A stretch of DNA of 64,000 nucleotides from Parelaphostrongylus tenuis (lineage: Eukaryota; Nematoda; Chromadorea; Rhabditida; Metastrongylidae): NCBI GenBank assembly GCA_019055375.1, contig JAHQIW010004424.1, positions 1-64,000 of the forward strand, given 5' to 3'. This document shows positions 1 to 64,000 of the stretch, one piece after another; positions within the stretch are counted from its first letter, which is position 1, and each line of letters opens with the position of its first letter. Position numbers and translations under genes: made by a program. Below the pieces are notes generated by a model. That model saw only the letters and a list, made by a program, of their open reading frames with translations. It was not told the DNA's origin and ran no database searches.

Positions 1-3000
1 AAAAGAATGCCATTATTCCGCTGACCTTCTCTCCTATTCCGGCAATCTGTACTCTGACGCTGAGATAGTATCGTGTTATCGGCATTCGATATGCATTCGG
101 GATTGGAACCATCCACCTGAGCAATATAACTTAGGAATAGCTATGTCTGTTAATAAACATTATAAGCTCAAGAGACTCTTCATTGATCGCAACAGATAAC
201 AAAACACTGGATTTTTTCAGCCTCAACAGTTTCATCTCCATTCAACTGACCGACCGCATTACTCCATTTGAAATGTATGCTCCGGAGCTTGTGAAACAAC
301 CCATCTTCACCGTACCCTTTTCATTGCACCTGTAGTAATACGATCCTTCTCTCCATTTCAAGTCTGAAAAGCAAAACTTTCTTGTTGGCTATCTATTCAC
401 AATAGTACTGCGCTTTATTTCAGAATCAATTGGTGCTTTCACATCGGCATCGATTTGTCTCGTATTTCTATGTCACAGATAAGAAAAATTCAGACTGCGA
501 AAGAAAATCCCGGACTATTGATATGCTATCCAGTCTTCAAGACCTTGCATAAGCAGAGAGGATGGGACTGCAACAATGATCATTATAACATGACCCTGAC
601 CTTTACCATCTCTGATATTTTTACAGTTCATGGTGACATTTCCGTTCGCATTCTTCTTACATTCGACACTAGATCCAGCCACCTGAGTAATGCAACTTCA
701 GAATAGGTATGTGTGTTGATAAAAATTAAAACTCCAGAAAAACTGTTCCTCTGGCTGTGAAAAATATGAAAACACCAAATCATCTTCTCAGCATCAATTG
801 CTCATATGTATCCAACTAACCGACTTCACTTCTCCAACTGGAATGTATGTTTCTTGTGGCGCGACACACCCTGTGATCTTCACACCGTTTCACCACAGAC
901 ATACTGAAGTGAATCTTCTACCCATTTCGAACCTAAAACACGAAATATAATACATTTTACTCCCCACTCTCATGGTAAAGTCGCCCATTTCAAAAGCGAC
1001 TATTGTCTTCCGCAACATCTTTGCGATATCTGCAGAGTGCATTGTTAGGAACGGGAATCACTATGACTTCTTGAGGACATCCTCAACTAATAATCAAACA
1101 TTTGTAGTTCAAATCATTGCTCGAACAAACGAAATCTTAATGAAGAAAGATGAAATGGATACCTCTCTTCCTCATTCCATTGCTATCTTTGCATATCGTA
1201 ACACCAGAGTTACCGGGAACCGGTATTTTGGATTGGTTGTCGAGAACGCGTATGTTAGGTAGACCGTTTGAATTCCTCTCACAGAACAAATTGTACCCAT
1301 TGACCTAAACCAGACAAATTAGTATTAAATTACCTTATAACAAACTAGGAAAGTGAAAGGAATTTTTTCTTCAATCCAGAAGAAAAACGAAAGGAGTTTT
1401 TTCTCAGCGTCAACTTGTTCATCTGTTTACAACTAACCGGCCTTAATTCACCAACTGGAATCAATACTCCGGATGCTGCGACACAACCCGTGGGCTCCAC
1501 ACCGTTTACATCACAGCTTAAACTGATCGATCCCTCTGTCCAATTCAAACCTGAGAAGAAAAACTTCGCCATTTGGTTTTTTCTTCACTATGGTACAGCA
1601 ACTTTTTCCAAGATCATTTACTGTCTATGACAGGAGCGTCATTTTATCTTGGCTATAGAGTCTTACAATTATGGGAATTTATGACTATGAATAGATGTAC
1701 TCGGCCACTAATATTCTGGAGGTCATTCAAGCTTTGTATGGATACAGCTAGTAAACTAAAGGCAAGAGGTTCAATTCGTACTTCTGCTACCATCACCGTT
1801 CCTATTCTCACACTGCATTTTTAAATTGCCGTCCGCATCCTTCGTACATTTGACATTGAAGTTGTCCACCTGCGCAACACAACTTCACAATAAGTATGTG
1901 TAGTGTTAAACAAAAAACTCCTTCTATGTAATATATTTGCGAACTGTCTCTTTATATACAAAGCTTGCGCTTGACATTTTCTTTGAAAACGATGGCTGAA
2001 ATTCCGACATTTTTGCCTTGTAAAAGTCTAGAAGTATTCTAACATGCCATATCTTATTATTCTGCCCATTTTTCGTACATGCTGAACAAATTATAGAGAA
2101 TCAGGAGAAAACAAATATATGTAATTTGCTGATTTAACCGCTTGTGTCTGTTTTGAAGGAGTGTCCAAGCTGTTGAATTCCTGGTGTTCAGAAAAATATT
2201 TTACCGAAGTTAAATGTTTGACACTGGTTCAGCGACTGGCACCGAGCCTAGCCATTTCCTTCATCTCAGGTGGAAGGCGCATTTCCCAGATGAGTACTTT
2301 TCAGTTACACGTACTTTGTTTCGAGTCCTTGGAAAAAAAAAACCATTTCTGGTAAGTTTCAATGTCCATTCCTTAAAAGGACTGAAAAATGGTACGTGTA
2401 CTTTGCTACTACTTAGCTTCATAATCTGTATTTCTTTTCTTCAAGTACGTGCGTATCCTCTTCTATTTCCTTTATACCATGCTGCCGCCAAAGCCTCTTA
2501 GAATGTACTGCGCCAACACGGAACGATTAACAATCAATGAGTTGAAGAAGGCGGTTTATGTCAGTTATCTTGGAGAGAATTCCCCTTCAAGGACAACTAG
2601 CGGCGTACTTGAAAGGGTTTAGCGCGAAAACCGTCGCCGATGTGAGTGCTATAAGAAGTTGTCGGCTGAAAAAAGCTCCTTTTATGCTCAAAATTGTGCT
2701 AAAAGACAAATACTAGTTGTCTTGAATGTGAAACGTTTTCTGCTCGAAGTCTTATGATTCCGCACATCTTTCTAGCTTCCAGCGATATTACGTAGTTGCT
2801 GTTTGTAATCAAGAAACAGATATTTCATAAGTATTCATTGTATCTGTATTGCAATGATTGTATTATCGTATTATTTCAAATGTACTACTTGCTTTTGCTT
2901 TAACGTTATATGTGAATATAATATGTTGTCATGAGTTACATATTTTTGGAAACTGTTTTATAAACTGCAGATTGTTGAATAAGGGTGTAGAACAAATTAT

Positions 3001-6000
3001 GTAGGTTGATCGCTCGTGTTAAGGTATCACTACATGGGTTATGGTGTGATTTGGCGTGCCAAGGATTCGAGTATATTATAGTGAAAACACAAAGAACAGA
3101 CGTGATAGGTGGGGGCGGGCGAGGGTCGGAGTCTGACATGCCCCTGGGCCTGTGGAAGGTAGCCGGTTAAGTAGTCATTCGATAGCTTGGACCAGCACAA
3201 TTTGAAAAGTGTTTTTAATCTCGAAAAGGCTTTATTAATGCGCCGAGACAGCAAAAGTAAAATTCTGTTTTCATTCAAACATTTCTTCCTGACCAAAGCT
3301 TCTCATACAGACTTTTGATAATTAACCGATAGATCAAATCTCGCAAATCGCTTTCAAAACGAACTTCCTAGTGAACTGTAGTAGCCAGAAGAGGATTGGG
3401 TTTGGAAAAACTGGACAACCTCCGCTATCGGCGCCCTGTTTCGACCCTTCAGAAAAAACTGATTTTTTTAGTCGTTTCTAATATCCAATCGCTTCATTAT
3501 TATGATATAAAATTTTCTTTCTCGTTCAAACACCAAACTTTTTCTTCAGACTTTTGGTAAGTATTCGGTAGGTTGAGTTCCTGAAACTCCAACAATGTAC
3601 TTGGTTCTCAAAATTGATTTCTTAATGCGATGTAACAGCCAAAAGGAGAATGGGTTCTACACTCGGCGATCGAGGTGTTTCTTAACCAAAGTGGCTGTGC
3701 TTGTAACATCGCTAAAAAGTCTATGGACTAAGTGCAAGCTTCAATCGGTGACCTTTCTCGCGCAAACGTTCGGTTCGTAACACTCCAGGTTTTAGTAGGA
3801 ACATTTTTAGTACTTGATGACGCATTAAAGGATAAAGGATAAAGCTCTCGGCGTTGATCATGCATTGATGGATGCGCCATGCATTCGACTTCAAATTTTA
3901 ACTTCGTTTGGAGTGATGAAATGCACATCTGGCCTATACAATGACTCGCGGTAGCCTCCCGCTGTATCGAGTCAGTGCTGCTTATTCTGTTAGACAAGTC
4001 TGAGACCAGTCTGATGCCAATTTACCGACCCCGGAGATACGGATGGCTTGATGAGCCATGAGCGCAATATCAGTCATCGACCAAGCCCGATTTTCTTAAG
4101 GCTGTTATAGCGCATTAAGGATTCCGTTTTGAAAACCAAAGTTTACTGCGAGGTTTTAGAAACAATCGATTTTATGGATTAATTTTGATCTAACAGCCGA
4201 AATCCATCGACTGAAAAGTGCTGATGAACCAGTGTCATTGTAAACTGTGCCATCACCACATACGTCTCCCTCCTTGCTACAATGCAGGGCTTAATGTGGA
4301 GCGGGGGTCACTGACGAGGAGGTCGAAACCTGTGAAACACTGGTGCATGGCCCTGGCGTACCAACCTCGTTTAGGCCTTAGACATTCTTTTTTGGAATTA
4401 TTTTGAATGTTTACTGTGACGTTTCAGAAACAGTCGATCTTATGGAAAAACCAAAGCAATTGTTGGAATCCTTGAGACTTGATCTATTGATCTGCTCTCA
4501 AAGGTGTGAAGAAAATGCTCTGGTCGGTGACAAATGTTTATTTGAGGAACAACATCTTACTTTTGCCATTTCGTCGCAATAGTATGGCCTTTTTGAAAAC
4601 AAAGTACACTAATATAATTCGATTCTAGCTATTGAATCATTTGTAGAACATTGAAAACGACCCAAAGTATATGTTTTTTCTGAAGGATCGAAACAGGATA
4701 CGGATACGGAAAAGTACCCTTAGATGTCATCCAGTGCTCTACTGTCGATACATAGAAGAGATAAGAAAATGTTCCGCGTAGTTGGATAAATAGCGAGAGT
4801 ATATTATGTTCACACCAAAGAAGCCTGGAAGGAACTGATTCCCATCTCGAACATCCGAATATGATTTCAAAACTGGCCACATTATGACATGTATTTCAAA
4901 GCTGGGCGTTAGAAACTCAATAAGGAACTTCCTTATTCCACACATACGAAAACACTTATCTGAAATGTGCATCGAACAGCTACAAGTGTTTGAACATCAA
5001 ATAGATTGCCGAAGAAAGTCACCATAGTTTGTACCACAAATACTAGCCGTCTCAAGTCGCTGCGAAAGAGCAGGCACTGACGTTAGGTGGAAAAGGAGAA
5101 AATCCCGTAACGACGACTTAGTTAAGAAGATACCATTGAAAATATCCTTCATAAAAAACGAAGTAAACGCATATATTAAAGGTTACCTGAAAAAACAGAG
5201 GCAAGGGCAATATTGCAAGATTTATAAAAGGTACATACAACACATTACTCGCCAGTTGGCTAGGATTTTTTAGAATGAAGTTAATGTGCAGTAGATTATT
5301 GCGTGATCTTGACAAGAGACGGGAGAGTGGATTAGTTGAGGTACAATATATGTCAACTCATGTCAGAGATGTGGTGATGGATGTGCAGGAGAAACGCGCA
5401 GTTTTGTGTCCGCATAGAGCAGCATTTAGATTGAAAGTCGAAAAGTCGCGCAAGAACCACACTAGAGACACATAGGACAGAAAGGCACAATAGAAATGAC
5501 TCCACAGTGACACCAAGATCGTGGGGCAGGAGTCGAAACGTCGGCTCGTATAACTCTCGAGGAAGTATTCTATAAATTTGAAGAACCCAGATGCATAAGA
5601 TGAGAGCGTCTGAACATATCAAATCATATGGTCCCTCATCTTAAACCCATTTCCTGGTCTGTACAAGGTTCATTCACCGTGTGTGACTACAAAACGGTGG
5701 CCTGTTCCAATTGGATAGTTCAATGGTGCGATATTTCTGTGACAGAAATCTGAATCGAAATGGTATTAGACTTTTAAGTCCTTTTCCGCTATCGGACAGG
5801 AAAGATCTCTTTGCTGAACAAAAACTTTCTATAAGGGTGTTAGCAGTCAGTGAAAAGACAAAACTTCGAAGAAGTGCCTTGTATAAATTGTTTGAGAAGT
5901 CTTTTTAACAGCGGTGTAACATCAAAAGTAATTATGTGTAGACGTGCTGTGCGATTCCATTATCAACACGTGTATATTTCGCCAGACAAAGCTTTCTTCT

Positions 6001-9000
6001 AAGCAGTTATTAATGGTCAAACGGCGCAAGTTTTGGAACGTTCTTCATTTGCTTTTTGAAAAAGCTCTCTAACAGCGCTGCAGCACTCAAAATAAAATTG
6101 CGTTCAACACGCATCACGTGTTACCGCACGGATTTTCGTTATTTGCTTGGAAATTTATTTCCTGTTTTGCAGCGAATTCCGAGTTTTTCTACGCTGAAGG
6201 TGTAAAAGACACCCTGATCTGTCTTTTTTAGGCTCAAATTTTCAACTGTTTATTTTATCTTATCATCCAGAGCGCCTAATAGCCTATGCTTAAGCAGCCT
6301 ATGCTTATGCATCAATATGAACCTATAGAAGAAATTTTGTAATGTCATAACATGTGCTTATGTGGAGTTTTCTTTTCAAAGTGGCGAAAAAATCTTGGTT
6401 ATGAATAAAAAAATGCACGCCAAATGTGAATCGCGCCTGCGTGATCTATTGATTGCAGCTACTGATCCAGGGTCTCCACTCACCCCAGCCGACAAAATGA
6501 GCGATGTATACAAAGTTGAATCTGATTTTACCTGACACTCTGGAGTCAAACGGTTTCAGGAAATGCAAGTAGAGCGTCGAAATTGTGGAATCTCAGGTTA
6601 CCTGGTTCTTATAATTAAAGGGAAAAGCTCCACTCTACAAGGAAAGCGCATGTGTGAAACACAGTTTAATTTTGCTATGGCACCGTAGAAGAACTTTTTT
6701 AGAGAGCAAACAAATCTTTAGATTTTCCAGAATTTGAGCTACCAAAGGATTATTAACAGTCTGAAGAAAAAGTTTAGCTCTGCGAAAAGAGGTGCCATAA
6801 CAAAATAGACGCGATGAAACGTGTAACGCATGTGAAACCCAATTTTATTATTAGTGCTACAGCGCTGTAGAAAGGCCTTCTCAGGAAAAAGTAAAAAAGA
6901 CAATTCCTCGAGATTTGAGCTTCCGATTCATTATTAAAAGTCTGATGTAAAATCTTTGTCCAGCCAAACATTTTCTTCCACAATACTTATCCAATAGTGA
7001 TGAAAGAATCGACTTTCGTTACATACACAAAAAATAACAAATCAGATATGGCATGATTTGGAAAACCAAGACTCTGATCGAAGGCGAAATTGTCGAACGT
7101 TCGCCATCGATTCTGAAGAAGTTATAAACTTTGCGCGAAAGTTCCATAAAGAACCTTGTGTTAACGAAGTATATCGAAAATCATTCCTTCAATTTACTAC
7201 TGTTTCTTCCATGACTCAAAATAACAGAATAGCAAATATATTCAGCGTTAACAGTCATCTGACCCCAACTAACCATCTTTATTTCTCCAACTGAAATAAA
7301 TGTTCCGCGGGGTGCGAAACAGCCTACGGGCTCCACTCCATTGCTACCGCATCTAAATTGACGCCATCCTTCCTTCCATTCCGAACCTTAAAAAAGTATT
7401 CTACATCTTGTTTCCATCTCCGTTATAATACACTGACTTGCTCCTAAGCCATCTAACGTCCATCAAAACTGCGGTGAGCTATTCTACGATAAAGTTTCAG
7501 AGACAAGGAATATGGACTGTCAACGTAATTTGTCGGCGACAAAGTAGTGTATCTGCAGATTGTAGTACCATGGACGGGAATTACTATGACTTCTCACACT
7601 TCAGCCTACACGCCATGTGATCTGTTATGGGCTCTTGTGCAGCGCGATACACGTGTATTGGTCTTGCCACCTCGTCAGTCGAGCAGGCGCTCTCCGCCTA
7701 TAGCCAGTCCTCTTGAGGGCTCCTACATCGCCTCTCAAAGATTGTTTAGAGAGGAACCGAGAGAATGGCCAAAGACGGAGAGCGCCTGCTCGACTGACGA
7801 GCTGCAAGGCCGAAACACGTATATCGGGCTGCACAAGAGTCCATAATAGACCACATGACATGAAGGCCGGAACCATGCTCATGAGATACATTTGATTTTA
7901 AGCGTGGTCTCAAGAAACCATCTAGAAAAACGGTACACTATAACTTCTTATGAACGTCTTGAACTATTGCTCGACCATTTAGGCTCAATTTCTTGCTTAG
8001 GACGAGGGTTCGTGTTGTGGAAAGATAATCAAACGGATACCTTGAACTCTCTGTTGTCCTTCGCCATCTTTGCATTTTGTATTACCAGATTTACCAAGAA
8101 CGTGTATCTTAGGTAGACCGTTTGGGCCCTTTTCACATTGCATATCGTAGCCATTGACCTAAACTAGGCAAATTAGTATTCTATTTCGTAGCAGTAGGCC
8201 TAAAAACTGGGAGAAATTTGTCTTTCATTCAGACGATATATCAAAGCATATTTTTCTCACCGTCAAATTTCATTTCTGTCCAACTAACCGACTTCACTTT
8301 TTCAAGTAAAATGTCTATTCCGGAAGCCGTGACACATCCCGTGGGCTCCGTACCCTCTCCATCGCAACTTAAACTGATGGATCCCACTGTCCAATCCAAA
8401 CGTGAGAGGAAAAACTTCGCAATCAATCTCTTCTTTGCTATGGCGACTTTTCCAAGATTCATTGTCTATAACAGTGGCATCATGGTCTACTTTGACATAG
8501 AATGTCAAAAATGAGAGGAATTGAGACTTTGATTGAAAACCCTCAGCTGTTAGCTTTATAATTTCCGTTGAAGGTGATGTCATGGTAGAGTGAATCAATC
8601 TAATTGTAGCAAACATGATCAAAATCTTACATTGATCCTTATCACCGAATCTATCTTCACACTGCATCCTTAGATTGCCGTTCGCATTCTTATTACATTT
8701 GACAGTAAACCGGGCCACCTGATCAACACAACTTAACATTAAGCATGTGCATTGGCAAACATAAATATTCAGTAGTTAGATCGTCGTTGATTGGCAGTTC
8801 TTATCCTCCTCACATTGGACATTGAAAGCATTTACCTAGTCAACACAACTCAAACGTGAGTATATGCAGTAAAAATACTCTAACTCCAAAACTATAGCCT
8901 CAAAAATGGAGAAAAAATCAAATTTAAATTCTTCTCAGCGCCATTGGTTCATCTGCATAGAACTAACCGTCATCGTTTGTCCAATTGGAATGTACGTGTC

Positions 9001-12000
9001 GGGTGGTATGACGCAGGTTTTAGGCTCCGGCTTGCCGTTTGAACCACATCTTACCAAACTATATGTTTCTATCCATTCCGAACCTGAAAAGAATGTTTTA
9101 CATTGCAAGCTCATTTCTGCTATACTAAAATGACTTTTCTTAATGACGTCTTGATATTAAAGGTTTATAGTGACTGTAAATGAAAGATATTAAATATTAA
9201 TAGTCCATAAGCGACTCATGTTTATACATGGGCAGAGAGTTGAGAATGCAGCATGAGCGGATACATGTTTACCTAGTTCTCTATCACGTTCTTCGTTATC
9301 TTTACACGTCGTCGTTATATCGCCGTTTCCACTTTCCACACATGCGATGCTTGAACCATCCACCTGAGCAGCACAACTTAAGAATAGTTGTATGCATTGA
9401 TAAACACGAAAAGTCCTCAAGATATAGTTTTAAACGGCGAATCAAATTAAACTGAGTCTTTACCATAGCGTCATCACTTCGGCAGTAATCAACTTACCGA
9501 CGTCGTTTGTCCTCTTGGAATATATGTTCCTGATGTTGTGAAACAACCCGTGACGTTCAAGTGCCCTCCTTTACAGCTATAACCGTAAGATTCATCTTTC
9601 CACTCCAAAGCTGAAAGGAGATATTTCACATTCCGTTATATTAGTATGGTATCGTGAGTTGTCACGCAACCAACTGTTGTCTATCACGTGAAAGTGTAAA
9701 ATATGAAGAATATCAAAACTGTCAATAAAAGTATTCAAGGAGGAAGTTGTCATTCTTTAAGTTTTTGTACGAGCGAAAAGACTGGGACTGTAGTAGATAT
9801 TCATGAAGTTTTACCTTTATTACTATCACCGTTGATATTTGTACACTGCGGCGTAACAGTGCCGTCTGCATTCTTGTTACACCATTCGACATTGAAATCA
9901 TTCACCTGAGCGACACAACTTGAGATTAAGTATGTCCGCTGAGAGATATCAAAACTTCAAAAGACTGTTTTATTGAATGTAAAATAATTAATCAATCCTG
10001 AATCATTGCAAGCTACACATGAGCTTCTGGTACAACACCAGGGAGCTGTAAACATGCATGGCTTGTCGATTGAGCAGTTCATGGTCCTGTTAAAAGAGTG
10101 CCTGAACTGCTCAATCTTCAGATGGTCCGGGAAGTATTTCGCACAAATCAGAGGGCTGGCAATGGGGCAGCGACTGGCGCCTAGCCTAGCGATTGCCTTT
10201 ATGTCGAAAGTAGAAGCACCAGTGATGGATCTCCGGTCATTACTCTACTGTAGGTATATAGATGACTGTTTGGTTATCTGCTCCACTCAAGAGGAGCTAG
10301 ATAATTGCTTTAGATTGTTGAATGAACAGTCAGAGTATATAAAGTTTACCCGTGAGATACCAAAATATCATTGGCTTCCTTTCTTGAACGTGCAATTAAG
10401 CTTAAGCGAGAGCGGCTACATCACAAAGTGGTACCGGAAGCCAAGTAGTAAGAATATCCTGGTTCACTATCTCTCATCTCATCCCTCACATACGAAAAAG
10501 GCGCTAGTAAAGAACATGTTTCGAACAGCAGCCAGCGTATGTACTGGGGAGGACCAGCGAGTAGAATCCGTGAAACTGGCTCGGGAAATAGCCACTTCTA
10601 TGGATATGAATTTGTAGCCCCTCGGCTTAGGTTTAGAGGAAATAGTGCGCCTTCGAACGAAATCTCGAATGAAAGGGAAATCCCGTTCATACTCCCGTTC
10701 TTTTCAAATGAGATTAGTACAGCTATAAAACGCTGTTTGAAAAGGGCGGGTTTAGAGTAATCGGTGGCTCATTGAAATACCACCGAATACTCTAAAACGC
10801 CAACTAGTTCGCAACCGCTTATATGACCGTCTCTGTATAATGAAAGATTGTAAAATATGCCCTAACGGCAGAGACGGTGATTGCTCGAGCGTAGGTACAG
10901 TCTACCTAATCTCTTGCAAAGCGTGTAGCGATAAATATATTGGCGAAACGGTAGGCCGCTCTATGCCCGCATAGAACACCTAGCTGATAAGCGTCTTAAA
11001 AGACGGAACACCCCGCTAGGGACGCATAGAGAACAGAAACACAACGAAGCTGATTTTGAGATTGAAGTCACCATCCTTGCGCAGGAAAACCAAAAACATC
11101 AGCGCGAAAACTTCTTGAAGCACTTTGGATTAATACCACCAATCCAACTATGAACCGCAGGGAGGAATGCCTTGTTATCACACGTGATTTTAGTCAGTAT
11201 ATAAAACTGTTATTTTGATGGGTAAGGTGCATTACGAGCCTATGTGATCTCCTTGCGGTGGTCTCCACTTAAATCATTCAGTGGAACACATATAAAAAGC
11301 GGTGAGTATGTTGAGAGTTGATTTTGTGCTTGATGCGATTGAAATCTAGGTCTGGTGATTTTTTCTAAGGGAGTATTGGAGGTGTTTGGCTTATTGGATT
11401 GCGGAAAATTTGACCTTTCCAGGCTCTGAAGAAGGCGAACTGCCGAAACGTCAGCTGTGAATAAATTTTATTGTAACACCTCGTGTTTTGCTTTAAGAAG
11501 AAAAACAGTAATTATATTGAAGCATGCCGAGGTTAATAGACAGTCGGTCTTGGGAATCCTGAATCTTTTTTTTTTCAGTGTCAGCGGTTTATCTGCATAG
11601 AACAAACCTTTTTTGACTCTCCAAATGGAACGTATGTTTCAGCTACTGTAACACCCATGGTCATTACACCGTTGTCAGTGCATTGCAACTGATACAATCC
11701 TTGTTTCCATTCCGTACCTGAAAAATCTATTTCATTTTTTACCTTTCTCGGTATCCCCTAGGAGCTCACTTCAGCTTAGTTTTCCTCATATTAACATCGA
11801 ATCATTTCCGCATATTGAAGTGTCAAAAGCTAGGGATATCATGATATGAAGAAGAGTTTTTGATTAATAATAAGCTAATTGACATTCGAGTTCGTATATG
11901 ATACAGGGCCTGGGACTAGCATAGGCAAGTACGTTCACCTTGATCTCTATCCTGTCCTTCCCTATCTTTACACTGCAACGTTGCATTGCCGCTTACAATT

Positions 12001-15000
12001 TTCTTGCATACCAAATTGTGGCCATTCACCTGATTAATACAGTGAAGAAATATGAATAGGTTGTTATAAACATAAAAATCCTAAACGTTAAAACATTTGA
12101 CCTCTGAAGACAGAAAATAGAAAATTTTCTCAACGCTATGATTTGTCTGCTGCCGACTCACCAACACGACTTCCCCAACAGGGATGAGTGTTCCGGATGC
12201 CGTGAAGCACCCCGTAATGTCTCCGCCGTTATCGGTACAGCTACGCTGATACAATCCTTCTTTCCATTTTGAACCTCAAACAGAAGCAGTCTTCCTTCAT
12301 CCATAGCGTACTACATTATGCCAAGTTAAAAACCACCAAAAATCCTGATAAAAACAATGATTTGTTTTTAAATCAAAGCATTAAAGATGAAGGATAATAT
12401 GATAATAAATGAGATTCTTCAACCATTGATATGCTTATTGGAATCTATATTCTCGTGTGACAGATGGATTGAGACAGCAGTAGAAATCGATGTGAACCTT
12501 CATCCCAAACACGTCCTTCGCTATCCATACACTGCACTGTTGCCCCACCATTCCAGTCGTCGCTGCATATGATAACGGAACCATCCACCTGATCAGTACA
12601 GCAGTAGAATTAGAATAGATGTTTTATAACACAAAGGTTCAAGAGACTCGTACATATGACCGCAAAAGATTAAAACATCGATTTTTTTTCCTCAGCGTCA
12701 TTGACATCAATCCATCAACATCTTACCACCCTCATTTCTCCTCTTGGAATCGATTTAGATGCTGTGACACAACCCGTTACCTCCGAACCGCTACTAGTAC
12801 ACCGCAATTGATTTGACTCCATTTGCCATTCGAAATCTGGAGAAAAAGTGTCCGATTCCCTCATTACTTTGTTGCCGTGACTTCTCCCAGTGTCTATGGC
12901 AGTAGCAAAGAATTTTTCTTCAAATTAAACTTTCAAGGATAAGGATATTATGGCGGTGAATGAGAGTCTTCAACTAATATTACTCTATTTACATTTCAGG
13001 TTCGAAGAGGTAGTGGGACAGTGGAAAGTTATCAATATTTTACCTTTATCTTTACAGCGCATGATTACATCGCTCCCATTCTTTTTACATTCGATATTCG
13101 AACCATTCACCTAAACAATACAGTTTGAGACTTATCGTGGACAATAATAAACCTTTGAATTGCCCGAATCTTCCTCTCAGTGTCAACACTTCATCTGCCT
13201 CCAACTAACCAACTTCACTTCCCCAGCAGGAATGTGTATTCCGGACGGTGTGACACAACCCGTGGCCTCCACACCGTTCCTACCGCATCTGAGTTGACGC
13301 CATCCTTCTGTCCACACCGAACCTAAAAGGAAGTATTTTACATTTTACTTCCATCTCGATTATGATACATTAATCTGTTCCAAAATCAGCTAGCTTCTAA
13401 AAATATTGTACATAGCTGTCTTCACAAAGTCTCAAGGACAAAGAATGTGATGAGTGCTATTGATATTCGTCGGCCAATTCAACATCGATCGATGTCCACG
13501 TGCCTGAGCAAAAGGTCGGAATCGAAGCAAGAATGATTAGATGCTCACTTTGGCTTTTCTCACGTCCTTTGTTATCTTGACATGTCATAATTACATTACC
13601 GCTCATATCCCTCGTGCATACGTTATTATGACGATTCACCTGAGAAGTGCAAAATAAGAATATTTATATGAATCAACATGCATCAATTTCGAAAGACCCA
13701 TCCTTTGACTTCGTAAGACAGCAAAATACTAAGCTATTTTCACACTTTGCCACCGTTTGTCTGTGAGCGACTTACCAACATGACTTCCCCGATCGGAATT
13801 AATGTTCCGGACTCGGTGTAGCAACCCGTCATCTTCCCACCTTCATTAGTGCAGCTACGCTGATACAATCCTTCTTTCCATTTCGAACCTCGAATAGAAT
13901 CATTCTGCTTTCATACAAAGTTTGCAGCACCTCAAGTTGCAGGCAGCTTACAGCTCTCACGTAACATTGAACTGTTTTCATATCAAAATGTCAAAAACCA
14001 GTGAGAATATGTCTCTGAGTGAGATTCCTCTTGCCAATTAAGTTCTCGTGTGACGGAAGAATTGGGACCGCAGCAAATCGATGTATACCTTGATCCCAAA
14101 CACGTCCTTCCTTATCCTTACACTGCACTGTTGCACCACCGTTCCCATCATCTCTGCACATGATAGTAGAACCATCCACCTGACCAATACAACTGTAGAA
14201 TTATAATGGGTATTCAATAACACAAAAGTTCAAGAGACTCGTACATATGACCGCAAAAATCAAAAACACTGAACTTTCTTCTCAGCGGCAGCGCCATTAA
14301 TTCATCAACATCTTACCACTCTCATTTCTCCTGTTGGAATTGATCCAAATGCTGTGACACAACCCGTTACTTGCGAGCCGTTTCGAGTACACCGCCACTG
14401 AGTTGATTCCACTTGCCATTCCAAATCTGAAACAAAAGTTTTCGGTTTTCTCTTCACCATAGTTCTGTTGCTTCTCCCAAAACCAATCAATGTCCATCAC
14501 AACAGCAATGAAATTTTTTCACATTGAACTTTTAAAGGCAAGAGATAACGTGACTTTCGATAAAAGACCTCAACTACTGATAGCCTATCTGGAATTCAGG
14601 TTCATGTGCAGGTAGAGAGAATGGAACAGTAGCAAACTGATCAACACTTTACCTCTATCTATGCACTGCATGATTACATCACTCCCATTCTTCTTGCACT
14701 CGTAATTCAAACCATCCACCTGAACAATGCACTTCGAAGAAGTGTGAACAATGGTAAACATTTGAAATTCAGAAGACGATTTATTTGATTGTGATTGAAA
14801 AGAAGTATTAGATTTTTTCTCAGCTTCAACAGCTCGTCTGCCACCAACTTACCAACTTCTTTCCTCCAATGGGAATATTTATTGCGGACGGTGTGACACA
14901 ACTCGTGGGCTCCACACCATTGCTATCGCATCTGAGTTGACGATATCCTTCTGCCCATTCCGAACCTAAAAGGAAATATCCTACATTATGTTTGTCTCGC

Positions 15001-18000
15001 TTATGGTACACTGATTTGCTCCAAGATCAGCTACATTCTATAAAACGTGCGGTGAACCATGTACACGCAAAAATCCCGAACATAGAGAATATCATGAATG
15101 CTAACGAGATTTGTTGGCAAATTGTATGTCAATCGACATCCACGTGCCTGTGTGGGCCGAAGAATTGGAAGTGAAATATAAATAACTAGGTGCTCACCTT
15201 GGCGTTTCTCGCGTCCTTTGTTATCTAAAATATCATGGTTACCTTATTGTTCGTATCCTCCTTACACACAATATTACGACCATTGACCTGAGCAGTGCAA
15301 AATAAAAATAGGCGGATGGAATAGCAAACAAAATTTCAAGGCGCTGTTCCTTTGCTACTTCACAAAGCAATAATTAGTTTCTTTATTTCCTCTTTAGTCA
15401 ACTAACCAACATGACTTTCCCTTTTGGAATGGATGATCCGGATGTTGTAACACAATGCGTAACCACCGCACCGTTTTTGTCGCAGATAAACTCACTCGAC
15501 CCATCTATCCATTTTGAACCTCAAACAAAGAACGTTTTTTTTTCTTGTTTGCATCCCAGTATGTTACAGTAACACGTTTCAGTAGTAGCCAGTGTCTCTC
15601 ACAATGACGTCGAATTGATTTCACATTTGAATGTCAAATATAACAATAACTGTTCAGGTTCCTGCTCGGACAGTGACATCAGAATTGTAGTAAAAACGAT
15701 TCGAAGTTTACCTTGGCTTCTCTCACGTCCTTCGCTGTCCTGACACTGTAAGATTGCTTTGCCGTTATCACCCTTCTTACACGCGAGATTGTGACCATTC
15801 ACCTAAACATTACAGCCAAAGCATGAGGTTGGGTAGTAGTAAACATAAGAGTCTGGATTCCCAGCTCATTGAAAATGATAATAACACGATGAACATTCTT
15901 TTCAGCGTTATTATTTCTTGTGTAAGCAACTAACCGACTTCACTTCTCCAACAGGAATATAAATTGCAGATGCTGTGTAACATCCATAGACCACTTCACC
16001 GCTTTCTTTACAACCCAATCGAAGCGAATCTTCTTCCCACACCAGACCTAGGAAAAAAAAACGTTTTGGTTTTTACTTCATTATGGTAATTGGCTTGCTC
16101 TACCACCATGTAATTTCTTGAATAATGGCGCAAATTACCCTCACATTAGTACGTCAGTGATAAGGAAACTTATGTCCAGGAAGATAATCTTTGACATGCT
16201 AATATGTCGATCAACATAAGAAGGTTTCTTGTTCTGACAGAAGGGTTAGAAATATAGCAAAAGTGATAATGTTACCCGCAGCACTATAGCTATCTTGGCA
16301 CTTCATCTGTGCACCACTTTTGCCATCCGGTTCACATGTGATAATCAGACCATCCACCTGGACAATACAACTTTAGTATATATATGTTGCTTACTAAAAA
16401 AACTTTTCCACTAGTTTTGAGAATTAACAGAGCACTAAAAATTTCTTCTCAGCGCCGACAAGTAAACTTCATCCAACTAACCATCTTCACTTGCCCAATT
16501 GAAATGTGTACTCCGGATGGTGTGACACAACCTGCGACCTCCACACCGCTTCGAGAACATCTTAACTGAGTCGATCCTTCCATCCATGTCAACTCTGAGA
16601 TGAGAAAATTTTTGGTTTCTCCACTATAGTGCTCACTTGTTCTATCAGCATGTGGCATCTATTAGTATCGTATTGCCTTCAGTAACGTGTCAAAAGTAAG
16701 GATTATTAAGATTTTGATATAGAAGTAGTCAAATATTGATTCCCTATTCACCAATCAAGTTCCCGCATGAGCAGACGCAATGTGGCAGCAGGAAAAAAAT
16801 CAAAATTTACCGCGATCTGCATCACCATTGTTGTCTGTACACAGCATCGTTACATCGCTCCCATTCTTCTTACATCCAATGTTCAGACCGTCGACCGGAA
16901 CAGCACAATTAGTACAGGACTTGTGCCAATAAACAAAATATCTCCGAGAAATTGCTTTTGAACATGAAAGATTATGAAACACAAGGTTTTTTTCTCAGCG
17001 TCATCATTTGATTTATATTCAACATACCAGCCTCGATTCCCCTTTTGGGATCTGCATCCCGGATGGTGTGACACAACCTATAATCTTTACACCGTCGAGA
17101 GTGCATTTGACTAGACGATGTCCTTCTTGCCACTCTGAGCCTAAAATGATTTTCATTTAAAAAGCATTTATAATTCTGGGCTTTCCTCAGCTGTGGTGTT
17201 GTGAACCAGCAGTGTCTATCACAGCAGCGATGAAGTGACATTACATGAATGTGTCAAAGATGAGCGATAATATGAGAATGAAAATCTCTGGCGATCAATA
17301 CGTTTTTATCCAATAAGATTCGTTTGTGGAACAAGGAAAGAGACAGTAGAATGATCTAATAGTTAGTTACCTTGTTCCCGCTCCCGTCCTTTGCTGTCTT
17401 CACACGGCATCGTTGCAGAGTCGTTCTTGTCCTCTTTGCATGCGATAGGATAACCATCAACCTGTTCAGCACAAGTAAGCATGAGATTGAGTATGAGTAA
17501 TCGTAAGACCTTTGGAGAGTATTACTTTGAGAACGAAAGATTATGAAACACTAGATATTCCTCATCGTCGTTGGCTCATCTTGAAACTACTGACCAATTT
17601 CTTCTCTCCAATCGCAATTTTTATTCCGGATGTCGTATAACAATCCGTGACCACTGTACCGTCTGGACCACAGCTATAACCGCGCGATTCATCTCTCCAT
17701 TGCAAATCTGCAAAAAGAATATTTAAAACCCTCGGTTATTTCCAACTGGGTACTGTAGCATGTTTGGAAAACCGGCCATTGTCTATCACACTGGTATCAT
17801 CTTCAACTATCTTCACAATAAAGTGCCAAGGATGGAGAAAATCACAGCTGTGAATGAAAAATCTCGAAATTGAATGCGATTCTTTCAAAATTATGAGACG
17901 AGAGAACGGGACTGTAACAAAAGTAATTTGAACTTTACAATGACCTCCGCCACCGTTGTTGACATCACAATGCATCGTGACTTCGTTGTCTTCTTTCTTA

Positions 18001-21000
18001 CATCGGACAGTGCTACCATTCACCTGCACAATACAATTCTGAGTAGGTTTGTGCATTAATAAATTTCGAGCTTCGAAAGTTCATTGCTTCAAATATGAAA
18101 ATAATTGGATTCAGAATACTCCCAGCGATATAGGCTTGTCTGCATACAACTAACCATCATTGTTTCCCCATTTTGAATGGTTGTTGAGGAAGGTACGACA
18201 CAACCTATGGTCTCCACACCGTTATCTCCACATCCAAGCTGGTGATAACCTTCTTTCCATTCTGACCCTGAGAAAAAAAAATGCTTTTCGTATTTTTATT
18301 AGTTATCGTGCAGTAACTCATTTTGAAAGCACCTAGTGTCACTCACAATAACGACGTTTTATCCTTGCACCAAATTATCAAAGATCAGTAATATTATAGA
18401 AGCTAATAGAGGTACTCCACTATAAATTATTTATAATGTCCTATTCGCCATTCAAGCTACTTTTTTCGCAGTAGGATTACGATAGTTGCAAAAATGATTA
18501 TAAGCTAACCTTGATCCCTATCACGTCCCTCGTTATCTTTACACTTTATCCTCGATTCATTGGGCGCAATTGTCTCACATCCTAGTTCTCTACCATTAAC
18601 CTGCGGAATACAACAATATACGTATGAGCGTGATGAATATCAAAAACCAAAAGAGTGCTCTTTCAATGTAAGAATTAAAAAGGATTATTTCCTTTGCACA
18701 ACTTCCATGATTCATTTTTATGCAACTAACCGTCATTACATCTCCATTCCTAATGAATGTTCCTGTAGATGTGTAACAACCCGTGACTACTACTCCATTG
18801 TCAGAACATTTGAAGTGATGCCTCTGTTTGATCCATGTCGATCCTGGAGATGTAAATCAGCTTGTGCTTTCTTCTCTTTCGTTTGACTGTGCTTATTTCG
18901 GTACTTCTCAGTCAACAAAAAAGTTTACAGAACCTTTTCGCTAAACGAATACTTTTCGCTGGCTTTTGAGTAAATATTCAAGACCGTGATTTTGAAGATC
19001 AAAAAGTATACTTGGTTCCTGAAAATGTCGTCATGCAGCGCTATAGCAGGAACTACGAAATTCTATTTCACATGCCGCGCTATCTTTCATATTTTTCGCA
19101 AGGCGAGCTCTTCCCTGAAGCTAGTAATATTCATCCAATAACGTAAATCTCAACATCACAGTTTTTTGGATAGGCGATCCTATAGCGCTGTGACAGGACA
19201 AACAACATTGCACTTCACATGCATCGTACGTTGTCAAGCTCATCTTGGTTAAAAATTCGAAAACTTTCCTCCACTCCGCCAAAATCGCTCATTTTTCGTG
19301 CTGAGAATTTGGCTTCGCTCTATCGCTCCGTGAGCTTAGGCTTTCTATTCGAATCATTAACCCGCTAATATGCCTAAGCCTATGAGTCATCTAATATATC
19401 CAGAGTTCTTTGTAAAGAGGCAGAAAAGCCTATAAATGGCAAAAATTGTGCACTACATGTGAAATGCACAGCGGTAAAGGAACCATTTAATTTGCGTGTC
19501 TAAATCTATCAATTGCGCTATCGATTCGTAGCCACACAGGAAGCCTAAGCCGACAAGTACTGCGCGGCATATGTGAATCTCCATGCCACTTTCTCTGCTG
19601 CAATCCAACCCAGTAAAAGGACGTTTTGGTTATTTTTACTGAAAAAACATGGTGATGGAATATCAACGAATTTTGCATTATCGAATGAATACTATCAGTC
19701 TAAAGAAAGAGCTCTGTCCTGCAAAAAAAAACAGTGTGCAAAGTCTTATCTTCGGCGTGCAGTAATAAAATCTTCTACAAAAGCAAGCTAATGTTAGAAT
19801 ATCTGAGAGTTACGCTATCGAATGACCAGTGGTAGTCCAGAGGAAGAGCATTTCCAATACAGAATACGAGCGATAAGACCATATTGTGAGAGATACACAT
19901 TTTCATTTTTATCTCTACAGTGCTGTAAGGTTTGCTTAAAACAAGTATGTTTTCGAAATCAACATTGAGCTTTTGAATTATCATTGAATTATCACTCTTT
20001 GTCTAGTAAAAAATTGTTGCCAAAAAAGTTTTCTCTTAAAAAATTGTATTTATGACACTCGAAAGCCCTCTTATCTCAACAACAACTTGTTTTGACACGT
20101 ATATTTACATTGAAATGTAAAAAATTAGGGATATTACGACTTTAAATGCAAAATCTCGACAATTATGCGATATTTGCCAAGTTTCAGCATGGAGAGAGAG
20201 ATTGAAGCAATAGCAAAAATCATCAAAGTTCACCTAAGTCCCTGTACATTCCGTTGGTATCTCTACACCGAATATTTGCATTGTCATCACATGCGATAGC
20301 AAAGTCATTCACCTGAGTAGTAGAGTCTGAGAAGAAATTTGCGCTTGAACAAACAGTGAAAGCTCGAAAGACTCCTCAATGCATAATGAAAGATGGTGAA
20401 GCCATACATCTAATTGTCAGCACCATCATTTGTCTAAAATCAACTTACTACTTTTTCTTTTCCTTTGAGAATTTCTACTCCAGATTTTAGGACACATCCT
20501 TTGGGCACCAAACCGCTTTCATAGCAGCTATATATTCGAAATCCTTCTTTCCATTCCAAGCCTAAGAAAAAAATTTCCTCCCTGCTGATTTTTTTCGCAG
20601 TGATTATGAGTCTATCCCAGATTTGACTTTTGCTCTCACAATGGCAACAAATTATTTTCACGTTAATCTGTCAGGGATGAGTGATATAATGGGTGTGAGA
20701 GGAGGTCCACCGCGACTGAAAACGATGGTCTTCAGTCAAGTTCTTATATGTGACAAGAGAATGGGGTGTAATAAAAAGTCGAACGTTACGCTGACCTCTA
20801 CCACTGTTGTTATCCGTACACTGCATTGTTAAGCTGCCATTCGAGTCCTTCTTACATGCGACAGTGGAATCACCCACCTGAGCAAAGCAAATGGAGCATT
20901 ATTTTGTGCATCAATCAACGTCGTCGAATCATCTGCATACAACCAACCATCCTCGTTTCACCAATCGGAATGCGAGTGGAGGGTGGTGCGACGCAGCCCA

Positions 21001-24000
21001 TGGGTTCCGCACCGTTGTCTCCGCATCTAAACTGTTTCCATTCTTCTTGCCATTCTGACCCTGAAAAAAAACTTCTCGTTTTTTTGCTTTTCTATGTTAG
21101 ACCCATTCCATGGCAACCTATTTCCTACAATAACGATGATTTACCTGGTGATTGGATTGTTAAAGATAAATGTAATTTGAAAGCAAGTAAAGGTTTACCC
21201 TATCATGAAACTACTTGTCATCCAAGTTCTTCTATAGACAGTGGGATTGGAATATCAGCAAAAGGTCAATTTTACCCTGATCTCTAATGATTCCTTTGTC
21301 ATCTTCGCACTGTATCGTCGTTTGAGAACCGCCTCCTTCCTGTGTGTCGTTCATCGCACATATAAGGTTGTGACCATCCACCTGGGCAATACAGCTCAAG
21401 TAAAAGTAAAGCTAGCAATAAACATCAGTGCGCCAAAGCACTGCTCCTCTGCTAACAAAAGATGATATGGCACTAAAACTATTACTAGAGTCTGAAGTCA
21501 TCTTTTTTACCAACTAACCATCGTCGCTAATCTGATTAAAATTAATGTTCCGGTTCCAGTGAAACAACCCTTGACCTCCGGCCCGTTTTCGCCGCAGATG
21601 TACAGTAAGGAATACCTTTTCCATTGCGAACCTAAAAAGATGTAATTCACCTTTCTTCTTCACCGTCTTAATCTCAATTGTTTTAAAAGCAAACTAGTGT
21701 CTGCCGCAATAGCGGACAATTATAGTCACACTCATGTGCATTAATAAATATTAGGACTTTGAATGTCAATTCTGGACTACTGATGCGGTATCTGTTACTT
21801 AAGTTCCTGTATGGACAAGGAATCGAAGCAGTAGCAAAAATTATCAGAATCACCTAGATCCCTGTACTGTTCATTGCTATCTCTACAGCGAATGTTTGCA
21901 TTGTCATCACATGCAATATAGAAATCATTTACCTGAACAGGACAATCTAAAAGTGGCGTATCTGTGAATAAAGAGTCAAGGTCCGAGAGACTCTTCCTTC
22001 CATCACGAAATACGATGAAGCAGTAAATCTCCTTTCCAGTGCCATCATTTCATTCATAACCAACTCACCGACTTCTCTTCCCCTTTTGGAATGTATTCCG
22101 AATGTTGTAACACATCCTATGGCTTCTACACCGCTTTCAGTACATTTATACATTCGCGGTCCTTCTTTCCATTCCAAAGCTAAAAGAGAAATATTCCACT
22201 CTACGTGTTCTTCCTTACTTAATCCAAAGTCGACTATTATTTTCACAGTGGCATCAAATCATCTTTACGTTCATGTTTCAGTGATGAGGGATATCACTGC
22301 TATGAATGGAAAACCTCCACTTAGTAGTGATAGGCCATTCTCCAGCCAACTTCTTGCGTGAAAACAACATTTGATAGTGTAGCAAGAATGAATAGAAATT
22401 TACCTTTATTTCTGCCGCCTCTGGTATCAATACAATGCATCGTTACTTCATCCTTCTCATTCTTCGTACAAGTGGCATTGAAATTATTCACCTGAGCAAT
22501 ACAAATTCAAAATTTGTATGTGCATCACTAAATATGGAAAATCAAGAGAGTGCACCTTTTTATTACAAGAAATATGAAAGCACTACATATTTATCTTATC
22601 TCAACCAGTTAATTTGTGTCCAACTGACCGACTTCACTTCTCCGATTGGAATGTATGTTCGGAATGGTGCAACGCAGCCGCTGACATCCACACCGTCATC
22701 ACCGCATTCATATTTATGCCATCCTTGTATCCACCCCGAGCCTGAGAAGAAATATTCCATCTCGCACCTCCTTCTTCAAAGTGGTATTATGAGTTGTGTG
22801 GGGGTGCGATTAATGTGCACACTGAAGTGTAAGAAAAGAGTGGTATTACGACAGCGAGTGGAGGTCCTCCAATGATTTTATGTTCATCGCAATCAAAGTC
22901 CCAGTATAGATTGGGCCAATCTGACTGTAGCATTTGTAATTGTGATTTACCCTGATTCCTATTACGTCCTTCGCTATTTTTACACTGTAACAAAACGCGA
23001 CCGTCTGCATTCTTCGCACATTTGAGTTCATGACCATCCACCTGAGCAGTATAATTTCAGAAGAAATAGGAACATGCGAAAGATTAAAAAAAAAGAAAGA
23101 TTGTCGCTTCGACTGCGAGAGTTAATAGCACAAAATCGTCTTCTCAGCTTCAGCAGTTCATTTCTATTCAACTAACCATCTTCACTTCCCCTAATGGTAT
23201 CAATGTGCCGGATACTGTGAAACAACCTTTGGTCACCACACCATTTGCAGTACACATAAACTGAAGAAGTCCTCTTCTCCATATCGCACCTGAAAAAAAA
23301 ATCTAACATTAGGCTTTTTTCCTCAGTATGTTACGGTAGCTCATTTCAAAGTCAACTTGTGTCTTTAGGAACATCTCTTCATTATCTACAGACAGACATG
23401 CCAATGCCAATCGCCACTTTGAGTTCGTAATGAACGGCCTCATTTGGTAATAATCGGCCATTTGCCGTCCATGTTCTAGCATGGTAAGTGGAATTGATGC
23501 GATGAGAAAATGAATACCTCGATTTCTTAATTGTCCTTCGCTATCTCTGCAATCCCCATCACAAGTTGGACCGAGAATTTCCGTCGTTATTGTGCCGTTC
23601 TTTTCTTTACAAAGTACATCTAAGGTGTCCACCTAACGATAGTAGTTAAGAGTAGATTTGGCAATAATAGACGTCAGAAGTGAGAGAGATTTGCCTTTCA
23701 AATCAGATAAAAAAAGCACTTAATTGTTTTACGATTTAAGCAGTTAATCTGCGTTCAACGCACCGATCTCACTTCCCATTTGGAATGAATACTTCAGATT
23801 CGAAGCATCCCATAAACTGCCTACCGTCCTCAGTGCATCTTTACTTATGCCTTCCTTCTCGCCATTCCGAGTCTGAAAAGTTTATCTTGCTTTGCTCTTC
23901 TGTTGAATGTTCTAATGCCTCGTTTTAAAGCAGCTAGTGTCCTTCACAAATGGCGATAAATTCTGGAACATGCAACAAAAAAAATTTGATTCCTTCTTTT

Positions 24001-27000
24001 TTGCTACCACACAAAGACATTCTAAAAGCAACAACTGTCTCTCACAAACTCGCATCAATGTCCTTATGTATTAAATATCAGTGATTACATTTACTTTAAT
24101 ATGCAGAAACCCGTATATTTTTCTTCACTACCGTCCCTCTATAATGAACAATTTGAGAGCACCTCGCTGGGCAGAACCCATATCCTTTTAGGTTAGGGAA
24201 ATCCAGGCCAGCTTCGCGAGGGAAAAGTTGGTTCTGTATAATCAAAATGAGAACAACCTAGTTTGGATATCCCAGCACTTTAGAAATTGCCTCGAGCAGC
24301 ACTTGGTGATACTTATAACGTGAGAAGTTTTCTGAAGAACGCGTCAGCACTGTAACTCTTTGATTTCCACAGGCGCAAACATACGTGTGCAGCTGAATAA
24401 GGTGGACTGTCTGCCCCATCTCCTCTGCCACTCTCACCGCGGCGTGGTGGCGGCTCCACTTCCTTCTCAGCGACTTTGACCCCAGGGTGGGGATGCACTC
24501 TCTGCCTCACTTTCCTATGTCACCCGAAGCAGTGGCACGCGACCAGCAGTCCGCAGTGAAGGTTGCTGGCTCGATCCCCTACCGCACCACTTCACCGCAG
24601 TTTTTTTTGGTGTTAGCTCTTTGTTTATACTACAGTATGCTGGAAACACTGGCACACCATCACCTTTATCACCAGTCGTCCCGTTGTCGTCAAGTGACTT
24701 AAGCGGGCACCAGCAACACTTCCATTTTTTCCTATCGCGCAAGAGTAGCCCAGTGGGTCCTTCTCGCTCTAGGAAATTGTTAAGCATCATACTTTCTTCT
24801 AATTTCGTGAAAAAATGGGATTGTCGGGTCGGTGGTCTTCCTGTAAAGCTCTTGATATCCCGAGCAATCCAGTCGAAGATGGCTTCCGTCCGTAGGTTGT
24901 CCTTGAAGCGCACCACTAGTCCGAGTCACCTTATTTATCAACATCCTGCCGTGTAGAACGGCGTCTTTGATTTTCGATCGTTGACGCAGGCCGGAACTTG
25001 GGATTCTTTCTCTCATTTGCGAGATACGCGATACTCCTAACATCGACCTTTCGATTGTGCGTTCAATGACGCCACGTGATCTTTTATCCTCCTTACGTAG
25101 CGACGAGGTTTTTAATGCATGCGCTAGGGCAGGGATTATCGTCGAGTTGAAACGGTGGGCACGGAGTCACATGATCTTGTTCTCTACACTACATCCTCGA
25201 TGCCCTTAGACGTTTCCCAAGCCGATCGTTTCCTCCTGCTCAACTCTGGAGCTTAGTCGTCCGTCATGTTGACTTCACAACTTAAATAGGCGTAACTGGA
25301 GCACTCGGAGATATTCGTTTCGCCGAGCGTGAATGTAGTATTTAAAACCCATCAGTTCCTCATGAACATCGTTTTCGTTAGATTTACTTGGAGGCAAATC
25401 TTTCCACACCCGCTTCCACTGAATCAAAGGCTCTCTCTCAATTGATGAAAATGAGACAGAGCGGTAGTTTACACTCTCATAAAACTTCAATGAGTCTTGT
25501 GATCGTGTGGATGTTTTTCCGTGTGGATGTTAAAAAATTTTCGGAATCCTGCTTGTTTGCATGGCTGTCCGTCGTCCAGTGTTCTGTCAGTCCTATTATG
25601 GATGACTCGAGTGAAGAGCTTGTAGACAACGTACAGCAAGAAGACTGGGCCATAAATGCCTATGCCGTGGAGATCTCTCTTTTTGCAACAACACGGCCTT
25701 GCTGGTTTTCCATGGATTGGGAACCTTGAATTCTGATAGATAGCGAATGAAGAGCTGAGCTAGGGTATTGATGAGAACTGGCGGTAGGCTCTTCAGGGAC
25801 ACCATATCAAACCATCATTTGATTCTTTCAGATTAGGAGGGAACACATGAAAAATTGACACCATTCGCTGAAGAAAAATTTTACATAGGAGTGCTAATAA
25901 CCATACAAAAGCTGAGACTTGAGTGCATAGCCCCGAATCGCCGGTTTTCAAAATACCCTGTCGCTACGCTGCAACATCCAATAATAAAATGATGTTTCAT
26001 GAAACCATGTCAAATTTTCCCTTGCCTTTCTTATATTTCGTTGGAGAGGACTGCTTCCTCAAAGTGCTAGTTTTCAAACTATAGCGTATGCTTCAAACAA
26101 CTCAAAAAAGTGTGTGATTTTAAAAAGTTCTTTTGGTCTTTTGATTTGTGCTTCAAAACTCGCCGAGCAGAGATTTTTCTTTAGACAATTGATAATCATC
26201 TGATGTAGTGATGTTTTCTGATTCTAATGATGAGCTTAATTTTGGAAATACGGTTTAGCAGGAAAACAAGATCGAGTTCGACATTTTTGGTATCGTTGTT
26301 ACAGGGTGTTTGACAAGGCGAAGGCCGTGGCAGCGGACGTGGTAGGAGCGGGAAGAGGGGAGATGATCGATATTTTATTGTTCAATTGGGAATTTTCATT
26401 ACGTTTCCAAAAAACTCCAGACGAAACGATTCACTAACATACAAGGACAATTCCTCTACACACTGTTATGCTTTTCGGCTTCCAGCGATTTATGAGCGTG
26501 ATAAAAACGTAGGCGAAAAGCGAGTGTGAAACATATTTTTGATCTGGATGCTACAGCGTTATAAAGCTCTGTTTGGAAAATTGGCGACGTGATGCTGTAG
26601 GCTCAAGTCTAAGCTTTCGAATAGTCACTAACACTCCTATGAAAAGTTTCACTCTAACGGATGAGATCGGTTTTTCTTTTGTTTCTTTCTAATCAGAAAG
26701 AATCCATGTTTTATGATGTAGTTACACCGTAATACAAATGGTCAGTGTAAGTGCTTGATTAGCACTGACAATCTGCAACTAAATTACATTATAAACTGCC
26801 ACATTATCATTCAGGCGGGCAAAGCTGGATATTTTTGTTACCTTATGGATTTGCATTTTGTATCAAAAACTAGTAAAATACTAGGCAATCAAAGGTTCTT
26901 TGCTAAATAATACGATAAAAAGGACCTTCACTATTATTAATTGACATCAAAAACTACAGTGAAGTGTTGTGGTAAGAGACGGAATCGCCCGCCTTCTCCC

Positions 27001-30000
27001 CGATGTACGGCAGAGAGGAGTGAGATAGATAGTGATATCCACTGTTCGGGTAGCAGTTCTAGAGGAGATAAAGCCGTTCTCACGTTAAGGGTATGCGAAG
27101 CAGAGAAGGTGGGGCAGATAGTCCACCCTTGCAAACAAGACACGCAGATTTGGGCTTAGGGAAGTTAGAAGTGGAAGCAAAGTGTTGAGATGCTTTTCCG
27201 GATGATGCATTCGAGAATACGAGTCGAATGCGTCAAATTCGGTGTTTTCACGTTGACAAAGTCTCGTGTCAGATTGCAGAACTCTGTAAATGCGAATGTT
27301 ATTAACTTTGAACAGCTTCTATTCTTGAAACTGTTCTGTATGCAGATCCGCTTTAGGTGCATTCATTGTCTTCGAGTATGCTCCAGTGGAAGCCACTACG
27401 ACGAAGCGTATATTGTAGACTTGGGTTCTTTACGGCTAGATACTTTAGCAAACTTTATGCTCTATACTCTATCAAAGATATTCTATGTCTATCAGTGTAA
27501 ACTCCATGAAGAAGTTCAAGCAATCGAAAGGTTTACTTTTTTCTCCTTTGTTTTCTTCCGTTTAATCCAAGTTCATTGAATGCAGTTTTGTACCCCTTTA
27601 ATGTTTACCATCTCATGATGGCCAAGAGATGGTAACTCATAAGTGCTTAGTCGCGGTCCATAATCGATGTTGATCGCATAATGTGGTTTTAAATTGGAGG
27701 CTTAGAGTAGGAAGGATTTATGTATCTACGATCGGAAAACCTACCTTTAAATGACATTGAGCGAGAAAGTAATGTAACCCTGACACACAACGGTATGGCA
27801 AAAAGTGTTAATAAGTTGATAGTAAGATAAAGCTCTGTTAGCACTCAATACTGCAGAATGAGTACATTTTGTCAGCAAAATAAATTGTATATGAATCAAA
27901 AATTCTCTGAGAATGGCTAAATACAGGCCAAGAATCCAGTGATCCAGCGGCCTTTGCAGGAAAACCACAGCATTTCATTCCTTCTACACAGACAGTTCGA
28001 ACTGTCTCTGACCACCCAGGATTCACATTCGTCAGATTTTTACTAAGACCGGACGATCTTCAAGCCGACAAATTTTGCCTATCAAAATATATTCTGAGGC
28101 AGTGATATGCTTACCGAGTTGATGACCTTCACATGACGGAGGGCTGCTTGGTCTTGATTGGAAGTCAATTTTGCCATTTTCATTTTTTTTGCATTACCAT
28201 ATCTCTTTATCAACTAGCCTTTCCTCGTTTGCTGGCACCTTTAAAAAATTGAAAGATTTTTTTCTGAGAATCGTCATGTTAACTCACTCCCCTATTGGTA
28301 AATGATTTGCTGTTTTTATAGAACACATGATTTATTGTTTTCAAGAGTTAGGCTATGAATACGACTAGCAAAATATATATTATGTAATTGCACTGCATAT
28401 TAGTAATGTGAATATTTGTCATTTGAAATGATTTGAGCCACATGGTAGCATGGAAGCGTTTCTGAGTATCGAACTACAACGTACAGCAAGGGCCTCCAGC
28501 CTTAGGACGAGTCTGACATCTCTGCCACGAGAGCTCAGGTAAAAGTAGCCCATATCGGATATTGCCACTATCTTGGTATTGACTAGTCTCAAGGCACCAA
28601 ATCTCTCCATGACAAGGGCCTTCGGCTGCATAGTATTGCGAAAACCGCAAAAGGGCTGCGGCTAAGCTGACCTCGAAAGTTCAAGAAATAGCAAAAGCTA
28701 ATTCGGCAAAATTTTGCATCAGCACCGTGTACATTACGTGCTACGATCTACGAAGTCGAGTGGTGCGACAACCGGCGAGAGACGATTAAATTGGGTTCAG
28801 GGAAACGCCATTGAAAGGGACAAAATGATCATGTCTACGACACGTGATGAAGACTGGCTCCTTGCATTTCAAGCTGGAGAACTCTCCTTATAAGCCGACC
28901 TACACGCTTACTTTAGACGGCTGATTGAAGCGAATTCTATGCGATCACCCTACAAGAAACGAAAAGCAGGAAGGCCAACGTTCATGAAAGATATAAGGCT
29001 ACCCTATTCACTCATGGAGACAACTTCCGCTACGGAATGTCGAAGTGTGCGACCATTTGCCTTTTGTCCAAGCCCTTCGCACAAAATCCTTCTTTGACTC
29101 AACAACATTTCTCGCTCCTAACTTCCTTGCCAGAAAAAAAGCCATTATCACTAGCTTGAAGCCCTAATGATAACGAGTTGGAAGCGTTCTCCTACATTCT
29201 GAAGAAAGTCGTCGGGAACAAAGAGTTCTTTTGAAAATATGTCGCTGGAGACTTCAACACGGAGTATGGAAGGATCAGCGAGAATGAATAGAAGATAAAA
29301 CAAAAGAATAACAAAAACAATCTTGCAGGACTTGTCCGCAGAGTGTCTCCTTCTTGGAAAACAACACCACCCCATGCGGAAATGAATAGAAAATGATGCT
29401 TCTCTGATACCTCTGTGGTGCCTGCATTCTGTACGGGTCCTGTTCACCGCCTTCTACGCTCGTTTCAGTCATATGCTGGAGTAGAACTGCTATCACCTTC
29501 AGATAAAATCAGATTCTCGATGAGGATGTTCCGCGTGTGAACATCTGGCATCCGACTGACAAATAAAGGTAAACCTGATTGAAAACCCACAGGCTACTTT
29601 TCGATAGGCCTTAATCTGTGCCAAACTCATATCACCTCTGCAAGCATGAAGTTTAGACCAGTTTTTTGTAGTCACTAAGGAGCTATTCAAAAAAAGCTGA
29701 AGCTAATTCTAATCTAAACGCACTTAACTAAGCGAATGATGAGCGCCAGTTGTAGGAAATCTTTCCAAAAAGATCTACTTCGGCACAGGCAAAATGGAGA
29801 CAATGCATTCTAGAAAAACGCCCTAGCCATTCTGGTAAAAATTATGATTCACCATTCGTTCCAATCAATGTTTGTGGAGCCATCAGTACAACCCGCCATG
29901 ATGTAGCGTTTTTGATGAAGAGATCAATACCAATCTTCTACGCTGCACGAAGTCTCTCTAAGACCGTAAAATTTCCACGGAAAGACAACCTAGGATTTTG

Positions 30001-33000
30001 GATTGTGAAGAACATCATACATTCAGAAACAAGATATTCCAGACCACTGGGGTCATCTTACCTAAAAAGATTAGAAGAAGGGATTTTTATGACTATCATC
30101 CAAGGGGCCTGTTGGTTGTATTCTAGAATCTATTCACGATCTGTTCTCCTGCACGTCTCAAGATCTTGGTAGAGGCACGATCAAGGCCAGCAGGACTTCA
30201 AGAGGGTTTCGCTGCATGATTCACAACCATATTTTGTAAATAGCCCTAAAAATTACAGTGAAATCTGCTTGCTCCTTATCCTAATATCTGTCGACTCTGA
30301 AAATACGTTTGACCGAATCTATCAGCGTTCGTCGACGGAAGTGTAGACTCGTTCTACATTTGCACACTTGCTGAATAGATGTATCACAAAGATACAACTT
30401 TAACTCCTCACCGTGCACATAGTAGAAGAGCTTCGAAAAGGTGACACTCAACTGCCATAGCTGTTCATCGCTGCACCACAGTGGATGATGAAGTCGCCTG
30501 ATTGAGACGAGAAAGAAATAAATGTCGATGGAAAACCTTCATCAAACCTTTTAGCAGATGAAATTGTCAATTTTACGATGTGTACCAATCAAGCAATGAC
30601 AATGCTCGGATTTGAGAAAGGTGGGCAAAATCACAGAACAAAGACCAATTTGTGAAGATTCCAAGGAACGAAAATAAACAACTTGAGCTGATAGCTCATT
30701 GATGATGGAGACAACCTCGGAAGTAGACATTAAAACTTCAATGAACTTGGAGAACAACATTAGGGAGGAATCAGACAAAAGTTGGAAATATCACTGACCG
30801 TGTTCGGGTGGCTTAAAGAATGCACCGGCAAAATGACGCACTAAAATCTTCGTGCTCACCTTTTTGATAAATTATGCTTGTGATTTTTCATGTCTGTGAC
30901 TAGCGGCAATTACCTGCAGATGCAGGTGACAACGAGTTCAAGCTCAAGAGATGGGCCTTGCATGCGTCACCATGTTCAGTACCTAGCACCGCCATGAAGA
31001 CTTCAGTCATGCAAAAGGGAGACGAATGGAAATCATGTTGGAGTCTGCACTATCATTGAATATGGGTCATCAAGTAAGTGGGAGCAGTTAACTAACAATA
31101 ATAGCGCAATAGTGACTTCAATCTATATTTCATGAGCTCGTGACTATGATTTGACGTGAAGAAAAGTTTTCATTCAGACCTGGAGAGACGTTGATTGAAT
31201 ACAGTGTGCAAATTAGAAAACTACTCCACGATTCATATAAGATCAAAAATCTTTCCAATGTAGAAAAAAAGGTGACAGTACTTGAATGAAAACTGTTTTC
31301 ATTCAATAACAATCAAAACAATCGACTGCATAGAGAACTCGCTCAATAACACTATAATCTGACAGTGTATTTTGAGCCTTTCATGAGATCTGCCATGGGT
31401 ACTTATACAGCGTAAGATACGTGATTAGGCATTAGAGCCTCGTCAGTTGCTTTTTTCCTTCAGTCAATTCTTAACTACCCCATTGCATATAGGAATCGAT
31501 GACGAATGATTTTTTAGCGTTTGATTGTCGAATGTATGAGTATGGCTGTTACATAAATATATGTAACTTTTTACATTAGACACTTTAATCATCCGTTTTC
31601 ACAGTGGCTTTATTCACTGTGCGGATGTCACTACTTCTAGCATTCACTTTCGTCTTTTTCTCGAGCTTCATAGATTTTTGATCGAACGAGTCTCCTCGCA
31701 ATCTCGTAGACTGCCCGGCTTGACGTTCCGTAGGGCGTTGTTGTTTATTACCGAGGAGAGCTGGTGAGTGGAGCTCGGATCCGCGCGTGCCTCGACGAGC
31801 AACACAACCACTCGGCTGCGGCACCACCCGCATATGGTTATCAATGCATTATTATCTCGAAGCCTTGCCTCAAGAAGAATATAATCTGACAATGTGTTTT
31901 GAGCCTTTCATGAGGGCTGTTATTTGCGCTGATTCAACAATTCCCCTCGTACAGCCACCCCTTTTTTGAGCTTAAATCATTCTTTTTTGGAATTATATTG
32001 AATGTTTTTGGGGGTTTCAAAAACAGTCGATCCTTTGATATAGTTTTGATCTAACAGCAAAAATCTATCGACTGAGAGGTGGTGATGGTACAGTGTCATA
32101 GTACACTGTGCCATCACCACATACGCCTCCCTCCTTGTTTCAATGCAGGGCTGAATGTGGAGCGGGGGTCACTGATGAGGAGGACGAACCTCCGAAACAC
32201 CGGTGTATGACCCTGGGCGTACCAACCCCTTTTTTGAGCTTAAATCATTCTTTTTTGGAATTATATTGAATGTTTTTTGAGGATTTCAAAAACAGTCGAT
32301 CTTTTGATATAATATCACGATGATTGTTTCACTTGCATTGATTGTAAGAAAGTTCGTTGTCGATTCCTTTTTGGGAACGGTAGATTCCCGAGGAGATGAG
32401 TGAACGAAAAGACACCGAGCGACTGACGAGGCTTGAAGGGCGAAATATGTCTTGCACTGTATATGTGCTAACATACCTCATAAAATGCTCAAAATACTTG
32501 GTCAGATTATATTTTTATTACTTATTGTTATTTATTTTATTTCATTATTTTCGCTCTGTTGCAAAAGACTTGTGTAATTTTACGAACGAGTTGCCTCTTT
32601 TCAAGTCCTACATCTGTGATCGCATCCATTTAGTAACCCCAATAATGATTATCATGGTAAAAAAGTCAATAATAGGTAATACCGTGGTTCCCTCGGGTGT
32701 AATACACTCGAGAACTTCTAAGCGCCACTTTACGACTTGGCATCTCACTTTGTACTCGCTCACAATCTGAAATAATAATAATAGGGATCGGAAAACGAAT
32801 TTAGTAGCGAATAAGATAGAATTAGTAGTAATGAAGTTATTGAGCTATGAGAAGTTTGACGTTGATCGACTATTAGTGATCGACTTCACCATTTTTTTCG
32901 TGGAGGTAACTGATTGTATATCTCGTCTAGGTGGTGACATGATGTATCTGCCCAATGCTGTCATCCTTCCAAGCACGCCTAATGGAAATTTTTTAACCTA

Positions 33001-35581
33001 GTATTCCAGAAAGTCCGAAGCCTCGGTGAGTCCCGATAAAACGATTCTGCGTACATGGCAGGACGCATCCAACCAATATGTCATTTAATAGCATTGATTT
33101 TTCGAAAAACGAAGTCTCTTCCAACCTTAGTGCAATAAATTAACAGTTTCTTTGATAATTATGTCTGCACGCGATATTTAATATCTTCATTACTACATTT
33201 GTTTCCCATAATAGTTTTTTCTTTACTTTTCAAGTTCTATTAATTCTAATAATTGATTCGTTTCCTCGCATTCATCGCTTGGTTGAGGACTACGTCTTTC
33301 TGATTAGCAACGTAGAATATCAAGCACGTCTTCTTATAGCCTCTTGGATAACTTGGCTGGGCTTTCCGTAGGACGATCGTTATTGAACTGCAGAGACTGG
33401 TGCCAGTAGGGATCAATTCTGCGTCGAGCCGTGCCGTGCATTACTAGGCACTGGGCCGCAAACCCCGTTTTTATTGACCAACATTCTAATTCGCTTAAGT
33501 TTTGGTTGCAAAAAGTACGCTGATCAGCTGTCAACCATTCCAATCGCTTTTTTAAGTGCAAAACTCAACCTTTTTTTTTGTCTTTATTATTAGTTCTCAC
33601 TAGCTCAACAATTTATCATGAGGATATAACGGTCAATGGCGTTCAGATGGAAGGAAGGCGGTTTCCCATATATCGACCACAAGAGAAGGTCGCATTGGAA
33701 GGTGATAGTTTTACAATTGTGCCCGCCAAATGATGGAACAACATTCTACTGAATTTGACTTGTGAGAAGAAGATCCCACATGAAGGTACGAATGGCTGTA
33801 AGTCGCCAAGACAGATAATAGCATTTATTATTTAGCTAAAAAAACTAAAATTCAAGCCAACTAGAAGCTTTCATGAGTACGTTATCCTAATTTTTTAGCA
33901 CTATTTGATCCGTCATCGTAGTGTTTTCTTTTTTTACTGTGCGGATCCCAGTACTTTTGCATTCAACTCTCTATTCATCTACTTCTTGAACGGCGTAGAA
34001 CACTGGTTGAGCGACTCTCCTTGCAATCTTGAAGATAGCCTTGCTGTGGCGTTCCATAGGACGTTGTTGTTGACTGCCGGAGAGAGGTGAGGGGGAGCAC
34101 GGATGCACATGCGTCGTGACCAACATCACAACCACTCGGCCAGGATGCCCCACTTCATCCTATTTGATCATTTAGAGATCACTATACAACATTGGTATCA
34201 ATGATAATGGTATTGATAACAAAAAGTTTCCCTAATAGATCTAATTGAAACAGGTCGATCAGTGTAATTTACGAGGATTTCAAGTGGGTTGAACCCTCTT
34301 ATATGAAAAATAAGATCAGTTTCTCTCAGCAAATCTTCAATCAAGCTGCAGTATTTTCAAAGATACAAGTGAAATCAAAAGGTATTCTAGTTTTATATCT
34401 GCTGTGGGAAAGCAGTCTGAAAAAGTTTGTACAAAAGTGGTTGATGGTAAGTGTGCATGCGTATCTCCATGTTTACATCTGGTATCGCACATGTTTTCCT
34501 CTGAATCTAAGCAAAAAATTCAATGTGGAAGCGTGCGTGTGTCGAATGCATTCAGTTATCAAGAGAGCAACCAACAAGCAACCTATCAACGAATGAAATT
34601 TGCAAAAAAATGAAAAATCAGTTATTATCACGTATCCGATCTTATTATTTGGTGAGATAAAATGAGTTATGATCGGATACGTGATAATCACTGCTAATTC
34701 ATTTTTTGCAAATTTCATTTGTTGATAGGTTGCTTATCGGTCGCTTTTTTGATAAATGAATGCATTTGACAAGCGCATGCAGTGAAAAACAAGTGATAAG
34801 AACTCATCATTTAGTAAAATAAAATAAGTTCTTTCTATTTATCCTTGTAAAAAATTGGTGGAACTCCATTATAAACGGTCCGTTGTCTTATCTCTTGAGG
34901 GTGCAAACTAATTCCCCATAACGCCCAACATATACGTTCCAGGTGGGAACGGCGGGACTCGCCTATCATAAGATTTCTGTGGGAATCATAAAGAATAAAG
35001 GATAAATAAAGCTCTCGGTGTTGACTAACCCCTGAGGAATGCGCCATACGTTCGCCTTCAACTTTTAACTTCGTTTAGGGTAATTGAATGTATATCTGGC
35101 CTTCACAACAATTTGCGGTGGTTCCCGCTGTATCGAGTCAATGCTGCTTATCTTCCCAGACAGGTCTGCGACCTATCCGGTACCAATTTACCGACTCCGG
35201 AGGGATGGACGGCTTGGTAAGTCAGGAGCGCGAGATCAAACCGTCGCCCTCGTGTGCAGCGCAGAGCACCTTTAACCACTGCGCCACATGCGCTCATAGG
35301 AATCATATTGGACAAATTCAGCGACATGCTCAAGCGGTAAGCAAATCCACACGGAAAAGATCGAAAACTTTCATGTGTTATGGATGAGAAAGAACGTATC
35401 GATCAGCAGAACTGCTGGAATTCACAGTGTATATGCACAGGCTGGTCATGTAAAGAACCTGAAACTTTAGAATACTCACCCATTCTTCGCCGTCCTTGTA
35501 GACTGCGTCATTGTGTTCACATGCCAGTGCACCGCTCAAGAAGAAATAGATGTAGAGGTAGTTCATTAGTAACTGCGTCAA
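1..35581 (-). CDS. Giant tandem-cassette gene for a MIG-18-like, fibronectin type I-like secreted protein (5' complete, 3' off window)
   Basis: Exons were built by hand from conserved splice sites and phases. Exon 1 (35,480-35,581) gives a signal peptide; 27 two-exon cassettes then run from 23,632 down to 251, plus one exon at 26-116, and the gene continues beyond position 1. Each cassette encodes about 60-80 residues with usually four cysteines: V(D/N)G...C...C.D..G from exon A and W.EG....C..NG.E..GC.T.SG..IP.GE from exon B. The cysteine, tryptophan and glycine pattern matches what I know of nematode MIG-18-like fibronectin type I domains, so an extracellular matrix or secreted role is inferred. 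About 1,900 residues are coded in the window. Several cassettes are damaged, so the locus may be partly decayed, rely on exon skipping, or contain assembly errors. The family name is moderately sure; the exon array itself is very sure. Confidence 0.7.
26..116 (-). CDS. Exon A of cassette 28 (exon B off window)
   Basis: This is a 91-nt exon with acceptor GCTCAG|GTGGAT and donor AAG|GTCAGC. It encodes VDGSNPECISNADNTILSQR, then a DCRNRREG ending. Length and phase match the array, so the gene continues beyond the left edge. Confidence 0.65.
251..682 (-). CDS. Cassette 27 (A 607-682; B 251-363)
   Basis: Exon A reads VAGSSVECKKNANGNVTMNC and KNIRDG. Exon B reads LKWREGSYYYRCNEKG and GCFTSSGAYISNGVMRS, ending TCG|GTCAGT. 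The cassette is intact. Confidence 0.75.
821..1304 (-). CDS. Cassette 26 (A 1,163-1,304; B 821-932), frameshifted in exon B
   Basis: Exon A is the longest (142 nt): VNGYNLFCERNSNGLP, then a longer insertion and ICKDSNGMRKRG. Exon B (SKWVEDSLQYVCGE, later GCVAPQETYIPVGEVKS) is 112 nt rather than 113. One A is missing in the GAAAC run at about 887-890, so translation stops soon after unless the cassette is skipped. A homopolymer sequencing error is possible. Confidence 0.65.
1438..1869 (-). CDS. Cassette 25 (A 1,791-1,869; B 1,438-1,550)
   Basis: Exon A reads VDNFNVKCTKDADGNLKMQC and ENRNGDG. Exon B reads LNWTEGSISLSCDVNG and GCVAASGVLIPVGELRP. It is the twin of cassette 23, and is reached from cassette 24 across a 5.4 kb repeat-filled intron. 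Confidence 0.75.
2155..2300 (+). mobile_element. Penelope-like reverse transcriptase relic
   Basis: The bases CAGCGACTGGCACCGAGCCT and their flanks align with the RT core of the better copy at about 10,080-10,215 (G.AMGQRLAPSLA region), with frameshifts. Only this segment is recognisable. Confidence 0.6.
3820..4085 (-). repeat. tRNA-derived SINE, decayed copy
   Basis: It matches the element at 34,995-35,303 along its length, including CTGTATCGAGTCA and CCAATTTACCGAC, but the tRNA-like head is eroded. Both copies lie in introns of the cassette gene, in the same orientation. Confidence 0.6.
4110..4440 (+). repeat. Repeat with central hairpin, copy 1
   Basis: It shares CTGTGCCATCACCACATACG, the GGAGCGGGGGTCACTGA block and the flanking CATTCTTTTTTGGAATTAT segment with 31,958-32,320. 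The flanking AGTCGAT-containing segment occurs on both sides of the core. The hairpin in this copy (4,217-4,258) is imperfect. Confidence 0.55.
7274..8158 (-). CDS. Cassette 24 (A 8,041-8,158; B 7,274-7,386)
   Basis: Exon A is long (118 nt): VNGYDMQCEKGPNGLP, then IHVLGKSGN and KCKDGEGQQ. It shares this insertion with cassette 26. Exon B reads SEWKEGWRQFRCGSNG and GCFAPRGTFISVGEIKM. The intron between them holds a foldback element with two hammerhead motifs. Confidence 0.75.
7642..7684 (-). ncRNA. Hammerhead ribozyme-like motif (left arm of foldback)
   Basis: On the minus strand, stem I strand GCTCGA is followed by CTGACGA, stem II GGT...ACC, a mutated core (AAT in place of GAA), stem III ACACGTGT, then A and TCGCGC. 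Stem I pairs at five of six positions. The changed core predicts no activity. It is in sense with the host gene. Confidence 0.55.
7788..7829 (+). ncRNA. Hammerhead ribozyme-like motif (right arm of foldback)
   Basis: In order: GCTCGA, CTGACGA, a short stem II region (7,801-7,811), GAA, ACACGTAT, A, then TCGGGC. Stem I GCTCGA/TCGGGC pairs at all six positions with one G-U. The core bases are all allowed; stem II is weak and stem III has one mismatch. Confidence 0.6.
8289..8718 (-). CDS. Cassette 23 (A 8,631-8,718; B 8,289-8,401), exon B acceptor lost
   Basis: Exon A reads VARFTVKCNKNANGNLRMQC and EDRFGDKDQ, donor CAAT|G TAAGA. Exon B reads LDWTVGSISLSCDGEG and GCVTASGIDI. The acceptor that reads CTCAG|G in twin cassette 25 reads CTCAC|G here, so AG is destroyed. 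The cassette is skippable in frame. Confidence 0.65.
8795..8835 (-). pseudogene. Relic of an exon A
   Basis: After a usable acceptor (GACTAG|GTAAAT) there is a start VNAFNVQCEEDKNC like exon A of cassettes 23 and 25, but the reading frame soon hits a stop and no exon B partner exists between it and cassette 23. It is a leftover of an unequal duplication or deletion. Confidence 0.5.
8968..9363 (-). CDS. Cassette 22 (A 9,273-9,363; B 8,968-9,083)
   Basis: Exon A reads VDGSSIACVESGNGDITTTC and KDNEERDRELG. Exon B is 116 nt, one codon longer than usual: SEWIETYSLVRCGSNG, then TCVIPPDTYIPIGQTMT. Confidence 0.75.
9498..9905 (-). CDS. Cassette 21 (A 9,815-9,905; B 9,498-9,610)
   Basis: Exon A reads VNDFNVEWCNKNADGTVTPQ, with cysteines shifted by one. 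Exon B reads LEWKDESYGYSCKGGH and GCFTTSGTYIPRGQTTS, ending TCG|GTAAGT. The intron separating it from cassette 20 is 1.7 kb because of the inserted element. Confidence 0.7.
10006..10617 (+). pseudogene. Penelope-type reverse transcriptase fragment
   Basis: It encodes 203 residues. RGLAMGQRLAPSLAIAFM and the catalytic CRYIDDCLVI (YIDD) are both intact, followed by FLNVQLSL...WYRKPSSKN, typical of Penelope-like RTs. Motifs 1-2 upstream are missing, and the frame shifts just before the linker that continues as GYEFVAPRLRFRGNS, so the protein is broken. It would have copied element RNA at a nicked target. Confidence 0.75.
10770..11220 (+). pseudogene. GIY-YIG endonuclease domain of the Penelope-like element
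   Basis: LVRNRLYDRLC and a C..C pattern (DCKICPNGRDGDC) precede VGTVYLISCKACSDKYIGE, the GIY-YIG core, then a frameshift inside the domain. The tail later reads MNRREECLVITRDF, matching MNRKEECLVITSD in the 47 kb copy. In this family the domain cuts target DNA for insertion. Confidence 0.7.
11422..11456 (+). ncRNA. Small hammerhead-like motif at the PLE 3' end
   Basis: In order: GGCT, CTGAAGA (fits CUGANGA), A, GGC, five-base loop, GCC, GAAAC, GTC, AGCT. GGCT/AGCT forms stem I and stem III is almost absent. Such reduced hammerheads tied to Penelope-like elements have been described as acting as dimers. One extra A before stem II is a caution. Confidence 0.55.
11608..12029 (-). CDS. Cassette 20 (A 11,939-12,029; B 11,608-11,717)
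   Basis: Exon A reads VNGHNLVCKKIVSGNATLQC and KDREGQDRDQG. Exon B reads TEWKQGLYQLQCTDNG but then MGVTVAETYVPFGE, so the fourth cysteine is missing. The Penelope-like element sits in the next intron. Confidence 0.7.
12162..12588 (-). CDS. Cassette 19 (A 12,498-12,588; B 12,162-12,274)
   Basis: Exon A reads VDGSVIICSDDWNGGATVQC and MDSEGRVWDEG. Exon B reads SKWKEGLYQRSCTDNG and GCFTASGTLIPVGEVVL. Splice sites are intact; the acceptor of B is TTTGAG, shared with its twin position. Confidence 0.75.
12727..13110 (-). CDS. Cassette 18 (A 13,044-13,110; B 12,727-12,836)
   Basis: The 67-nt exon A reads VNGSNIECKKNGSDVIMRC and KDKG. The 110-nt exon B reads FEWQMESNQLRCTSSG and GCVTASKSIPRGEMRV. 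Both exon lengths match cassette 15 exactly. Confidence 0.75.
13210..13639 (-). CDS. Cassette 17 (A 13,549-13,639; B 13,210-13,322)
   Basis: Exon A reads VNRHNNVCTRDMSGNVIMTC and QDNKGREKSQ, with donor CAAA|GTGAGC. Exon B reads SVWTEGWRQLRCGRNG and GCVTPSGIHIPAGEVKL. It is the intact twin of broken cassette 14. Confidence 0.75.
13776..14179 (-). CDS. Cassette 16 (A 14,089-14,179; B 13,776-13,888)
   Basis: Exon A reads VDGSTIMCRDDGNGGATVQC and KDKEGRVWDQG. Exon B reads SKWKEGLYQRSCTNEG and GCYTESGTLIPIGEVML. The twin is cassette 19. Confidence 0.75.
14317..14719 (-). CDS. Cassette 15 (A 14,653-14,719; B 14,317-14,426)
   Basis: The short 67-nt exon A reads VDGLNYECKKNGSDVIMQC and IDRG. Exon B (110 nt) reads LEWQVESTQWRCTRNG and GCVTAFGSIPTGEMRV. 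The twin is cassette 18. Confidence 0.75.
14853..15287 (-). pseudogene. Cassette 14 (A 15,198-15,287; B 14,853-14,965), exon A broken
   Basis: Exon A keeps VNGRNIVCKEDTNNKVTM and the DNKGREKRQG ending but is 90 nt, not 91. Compared with cassette 17's twin exon, the second cysteine codon is replaced and a base is lost, giving an in-frame TAG (ATATTTTAG). Exon B is open: SEWAEGYRQLRCDSNG and SCVTPSAINIPIGGKKL. Cassette 13 could splice past it to cassette 15 in frame. Confidence 0.65.
15407..15802 (-). CDS. Cassette 13 (A 15,712-15,802; B 15,407-15,519)
   Basis: Exon A reads VNGHNLACKKGDNGKAILQC and QDSEGRERSQG, one of the clearest matches to the consensus. Exon B reads SKWIDGSSEFICDKNG and HCVTTSGSSIPKGKVML, with His before the fourth cysteine. 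The acceptor is TTTGAG. Confidence 0.75.
15935..16357 (-). CDS. Cassette 12 (A 16,276-16,357; B 15,935-16,047)
   Basis: Exon A reads VDGLIITCEPDGKSGAQMKC and QDSYSAAG, donor GCGG|GTAACA. Exon B reads LVWEEDSLRLGCKESG and GCYTASAIYIPVGEVKS. The cassette is intact. Confidence 0.75.
16482..16895 (-). CDS. Cassette 11 (A 16,811-16,895; B 16,482-16,594), exon A acceptor lost
   Basis: Exon A reads VDGLNIGCKKNGSDVTMLC, and exon B reads LTWMEGSTQLRCSRSG and GCVTPSGVHISIGQVKM. Both are open. The base pair before exon A reads CCG|GTCGAC where sister exons have CAG|GTGGAT, so the AG acceptor is gone. Since the cassette is phase 0-0, it could be skipped from cassette 10 to 12. Confidence 0.65.
17028..17461 (-). 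CDS. Cassette 10 (A 17,371-17,461; B 17,028-17,140)
   Basis: Exon A reads VDGYPIACKEDKNDSATMPC and EDSKGREREQG. Exon B reads SEWQEGHRLVKCTLDG and GCVTPSGMQIPKGESRL, with donor CTG|GTATGT. The cassette is intact. Confidence 0.75.
17595..18023 (-). CDS. Cassette 9 (A 17,939-18,023; B 17,595-17,707)
   Basis: Exon A reads VNGSTVRCKKEDNEVTMHC plus a glycine run (NNGGGG). Two donors, 12 bases or less apart, keep the same phase; I chose CATT|GTAAAG. Exon B reads LQWRDESRGYSCGPDG and DCYTTSGIKIAIGEKKL, with Asp in place of the Gly before the fourth cysteine. Confidence 0.7.
18155..18600 (-). CDS. Cassette 8 (A 18,510-18,600; B 18,155-18,267)
   Basis: Exon A reads VNGRELGCETIAPNESRIKC, followed by KDNEGRDRDQG, with donor CAAG|GTTAGC. 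Exon B reads SEWKEGYHQLGCGDNG and GCVVPSSTTIQNGETMM. Four cysteines are kept and all splice sites are present. Confidence 0.75.
18731..20312 (-). CDS. Cassette 7 (A 20,234-20,312; B 18,731-18,843)
   Basis: Exon A (VNDFAIACDDNANIRC, RDTNGMYRDLG) is the near twin of cassette 4's. The A-to-B intron is enlarged to about 1.4 kb by dispersed-repeat units. Exon B reads STWIKQRHHFKCSDNG and GCYTSTGTFIRNGDVMT. Confidence 0.7.
18900..19990. repeat. Dispersed-repeat units in the intron of cassette 7
   Basis: Degenerate copies of a roughly 190-bp repeat (see 45,240-46,570) are present, marked by CTACAG..CTGTA, ATTTGAGCT-like and ATTATCGAATGA/ATTACT-like blocks followed by GTCTAAAGAAAGAGCTCTGT. No coding content is seen. 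Confidence 0.5.
20449..20877 (-). CDS. Cassette 6 (A 20,796-20,877; B 20,449-20,561)
   Basis: Exon A reads VGDSTVACKKDSNGSLTMQC and TDNNSGRG. Exon B reads LEWKEGFRIYSCYESG, then GCVLKSGVEILKGKEKV and GTA|GTAAGT. It resembles the damaged cassette 3 and serves as the intact comparison for that frameshift. Confidence 0.75.
20948..21381 (-). CDS. Cassette 5 (A 21,276-21,381; B 20,948-21,060)
   Basis: Exon A is 106 nt, with a glycine-rich insertion (NDTQEGGGSQ) between its cysteines: VDGHNLICAMN to IQCEDDKG. Exon B reads SEWQEEWKQFRCGDNG and GCVAPPSTRIPIGETRM, very like cassette 2. The donor is ATG|GTTGGT. Confidence 0.75.
21519..21932 (-). CDS. Cassette 4 (A 21,854-21,932; B 21,519-21,631)
   Basis: The short exon A (79 nt) reads VNDFYIACDDNANIRC and RDSNEQYRDLG. 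It is nearly the same as exon A of cassette 7, 1,620 bp away. Exon B reads SQWKRYSLLYICGENG, then GCFTGTGTLI, but the usual IP.GE ending is replaced by LIRLATM. Splice sites are intact. Confidence 0.75.
22069..22491 (-). CDS. Cassette 3 (A 22,404-22,491; B 22,069-22,179), frameshifted in exon B
   Basis: Exon A encodes VNNFNATCTKNEKDEVTMHC. Exon B starts LEWKEGPRMYKCTESGVE, with GCVTTFG, and shows a clear acceptor and the usual TCG|GTGAGT donor. It is 111 nt, and aligning IP.GEEKS to the sister exons shows two bases missing near the ATACATTCC stretch. Read through, the frame is lost at the next exon. Skipping this cassette restores frame. Confidence 0.65.
22629..23041 (-). CDS. Cassette 2 (A 22,951-23,041; B 22,629-22,741)
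   Basis: Exon A (91 nt) begins VDGHELKCAKNADG, with QCKNSEG before the donor CAGG|GTAAAT. Exon B (113 nt) has SGWIQGWHKYEC and GCVAPFRTYIPIGEVKS before TCG|GTCAGT. All four module cysteines are present. It is closest to cassette 5 three cassettes on, part of the higher-order period. Confidence 0.75.
23177..23632 (-). CDS. Cassette 1 (A 23,518-23,632; B 23,177-23,289)
   Basis: Exon A is unusually long (115 nt) with extra cysteines: VDTLDVLCKEKNGTITTE, then a GPTCDGDC segment and DSEGQ. Exon B reads AIWRRGLLQFMC...GCFTVSGTLIPLGE and ends GAAGTGAAGATG|GTTAGT. The NGT..TEI.G..C stretch resembles the first module of MIG-18-like proteins, which supports joining to the signal-peptide exon. Confidence 0.7.
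23764..23872 (-). pseudogene. Dead exon B upstream of cassette 1
   Basis: It has the exon B layout (SEWREGRHK, then RCTEDG, GCF and IPNG), with acceptor TTTTCAG and donor TCG|GTGCGT. It carries an in-frame TAA where an aromatic residue is expected after RHK. It is 109 nt instead of 110, one G being missing in the GGG run before the end. If exon 1 at 35.5 kb joins directly to cassette 1, this exon lies inside the first intron and is not needed. Confidence 0.6.
24470..24640 (+). repeat. Possible tRNA-derived SINE fragment
   Basis: GCAGTGGCACGCGACC resembles an A box, and GGCTCGATCCCC, 40 bases on, a B box; an eight-T run follows at about 24,601-24,608, like a Pol III stop. It abuts the 3' end of the RTE fragment. 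Weak call. Confidence 0.3.
24655..25830 (-). mobile_element. RTE-type LINE fragment with internal deletion
   Basis: The minus strand matches the 41.5-43.1 kb copy in order: PPVLINTLAQLFIRYLSEFK (before the RT), a shortened RT region, then GVSRISQMRERI, RSKIKDAVLHGR and a terminal WCPLKSLDDNGTTGDK. Frameshifts and a missing central part (the FADD region) show it is dead. It sits inside the putative 11.9 kb first intron of the cassette gene. Confidence 0.75.
25835..28825. other. No supportable gene
   Basis: Dispersed-repeat units occur at 25,900-26,660 (CTACAGCGTTATAAAGCTC type). Open frames such as 27,190-27,579 have no recognisable motif. A short minus-strand open stretch near 27,850-28,045 with GWSETVRTVCVEGMKCC is discussed under rejected items. 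Confidence 0.4.
28830..31040 (+). mobile_element. Heavily decayed RTE-like LINE
   Basis: Scattered frames give endonuclease traces (ADLHAYF..., NDNELEAFSYILKK, VAGDFNTEYGR) and RT traces (DSENTFDRIYQ, VDGKPSSNLLADEIVNF). They lie in the order expected for an endonuclease-RT protein, broken by many stops. The family (RTE) is inferred from similarity to the better minus-strand copy. Confidence 0.6.
31585..31835 (+). repeat. 265-bp repeat family, copy 1
   Basis: It starts near CATCCGTTTTCACAGTG and runs through ACTGTGCGGATGTCA, a TCTCCTCGCAATCTCG block and CGTAGGGCGTTGTTGTTTA to CGACGAGCAACACAACCACT. Other copies are at 33,890-34,155, 38,290-38,575 and 48,065-48,335, all on the plus strand, with an inverted scrap at 53,360-53,410. 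Confidence 0.65.
31958..32320 (+). repeat. Hairpin-bearing repeat flanked by direct repeats, copy 2
   Basis: An 88-base segment (CTTTTTTGAGCTTAAATCAT...AGTCGAT) occurs at 31,964-32,040 and again at 32,228-32,305. Between them is a hairpin at 32,081-32,118 with 16-base arms and one mismatch (GGTGATGGTACAGTGT), followed by a GC-rich block. Copy 1 at 4,110-4,440 has the same plan. Confidence 0.6.
33557..33733 (+). CDS. Candidate terminal exon of a small secreted peptide
   Basis: After a possible acceptor TTTTTTAAG there are 58 codons and a TGA. A hydrophobic run PFFLSLLLVLTSS is followed by IYHEDITVNGVQMEGRRF and a VALEGDSFTIVPAK end. No ATG lies in frame before the hydrophobic run, so an upstream exon would be needed. 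The residue mix looks protein-like, but I recognise no family and chance is possible. Confidence 0.25.
   Translation, partial: CKTQPFFLSLLLVLTSSTIYHEDITVNGVQMEGRRFPIYRPQEKVALEGDSFTIVPAK
33890..34155 (+). repeat. 265-bp repeat family, copy 2
   Basis: It contains TTTGATCCGTCATCG, ACTGTGCGGATCCCAGTACT, TCTTGAACGGCGTAGAA, GGCGTTCCATAGGACGTTGT and CAACATCACAACCACTCGGC in the same order as the other copies. Confidence 0.65.
34525..34785. mobile_element. Long foldback element (MITE-like hairpin)
   Basis: Arms of about 110 bases are inverted copies: GAATGCATTCAGTTATCAAG / AGCAACCTATCAAC / GAAATTTGCAAAAAA / TTATCACGTATCCGATC on the left, and their complements on the right, around a roughly 30-base loop (34,641-34,668). 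No coding sequence. It lies in the putative first intron of the cassette gene. Confidence 0.75.
34995..35303 (-). repeat. tRNA-derived SINE, good copy
   Basis: The minus-strand head GTGGCGCAGTGGTTAAAGG is an A box-like segment, and GGTTTGATCTC about 40 bases on is a B box-like one. A unique body (ATCCCTCCGGAGTCGGTAAA, TGACTCGATACAGCGGGAAC) follows, with a TTTATTTATCCTTTATTC tail. It was probably copied by LINE machinery. Confidence 0.7.
35480..35581 (-). CDS. Signal-peptide exon, likely exon 1 of the cassette gene
   Basis: This exon has 34 codons from ATG (35,581) or the inner ATG (35,566). The hydrophobic run NYLYIYFFLSGALA is followed by CEHNDAVYKDGEEW, the typical opening of a fibronectin type I-like module (C..N...Y.DGE.W). 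It ends TGG|GTGAGT, a strong donor in phase 0. The next phase-0 acceptor of this gene type on this strand is exon A of cassette 1, and the join places a cysteine about eight residues after the tryptophan, as in the other modules, followed by NGTITTEILG. The 11.9 kb intron is long but full of inserted repeats. It could instead start a separate lost gene. Confidence 0.6.
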
Positions 35582-35599
35582 TGCTTGTGATGTTTCCGA

Positions 35600-38285
35600 C
35601 GTCTAGAAAGTCTTATATAGTTCCACGATATCACAAATGGCGTGATAGTGATATGTGAAGAACTCCAGTGAGAACAATGCGTGAATCATTTACACTGAAG
35701 TGACTCATAAAGCGGTGTGTTAGCGTTGGTAGAAAGAGAACGTAAGATGCAGCCCTAAGCTACAGTACAGAGGCTTTTTTCCCGAAGATCTTGGGCGAGC
35801 TAAGATAGAAAATTTCAAAGCACTTTCTCCTACAAAAGAATTTGTTCCATTGTTCAAATAAAAACGATATTATGCTGAGATTTAGTGCATGTTACCTGGG
35901 AATTTGATAAGCGACTATACATCGCTTCGTCTGCGCTGGAGGATGTCCTTGGTCGTTCATCTACATTGAACATTTAAACTCCTTACATAGTAGGCTGATC
36001 AAAAGTGAAAATATCTCCAACGTATGCATTAGGACTCCACCTAAGGATGAACCGCTCAAATTGCTCTTCCTTCTCCTAAGTTTTCCAGTTGTGAAATTTT
36101 CTCTCTTTGCAAATTTGTAGCTAAGAGAGGCAAATTACAGGATTTCACGAAAACTTTCAGAACTGTGCTGTCCGTCCTGAGAAATAGAGCTTACTTTGAA
36201 ATGCTCCACAATGTTGTTTGGCACCTGTTTGTACTTGACTAAACGAATACAGCCATTACGCATAGTGCAGACTAGCTCATGCCGTGTACTCTCAAATACC
36301 AGAGCACTTTTTCTCTCAGACTGGACGCTTGTGCTCTACTTGAATCTGCTGCATGTATATGATTCCTTGGGATCACGTGCAAGAGGAGACAGTCTCTCGA
36401 GATGCTAGGAAAAGTGAAGCCTAATCCTACTGCAATGCGCTTAAAATAGGTGATAATAAGCATCAGCAGCAGAATTTCTCTAGTGAAAGAATCTATGTTT
36501 TGATGAAGGCGTAAGGAGCTGTTTGAAACTCCACGGAAAGAGAGCTGCCCAGAGAAATACTGTCATAATTTTTTTGTATATGTTGCATCGCTTTGATGAA
36601 TAATGACAACAATACATTGTTATTAGTATGGAAATGATAACAAAAGTTTTGTAGTAACTTCACGTTCCAAAATTGTCATCCCCGGTACTGCCTATTACGC
36701 TGGAAAAAATTCGCCCAACATCTATCATCCGAGGCGCTACTCTCAGTACAAAGATTGAAAGGTGGATCACAATGATAAAACTAAGAACGATAACTATCTA
36801 AAGAATTCACTTATTAATTCATGATATCTGACTTAGTAGACAATGAGATTTGAAAATGACTCGCAACAATGTCTCCGCCGCTGGATAGCTTGGCCAAGCG
36901 TGTATTTTAACTATTCTAGTTTAATGGCAATGTGATACTGAAGCTTTCCAGAGCATTCCCACTTCACGAGCCTGGAAACTTTTTTCGCATTTCTAACTGC
37001 TGATATCACTCAACCCGTTTAAGACGTCTTGTATCTTTGAATATATGCCAGTTTCTGAAAGCCTCTATCGGTAAACAGAGCTTTTCTCCTAACATTTTTT
37101 AGCCATTCGGAACTTTGATTTCTGACAATTTCAATACTATGCTGGTATTCAAAAAGACCTTTTTGGCGCGCTGTAGCAGTGAGAGATAATATGTTTCACG
37201 TACAGTTGGCTTTGCTCGATCGCTTAGGATCTACGCATTGTTTTTCGCTAGACTATTAGCAATCACCGATAGTTCAACCGCCGGTTCTAAAACTAAAATT
37301 ATCGACTGAAAGGCTTTTACGGAGCGCTGTAAAAGCAAAACAAAGACTATGTTACACTTGAAGTAATCAACTGTTCGTTTGAAGTTCATAACGGTTTCTT
37401 TAATGCTCTTAGCGTCAATATGATAGCAAAATAAAAGGTGATATCTACAGGGAGGTAAAACAGAGTGCTCTCTACAAAAAACAAGCAATTTAGATAATTT
37501 ATAATTATTGAAAGAAAGTCTCACCAACGAAAATTCATCCCTTTCAAAGTGATGCAGTTTTCGTTATCTATTCTGAAAACTCTTATTCTCAAATATTTGT
37601 CGTATCCCGATAAATTGCAATTTTCTTCCACTTAATCATATGCTCTCCGTTCGTATATCTTCGATGTGCTGAATGTGATATTTTCTTGCGCTTTGGAGAC
37701 TGTCTAAAATCAAACTCTATTTCAGAATCATTGTTCTTCAAAGCATTGAACGAACCATATGTCTTCTTCAAAATCGACGACTATAGTTCCGGCGATTTCT
37801 CTACACGGAGTTGCTAAGCTATTCATGTAAGAGAGGTCAGCGACGTGTTGTGAAGAGTGCACTTTATTCATAAGGTATAACAAGACATCGGTAACTTCCC
37901 CATATAAGGGCTTAGTGGCAGGTTTTCGTACGAAAATTACAGCGTTAAATCCATTTCGTACTGAGCATCCACCATATAATCGAGCGAAATATCAGCAGAA
38001 TAATCAGACATAGTATGATATAGTACTTCTGGGTAAGAGGGACCGCAGACGCATGCTTGTGCTGTATGGCGACCGCTTTCCTAACACTCTGCGGCAATAA
38101 TAACGAACGCCGCCCGAAACGGCCCCAGCATGGCTACCTTCGAGATTGAAGATGTGGTCAACCGGTGTAATACGACCCTTCTGAAGAAGACAAAGAACGC
38201 TTGATTTCTGGAAGTGGTGAGGTAAGCACAAGGAAGAGAAGGAACTCTAAAGAAGCATCAAATAAAAGTGGTCAAGTAAATATTA
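35600..38285. other. No supportable gene
   Basis: The open frames here are short and motif-free. The region just upstream of the signal-peptide exon (35,582-36,000) should hold its promoter, but I see no defined element. Confidence 0.4.
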
Positions 38286-38289
38286 ATAA

Positions 38290-38575
38290 TTCTGTGCTTT
38301 GCACTTTATTTGATCCGTCATCACAGTGTTTTTTTTTTTCGTTGTGCGGATCTCAGTACTTCTAGCATTCAATTCGTTTTTTCGTCTTTTTCTTGAACGG
38401 CGTGGAATATTGACTCTCCTTGCAACCTTGAAGATAGCCCCGCTGTGGCGTTCCATGAGGCGTTGTTGTTGACCGCCGGAAAAAGTTGGAAGGGGGGAAA
38501 GGGGAAGGAGGGGCTCGGCTCCTCGCGCCCCGCGACGAGCATCACATGCACTCGATCGCGGCGCCCCATTTAGTG
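38290..38575 (+). repeat. 265-bp repeat family, copy 3
   Basis: The most complete copy: TTTGATCCGTCATCACAGTG, a T11 run, GTGCGGATCTCAGTACTTCT, CTTGAACGGCGTGGAA, GTTGACCGCCGG, a purine-rich GGGGAAAGGGG stretch and GCGACGAGCATCACATGCAC. Confidence 0.7.
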
Positions 38576-38579
38576 CAAT

Positions 38580-41475
38580 GAAGAAAGGGAAATTGACAAG
38601 GCAATGAACATCGATTTTGAAGCGAGAATGCCATCTTCGTGCAAATTAATTTTTTTCATTACTCATGCTGAGAATTAGTGAAGATCTTTCTTTTGAATTT
38701 ATCGAATATATTTACTAAGCTCTGCTGAGAAGCCATTTACAAACCCTAGGAGAGTAAAAAATGCACGGCGTAAGTGAACCGTAGAATTATTTTTACTGCT
38801 ACGACCCAATAGAAAAAGGTTTCAAAGTACAATACAGCATTGAAACTGTCGAGATTTGAGCCATAGACTGATCACTAAGAGTCCAAAGTGAAAGCGGAAA
38901 ATGTGTTGCTTCAGAGTCTCGTTCATTCCGAAGGCGGGTCTGTATTCATATTTCGAATTTCAAGATTTAAGTCGTATATTATGATCATTCAGCATCTGGC
39001 TAATTCTTCATTTTTTTTCAAGAACCAAGTTGATTTTTGTAAAGCGTTTTTGCATACAAATCCAGTGAATAAAAACTCATTCAATAGGTAAAGTATCAGC
39101 TCACAGGAAAATAAGATTTGGAGCAATATGTCGTTCATATTGATCCGTCAAAGAGTAAGGTTCGTAGAGTTCGCAGGTATACACAATTTCCAAAGTTAGT
39201 TAGCTAATTAATCTACAAAGTTCGCTACTGTTGCCACATTTTTGAGCTTCCTAGTTATGCTGCTTGACCGACCAAAGCTAACAGGTAGAATTTTGCGTCT
39301 ACACCTAGTTATAGTAAACGCTCCTTACAGAGTACCAAATGTTGCTACTTTTTATGTCTCAGCCAATTCGCTGTAATTTTGCGATTAAGTTATTGTACCG
39401 CACTTGCATGCGCCTTCTGTATAAACAGAGGTTTTGAATTTGACAATTCGAAAGCGTTGAGGAACTCCTCCAAATCGTCTAGGTCCTTCTAATAATTCGA
39501 AACAAAATTTTATTTAACCTTGACCGAGAAATGGCAAGTTAAGATTAAATAAACAAGTTTTAAGAGCTAACCTTTCTACAAAGCTTACACGGGGTAGATA
39601 TGTATTCTTCATGAGGGCCGACGTTTTAACACCTTCGCCTCCTCAGAGCCTGAACATATTACATAAGCGTTATTCGTTTAGGTGTGCGAAGTACCTATTA
39701 CATATAAAATCTACGGTGTCTTATAACGTCATATTATTCAGAAAAAGCCACTGATCGTGTTATCCAGGTGTAAGACTACTCTGTTCCGCGGGATGACATT
39801 TGATCTCGCTCTCCTTCCCATGTCCGTAGGTCGACTTGAGCAAAGTGCCAGCTGATACCCAATATGGGAAGTCAATCTGTGGCGCAGGTTTTTTAGCACA
39901 ATTTCGTTATGGGAAACGATTTTTTAAAGAGGCATTGAACAATGAACAAACAACTTTTACTGTCAATAAAAATTCGCAAGCTTTCGAAAACTGCGGTTTC
40001 AAAAATGCACTTGTGCCCTGAAAAGGCTCTCTTAGAACACTGCAGCACTTGTAATAAGATTTTGTTTCACAGCGACCTGTGTTGTCGCGCATATATAGTT
40101 TGACAAAACTCTAAGCCCTGGCCATATGTAATCATTCGATGCGTAGATAAATGTCAGTTCCCATATTGTGCTTGTTTTCAAACAAACATTTTAGTGCAGT
40201 ACTAGGAAACTTAAGGTTGGGTTATACATGGCGCACATTACTTGTCGTTAGAGAGCGCTAGCGATGAATCAGTCTTGCAACTCGACTCATCAATCGCTCA
40301 GCTCGATTCACATGTGGCGAGATTTTGGCTATTGAATAAATTTTCTCGGCTTGCAAACAGCTGTAAATAAAACATTTGCTACCAAAAAAATTTCTCTACA
40401 GGTCCACTTATTTTCTACGAATAGGCTTAAGTTGCTTAGGCTTAGGCATACTGGCGGGTTTATATAGCAATATAAAAAGATGACGAAAATCCTGAGCTCA
40501 CGAAACGATAAAACAAAGCTTGTTCTGCAGTTCGAATACAAGAAGCCTAGAAATCTCGAAGCAATAAAGAAGGAATTTTTTAAGTGAGTAACGGAAATGC
40601 GAGCTAAAAGCGCGCCGCTTGAAAATAGCAATTTTATTTTACTGCCTCAGCGCAGTAGGAAAGACTCTCCAAAAAGCAACTATAATTTGAATTTTTGAAA
40701 GTTTAAGCTTTGCAATAAATATCAACAGTCTAATGAAATATTTTCATTAGAAAAAAAGGATTTCTAAATACACTTTTTGGTACTGTTCTATTATGGCGGC
40801 GCCACTTGAGGCCTTTGATTACATTTTTTGCACTTGCAAAACATTTCTGTGGTTTTTCTAAAGCACAAATCAAGTGGATTTCAATGGCATGTTTAATTTT
40901 TTAAATAGCTTATATTTGGCACCATATTAGTCAAAAGATGGTGCTGTTCCTCATTCGAAGATTGCTCACTGGATAAATGTTTCGTTGTAATGAACTTTCA
41001 GTCGTTAGATAGAGAAAATCTTTGCAATTATAACAATAAATTTAGCTTTCGTAAAAAATTTTTTCGTGCTCTGTAACGACCAAAACACTACTCGGTCTCA
41101 CGCTCAGTGAGTAATTGTAGTCGTCTGAGGTGTGTGTACAGCTGTAATACCCATCCGCTGCATAAATCACATGTGGATTTTTGAAGAAAATCAGAGATCT
41201 CACCGACGTTTTGGAATTTTCCTACATGATTATGTGCTTTTTCAAGAAAAAAGAACTGTTGAAAATGATTTATCGTGTTTCAAAGATTGAGAAACTCACA
41301 ATAAAATATAGAACACTGTTCAGGAGACAAGAGAACTTTGATGGCATCCAGGAGTGATTCAAAAACATCGTCACCTAAACTGGCAATGGGGATTAAAACT
41401 GGGACATTGGCGAAAAGTAAACCAAAGGTCGCAACAATTACATATTTTCACCTGCGATCAGTTTACGTCACATGA
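38580..41475. other. Dispersed repeats and a PLE 3'-end relic, no gene
   Basis: Units of the roughly 190-bp dispersed repeat lie at about 38,770-38,905 and 39,880-40,760. A minus-strand PLE end motif is at 39,616-39,650. Nothing else is recognisable. Confidence 0.45.
39616..39650 (-). ncRNA. Small hammerhead-like motif, PLE relic
   Basis: On the minus strand: GGCT, CTGAGGA, GGC...GTT, AAAAC, GTC, GGCC. Stem I GGCT/GGCC still pairs (one G-U). G12 of the core is changed to A, so it is probably inactive. Confidence 0.4.
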
Positions 41476-41479
41476 ACTC

Positions 41480-43060
41480 AGCCAAGTATCACCTGTATCA
41501 CCTGTCGTCCCGTTGATCGTCGAGTAACTCGAGCGGGTACCAGCAACTGTTCCATTTTTCCCTATCGAGTGCAAGAGTAGCCCAGTGGGTCCTCCTCGCT
41601 CTAGCGATTCGCTGAGCATCATACCTTTCTTCTATCGCTTTCGTGAAGAAATCGGATCAGTGGGTCATCTTCTTTTAGTGCGTTTGATGTCCCGAGGAAT
41701 CCAGCCGGTAACGGCTCTCGTCCATCGGTTGTCGTTGAAGCGCATCACGTGTCCGGCCCACCTTATTTTCGATATCCTGGCGTGTAGAACGGCGTCTCTG
41801 ATTTTCGATCGTTGACTTAGGTCGGAACTTCGGATCCTTTCTCTCATTTGCAAGATACGGGATACCCCTAGCATCAACTTTTCGACTGCGCCTTTGATAA
41901 CGCCAAGTGATTTTTCATCCTCTTACGTAGCGACCACGTTTCTGTTGCATATGTTAGGGCACGGATAATTGTCGAGTCGAAAAGGTGGGCACGGAGTCTG
42001 ATGTTCGTTTTCCTCTTCACTGTATTCTCGATGCTCTTAAACGTTCCCCAAACCGCTCGTTTCCTCTTGCTCAACTCTGGAGCTAGGTCGTTCATCATGT
42101 TGATTTCACCACCTAAATAGACGTAACTGGAGCATTCGGAGATTGTCGTTCCGTTGAGCATGAATGGGACATTCAAAACCCATCCGTTCCTCATGAACAT
42201 CGTTTTCGTTGAATTCATTTGACCTGTCCTTCCGCAGTCGTTATCGAAATCGATCAACATTTGTTCCGCTTGGCTGATGTTTGGTGTTATGAGAACGATA
42301 TTGTCAGCAAAGCGAAAATGGTTTAATTGTCGACCGTCAATTTTCACTCCCCTATCGTCCCATTCTAATGTTCGCATGACGTTTTGTAGGGTGGCAGTGA
42401 ATAGTTCTGGCGAAATTGTATCGCCTTGTCAAACCCCTCTTCTTGCGTCGGTGGTGATATTGTTGTAGAATTGAGATATTTTTATCGTTAAATTTTCTAT
42501 AAAGCTCACGAAGGATCATTATGTACCGAGTAGGGACGCCCTGGTTATCCAGAGCCTCTATAACCGCTTCTGTTTCTACTGAATCAAGGGCTTTCTTCAG
42601 ATCGATGAAAGTGTGACAGAGTGGTTGTTTGTGCTCTCGCGAAACTTCAATGAGTCTTGTAATCGTGTGGATGTGGTCTGTAATGCTAAATCCTTTTCGG
42701 AACCCTGCTTGTTCGCATAGCTGTCCTTCGTCCAGTGTTCTGTCAATCCTGTTTAGGATCACTCGAGTAAAGAGTTTATAGACAACGGACAGCAAACCGA
42801 TTGGACGATATTTGCCTATGTCGTGATGGTCTCCTTTATTGAACAACATTACGGTGTTGCTGGTTTTCCATTGAGTAGGGACCTTGCATTCTGACAGGTA
42901 GCGAGTGAAGAGCCGAGCCAGGGTGTTGATGTGAACTGGCGGCAGGTTCTTTAGCCAAGTAAGACTCCAATAAATGTCGTGCAGCTCTTCGGTGCCGTCT
43001 GTTGCGCCATTTTGCAGATCCCCACATCCTTCCGACAGCTTGAGAGTGAGTCAATTTTTG
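41480..43060 (-). mobile_element. RTE-type LINE, 5'-truncated
   Basis: The minus strand encodes, with frameshifts, the pre-RT segment (PPVHINTLARLFTRYLSECK), RT (IGKYRPIGLLSVVYKLFTRV, AGFRKGFSITDHIHT, HFRFADNIVLITP) and the C-terminal WAGHVMRFNDNRWTRAVTGW...LDDQRDDR end. The endonuclease half is missing. The catalytic FADD is FADN, so the enzyme would be dead even without the frameshift near 42,365. Confidence 0.8.
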
Positions 43061-43064
43061 AACC

Positions 43065-44190
43065 GAAATGAAGCTTCATTGGATGTCCATTTTTGCACAG
43101 ATTTTGGACACATCTATGCGTCACAGCTGGAGAAGGCGCGTCCTATATACAGTCTTTAGATTCATTGCTCGAGTAGCATAAGTGCAAATTCTTTCCACAA
43201 CTAGTGCCCAGTATTTGAATTCAGTTTGTTTTAATAATAGTTCTCATAGAACAATATAGTACTGCTCATATTACAAACTGAAACAGCACTCGCTGTGCCT
43301 AGCGCAGTGGTAGTGGCTTCGATCATCGCACGGCCGCTCTAACATGATCAGGCATTAATTCCGCACAGCACTCGGCCCAACAAGATTCTAATGTTTCCGC
43401 TGCTATAAATTTGCTACCAAACTTTCAGTTTTGCCTTTCATAAATTCTTTATTTAAATAGTTAGTATTCTCCTTTTATGAATGAGCTAGTGGTAGTAATT
43501 CAAACGATTTTTGTTATGACCAACGTTCAGGCGGTTCCGCTTTCATAGCCTTCACGCTGATTCAAATCCAGTTTCTACGGCGGTTGTTTTTTGTGCAACA
43601 TGGTTTTCGTAGCCGCCGCGTCGAAACGAATCGGGTAGGATCACTGCAGGATTGAAATGATAACCGACGCTTTGAAGGTCAAATGAACCGGTCCGCGAAG
43701 CTTGTGCATACATCATGCTCGTCAGATCTTTCGTCATTCGGCTACCACTTCATAGACCCCTAATGGATATCTATGAAAATCGATGCGCGCAGCGCGAAAT
43801 GCGCAGCGGTGTGCGCGATTTTTGCTGTTTGATTAGGGTTTTTCTTCTCCGTTTTGTAGAAATTTTTGGAAATCTTGTAATATTTTGATATAACACAATT
43901 CATTCTATTCGCAAATACACTTTTGGTTTGAACACATATACCTTTTATAGAGGAAGGCTGGCTAACTATGCAATCATACTGAATTTGGCAGTTAGTCAAT
44001 TGTACTGGATTGTGCAGAGGACATCATAGCAAAATCTTCAAGTTTAATTTACTCTGGTTTCATGCGAGACACAACAGTCATCATAGTATATAAAAATTGG
44101 AAAACAATGAGTAATTTATCGAAAATGATGCATGTTGCATGCGACAGCATTTCATCGATAACTGACGAGAACTCGACTCAAACAGCAACA
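43065..44190. other. No gene; possible tRNA-like scrap
   Basis: CCTAGCGCAGTGGTAGTGGC at about 43,306-43,326 resembles a tRNA 5' half, but no matching 3' half follows. A GCGCGCAGCGCGAAATGCGC palindromic patch lies at about 43,785-43,805. Confidence 0.3.
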
Positions 44191-44196
44191 ATTTCC

Positions 44197-44487
44197 TGTG
44201 ACACTTACTCGATCAGATAGCATTTGCTTACATGCAAACTTAAACAGCAAGCGTTTTCGGAGAACCTTTCTTGATCAGATCGAGCCTTGCGCTTTCCTCC
44301 GCATATAAGCGTGAGCAGACAACACACCGGAGGCAGTCACACGGTTGCAGCGTTCCTGTGCTCCACTAGTCGTCCAATTCTTCATATATAGGCATCGAAG
44401 TGGTCGTAACATAATCCATTTTCAATAAAGGCACCTTCGAATCCCTCTTACTCTTCACTCTGTAAAGTTGTTTCTGAGTAACTCACA
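44197..44487 (+). mobile_element. Candidate solo LTR
   Basis: This 291-base block opens TGTGACACTTACTC and closes GAGTAACTCACA. It has a TATA-like GCATATAAGCG at about 44,300 and CAATAAAGGC at about 44,425, the order expected in an LTR. A clear target duplication is not visible and no internal region is attached. Confidence 0.3.
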
Positions 44488-45239
44488 ATAATCCCTCATC
44501 AAAGTTGCACTTAATGCTCTTGTATCCGATAGTGCATTTACTCATCGTATTAGGCCATCAACCATTCTCAGAGCAGCCGTAACCCGCAGATCTCGCTCTT
44601 GCTCGAATCTCTTACGTAATCTCAGAAGGCTACTCTTTATGATACCTCGTAACTATTCCTTAGCGCTTATGCAGTGCTAACTCTAATACTTAAGGTATTT
44701 GTCATGTATTATCCATCTACTCACAGAACGTTATTGTTATCGTTAACTAGTGCACTTATGTTATTTTATTGCATATAAAGCTTTTAATTCCCGAATTTGG
44801 GGTAATCTGAGAAGTCCGAGTGGCAAACGTTCTCAACGATTTCAACAGAATCCATTGAACCGTCATTAAAATAATTCTCATTATGCATAAGTTTGTATCA
44901 GTCATCTGTTTATTTGTGGATGTTTAGAGTTGATGTATGCGAAAAAAGTCAAGAACTTATGGATAGTAGAAGAATTCTGAGCGTGGAGGGACATTTATGC
45001 TCTAGTTTGTTCTACGTTCCACACTCGAGAGCAATTTTCGCCTCACAGATCTTTTTTCCTACACTTTCTGTAACCATTCCATTGCTCAAATCTAGAAGAT
45101 TTTGATGGTGAACTTGGTTGATGAAAAAAACCCTCACGATGTGCTGTAGCAACCAAACGACAACTGAGTTTCGCACTCGGCGCTCCTCTGTTCGCCGGTA
45201 AGTGGAAGGGATTCGCAAGACTGACACCATGTCAGCACG

Positions 45240-46570
45240 CTTTTTACATCATATCGATTATTTGAGAAATGTAGTCTTCTTCTGGCTGCTACAATACAAT
45301 AGAAAGTTCCTTTGAAAAACCAAATTTATCAAAGATATCGCTGAGATTTGAGCTATCGAACGGCTAATAAAAATCAACCGGAAGAGCTTTGTTCTGCGAG
45401 AAATGCTCAAGTGTAGGGACAATTTTCTTTTTACCGTTACAGTGCACTATGAAAGCCAACCGAAAATCAAATCATTTTTAAAATTGCTGGTATTTCGTCT
45501 GTTAGACGACTATTGATGCTCTAAAAAATCAAGGAAGCCTCTTTCTCAAAAGATCCAGTTAGAATGCGAATATCGGATGTGATTCAAATTTGCGAAATTC
45601 AATATTCCTTGCTGTTATAACACAATTAGAAGGTCTTTCTCAGAATCAGCATAAACTCATGGTATTGAGTCGTTATTGAAAATCCGCAAAAAAAAACATT
45701 GTTCAGCAAAGCGCTCTGTGGTGGTACATAATTTTATCTTTGCTGTTATAGCACAACAAAAAAGCAATTCTGAACGGATTCACAACACTGAAATTCCCGA
45801 AACGCAGAGTATCAAATGATTATTAAAGCGTTTTTAAAAAAAATTAGAAGATGCATTTTTTCAAAGGGGCTGAAACGGGATAGAGATAACGGAAAAGTGC
45901 CCTCCGCAATTATCGCGCTCTCTTCCTGCACTTACTCCAGCTACATACTACAATCACCTCCATATGAAACCCTTTTAGAGGTGTTTAGTTGTGGAATATG
46001 CGCTTTCAAGCAACGTATTCCCAAGACAGGCGATACAAATGCATGATAAGTTAAAACTCTGCTTTTTTTCAGATGGACGTGGTAGTAGTGCTGAAAAGTG
46101 GGGATTTTCAGAGCAAAGCAAATAGTCACTTTTTATATTGAGAAAAAGCCTTCACAAAAGTTTTATCTGTGACAACCCATCATAATGTGACAATAAGATG
46201 CCACCGATGTTCAAACTTCATTTATAATTACCACTAAAGCAACTATAGCGTTTAAAGCGGAGGGGTAAAATTTTGGGTGTGAAATGCATCCTTATTTTCC
46301 CTCTTACAGCGCTCCGTATTGCATCTTCAAAAAAAATCAGTATAATATCAAATTCTCAAGGTTTGGTCTTTCAAGTAACTTGTAAGAGTTTGACGAAGAG
46401 CCATATACAAGCCCCAGCAGAGCAAATACATCAAACTGAGTGTGTAACATGGTTTTATTTTTGCTGCTGCAACGTAATAAAAAGGTCTTCTAAAAAACAA
46501 ACATGCTGCTGAAATTTGGAGAGAGTTAAGCCTTCGATTAATTACCAGTTGTTTGAGAGAAAACTTTTGT
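45240..46570. repeat. Cluster of roughly 190-bp dispersed repeat units
   Basis: Several degenerate units share a recurring order: (T)GCTGCTACA.CG.T..TAGAAAG, a purine stretch, GAGATTTGAGCTATCGAA, TTATTAA.A.TC and a GCTTTGTTCTGCGA-like end. Other units are at 6,600-6,990, 18,900-19,990, 25,900-26,660, 38,770-40,760 and 52,540-52,830. No coding function is seen. Confidence 0.5.
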
Positions 46571-46839
46571 CCAGCGAGTAAAACCTTTAAACTACGTGTA
46601 CCTCAAGTAGACATGCCGTCCTATAGGGGTTCGAGCATCGCGGCAACATCTTGTGCTCAAAAAACCTCGGAAAGGGAGCTCAAGCTACAATTACATCCAA
46701 TAATAGCATCGCACATAATAAATCAAAACTTTGAACAGTTGGCATTAGTAACGCTTTTTCTGCCAACAGAAATCTGCAAAAACATCTTGGTTCCTTACCT
46801 GTGATCTCATCCGTCACACGTAGAACGCGCGCTTCTAAA

Positions 46840-47795
46840 AAAACATGTTTCGAACAGCGACCACTGTGTGCACAGGAAAAGAACATTAAGCAGAATCTTT
46901 GAAGTTGGGGAAGAAAATACCATCTTTAATGGCTACGATACGGCAGGAGCTTTGCAGGTTAGATTCAGAGGGCATTCTATGCTCCCAAACGACAAGTGTG
47001 GCGAAAATAGGGTCTCTTTCCTTCTGCCTTTTATCTCTACGATTTATGCACAGCTACTAAACGCCGCTTAAGAAGAGCAGGTCTAGATAATTCGGTAGCA
47101 ATGCTTGAAATACTCTCAAAGACACTAAAGCGCCAATTAGTTCGCAACCTACTGTATGAGCGCCTCTGCGAAACTAATGGCTGCAAAGTTTGCGCGTACG
47201 ACAGAGACGGCGACTGCATGAGATCGGGTATAATTTACTTGATTTCTTGCGAGACATGCGGCGATGACTACATCGGCGAAGCGGGTAGACCACTGTTCCT
47301 CCGTATAAAAATACCTAGTTGGGTAACGCAACTCTGATCCAAAAACCCCATTTGGCATGCGTAGGGACCAAAAACATACAGGAGCAATGTTTGGCGTCAA
47401 CTTTAGAAGCCTTTGGATACATAGCAAAGACCCAAAAATGAACCGAAAAGAGGAGTGCCTCGTAATCACGAGTGACCCCGAACCATATCTCAAGCTGATC
47501 TTTCCGGCCTGAGTTAGGCACAGCCCACTAATGCACTGACGTTAAGCGGCTGGTCTTCAATGAATAATTGATAGTCCTGCAACATCAAGCGGTGAGTGTT
47601 TTTGGAATTAAGCTTATACTATGAGATTAAAAACTCATTTCCTACATTTTCTGCTGGAGTTATGGAGATTTGGTTTAAGGGAATGTGGATATATTTGACC
47701 TTTTCAGGCTCTGAAGAAGGCGACCCGCCAGAACGTAACTGTATTGTTGTATGCTTCCCTGATATTCAATAAACAATATCAATAACACCCCGGAA
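46840..47795 (+). mobile_element. Penelope-like element, second copy, decayed
   Basis: From MFRTATTVCTGK on it parallels the 10 kb copy: an RFRGHSMLPND linker, LKRQLVRNLLYERLC, a C..C finger-like patch, then SGIIYLISCETCGDDYIGE (GIY-YIG core) and MNRKEECLVITSDPEPYL. The frame breaks at least twice. The RT is missing apart from its last residues. Confidence 0.75.
47707..47740 (+). ncRNA. Small hammerhead-like motif at the second PLE end, degenerate
   Basis: GGCT CTGAAGA A GGC GACCC GCC matches the 11.4 kb copy, but GAAACGTC has become AGAACGTA, destroying the core. Confidence 0.4.
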
Positions 47796-48064
47796 TGGCT
47801 TAGCAGAAGAAAATACTCATCTATTCAAACTACGTTGAGATTGATATATAGTCGGTTCTGGTACTCATTGAAAATCTGCAAGTTTGAAAGGTTTTCAATC
47901 TAACATGAGAGGTGATCTAAGCTGAGATATGCTACCTAGTAATATATGTTGTAATTGAAGTTCAGATTCGGAAGACTTCAATAGAACATCATCCGAAAAT
48001 ACGAAAATATACCTACATAAATGTGTCTAGGTGAGTAGAGAAAGCACGTGCCATACTGACACTC

Positions 48065-48335
48065 TATAGACCCGTCTTCACAGTTTTTTTTTACTGCGCG
48101 GATCCCAGTACTTCAAGCATTTCATTCGTTTTTTCGTCTTCTTCATGATTGTAGAATACTGATTGAGCGCGTCTTTTTGCGATCTCGAGGATAGCCCGGC
48201 TTTGGCATTCCATAGGGCGTTCGTTGTTGACTGGCGGAAAACGTAAGGGAGAGGTGGGGTGGGGGGGGGGGGGGGGGGGGGGGTATGGGGGCACCGCGAC
48301 GAGCGTCACACCAATTGGCCGCGGCGCCCCCATGG
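48065..48335 (+). repeat. 265-bp repeat family, copy 4, with a 23-G run
   Basis: Same order of blocks as the other copies (CTGCGCGGATCCCAGTACTT, GGCATTCCATAGGGCGTT, GCGACGAGCGTCACACCAAT). Its purine-rich section has grown into a pure G run at 48,261-48,283. Confidence 0.65.
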
Positions 48336-48710
48336 GGCATATTGGCGCAGTAAGAGCAGCGAATACACAGTTGAGTACTCTCACGTCTTAGAGAAGAAGA
48401 GAGGTGCTCTTTATTATCGTTTAGAATCCTATTTCCCACCTGGAGACATGCCGAGTTGATCTGATAGCTAATTCCATGTAACAATCACTGAGAAAAGTAA
48501 GTTGCCTTGAGAAAGTAAGTTCAACGAAACAAACAAGTTGGCTGTTCTGATAATCATAAAAACGAATCCATCGCACATCTATGAACTGTGAACTGATAAG
48601 ATTTTCCCGACAGTTGTAATATTTCAGCATTTATTTTCAAAATCAAGTACACTGTGTCCAACTGAATGCTTCTTCCTCCTGTTTCCTTGTTGCTTTTCTT
48701 CTTTTTTTTA

Positions 48711-48899
48711 TTAGATTTGCTCTTTCAGGCCTCTGAAAAACACTCTTTTAGAAAATGCAGAAAGAAGGGATAAACTAATTGCATACACAAGTATGTGTGG
48801 CATGATAATACCAAAAGTGGAGACGGCGATGAACACTGAAAACAAATAGAGGCAAAGACGATCGACTGCCATGGCTGCAAATCTCCACTCTGATCGAAT
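48711..48899 (-). CDS. nAChR exon 14: TM4 and C terminus
   Basis: [20 protein letters not shown] (W.FAAM..DRLCL signature), TM4, then a tail ending LKEQI and TAA. The stop is followed at once by TAAAAAAAAG, so AATAAA lies across it; a true poly(A) signal this close would leave almost no 3' UTR. Confidence 0.85.
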   Translation of the reverse strand: MRSEWRFAAMAVDRLCLYLFSVFIAVSTFGIIMPHILVYAISLSLLSAFSKRVFFRGLKEQI

Positions 48900-51800
48900 C
48901 TATAATTAGATTTGTTCTAGACACATTACAAATGTTTTACTCAACTTCGACAATCATATTTCCCATCAAAATACGACAGCATCCATTTCAAAAATCAAGA
49001 GAAAAAATTTCAGCTGGGCCGAGATTCCAGTTCAAATAATTAAACATTGGAACCTTGTGATATAAATACTAGGCTAAGGAAAAAGTTCCTTAGTACCCGT
49101 AAAAACTCGAATTTTTATGTTTGTTTCACGCAGTATAAAACACTGATTTGTCGGAAGCGTGCGCTGTTTCAGCAAGACAATGAGAAATTTTACACCTCAA
49201 TGAAGTCTAAGGAAAAGTTTGAGAAATTGGAGTGAGTCGAAGTCTTGCCATACCCAGACTATAGTCTAGAAGCTGCGCCGTGATTATGATTCAGTTTCAC
49301 TCTTTTGGAAGATTTCCTGAGTGGACGCCGATCCGAGACATCTGATGAAGTCGAAGAAATATGTCAGGATTTTTAAACTCAAAGTCCAAGGAATGGTATT
49401 TCGAGCAGATCAGAAGCTTGCAGATCGCTGGCAGAAGATCGTGGATAATGATGATGTTTATCTTGAGAAACAGTTAGTTGTTTTTAATTAATTCATGTAA
49501 TAAACTTGAATTTCTGAACAGCGTTAAGGATCTTTTTCTAAGCCTAATAATTTCAGTTGAAATAATATTGACGGTGGCGGGTGCATGATTTTTCAGGAGT
49601 TTAGAATTCCAAAAAGTCACAATGTGTCTTTGGAGAGATATATTTCACTACTTCCCTTGTGAATAGTCTGCTTCACATTTGAGATTCAACAATTTCTTTC
49701 TCTCACAAGACCATTTCTGATTCAATTTCAATGTTAAATGACGTGCAAAAAATAAAAGATCGTACTAATCAATCTTCTTTTAGAGCCTGAGTGAGAAGTT
49801 CGTTTCGTTTTTTCGTTTTGTTTCGTTTTTTTTGGAAGCACTGGCTAACGTTTCGCCTACACGCATCTAAGAAACGTTGATTGTATGAATAGATTCTGTT
49901 AAGACGGCTTTTGTTCTTTGCACGGAAAGACGTTTGAAACAAACTCTTATGTCACTAGGTCAAATGGACACGATATAGTCAGGAAAGATGTTATAGGCCA
50001 TTTCCAGGTTGAACATTAGCGGCTTACGCACGTTCCTGTGGTTTCGCCCTCTTCTCACGTTACATAGATCCGTTCTGGCTCCAGAAAAAACGAAGTCGCC
50101 GAAATGTCAGCCATCAGATTCGAGGGGGACATACAATTCTCGCGCAAGTTTTGAATAAATACTAGTTCCTCTTTTCCTTCTTGCTCCATTCGTTCCTTTC
50201 CTTGAATTGCATGAAAGACCGGTATGTAAACAATTAAGTGCATTCGAAATGAGCAGCGCTTAAATGTAGGAGAAATGTAGCCTTGATGTGGACAACCATA
50301 TTCACTCATGTTGAGGTCTTCTGGATGAATATCAGTATTCTCACGACGAGGTGACACTTGTAGGTCTTATCTTTTTTCTTCGCAGTTTATTTTGATGCAC
50401 AAAAGTTCGCCTTGGAATTCTCTTAGCAGTCAATAGGCTATCCCTTTGGCTTACACGGTGATATCTGAGCGTGACATGCGACGCGGTCGCCGCATGGGTG
50501 GGCCGCACTCTAATGACAATTTGGTAGTTCTCTGATGAGTCTCTTTTGTGATATTCCATTCAGTCGGGGCGAGGCGGGATGCTCGCCAATTTGGAATTCT
50601 TTCGGGCACATTGCGGCTATAGGTGCATCATATATGGTACAAGTAGAAGACAAACGGTTAGGTATGGAAAATGCTATGGCATTCGTCGATCAATAAAAGA
50701 GTTATTTTTAGAATTTTCTCACTTACATGTTTAAAAAGTGTTTCTTGTTTCGGACAAGATTAGTGGTAATGTTTGTTCCGAATAATCAAGTGAAAAAAAT
50801 ATTAGGACGACAGCACATTTTGGTCCAGATGGTGTATTACATCCACATTAAACAAGCTATCGATAAATCATAAAAAAAAATCAAGAAGAAAACTGTCTAT
50901 ATCAACACTAAGTCACTGAAAACAAGTTTGACACCTTGACTTTTTGAGTAGAGTTTTATATAAGTATATATATATATATTATAGGTGAGATACGCTGCTG
51001 CGTAGTTCAAACTATAATGATTCATTCCTATATTTGCAAAGGAACATGTTTATGACAAAAAATAGAACGATAGTGTGCTTGATCAATTACCATTTCGTTT
51101 GTATACGCGTCGTTGATCACTGAAGACATTTTTTCGAGGTCGACGTTGATCTCTTTTAGTTCCTCACAGAACCGGTCAAGGTATTTCAGATATGGTGGCC
51201 AATTCTCTAAAATAACGAAGAAAAATAATGATATTTGTACACTCATTTTGTAGTCGCAACAGTTATTTTCGAGCCATGCATGTGGTCTGTTATAAGCACT
51301 TATGCAGTGCAGTACACGTGTTTCGGCTTTGAATCCTTGTCAGCTACACGGTGCCTTTCCTCTGAGCTGATTTCTTTCGGTGGAGAACACCTTCACATAA
51401 AGGAATGTCGACGAACGAAAGGTATGATATTTCACGATTACCAGTCAAGAATAATCGAGTGCACAACAGTGCCCGTCCAGTGATTTTATCACTTATCGAC
51501 GCGTGTAAAACGTTCCTCGACGATTACTTTGTGTGAGCTTATTCTGTCCCAAAAGGAATTGGCTTAGACGAAAGGCACCGTGCAGCTGACGAGGATGTTA
51601 GGCCGTAACAAGTTGTATTACATTGTGTAAGTGTCCGTAACAGATCACATGTGCTGCTCAAAAGTAACTAATAGGCATATTGAAATTTAGGTGTCATCTC
51701 AGGAAACACTGAAAACGAAGGTAGTTGTGACACTGTTCTCGATGATTAAGTGATAACACGCAGTTGACAAAGACTTTTAGGTTCTGCTCGGTTATGAGAT

Positions 51801-54800
51801 GATAAATCAAAAATCGACCTCATTCGCAGGGCAGAAGCTTTCCATAGGAATGTTAATAACAATTTGAAATCTGAGACTTCGAACTACAGCCCCGTGACGC
51901 TTTCCAAAAAGCCCGTCCCCTCTTTGGACAAAAACGCGGGTTCGACTCCCGCCTGAGGTCGTATTTTTGTTCGCCATCAATTTCTCTTAGGTATTTATGA
52001 AACATCATAACACTGAGAAAAGGCAGAGAAAACATTGAAAATTTCAAGCTTTACTTGTCATAATGGCTGTCAGCTCAGCTGAGTTTATAGAGGAGATTGC
52101 ATACCCGACCAAACCTTTTGAAGGTTGGTGGCTTCCAGCTAACACAGAAATATTGAGGAATGAGTGGTGGCGCTAATGTTTTTTTTGGTGTTGTGGTGGT
52201 AGCACACGTTCCCGGTATGATGAAACGCGGGCTCGACTCCCGTCCGAGGTCGTATTTCTGCTCCCCATTCAAATCTCTCGAGAATTTATAAGAAAGCCTT
52301 TTTTTCAAAATTTTGTTAGAGAGGGAGATTTCTCTTGCGTTGCAGACGCGCATACTTCCTCCCGGCCAGGGCTCTTTTATTGGACTATTAGTAGTCATCC
52401 GATAGAGTAATCGTGCTGATTCCAATGACGAGCTCATATCCTAAAAAGACCGTTTCTTTGCTGAACTACTTGTTGTAAGAGCGGTCCAAGATTGAACGAT
52501 CATCGCCTCAGCGCACGCTGTCACGCCAGCCAGCGCACGTGATTGCCAAAGACCCCTTGGTCGCAATATGCGAATCCAATTTATTTTGGCTGCTGCGTTG
52601 TAGAGAGAAGGTTTTTTCGGACACAAGCATAGCATTGGAATCAACAGCAATTGCGCTATCGAATGATTACTAATAGTCCAAAGAAAGGGCTCTGCCCGGC
52701 AAGAAATATACACATCTGAGACATAGTTCTGTGTGGATTTGACAGCGTTATGAAAGCGTGTTTTGAATAATCAGCGACATGGGGCTGTAGCCTAAAGTTT
52801 CAGCGTGCGAATAGTCACCAACACTTCTTTGAAAGTACCTTCCGAGCAAATGAGGTCGGTTTTTATCTGCTCCCTCATAACCGAATGGAACCGAAATCAA
52901 TGACATCTCTTTTTCTACCCTTCTCCGTTGTGGAGATTCTTCTGATGCAGGTATCGTTAGTTGAATGTCCGGGCAGATTGATTACTGGGAATACGCTGAG
53001 ACGATGCACTGGTAGAATTGACTTGTCGATCACCTAGGATTTATCATAATTTAGCCATGACATTTCGAAGAACAACATTGTGTTCGCCACTAAATTTCAA
53101 AATTCAACAAATACATTATGTAATAATGTAATAATATAAAATATGTGTGCTACAATCAGCGATTTCGCGCACCTTTGGTTTTGGTGCTCGTGGGTGATCC
53201 GGAGTCCGCATCATTAGAATATATGGTAGCCACTCGACAAAAACTCGTCTCATCTGAGAACAGTGGATTTGTAGAGGAAAAAATGTAGCGAAGACGATGG
53301 AAACATTGCAGTAGTTTGTTATGTTCAAAAGCAAAACAAAAATGAGTTTAATATCATAAAATCTGGGATCCGCACAGTGAAAATAGGTGTGAAACGGATC
53401 AAATAAAGTGATAGAGTGGTGGTACTACTGAACAATTTGGGTCTATATTATGAAAATCATGACACGCTTTGAAAAGCAGCGAAACAAAGTATTATTGCAA
53501 AATCGATTAATAAAATTTTGTACATAGAAGGAAGGACATAACTTTCTTTTTCATCGTTATGAAGACTGGAAATGTTTGAACTCACCAGTGGACTCATTTC
53601 GTGAGTTTCAGCTTTTCTTTGGTGCAAACATATAGTTAGCACAGTGAATACACATGAGCAAGCCACTACCATTAAGCAGCACGAAAAGAATGAAGCTGGC
53701 AAGTAAAATTTTGCTGAGAAGTTAAAAACTGCAGCGATAATGAAAAACTCACCGAGAATCGGAACCGATTTGGATTGTGGTGGACTCATATTAGAAACCA
53801 TTTGAAGAAAAAAGATCACCGACAACAATACAGTGGTCTCTGGAGAAATTTTTCTTCATCACTTTTGAACACTTTGATCCACTTATTGACTTGCATAATG
53901 TGGGTGGGGCCCAGTTATTGGCGAAGTAATGACGCATACGCAGCATGTGCATCTAAACTGTCCGGGAACCCACAGGCCACCTTCAATGGCTGATAAATTG
54001 ATAGATAACTTCTTTGATTAAGATTGGCCCCAGATAACGAAAGTTTGCAGGAGTTTCTGCGGATAAGTGCAGATGCGGAAATGTCTTTGTACACATTTTC
54101 CAGAATTCCGACGACCAGTTCGAGTCCCGCCTGACGCGAAAGTTTCACACATCACTCTACATCTTTGGATTAATCAAAAAACATCATACCACTGCTGGAA
54201 ACTATCAAATAAAAAGGATTCCACTTATTCGACTAGTATTAATCGCAATCATGTAAGGAATAAGCCATAAGTGGCAGCTGCCGAACTCAAACTCAAATGA
54301 GGTGACCCTCGTGGAGGACGGATGTAAAGGAATGATTAAGGATGTGATGCTAATACAACATTATGTGAAAACCTTTTCCTCACCTAAGGTGATCTTTTCG
54401 CATGCATCTGGTGGAAGAGTGAATCCAAGTACTGTCATCATTGATATTACCAATGACGGAATGATTAGATTGATACCGTAAGCTAGAGTTCTCCTACGAA
54501 TGTGAATGTAATAGTAGAGCTCATGATACGATGCGTCACCAAACTCAGTAACCACACGAATTCCAGGGGTGCCTGGAACATCATGAACGAGTCGCCCGCA
54601 TTGTTCACTGTGTGAACAAAACATCTTCGATGATGATTATATCGCATATAGCGGCTGTAAAATCTTTCCAGAACGGGTAGGAAATAGTTAGACTAATTAT
54701 GCATGTCAGCAACTGAATACTATAAGTCATGGAAGTGAAACATGTCACATTGGTCTACCACACTCAAAAGACTAAATTAAAATGTGTGTTTGTGATTACT

Positions 54801-57800
54801 CCCCACCTTTCTCATTTCCCCTAGGATTTATTGACTAAACAAGATTCTTTTACTGCTATCTACAATGTAATCTGTGTTTCCAACGTAATTTCTTAAGCTG
54901 AAGTGCTTAACGATCCAATATTAAAGCCCAGAGAACCGCGAAATATCTAGGAGACTGCACTAAGCTCAAAAATTCCCTTTGAGGTCAGTGCTCTTGAGAT
55001 CTGCGGATTGAGATAAAGTTGTTCACATAGTGCTTTCCAAAATAATTAACGTCTAAGCGGATTTCAATTATTTCTCTCATTATCAATTGCCCTTTCCAAT
55101 TTTTTTGGACCTGCACTGTCAGGATTAATAATAATTCGGTGCTAAACGTCAAAATGACGGAAAGCTTAAGTGGTAAAAGTTCTTATTTCACAAAACCGCA
55201 ACAATTTCATGATGAATTCTTTCCGTCAATGTAAATTACATTCATCGGAATATAAAAGAATGGTTAACATACTGATAAGATCCCATTCGCCATTCTGTAG
55301 GTACACCTGCAGATCTATTGATTCGTTAAGGAAGTAGCTGTCAGGATTATCACCATAAGGACGACTTATTGCTTTTATGGGGGAACCTCTAACACCTGAA
55401 ATAAAACAAGTTCACATGCTGCTTAGTGCTAAAGAAGAACATTCAGTGTTTTGTGATGTATTGGCAATTGTTAGAAATCTTTCAAAAAGCACTAGGTCCA
55501 TGATAAGAATAAGAGTGAGACAATGGAAATCATTACAGTGGTTTGTACGCGTTCTTCCAACCTAACGTCTCTGCTAAACTAACGTGAAGAAAATTGCCAA
55601 TATCTTAATAATTTTGGAGATGTTCACGTAATGACTACAATGATGACGTTATCTTCCTCACAAAACCAATGCCATGAACCAGCGCACGTTTGGGTGTCGA
55701 TTATTTCTCCTTGCACAATACTTATTTAGTTTCAATATTAGTGCGGAAATTTCATGAAGTTTTCTCATGGTTTAAGTAGTTGAGTGGTTATTGCTCTCAA
55801 AAAGAGTCACAAGCATTATAGCAATGATTTTTGGCCCGTTAGCCATATTGGAAATATTTCAAGAATCACGTCAAAAGTTGAGCCTCGTTACGACTTGTCT
55901 CAAAAGTTATGTTTCGAAGAATAATTATCATAAAAGCATCTTGGAAGAAAATTATTGCAGGTCGTCCTCACACCTACATGGAGGAATCTTCCCACAAACT
56001 AAGCTATCCTACAGCTGCACTTTCATTCAAACAAATGGTTCTCTCGACTTCACATTTATGCTACCGTACTTTGATGTTCATGAAAACCCCGCTGAACTCA
56101 TGATATCAACTCAACATTAAGACACAAAGCACCTTCCGATTTCAGTCAACGCACAATTTCACACAATCTAACGTTTACGACAGAAATGTTTCTCTATAGA
56201 CTTAAAAGAAAGCAAGAAAGGAATTAACGAAAGGATAGGGATAGGCAGTGAGGTCTACACGGTTGGGTAAAGAAGCTAAGTAAGTACACAAGCTGTTCCT
56301 TTTACTTGAAGTAGCCAAAAAGTTTGAGTGAGTGCAGACTAAGCAATCGAGATAAAAAGGAAAACTCAAAACTTATTAGCTTTCATTTTCGTAAAAGACC
56401 GATCAACACCATTGGCTTGTCTGGGATTTTTAATTCCGGGGCTGGCTTTGGGCCCACATGGAGCAACGATTGATGGTGTTTTTGCGATATACATGTTGTT
56501 ATTAATTCAATTCAGTATTTCGGGAGGACTAAGCCACAAATTCTTTCGGTATTACTAACTACAGTTGCTTGAGAAGATAAAAACAATGAGTCGATACGAT
56601 TATATGCTCCCAAGTCTATTCATCAACAAATAAACATTTCGACACCTCTCCTGCACTATAAATGGAGTTGAGTGCACGATTCATCCTTTACCATTAAGCC
56701 AACTCCAAAATCATTATCGTTTTTATATTTTATGTTTCCCTACGATTTTACCGACAATCGTCGCTAGCAGAAAATCTAAATTGATCTGCTTTCCATTGTA
56801 TGTCCAACTTCCAATTTGAGGAAACACGTCTGCTTGTCGAATGGGTAATAGGTGACGTCGACCTAGAATCAGCGAAAGGAATGCAGATGAAAACTTGCAG
56901 AAAAATTCCAATCGACTATAATTTCACCTTGCAAATAAATCTGAATATTCCCGGCGGATTTTGCTGTACCTCGCCATCATAATTTACGATAAATCGTGAC
57001 GAATATGTGGAATCGAATGCTTTTGAAACACTGAAAGAATCAGACGTTTCTGTATTCAGTGAATGTTGTTTATCACACGACAGCTATAGTTGGAGAAATA
57101 GTTGTAATAAATCAATTGTCTCTAGAACATTGAGTGATTATGCAATGCATTCGACATTAGACGGGAGTTGAACACGCATTCACTCACACCAAAGGCGCGT
57201 ACTACCACTACATCACCGATACCACCGTGCGGCTACCATTCTTTTTTCGATCAAAAATATCGCAGCTGTCAGGCTCCATCCTATAGCCTGATTTATACAT
57301 GCTTACTAAACCAACTTGTTTACCCTTTGAGGGTCGTGGAAAGTAAGCGGCGTCGCGCTGATCGCACATGCGGCAGAGTCGGAGCAATCAATATGCACTG
57401 GAACGCGTGACGTTCAAAATGTTGTGGTTTCGTATTAAAATTCAAAGTCTTACCATCACTAGGAGAATTTATGGCTCAGTAGTCGGTGGGACATATAGAG
57501 CACGCTTCAATAAATCTATCTGCTATTGAAGCAATATCAAAACAATATAAAAATCATGAGATGTTTGTCAAAAATGCTCGTGCACAATATTCTTTTCATT
57601 TGGCGTGCAATGAAACATGTTCGTTGACGATATCTTTATATATGGGTGTCGGTTGAACTAAATGGCAGGTGTTACCTATGAAGCTTGACAGGGATTGCGA
57701 AAAGCTCGCCAAGCGTTAGAAGTGCCATACCAGACCGCTGAAAAGTTTTTGCTATCAGGTTGTATTGAATTATAAGCGGGGTCTTGAAAAACAATTGAAT

Positions 57801-60800
57801 CAAAAGACATATCCTTATAGTTCGACGTGCTCTCAAGATGATATCCTTTACATCGTCCATTCCTACATCCCCATTTAGCTCTATTGAAATTACTTGTAGG
57901 TGGTTTTGACGATCCATCGATGCATCAGAGACCTCATTGTCCGTCCACTTTCTTTCAATGTGTATGTTCCTCTGTTTATACTAGAAAAAGGCTACCGCCC
58001 GACTGATGAGACCGTCAAGCTCGAAATACGTGTATCGGGCTCTGTAAGTCAATCCTTATAACAGACCAGATGACATGCTGGCTCAAACAATAATTGCGAG
58101 ATATGTTGAAATTTGAGTGTGGCCTTAAGAAAACACTTGAAACGAAGGTTATGATAAAAGCAATGAATTAAATTAAATTGGCAGCAATGAAATATAGATT
58201 GTGTAACACAAATCTTTCTTTTTGTTATCTGCATGCCAATGTCGTAGCGTTATAACTGTTCAAATATCCAAGAATGCCAAATGCGTGTGAAGTCGGAGAC
58301 TCAGGTAGGAGCTGAGTCGCTCCCAGTAAAGTGAAACATGAATTCAACTTCCGCTTGATGTTTAGATATTTGCATATCACTCAGCATCTCTAGGTCTATA
58401 GTCTTTGTTCTGTTTTCAGGAAGTTGTAGCACGTGACGTTGCATCCTATACGATGATTATTAAACACATTTTTATTTATATACTCATCTTATATAAACAT
58501 AGTGCAGAATTTTATTCGAAAATATCTTAGCAAACGCGATGTAGAATGGGAAAAGATAAAGAAAATGCTAATCACCTGTTGAATAACAGCACATCGGGTC
58601 TCCATAGCTTGAACGGAGCATCCTGCCCACCAGCAAACCTCACGTCTCTTATACCACCGTATAGCCGTGGATCCCAACGAAGTTTATAGTCGTTCCAATG
58701 CTATCGTAATGCTTTTAGTTGTTGATAACTTATTTTTATTCGGTATTCTGAGACTTACAAAATCGATATAAGCGAGAATTGTCATCACTTGATTCTTCTC
58801 ATCCTAAAATTTGTTTGGTTTAGAGACAATGCCACGACATGATGTCATAGATGTTTCAACGATCGATATATGATCACTATGCAATGCTGAATAAATATCT
58901 TTTACCACGTCGAGGATCTGATTCAATAAAAAGCGGACTTTTACGTCCAACGGCATTGAGTTGTTCTCCACTGGTCGTTCAAAATGATCGTAGTTCTAAA
59001 TGAAATTTCAAATTTAGAATAGTCATTCTACGAGAATTTAACCATTTTCTGGGCCTGTATGGTATTCATCTAGTCTTTATTTCTACACCTTCACACATTC
59101 AGAGCACACCGACCACCTAGAAACTCTCGCCTCCCCATGTACCAAAAAATCTATGGCGCGCCAGCTTTCCCCTCAATGTTTACTAATAGAACTCCTCTGT
59201 TATCGTAACTTATGTGACACAAAATGAAAAACGAAGCATAGCATGTTCAAAACAGAACTAAGAGACATGAAAATGATTAATGACGAGGCAAGAATTCTGG
59301 CCGAATTTTGAGCAGTCATTGGCGACAACGATTGCATCCGCAGTCTTTTCTCTGTTACGCTCACATATTGCGATATCACACTAGGAAAAAAAAAAGAAGA
59401 GACAAGAAGAGGCAAAGGTTTTTGCACAGCACTTTGCATTATTGAGTATATCAAAAGAAGAGACAATCTCACAGTAGATCGATTTTCTTTCCGGCATCAA
59501 AGGATCATTTTTTGACTAAAAAGGAGACACTGGATTATTCTGACAATTGCTTTTTTGGAGATTGTAAATCCGGTGCAGTTCACAGCACGATTGACTTTTC
59601 CGACGGCCTTCGGGGTCCAAAAGTAATTTGCTAGTCCCGAGAGTGGGTTAATGATCAGCATAGTATAATCACGAGAGACGGCTCTTCAGCGTGGGAGCGA
59701 GACAAGAACAGGGTGATCAGTTCATTAGAACAGAAGTAAGAGGTTAATAACACTTCTACACTGGCCTGAATCTCTTGCTTCTTCGTAATAGTGGCGAGTT
59801 CTCTACTGTGACATGGGCGATTTTGACCAAGATCTGCTTTGTAGCACTACTTTGTTTGAATCACACTACAACGTGGCTTGCAGCTGTTCAGATAAACGTT
59901 ATGCCAAAATTGTATTGAGAAAGCCGAAGAAAATTCATCATGACTTAGGAAATAATAGATTTTCAGTTGTATTTTATGGAAGGGACGTTTAGGAGAAATA
60001 GATCCATTTCTAATGCCATAATAGCACTCACTGATGCGCTATAGTCAAAATATTTTAGATACAGTGCTCTGCTAAGAGTTGTATGCTTTTTTCTAGTTCA
60101 AAAGAATGAAGCTTGAAATTTGAGCCACAAGAAGCAGAATGTTTGATGCTCGTATAATATGCGAGAGTGTTATGCAGATAAATGGACAACGCCTTCTTGC
60201 TCACCTCTTAAACACTGTAATTTTCGCTGCCACATGTTTTCTCTTTTTTTCCAGAAATCTGGATTTTACATGATGAAAAGTGGGTGAGTTTCATCGACAA
60301 TCTTTCGGAAGCGATGTTTAGTGCCAGACTGAAGTGTGGGAAGGTATTGAGAAGCTCAATCTAGCTTACGTATTCTTCCAGTGGTTAAGTTATAAGTTAC
60401 ACATTTGGGTCTGATGAGTAAGGCATTTTGACAACAACTCTTAGATAGGTCATGAACGATCAATCCTCGCGTGATGGTGCCTCGAGAGGGCAGGAGGAAG
60501 CCCATTGATCATACTCAAACTTCACGAGATTCTGCAAAGCACATTTGTAGTTCTTCATGTTGTTGAGCCAGCAAGACAAATATCACTCTTGAATTCAACA
60601 ACAAATGGAGATGTTGACTTCATTCAACGTGGGAAACCGTCGGTATACATGGCAATAAGCCTAAGACATGCATCAGCGTTACTTTGAGCTATTATTGTTT
60701 CTTTATAGATTTCAAATTTATTGCTCAAGAAAAGTGAAGAAAAGATATGGCAAGTATGTGTAATAATTTTTTCTCAAAGCCATAAAAATGTAACCTCCTT

Positions 60801-60887
60801 AAGATGTTGAAGTAGGCGATATTCATCAATGCTAGGCAGAACGAATGGTAGTGCAATGAATACGTGGAACGTCTTGTGTAGAAACAT
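48711..60887 (-). CDS. Nicotinic acetylcholine receptor-type subunit, non-alpha (14 exons)
   Basis: Exons: 60,795-60,887; 58,906-58,995; 58,759-58,803; 58,576-58,700; 56,928-57,030; 56,752-56,862; 55,273-55,395; 54,384-54,572; 53,753-53,839; 53,586-53,695; 53,173-53,253; 52,919-53,033; 51,091-51,206; 48,711-48,899. All intron phases agree, giving about 525 residues once one missing base in exon 6 is allowed for. It is a cation-selective Cys-loop receptor subunit of the plasma membrane, forming pentamers with other subunits. Visible: signal peptide (1-19), ligand-binding domain, Cys-loop C151-C165, TM1 262-281, TM2 291-310, TM3 320-343, a short cytoplasmic loop, TM4 about 475-497. Loop C lacks the vicinal Cys-Cys of alpha subunits. 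TM regions resemble the nematode ACR-16-like group. AATAAA overlaps the stop codon region. Family call is very sure; subgroup is tentative. Confidence 0.85.
50077..50112 (+). ncRNA. Relic of a PLE-type hammerhead motif
   Basis: GGCT ... GTCGCC GAAAT GTC AGCC keeps stem I (GGCT/AGCC) and the GAAA..GTC side, while CTGANGA has decayed to CCAGAAA. A similar scrap is at 5,520-5,555. Confidence 0.35.
51091..51206 (-). CDS. nAChR exon 13: membrane-associated helix of the loop
   Basis: [20 protein letters not shown], then [18 protein letters not shown], an amphipathic stretch before TM4. Phase 1 in, 0 out. Confidence 0.8.
51307..51349 (-). ncRNA. Hammerhead ribozyme-like motif, sense to the nAChR transcript
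   Basis: On the minus strand: GTGTAG, CTGACAA, GG...CC stem II, GAA, ACACGTGT, A, CTGCAC. Stem I GTGTAG/CTGCAC pairs at all six positions though its sequence differs from the 58 kb copy. G8 of the core is A, which should reduce cleavage. Confidence 0.6.
51580..51625 (+). ncRNA. Degenerate hammerhead-like motif (right arm)
   Basis: GTGCAG CTGACGA and a GG...CC stem II are kept, but GAAAC is interrupted (GTAAC) and stem III and the far side of stem I are eroded. Confidence 0.4.
51880..51990 (+). repeat. tRNA-like SINE family 2, copy 1
   Basis: GCGGGTTCGACTCCCGCCTG is a perfect B box in a T-arm context, followed by AGGTCGTATTTTTGTTCGCC, shared with the copy at 52,165-52,290. The 5' half is not tRNA-like here. 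Confidence 0.5.
52165..52290 (+). repeat. tRNA-like SINE family 2, copy 2
   Basis: GTGGTGGTAGCACACG (A box-like), then GGGCTCGACTCCCGTCCGAG (T arm) and AGGTCGTATTTCTGCTCCCC. It lies in nAChR intron 12. Confidence 0.5.
52540..52860. repeat. Dispersed-repeat units in nAChR intron 12
   Basis: GGCTGCTGCGTTGTAGAGAG, GCGCTATCGAATGATTACT and AGTCCAAAGAAAGGGCTCTG follow the order seen in the 45-46 kb cluster. Confidence 0.45.
52919..53033 (-). CDS. nAChR exon 12: cytoplasmic loop
   Basis: [20 protein letters not shown], then [10 protein letters not shown]. Not conserved in sequence, but the acceptor TCCTAG, the open frame and phases 0 in, 1 out are exactly what exons 11 and 13 need. Confidence 0.65.
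53173..53253 (-). CDS. nAChR exon 11: start of cytoplasmic loop
   Basis: [20 protein letters not shown] followed by PRAPKPK; the R..F...LP.....R motif follows TM3 in this family. Confidence 0.9.
53360..53410 (-). repeat. Inverted scrap of the 265-bp repeat family
   Basis: The minus strand reads TTTGATCCGTTTCACACC, then CACTGTGCGGATCCCAG, the start of the 38.3 kb copy. Confidence 0.5.
53586..53695 (-). CDS. nAChR exon 10: TM3
   Basis: [20 protein letters not shown], then [13 protein letters not shown], the conserved HR..ETHEM signature after TM3. It is separated from exon 9 by a 57-base intron that happens to stay open. Confidence 0.9.
53753..53839 (-). CDS. nAChR exon 9: TM2 pore helix
   Basis: [20 protein letters not shown]. 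Leu at 9' is kept; position 20' is Asn where most relatives have Glu. Confidence 0.9.
54384..54572 (-). CDS. nAChR exon 8: loop C, TM1 and start of TM2
   Basis: [20 protein letters not shown] has no CC pair, so loop C is of the non-alpha kind. Then [14 protein letters not shown]1 ([18 protein letters not shown]) and [11 protein letters not shown], with the cation-selecting Glu at -1'. Confidence 0.9.
55273..55395 (-). CDS. nAChR exon 7: before loop C
   Basis: [20 protein letters not shown], then QNGEWDLI, the NGEWDL motif that precedes loop C. NES is a possible glycosylation site. Confidence 0.85.
56752..56862 (-). CDS. nAChR exon 6: Cys-loop and loop B, one base short
   Basis: [16 protein letters not shown] in one frame, then [16 protein letters not shown] in another. 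The exon is 111 nt where 112 are needed to match both neighbouring phases; the lost base is in the AAA/TTT run at 56,812-56,817. Either an allele-specific break or a homopolymer error. Confidence 0.8.
56928..57030 (-). CDS. nAChR exon 5: strand before the Cys-loop
   Basis: [20 protein letters not shown], then [11 protein letters not shown]; the last C opens the Cys-loop. Phase 2 in, 0 out. Confidence 0.85.
57150..57230 (-). repeat. tRNA-like SINE family 2, copy 3 (head only)
   Basis: On the minus strand: GTAGTGGTAGTACGCGCC, then GTGTTCAACTCCCGTCTAAT, parallel to the 52.2 kb copy. It lies in nAChR intron 4. A shorter scrap (CAGTTCGAGTCCCGCCTGAC) is at 54,116-54,136. Confidence 0.45.
57997..58040 (+). 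ncRNA. Hammerhead ribozyme-like motif, best copy
   Basis: GCCCGA (57,997-58,002), CTGATGA, GACC/GCTC stem II with loop GTCAA, GAA (58,023-58,025), ATACGTGT, A, TCGGGC (58,035-58,040). All core bases are canonical, stem I pairs 6 of 6, and cleavage is predicted between 58,034 and 58,035. Stem III is two pairs at most. It is antisense to the nAChR gene, in its intron 4. Confidence 0.65.
58000..58160 (+). mobile_element. Single arm of the foldback family
   Basis: From the hammerhead motif it continues TCTGTAAGTCAATCC, CAGACCAGATGACATG, ATTGCGAGATATGTTGAAAT and GTGGCCTTAAGAAAACAC, matching in order the outer parts of the 7.6 and 61.4 kb elements. Confidence 0.55.
58576..58700 (-). CDS. nAChR exon 4: loop A region
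   Basis: [20 protein letters not shown], then [24 protein letters not shown] is loop A; the tyrosine that binds agonist in alpha subunits is phenylalanine here. Confidence 0.85.
58759..58803 (-). CDS. nAChR exon 3: 15-codon microexon
   Basis: [15 protein letters not shown], the standard DEKNQ strand of the ligand-binding domain, flanked by TTTTAG and GTAAGT. Confidence 0.85.
58906..58995 (-). CDS. nAChR exon 2: start of ligand-binding domain
   Basis: 30 codons, [18 protein letters not shown]..., matching the (N)Y...ERPV.N.S.P..V signature of the family. ENNS is a possible N-glycosylation site. Phase 0 at both ends. Confidence 0.85.
58996..60794 (-). other. nAChR intron 1
   Basis: A 1.8 kb intron. 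A 90-codon minus-strand open stretch (59,200-59,472) with a hydrophobic tail lies inside but matches no expected part of the receptor. No repeat of the families above is seen. Confidence 0.4.
60795..60887 (-). CDS. nAChR exon 1: signal peptide and N-terminal helix
   Basis: 31 codons from [21 protein letters not shown] is a signal peptide, then [12 protein letters not shown], which runs on as [12 protein letters not shown] in exon 2 as in other nAChRs. The donor GAG|GTTACA is weak but the phase (0) fits. Confidence 0.75.
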
Positions 60888-61359
60888 AGCGGACAAAAAC
60901 GCTTTTTCGACGGCCAAATTGCCGGATGAGGAGATCAATAGTGTAAGTGTAGCTGGATTAGTCCGCGCAACATACATCAGGGAGTTCGGCGAACTAATGG
61001 AGCATGAAACGATTCAGCAGACACATACATCAAATTTTCGCATAGACCGACGGTCTCAGAACACTGATAAATCTCATGATAACGCGACGGACAAAGAAAG
61101 ATGGAGAAGTAGAGTACATAACGTTTTCATGTCATGCATATTTTTTGTACGCAGCTGCACTTCAGATGACGATCGCTTCAATCTGAACAATAGCTTAAAT
61201 TTTTCTGACTTCAATAAAGAAGCGAAATGGCAACAACCTACTGTTAGAGAGGGTGGTGCCAAACATTGCAGCGTTATAAGTCCATCATATTTCCTCCTTT
61301 ACAAAAATTCTGTTGACTTACTGATTTATCTATGCATGGGTAATTATTATTCGAGCCAA

Positions 61360-61740
61360 CATGTCATGTGTTCTGTTAAATGAGCTGACTTATAGAGCCC
61401 GATACACGTGTTTCGACCTTGAGTGTTTCATCAGTGGAGCGGTACCCTTTGTCTTTTGTCGATCCTCTTGGGGCGCTCAGTCCACTATTCTAAGATTAGG
61501 CGACGACGAAAATTTTACACCGTCCATCAAGTGAAATTAATACTGAATGGGCAGTGTTGTACACTCGATTGCTCTTAGCTGGTATCGTTAATATATCATA
61601 ACTTTTGTTTCGAGTGTTTTCTTAAGACCACGATCAATTTCCGATATATCTCATAATAGCTCAAATAATAATTATGAGATATATCAAAATTTGAGCGCGG
61701 TCTTATGAAAGCACTCGAAACAAAATGTATAATATTTTTC
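61360..61740. mobile_element. Foldback-family element upstream of the nAChR gene
   Basis: The minus-strand arm CATGTCATGTGTTCTGTTAA to GGTACCCTTT (61,363-61,450) holds a hammerhead motif. A second inverted repeat, TTTTGTTTCGAGTGTTTTCTT and its inverse, pairs 61,610-61,668 with 61,674-61,732. It lies about 470 bases upstream of the receptor start codon. Confidence 0.6.
61397..61440 (-). ncRNA. Hammerhead ribozyme-like motif
   Basis: On the minus strand: GCTCCA, CTGATGA, AACA/GGTC (stem II partly broken), GAA, ACACGTGT, A, TCGGGC. The catalytic core is fully canonical; stem I has one mismatch and one G-U. Confidence 0.6.
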
Positions 61741-64000
61741 AATATTGATTGTCCTGATTGATGTTATGTTACCTAAAATCAGTGGAAATGTCAAAAAATC
61801 TTATTAATACCTTTTCAATGTCCACATCCATTGAGTTTCGCTTTAGAATTCATACTCGTTTCCCATCAATTCAGATTTTCAACAGCTAACGAACATTAAT
61901 TAATTTTTTATAAGATTAAAATGAATCACATGTGTTAGCCAAAGATAAGCTATATTGATGTAAACGTAGTATTAACTTTAACGGAGAAATTCGTCTGTGA
62001 GATTTATTCTTCCGAATCACTCGAATCTAGTGTCACAATTTTTAACCTGTAGCAGAGCTTTTCCTAAGGTTGCACCTGCTGTAAAAAATTTTTCTATGAA
62101 TAACTTTGGTTCTTTATAAGATGATCGTGCGTGCGCAGTAGTTGAAAGGTGCTTTGAGATACACATGATCATTCAGTAGCATCGTGCTTGATGGTTCAAT
62201 CGCGCACTCAAGGCTCACCAAGCGTTCCGTTCCTGCGAGTTCCATTAATTAGTGCCAGACTTGCCTGGGAGGATAACAACGCTGACGTGATATACTGGTA
62301 GACCACCACAATAGGTATCCATTCAATCGCTTCAAACGAAAATGGGAAGTGAAGACAAAATTTCTCAGGGTTTGATCAACGTAGGAAATTAATCTTTTAT
62401 ATCCTTTACGTGAAAAAGCTATTTAATTCTAAATATCAGACTAGTTTTTATTTGTTGTTATAATTTAAACGGAGACCACTACAATGTTACTTTATTTGCA
62501 ATTTGACGCAGTGCTGGCTACGACCTCTCAAGAGGTTATTTTCTTGAATACAATGGTAGTTGGTCCAATGTGTGTAGATGTTATACCTCAGCACGTCTAG
62601 AGATAGGCGCTCTTCAGATAAACTCATATTTGTTGGTTTTCAAAATACTGTTTTTGGAGATATTCATGTCTTAAGTGAAGAGCCTTCGCTTTTGAGGCAA
62701 TCTGTACCATAGCGACTGGCACCGTTTGGGAGAAATAGCGACATCTTTGCCATGAATTAACACTAAAGTTCATACTAAGAGACAGCTTTCAACTGCTAAA
62801 AATCTTAGCAACTGATAACATTTGTATAAGCGAACTTTGGAGTGCAAATGTGTAGTGCACACTATCATAGTGAGTATTTATAAATATTTTTATGCTGCTT
62901 GGATCCAAGCACTTCATTCAAAAGTTACCTCGCATTCATTCTCCATTAAAACCTTCAAGAATTTTACTTCGTATCAGCTACTGCCTGGGAATTTCCTTTT
63001 ATGAACCTCATAGAAAGATGATCGAGTTAAATTTCAATGTAGTTTCGAAGACAGTCGAGCTAAGATGTTATCAGGCGTTTATTTTATTGACTACAAGCAA
63101 ATGTTGTGGCAGGATGATCTAACACCTCGCTTCTTTACAGCAACATAACATAGTATTACATGTCCTTTTTCACAAATGAAAGAGGACTTTAATGTATTGA
63201 AAGAAAATTAAGATTAGTTGGGTATGAAAAATGCAAAAATTCTAAGAAACATGGATAAAAAACGCAGTATAGAAGCATAACTACTTCAAAGACGATCTAA
63301 TTAAGAGACACCGTGAATGATGTGACCTCTGTACGAATCATAGCGAGTGGGGTAGAGAATTGAGCACTGTCGCGAACATGTTAGTTCACTGACAACGAAG
63401 TGATCAGCACGGTGCTACTGATCCCACTCATTAAACAGAATGCCAAGGTTGCTCAGGCCCTAATTCGACCACGCGCCGCGTCCTCAAAGCATCATATTCC
63501 TCCAAGCCCGCAATTTTTGCATTAGATTTGTATATCAACAACTCATTTGCTCCGTTTCAAATGGAACACTCCATACCAGGTTTATTAGGATTTTAGGCTT
63601 CCATTTACCCAACCAGAATTCATCGTCATATATATAGACTACAAAATTCTTCGAACAGCATCCAAGACAGTGGAATGCAAGAACTGCTACCTTCTCCAGC
63701 GTGATGTATGTGATATAGGGTAATGAAATATATAACACATTATTGATAAACGAACGTGGGTCTTTTGAGATCCAACGGCCAGGTTTATGACAACTTTAAT
63801 CCTAGAGATTTGTCGGCTTGCCACAGAAAATCACTGGGCTAAACTGACATTTATTCTTCACTTTTTTTACACGATAACTACCGTCGCGCTATGAATAGAA
63901 TATGACGCGAGGTGCAGCTCTAGGGGATTCGCTCAACGACGAATGTTCTCTCTTTTAACCCGTTGAGTTTAACACGGATTTCATATGCGGCAGGCGACGC
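61740..64000. other. No supportable gene
   Basis: Only short open frames. A minus-strand stretch at 63,535-63,680 (DDEFWLGKWKPKILINLVW) looks mildly protein-like but has no family signature. Confidence 0.35.

Follow-up and report, generated by a model that had tools for sequence, protein, structure and literature searches.

The window analysed here, 64,000 nucleotides of a contig of the nematode Parelaphostrongylus tenuis, contains six short stretches that the initial annotation proposed to be hammerhead ribozymes carried by foldback elements, and the locus thereby raises the question of what kind of element this is and how its inverted copies arose. All six stretches were present in the window, three of them on the minus strand (Table 1), and their flanks could be aligned as well; because the homology extends beyond the motif, the six sites represent copies of one repeat family. 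The claim that all six fit the pattern CTGAYGA...GAA...ACACGTGT was overstated: the core is intact at three sites (7788, 57997 and 61397) and broken at invariant positions at the other three, and the exact 8-mer ACACGTGT is present at three of the six. The type I arrangement (a CUGANGA plus GAA core, three stems and an open stem I) was found at three of the six sites and at a further site, 32166-32213; the remaining three lack it.

Table 1. Hammerhead unit families and Penelope-like element (PLE) sequences in the 64-kb window.
Position	Strand	Feature	Remarks
4150..4444	+	diverged 268-bp unit copy	worn hammerhead 4305-4353
4701..5645	+	diverged PLE fragment, RT to GIY-YIG end	2182-2268 may be an upstream piece
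7601..7993	.	foldback element	minus arm 7743-7601, near 3′ end; plus arm 7757-7993
7642..7684	-	hammerhead, minus arm of 7.6-kb element	AAT in place of GAA; predicted dead
7788..7829	+	hammerhead, plus arm of 7.6-kb element	core intact; stem I 6/6 including one G-U; stem II weak
10002..11554	+	5′-truncated PLE	pLTR match 11215-11555, ends at far site (342)
11422..11456	+	minimal PLE hammerhead GGCT CTGAAGA..GAA ACGT C AGCT	within PLE pLTR
31332..31510	-	worn minus arm, six-site family	hammerhead-like 31410-31450
31957..32311	+	second hammerhead family, partial tandem of 268-bp unit	
32166..32213	+	near-perfect hammerhead, second family	stem III ACACCGGTGT; strict descriptor, six-site model
32321..32494	+	worn plus arm, six-site family	hammerhead-like 32417-32457
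46661..47736	+	second, worn PLE copy	degenerate hammerhead motif at 47711
51255..51723	.	foldback element	minus arm about 51418-51255 (near 3′ end); plus arm about 51406-51723 (far 3′ end)
51307..51349	-	hammerhead	core CTGACAA, predicted dead; stem I GTGTAG/CTGCAC wholly paired
51580..51625	+	hammerhead	GTA in place of GAA; stem III with one extra base; predicted dead
57586..58159	+	tandem copy, about 1.8 units	far 3′ end (unit position 166)
57997..58040	+	hammerhead, best of six-site family	core and stem I intact; predicted cleavage after 58034
61339..61738	.	foldback element	minus arm 61659-61339, near 3′ end; plus arm 61658-61738, tail only, far 3′ end
61397..61440	-	hammerhead	core intact; single stem I mismatch

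With a strict hammerhead descriptor the window yielded two sites, at 58003 and 32172, whereas 400 dinucleotide shuffles averaged 0.01 sites, with a single site in each of four shuffles. Stem I had also been described as changing in a compensating fashion, and on two measures this exceeded shuffled controls: across the six sites, 11 cells were changed on both sides (3.9 in shuffles, 0/500 as high) and the covariation score was 0.456 (0.266 in shuffles, again 0/500 as high). Two coarser measures, of the five applied to this sample of few and related sequences, were weak, with six pairs showing two-sided change (28/500 shuffles as high) and 11 further pair types (268/500). Results were similar with seven sites and with ten, the ten-site alignment having been fitted to the structure, and shifting the partners by one to three columns abolished most of the pairing.

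The Rfam type I model, RF00163, matched 57997-58040 (19.7 bits) and 61397-61440 (16.1 bits) over its full length, both under the gathering score of 34 and both only when short stretches rather than the whole window were scanned; the Rfam hammerhead search over the whole window gave no match at E up to 1, and RF00163 on short stretches at 7 kb and 51 kb gave no hammerhead match. A model built from the six sites picked up ten sites in the window and scored 32166-32213, whose flanks are unrelated, at 30.3 bits. The background for this model was taken from prokaryote contigs, in which one pattern scan found seven matches to the core, each with between 0 and 4 of the 6 stem I pairs; these bacterial sequences, chosen for their core, reached 24.4 bits at most. 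One exact pattern scan of viral sequences gave no match. The three weakest window sites (24.3, 20.3 and 18.1 bits) score no higher than the bacterial background and are supported instead by flank homology, two lying within flank-homologous copies of the six-site family and one within a copy of a 268-bp unit. Thus covariation, full-length RF00163 matches and the detection of 32166-32213 by the six-site model support the identification of the six sites and their relatives as type I hammerhead ribozymes, with self-cleavage predicted only for copies that keep the core.

Stem III of these hammerheads is palindromic with hardly any loop space, an arrangement that would favour dimers. The palindrome is 8 nt long in the six-site family and 10 and 12 nt long in two other unit families, and it recurs with palindrome-preserving changes (ACAGGCGCCTGT, ATAGGCGCCTAT, ACAGGTACCTGT). 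In predicted folds the hammerhead was not preferred by single strands. With two strands of 32166-32213 the double hammerhead was the lowest-energy fold (-48.3 kcal/mol; -16.4 for the single strand), and the lowest-energy fold of two 51307-51349 strands was a double hammerhead minus the third stem II pair. Two strands of 57997-58040 or of 61397-61440 were predicted to pair intermolecularly through the 8-bp palindrome with the remainder rearranged, and at 7788-7829 the palindrome paired only in part.

Carriage by foldbacks was confirmed. The unit runs from an upstream region through the hammerhead to a tail, and head-to-head pairs of units were found at 7.6-8.0, 51.2-51.7 and 61.3-61.7 kb, as well as for other hammerhead units in the genome; in the 7.6 and 51 kb pairs each arm holds an outward-pointing hammerhead. 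At 51 and 61 kb the arms end at unit positions 101/156 and 102/161, with the plus arm ending 55-59 nt further on in the unit, and both pairs follow an end rule that gives a near 3′ end to one arm and a far 3′ end to its partner. The minus arm of the 7.6 kb pair stops at unit position 89, and the weak alignment of its plus arm reaches 225, beyond the far site. The centres of the 7.6 and 61 kb pairs are almost symmetric. The minus arm at 61 kb is one whole permuted unit of about 316 nt opened within the tail, as a circular or tandem template would give. No inverted partner of the 58.0 kb copy was found, and target-site duplications of these old window copies were not above chance. A coding function was considered for the long tail, which has an open stretch of ~17 codons in four copies, and was rejected: its peptides gave no convincing match to the PLE proteins searched (best E 0.86), and a count by eye revealed no codon-position bias.

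Two further observations concern sequences absent from the initial annotation. A worn head-to-head pair of the six-site family lies at 31.33-31.51 and 32.32-32.49 kb, and the hammerhead at 32166-32213, which is better than those of the six-site family, belongs to a second family with a 268-bp unit. Elsewhere in the genome, head-to-head copies of the 268-bp unit were found at loci L022 and L023, and of the six-site family at L028.

The genome assembly (481.5 Mb, 5105 contigs) was then searched with RF00163, which yielded at least 31 matches, at least 20 of them over the gathering cut-off (74 of 119,811 candidates scored). All 31 listed places were taken as loci (L008-L038), so selection was by hammerhead model match; removal of L011 (an inverted near-copy) and L013 (overlap) left 29 distinct loci, every one of which is matched by a 284-nt unit. 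Short units with one hammerhead occur in tandem in an L023 array, where four hammerheads are spaced 284-285 nt, in the partial tandem of the 268-bp unit at 31957-32311 and in the 58 kb copy. Within the sample, 21 of the 29 loci carry a head-to-head divergent pair with both 3′ tails pointing outward and eight carry a single orientation; the one convergent neighbour pair, at L036, represents two adjoining elements.

The 3′ ends of the paired copies, taken as BLAST alignment ends, cluster at unit positions 55-100 and 116-142, with a lone outlier at 13 (L037). A near end on one arm is combined with a far end, some 50 nt beyond, on the other in 19/21 pairs (p 1.1e-4 versus coin tossing), or 20/22 if the convergent pair is included, using a cut at 108 that was chosen after both clusters were visible and to which L010, L014 and L026 lie close; the exceptions are L009 (84/98) and L037 (55/13). 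Direct duplications were sought in 21 elements, comprising 18 of the 21 pairs and the one-orientation elements L023, L028 and L031. A direct word of at least 8 bp (range 8-15 bp) is common to both ends in 13/21 elements, compared with 4.8% of 420 mismatched end pairs, and a word of at least 12 bp in 9/21, compared with 0/420; in those cases the whole pair looks like one insertion. Between the head-to-head 284-nt arms the gap never exceeds 135 nt, which leaves no room for the RT and GIY-YIG reading frame present in PLEs elsewhere in the genome. The inverted terminal copies, the tail at one end and the short target duplication of PLEs are all found, most strongly in the 284-nt family, which likewise has the target-site duplication and the short tandem unit of animal retrozymes.

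Further details of these pairs bear on how the two arms were made. In each of the 18 pairs computed the two inner ends are unequal by at least 20 nt, and 11 of these 18 have a self-inverted alignment through the middle, centred 11-59 nt off the junction. Some differences between arms are between recurrent letters (L020, 7/15; L021, 7/16; L033, 3/7; L035, 4/12), which is what two templates would give. The arms of L012, L024 and L026 are almost identical, and one to three near-private letters are common to both arms in 10/21 pairs. Partner-arm hammerheads, which were not chosen by the model, show a conservation of 0.913 compared with 0.836-0.901 in other parts of the unit, a modest gain.

The genome also contains a resident PLE. 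A protein search gave at least 58 scored places (of 27,965 candidates); open frames of some 893 codons are present at many of them, and one tandem has a spacing of 2985 bp. The window holds PLE coding sequence in four stretches (2182-2268, 4701-5645, 9994-11215 and 46661-47503), its RT being closest to those of strongylid nematodes, Angiostrongylus among them (75% to A. costaricensis). A host gene fragment is 91% identical to P. tenuis across a quarter of its length. In the pLTR, the motif GGCT CTGAAGA AGGC-GAACT-GCC GAA ACGT C AGC was present at 29 of the 30 loci taken, some of them from one array, and in the reference copy its core lies 99 nt upstream of the start codon. Judged by its sequence, the motif belongs to the minimal hammerheads known from PLEs; Rfam gave no match on the copy at 11422-11456 at E up to 10. 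An inverted pLTR piece occurs at 8/30 PLE loci, and in the seven where both ends could be read (L050, whose piece ends elsewhere, was left out of the count) one end was near (294-310) and one far (340-359) in every case. Duplications of 9-13 bp flank all seven copies, compared with words of at most 7 in 42 mismatched ends. For the window copy at 10002-11554, a candidate 8-bp duplication, AATCCTGA, was spotted by eye at 9994 and 11555; this word occurs four times on that strand of the window. The resident pLTR matches just two PLE places in the window and none of the hammerhead units, and we found no autonomous PLE carrying these exact units.

The same architecture, end rule and duplications in the 284-nt family and the resident PLE point to one kind of machinery. 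We therefore favour, at a probability of about 0.68, the reading that the hammerhead units are non-autonomous, retrozyme-like retroelements with type I hammerheads, inserted by PLE-type machinery, and that each foldback consists of two joined cDNAs. The initial annotation could not name the host element; the system can be placed beside PLEs, and the relatives of the six sites are not foldback DNA transposons but retroelements that carry target-site duplications. According to this model, tandem transcripts would be cut by their own hammerheads into unit-length, possibly circular RNA, perhaps aided where two palindromic stem III sequences pair. A PLE would supply the RT and the GIY-YIG endonuclease; with both target strands cut, reverse transcription would begin at either DNA end, each time at one of two fixed positions within the tail, followed by head-to-head joining of two 5′-truncated cDNAs into a foldback. 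Use of a single start site by each side of the break would yield a head-to-head pair whose two outer ends are one near and one far, and insertion was probably by reverse transcription from both sides of the break. According to passages of a study of a lizard PLE protein, the enzyme both cleaves and extends the two strands and initiates within a stem-loop, at two neighbouring sites (PMC11167929).

It has been proposed, however, that inverted copies arise by self-priming, in which a single cDNA or antisense transcript snaps back on itself and serves as primer for its own copying, the palindrome then inserting whole; the rotifer paper puts forward and favours this route for the inverted pLTR anatomy of Penelope elements in the parts consulted (PMC3846280). 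The almost symmetric centres at 7.6 and 61 kb and the self-inverted alignments in 11/18 pairs leave room for it, and pairs with near-identical arms and common near-private letters are in its favour too. A hairpin copy should have like ends, so the unlike outer ends of 19/21 pairs and of 7/7 PLE copies count against it. The inner positions, unequal by 20 nt or more in 18/18 pairs, also speak against it, although snap-back inside the unit could give the same; given the self-inverted alignments and near-identical arms, we abandoned the unequal inner ends as proof against self-priming, which on balance we regard as unlikely. A DNA transposon with long terminal inverted repeats (a foldback element or MITE) carrying its hammerheads incidentally would account for inverted arms with direct duplications. 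Such an element would have identical termini, whereas two kinds of outer end are found here, one of each per element and unlike in 19/21 pairs; head-to-tail tandems, copies longer than one unit, varied inner truncation points and the lack of a transposase in the 10 window frames scanned further argue against this explanation and make it highly improbable.

The units could instead be solo or internally deleted pLTR pairs of a yet-unseen autonomous PLE subfamily, and not an independent non-autonomous family. Their architecture equals that of the PLE copies with inverted pLTRs, and foreign sequence captured between pLTRs is described in the part of PMC3846280 consulted; but the tail peptides have no convincing PLE match, and the 284-285 nt spacing of the L023 tandem is too short for a PLE frame, which leaves this origin possible and rather doubtful. 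It could also be argued that the hammerheads are fossils, functionless today, and that their conservation reflects recent shared ancestry alone, as half of the six window cores are broken and kinship among the sequences inflates the comparison with shuffled controls. Against this stand the compensated changes in stem I and stem III across families and the partner arms, not chosen by the model, that keep the hammerhead slightly better than the rest of the unit; we consider a purely fossil status improbable. A more specific variant of the reading we favour is that the palindromic stem III tethers two hammerhead RNAs, such that the PLE enzyme would bring a separate template to each of the two DNA ends, and each end would start at a site of its own. 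This idea is speculative and, in our estimate, quite unlikely to be right; if true, it would explain together the dimer-type hammerheads, the head-to-head pairs and the near/far rule, in PLEs and in their non-autonomous relatives.

PLE hammerheads, inverted pLTRs and tandem animal retrozymes are already known. The minimal type I hammerheads of PLEs and Terminons resemble those described here in having a minimal or absent helix III, a tandem arrangement and a proposed dimer action, a comparison that rests on passages (in PMC7761336, PMC11167929 and PMC6431247) citing the original work (Cervera and de la Pena 2014; Lunse et al. 2017; Arkhipova et al. 2017). Unlike those, as the same passages describe them, the six-site units lack a PLE reading frame, and their palindromes are longer (8 nt, with 10 and 12 nt in the other families). 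The non-LTR retrozymes of animals, in the text of PMC7229834 consulted, share units of 150-450 nt with one type I hammerhead, low GC, tandem arrangement and, when present, target-site duplications. They are described there as tandem repeats, whereas head-to-head pairs dominate our sample; the words inverted, head-to-tail and orientation are absent from its main text. The Penelope elements of Adineta vaga, as portrayed in the main text of PMC3846280, are alike in their head-to-head inverted pLTRs, optional tail on one of them and 8-10 bp duplications; those copies are autonomous elements, relics or captured genes, unlike the short units found here, and the word hammerhead is absent from that main text. 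The Anolis Poseidon element PAc (PMC11167929) is alike in that both strands are cut and extended, with two adjacent internal starts and a hammerhead near the start of the frame; in contrast to the head-to-head pairs found here, the passages on PAc mention no foldback products. In the literature searched, beyond which lie several key papers, there were no head-to-head retrozymes and no near/far end rule.

PLEs and Terminons have been proposed, in a passage of PMC7761336, as "likely candidates" for moving animal retrozymes. In P. tenuis, an unusual and countable insertion signature is common to a hammerhead unit family and to a resident PLE whose frames are open, and the six-site family shows the end rule at two loci in the window. 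The signature also fits the two-sided reverse transcription seen in vitro for one PLE protein, as reported in passages of PMC11167929. The shared signature thus makes the link between retrozymes and PLEs directly testable.

The 268-bp unit constitutes the second hammerhead family, and stem III of its hammerhead is palindromic and 10 nt long. The unit was also present, arranged head to head, at L022 and L023, two of the places elsewhere in the genome fetched for matches to the Rfam type I hammerhead (RF00163). At another of these places (L020, around position 106 on the minus strand) we observed a hammerhead of another type, GTACTG CTGATGA GCCCGGAAAAGC GAA ACAGGCCTGT C TAGTAC, which is apparently an additional family. 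L010 and L011, 3-kb stretches on contig C821, lie in opposite orientation with 99.97% identity to each other, reflecting either an assembly fault or a recent duplication.

Repeats and reverse transcriptase copies in the window
Feature	Coordinates	Description
268-bp unit	31957-32311; 4150-4444	
Segments resembling one another	610-22875	numerous
Reverse transcriptase, two related copies	24659-25796; 41488-43050	~80% identical
Palindrome	34531-34780	250 nt; arm-to-arm identity 81%
Short direct repeat	51932-51998; 52223-52289	contains T-arm-like tmRNA match, 51935-51952

The mutually similar segments suggest a local array, either a tandem-duplicated gene or a repeat. The two reverse transcriptase copies are dissimilar to that of the Penelope-like element and probably derive from a different retrotransposon class. 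The palindrome, to which an Rfam scan of the window gave weak microRNA matches (mir-2329), is probably a MITE-like repeat, and the short direct repeat is perhaps tRNA-derived.
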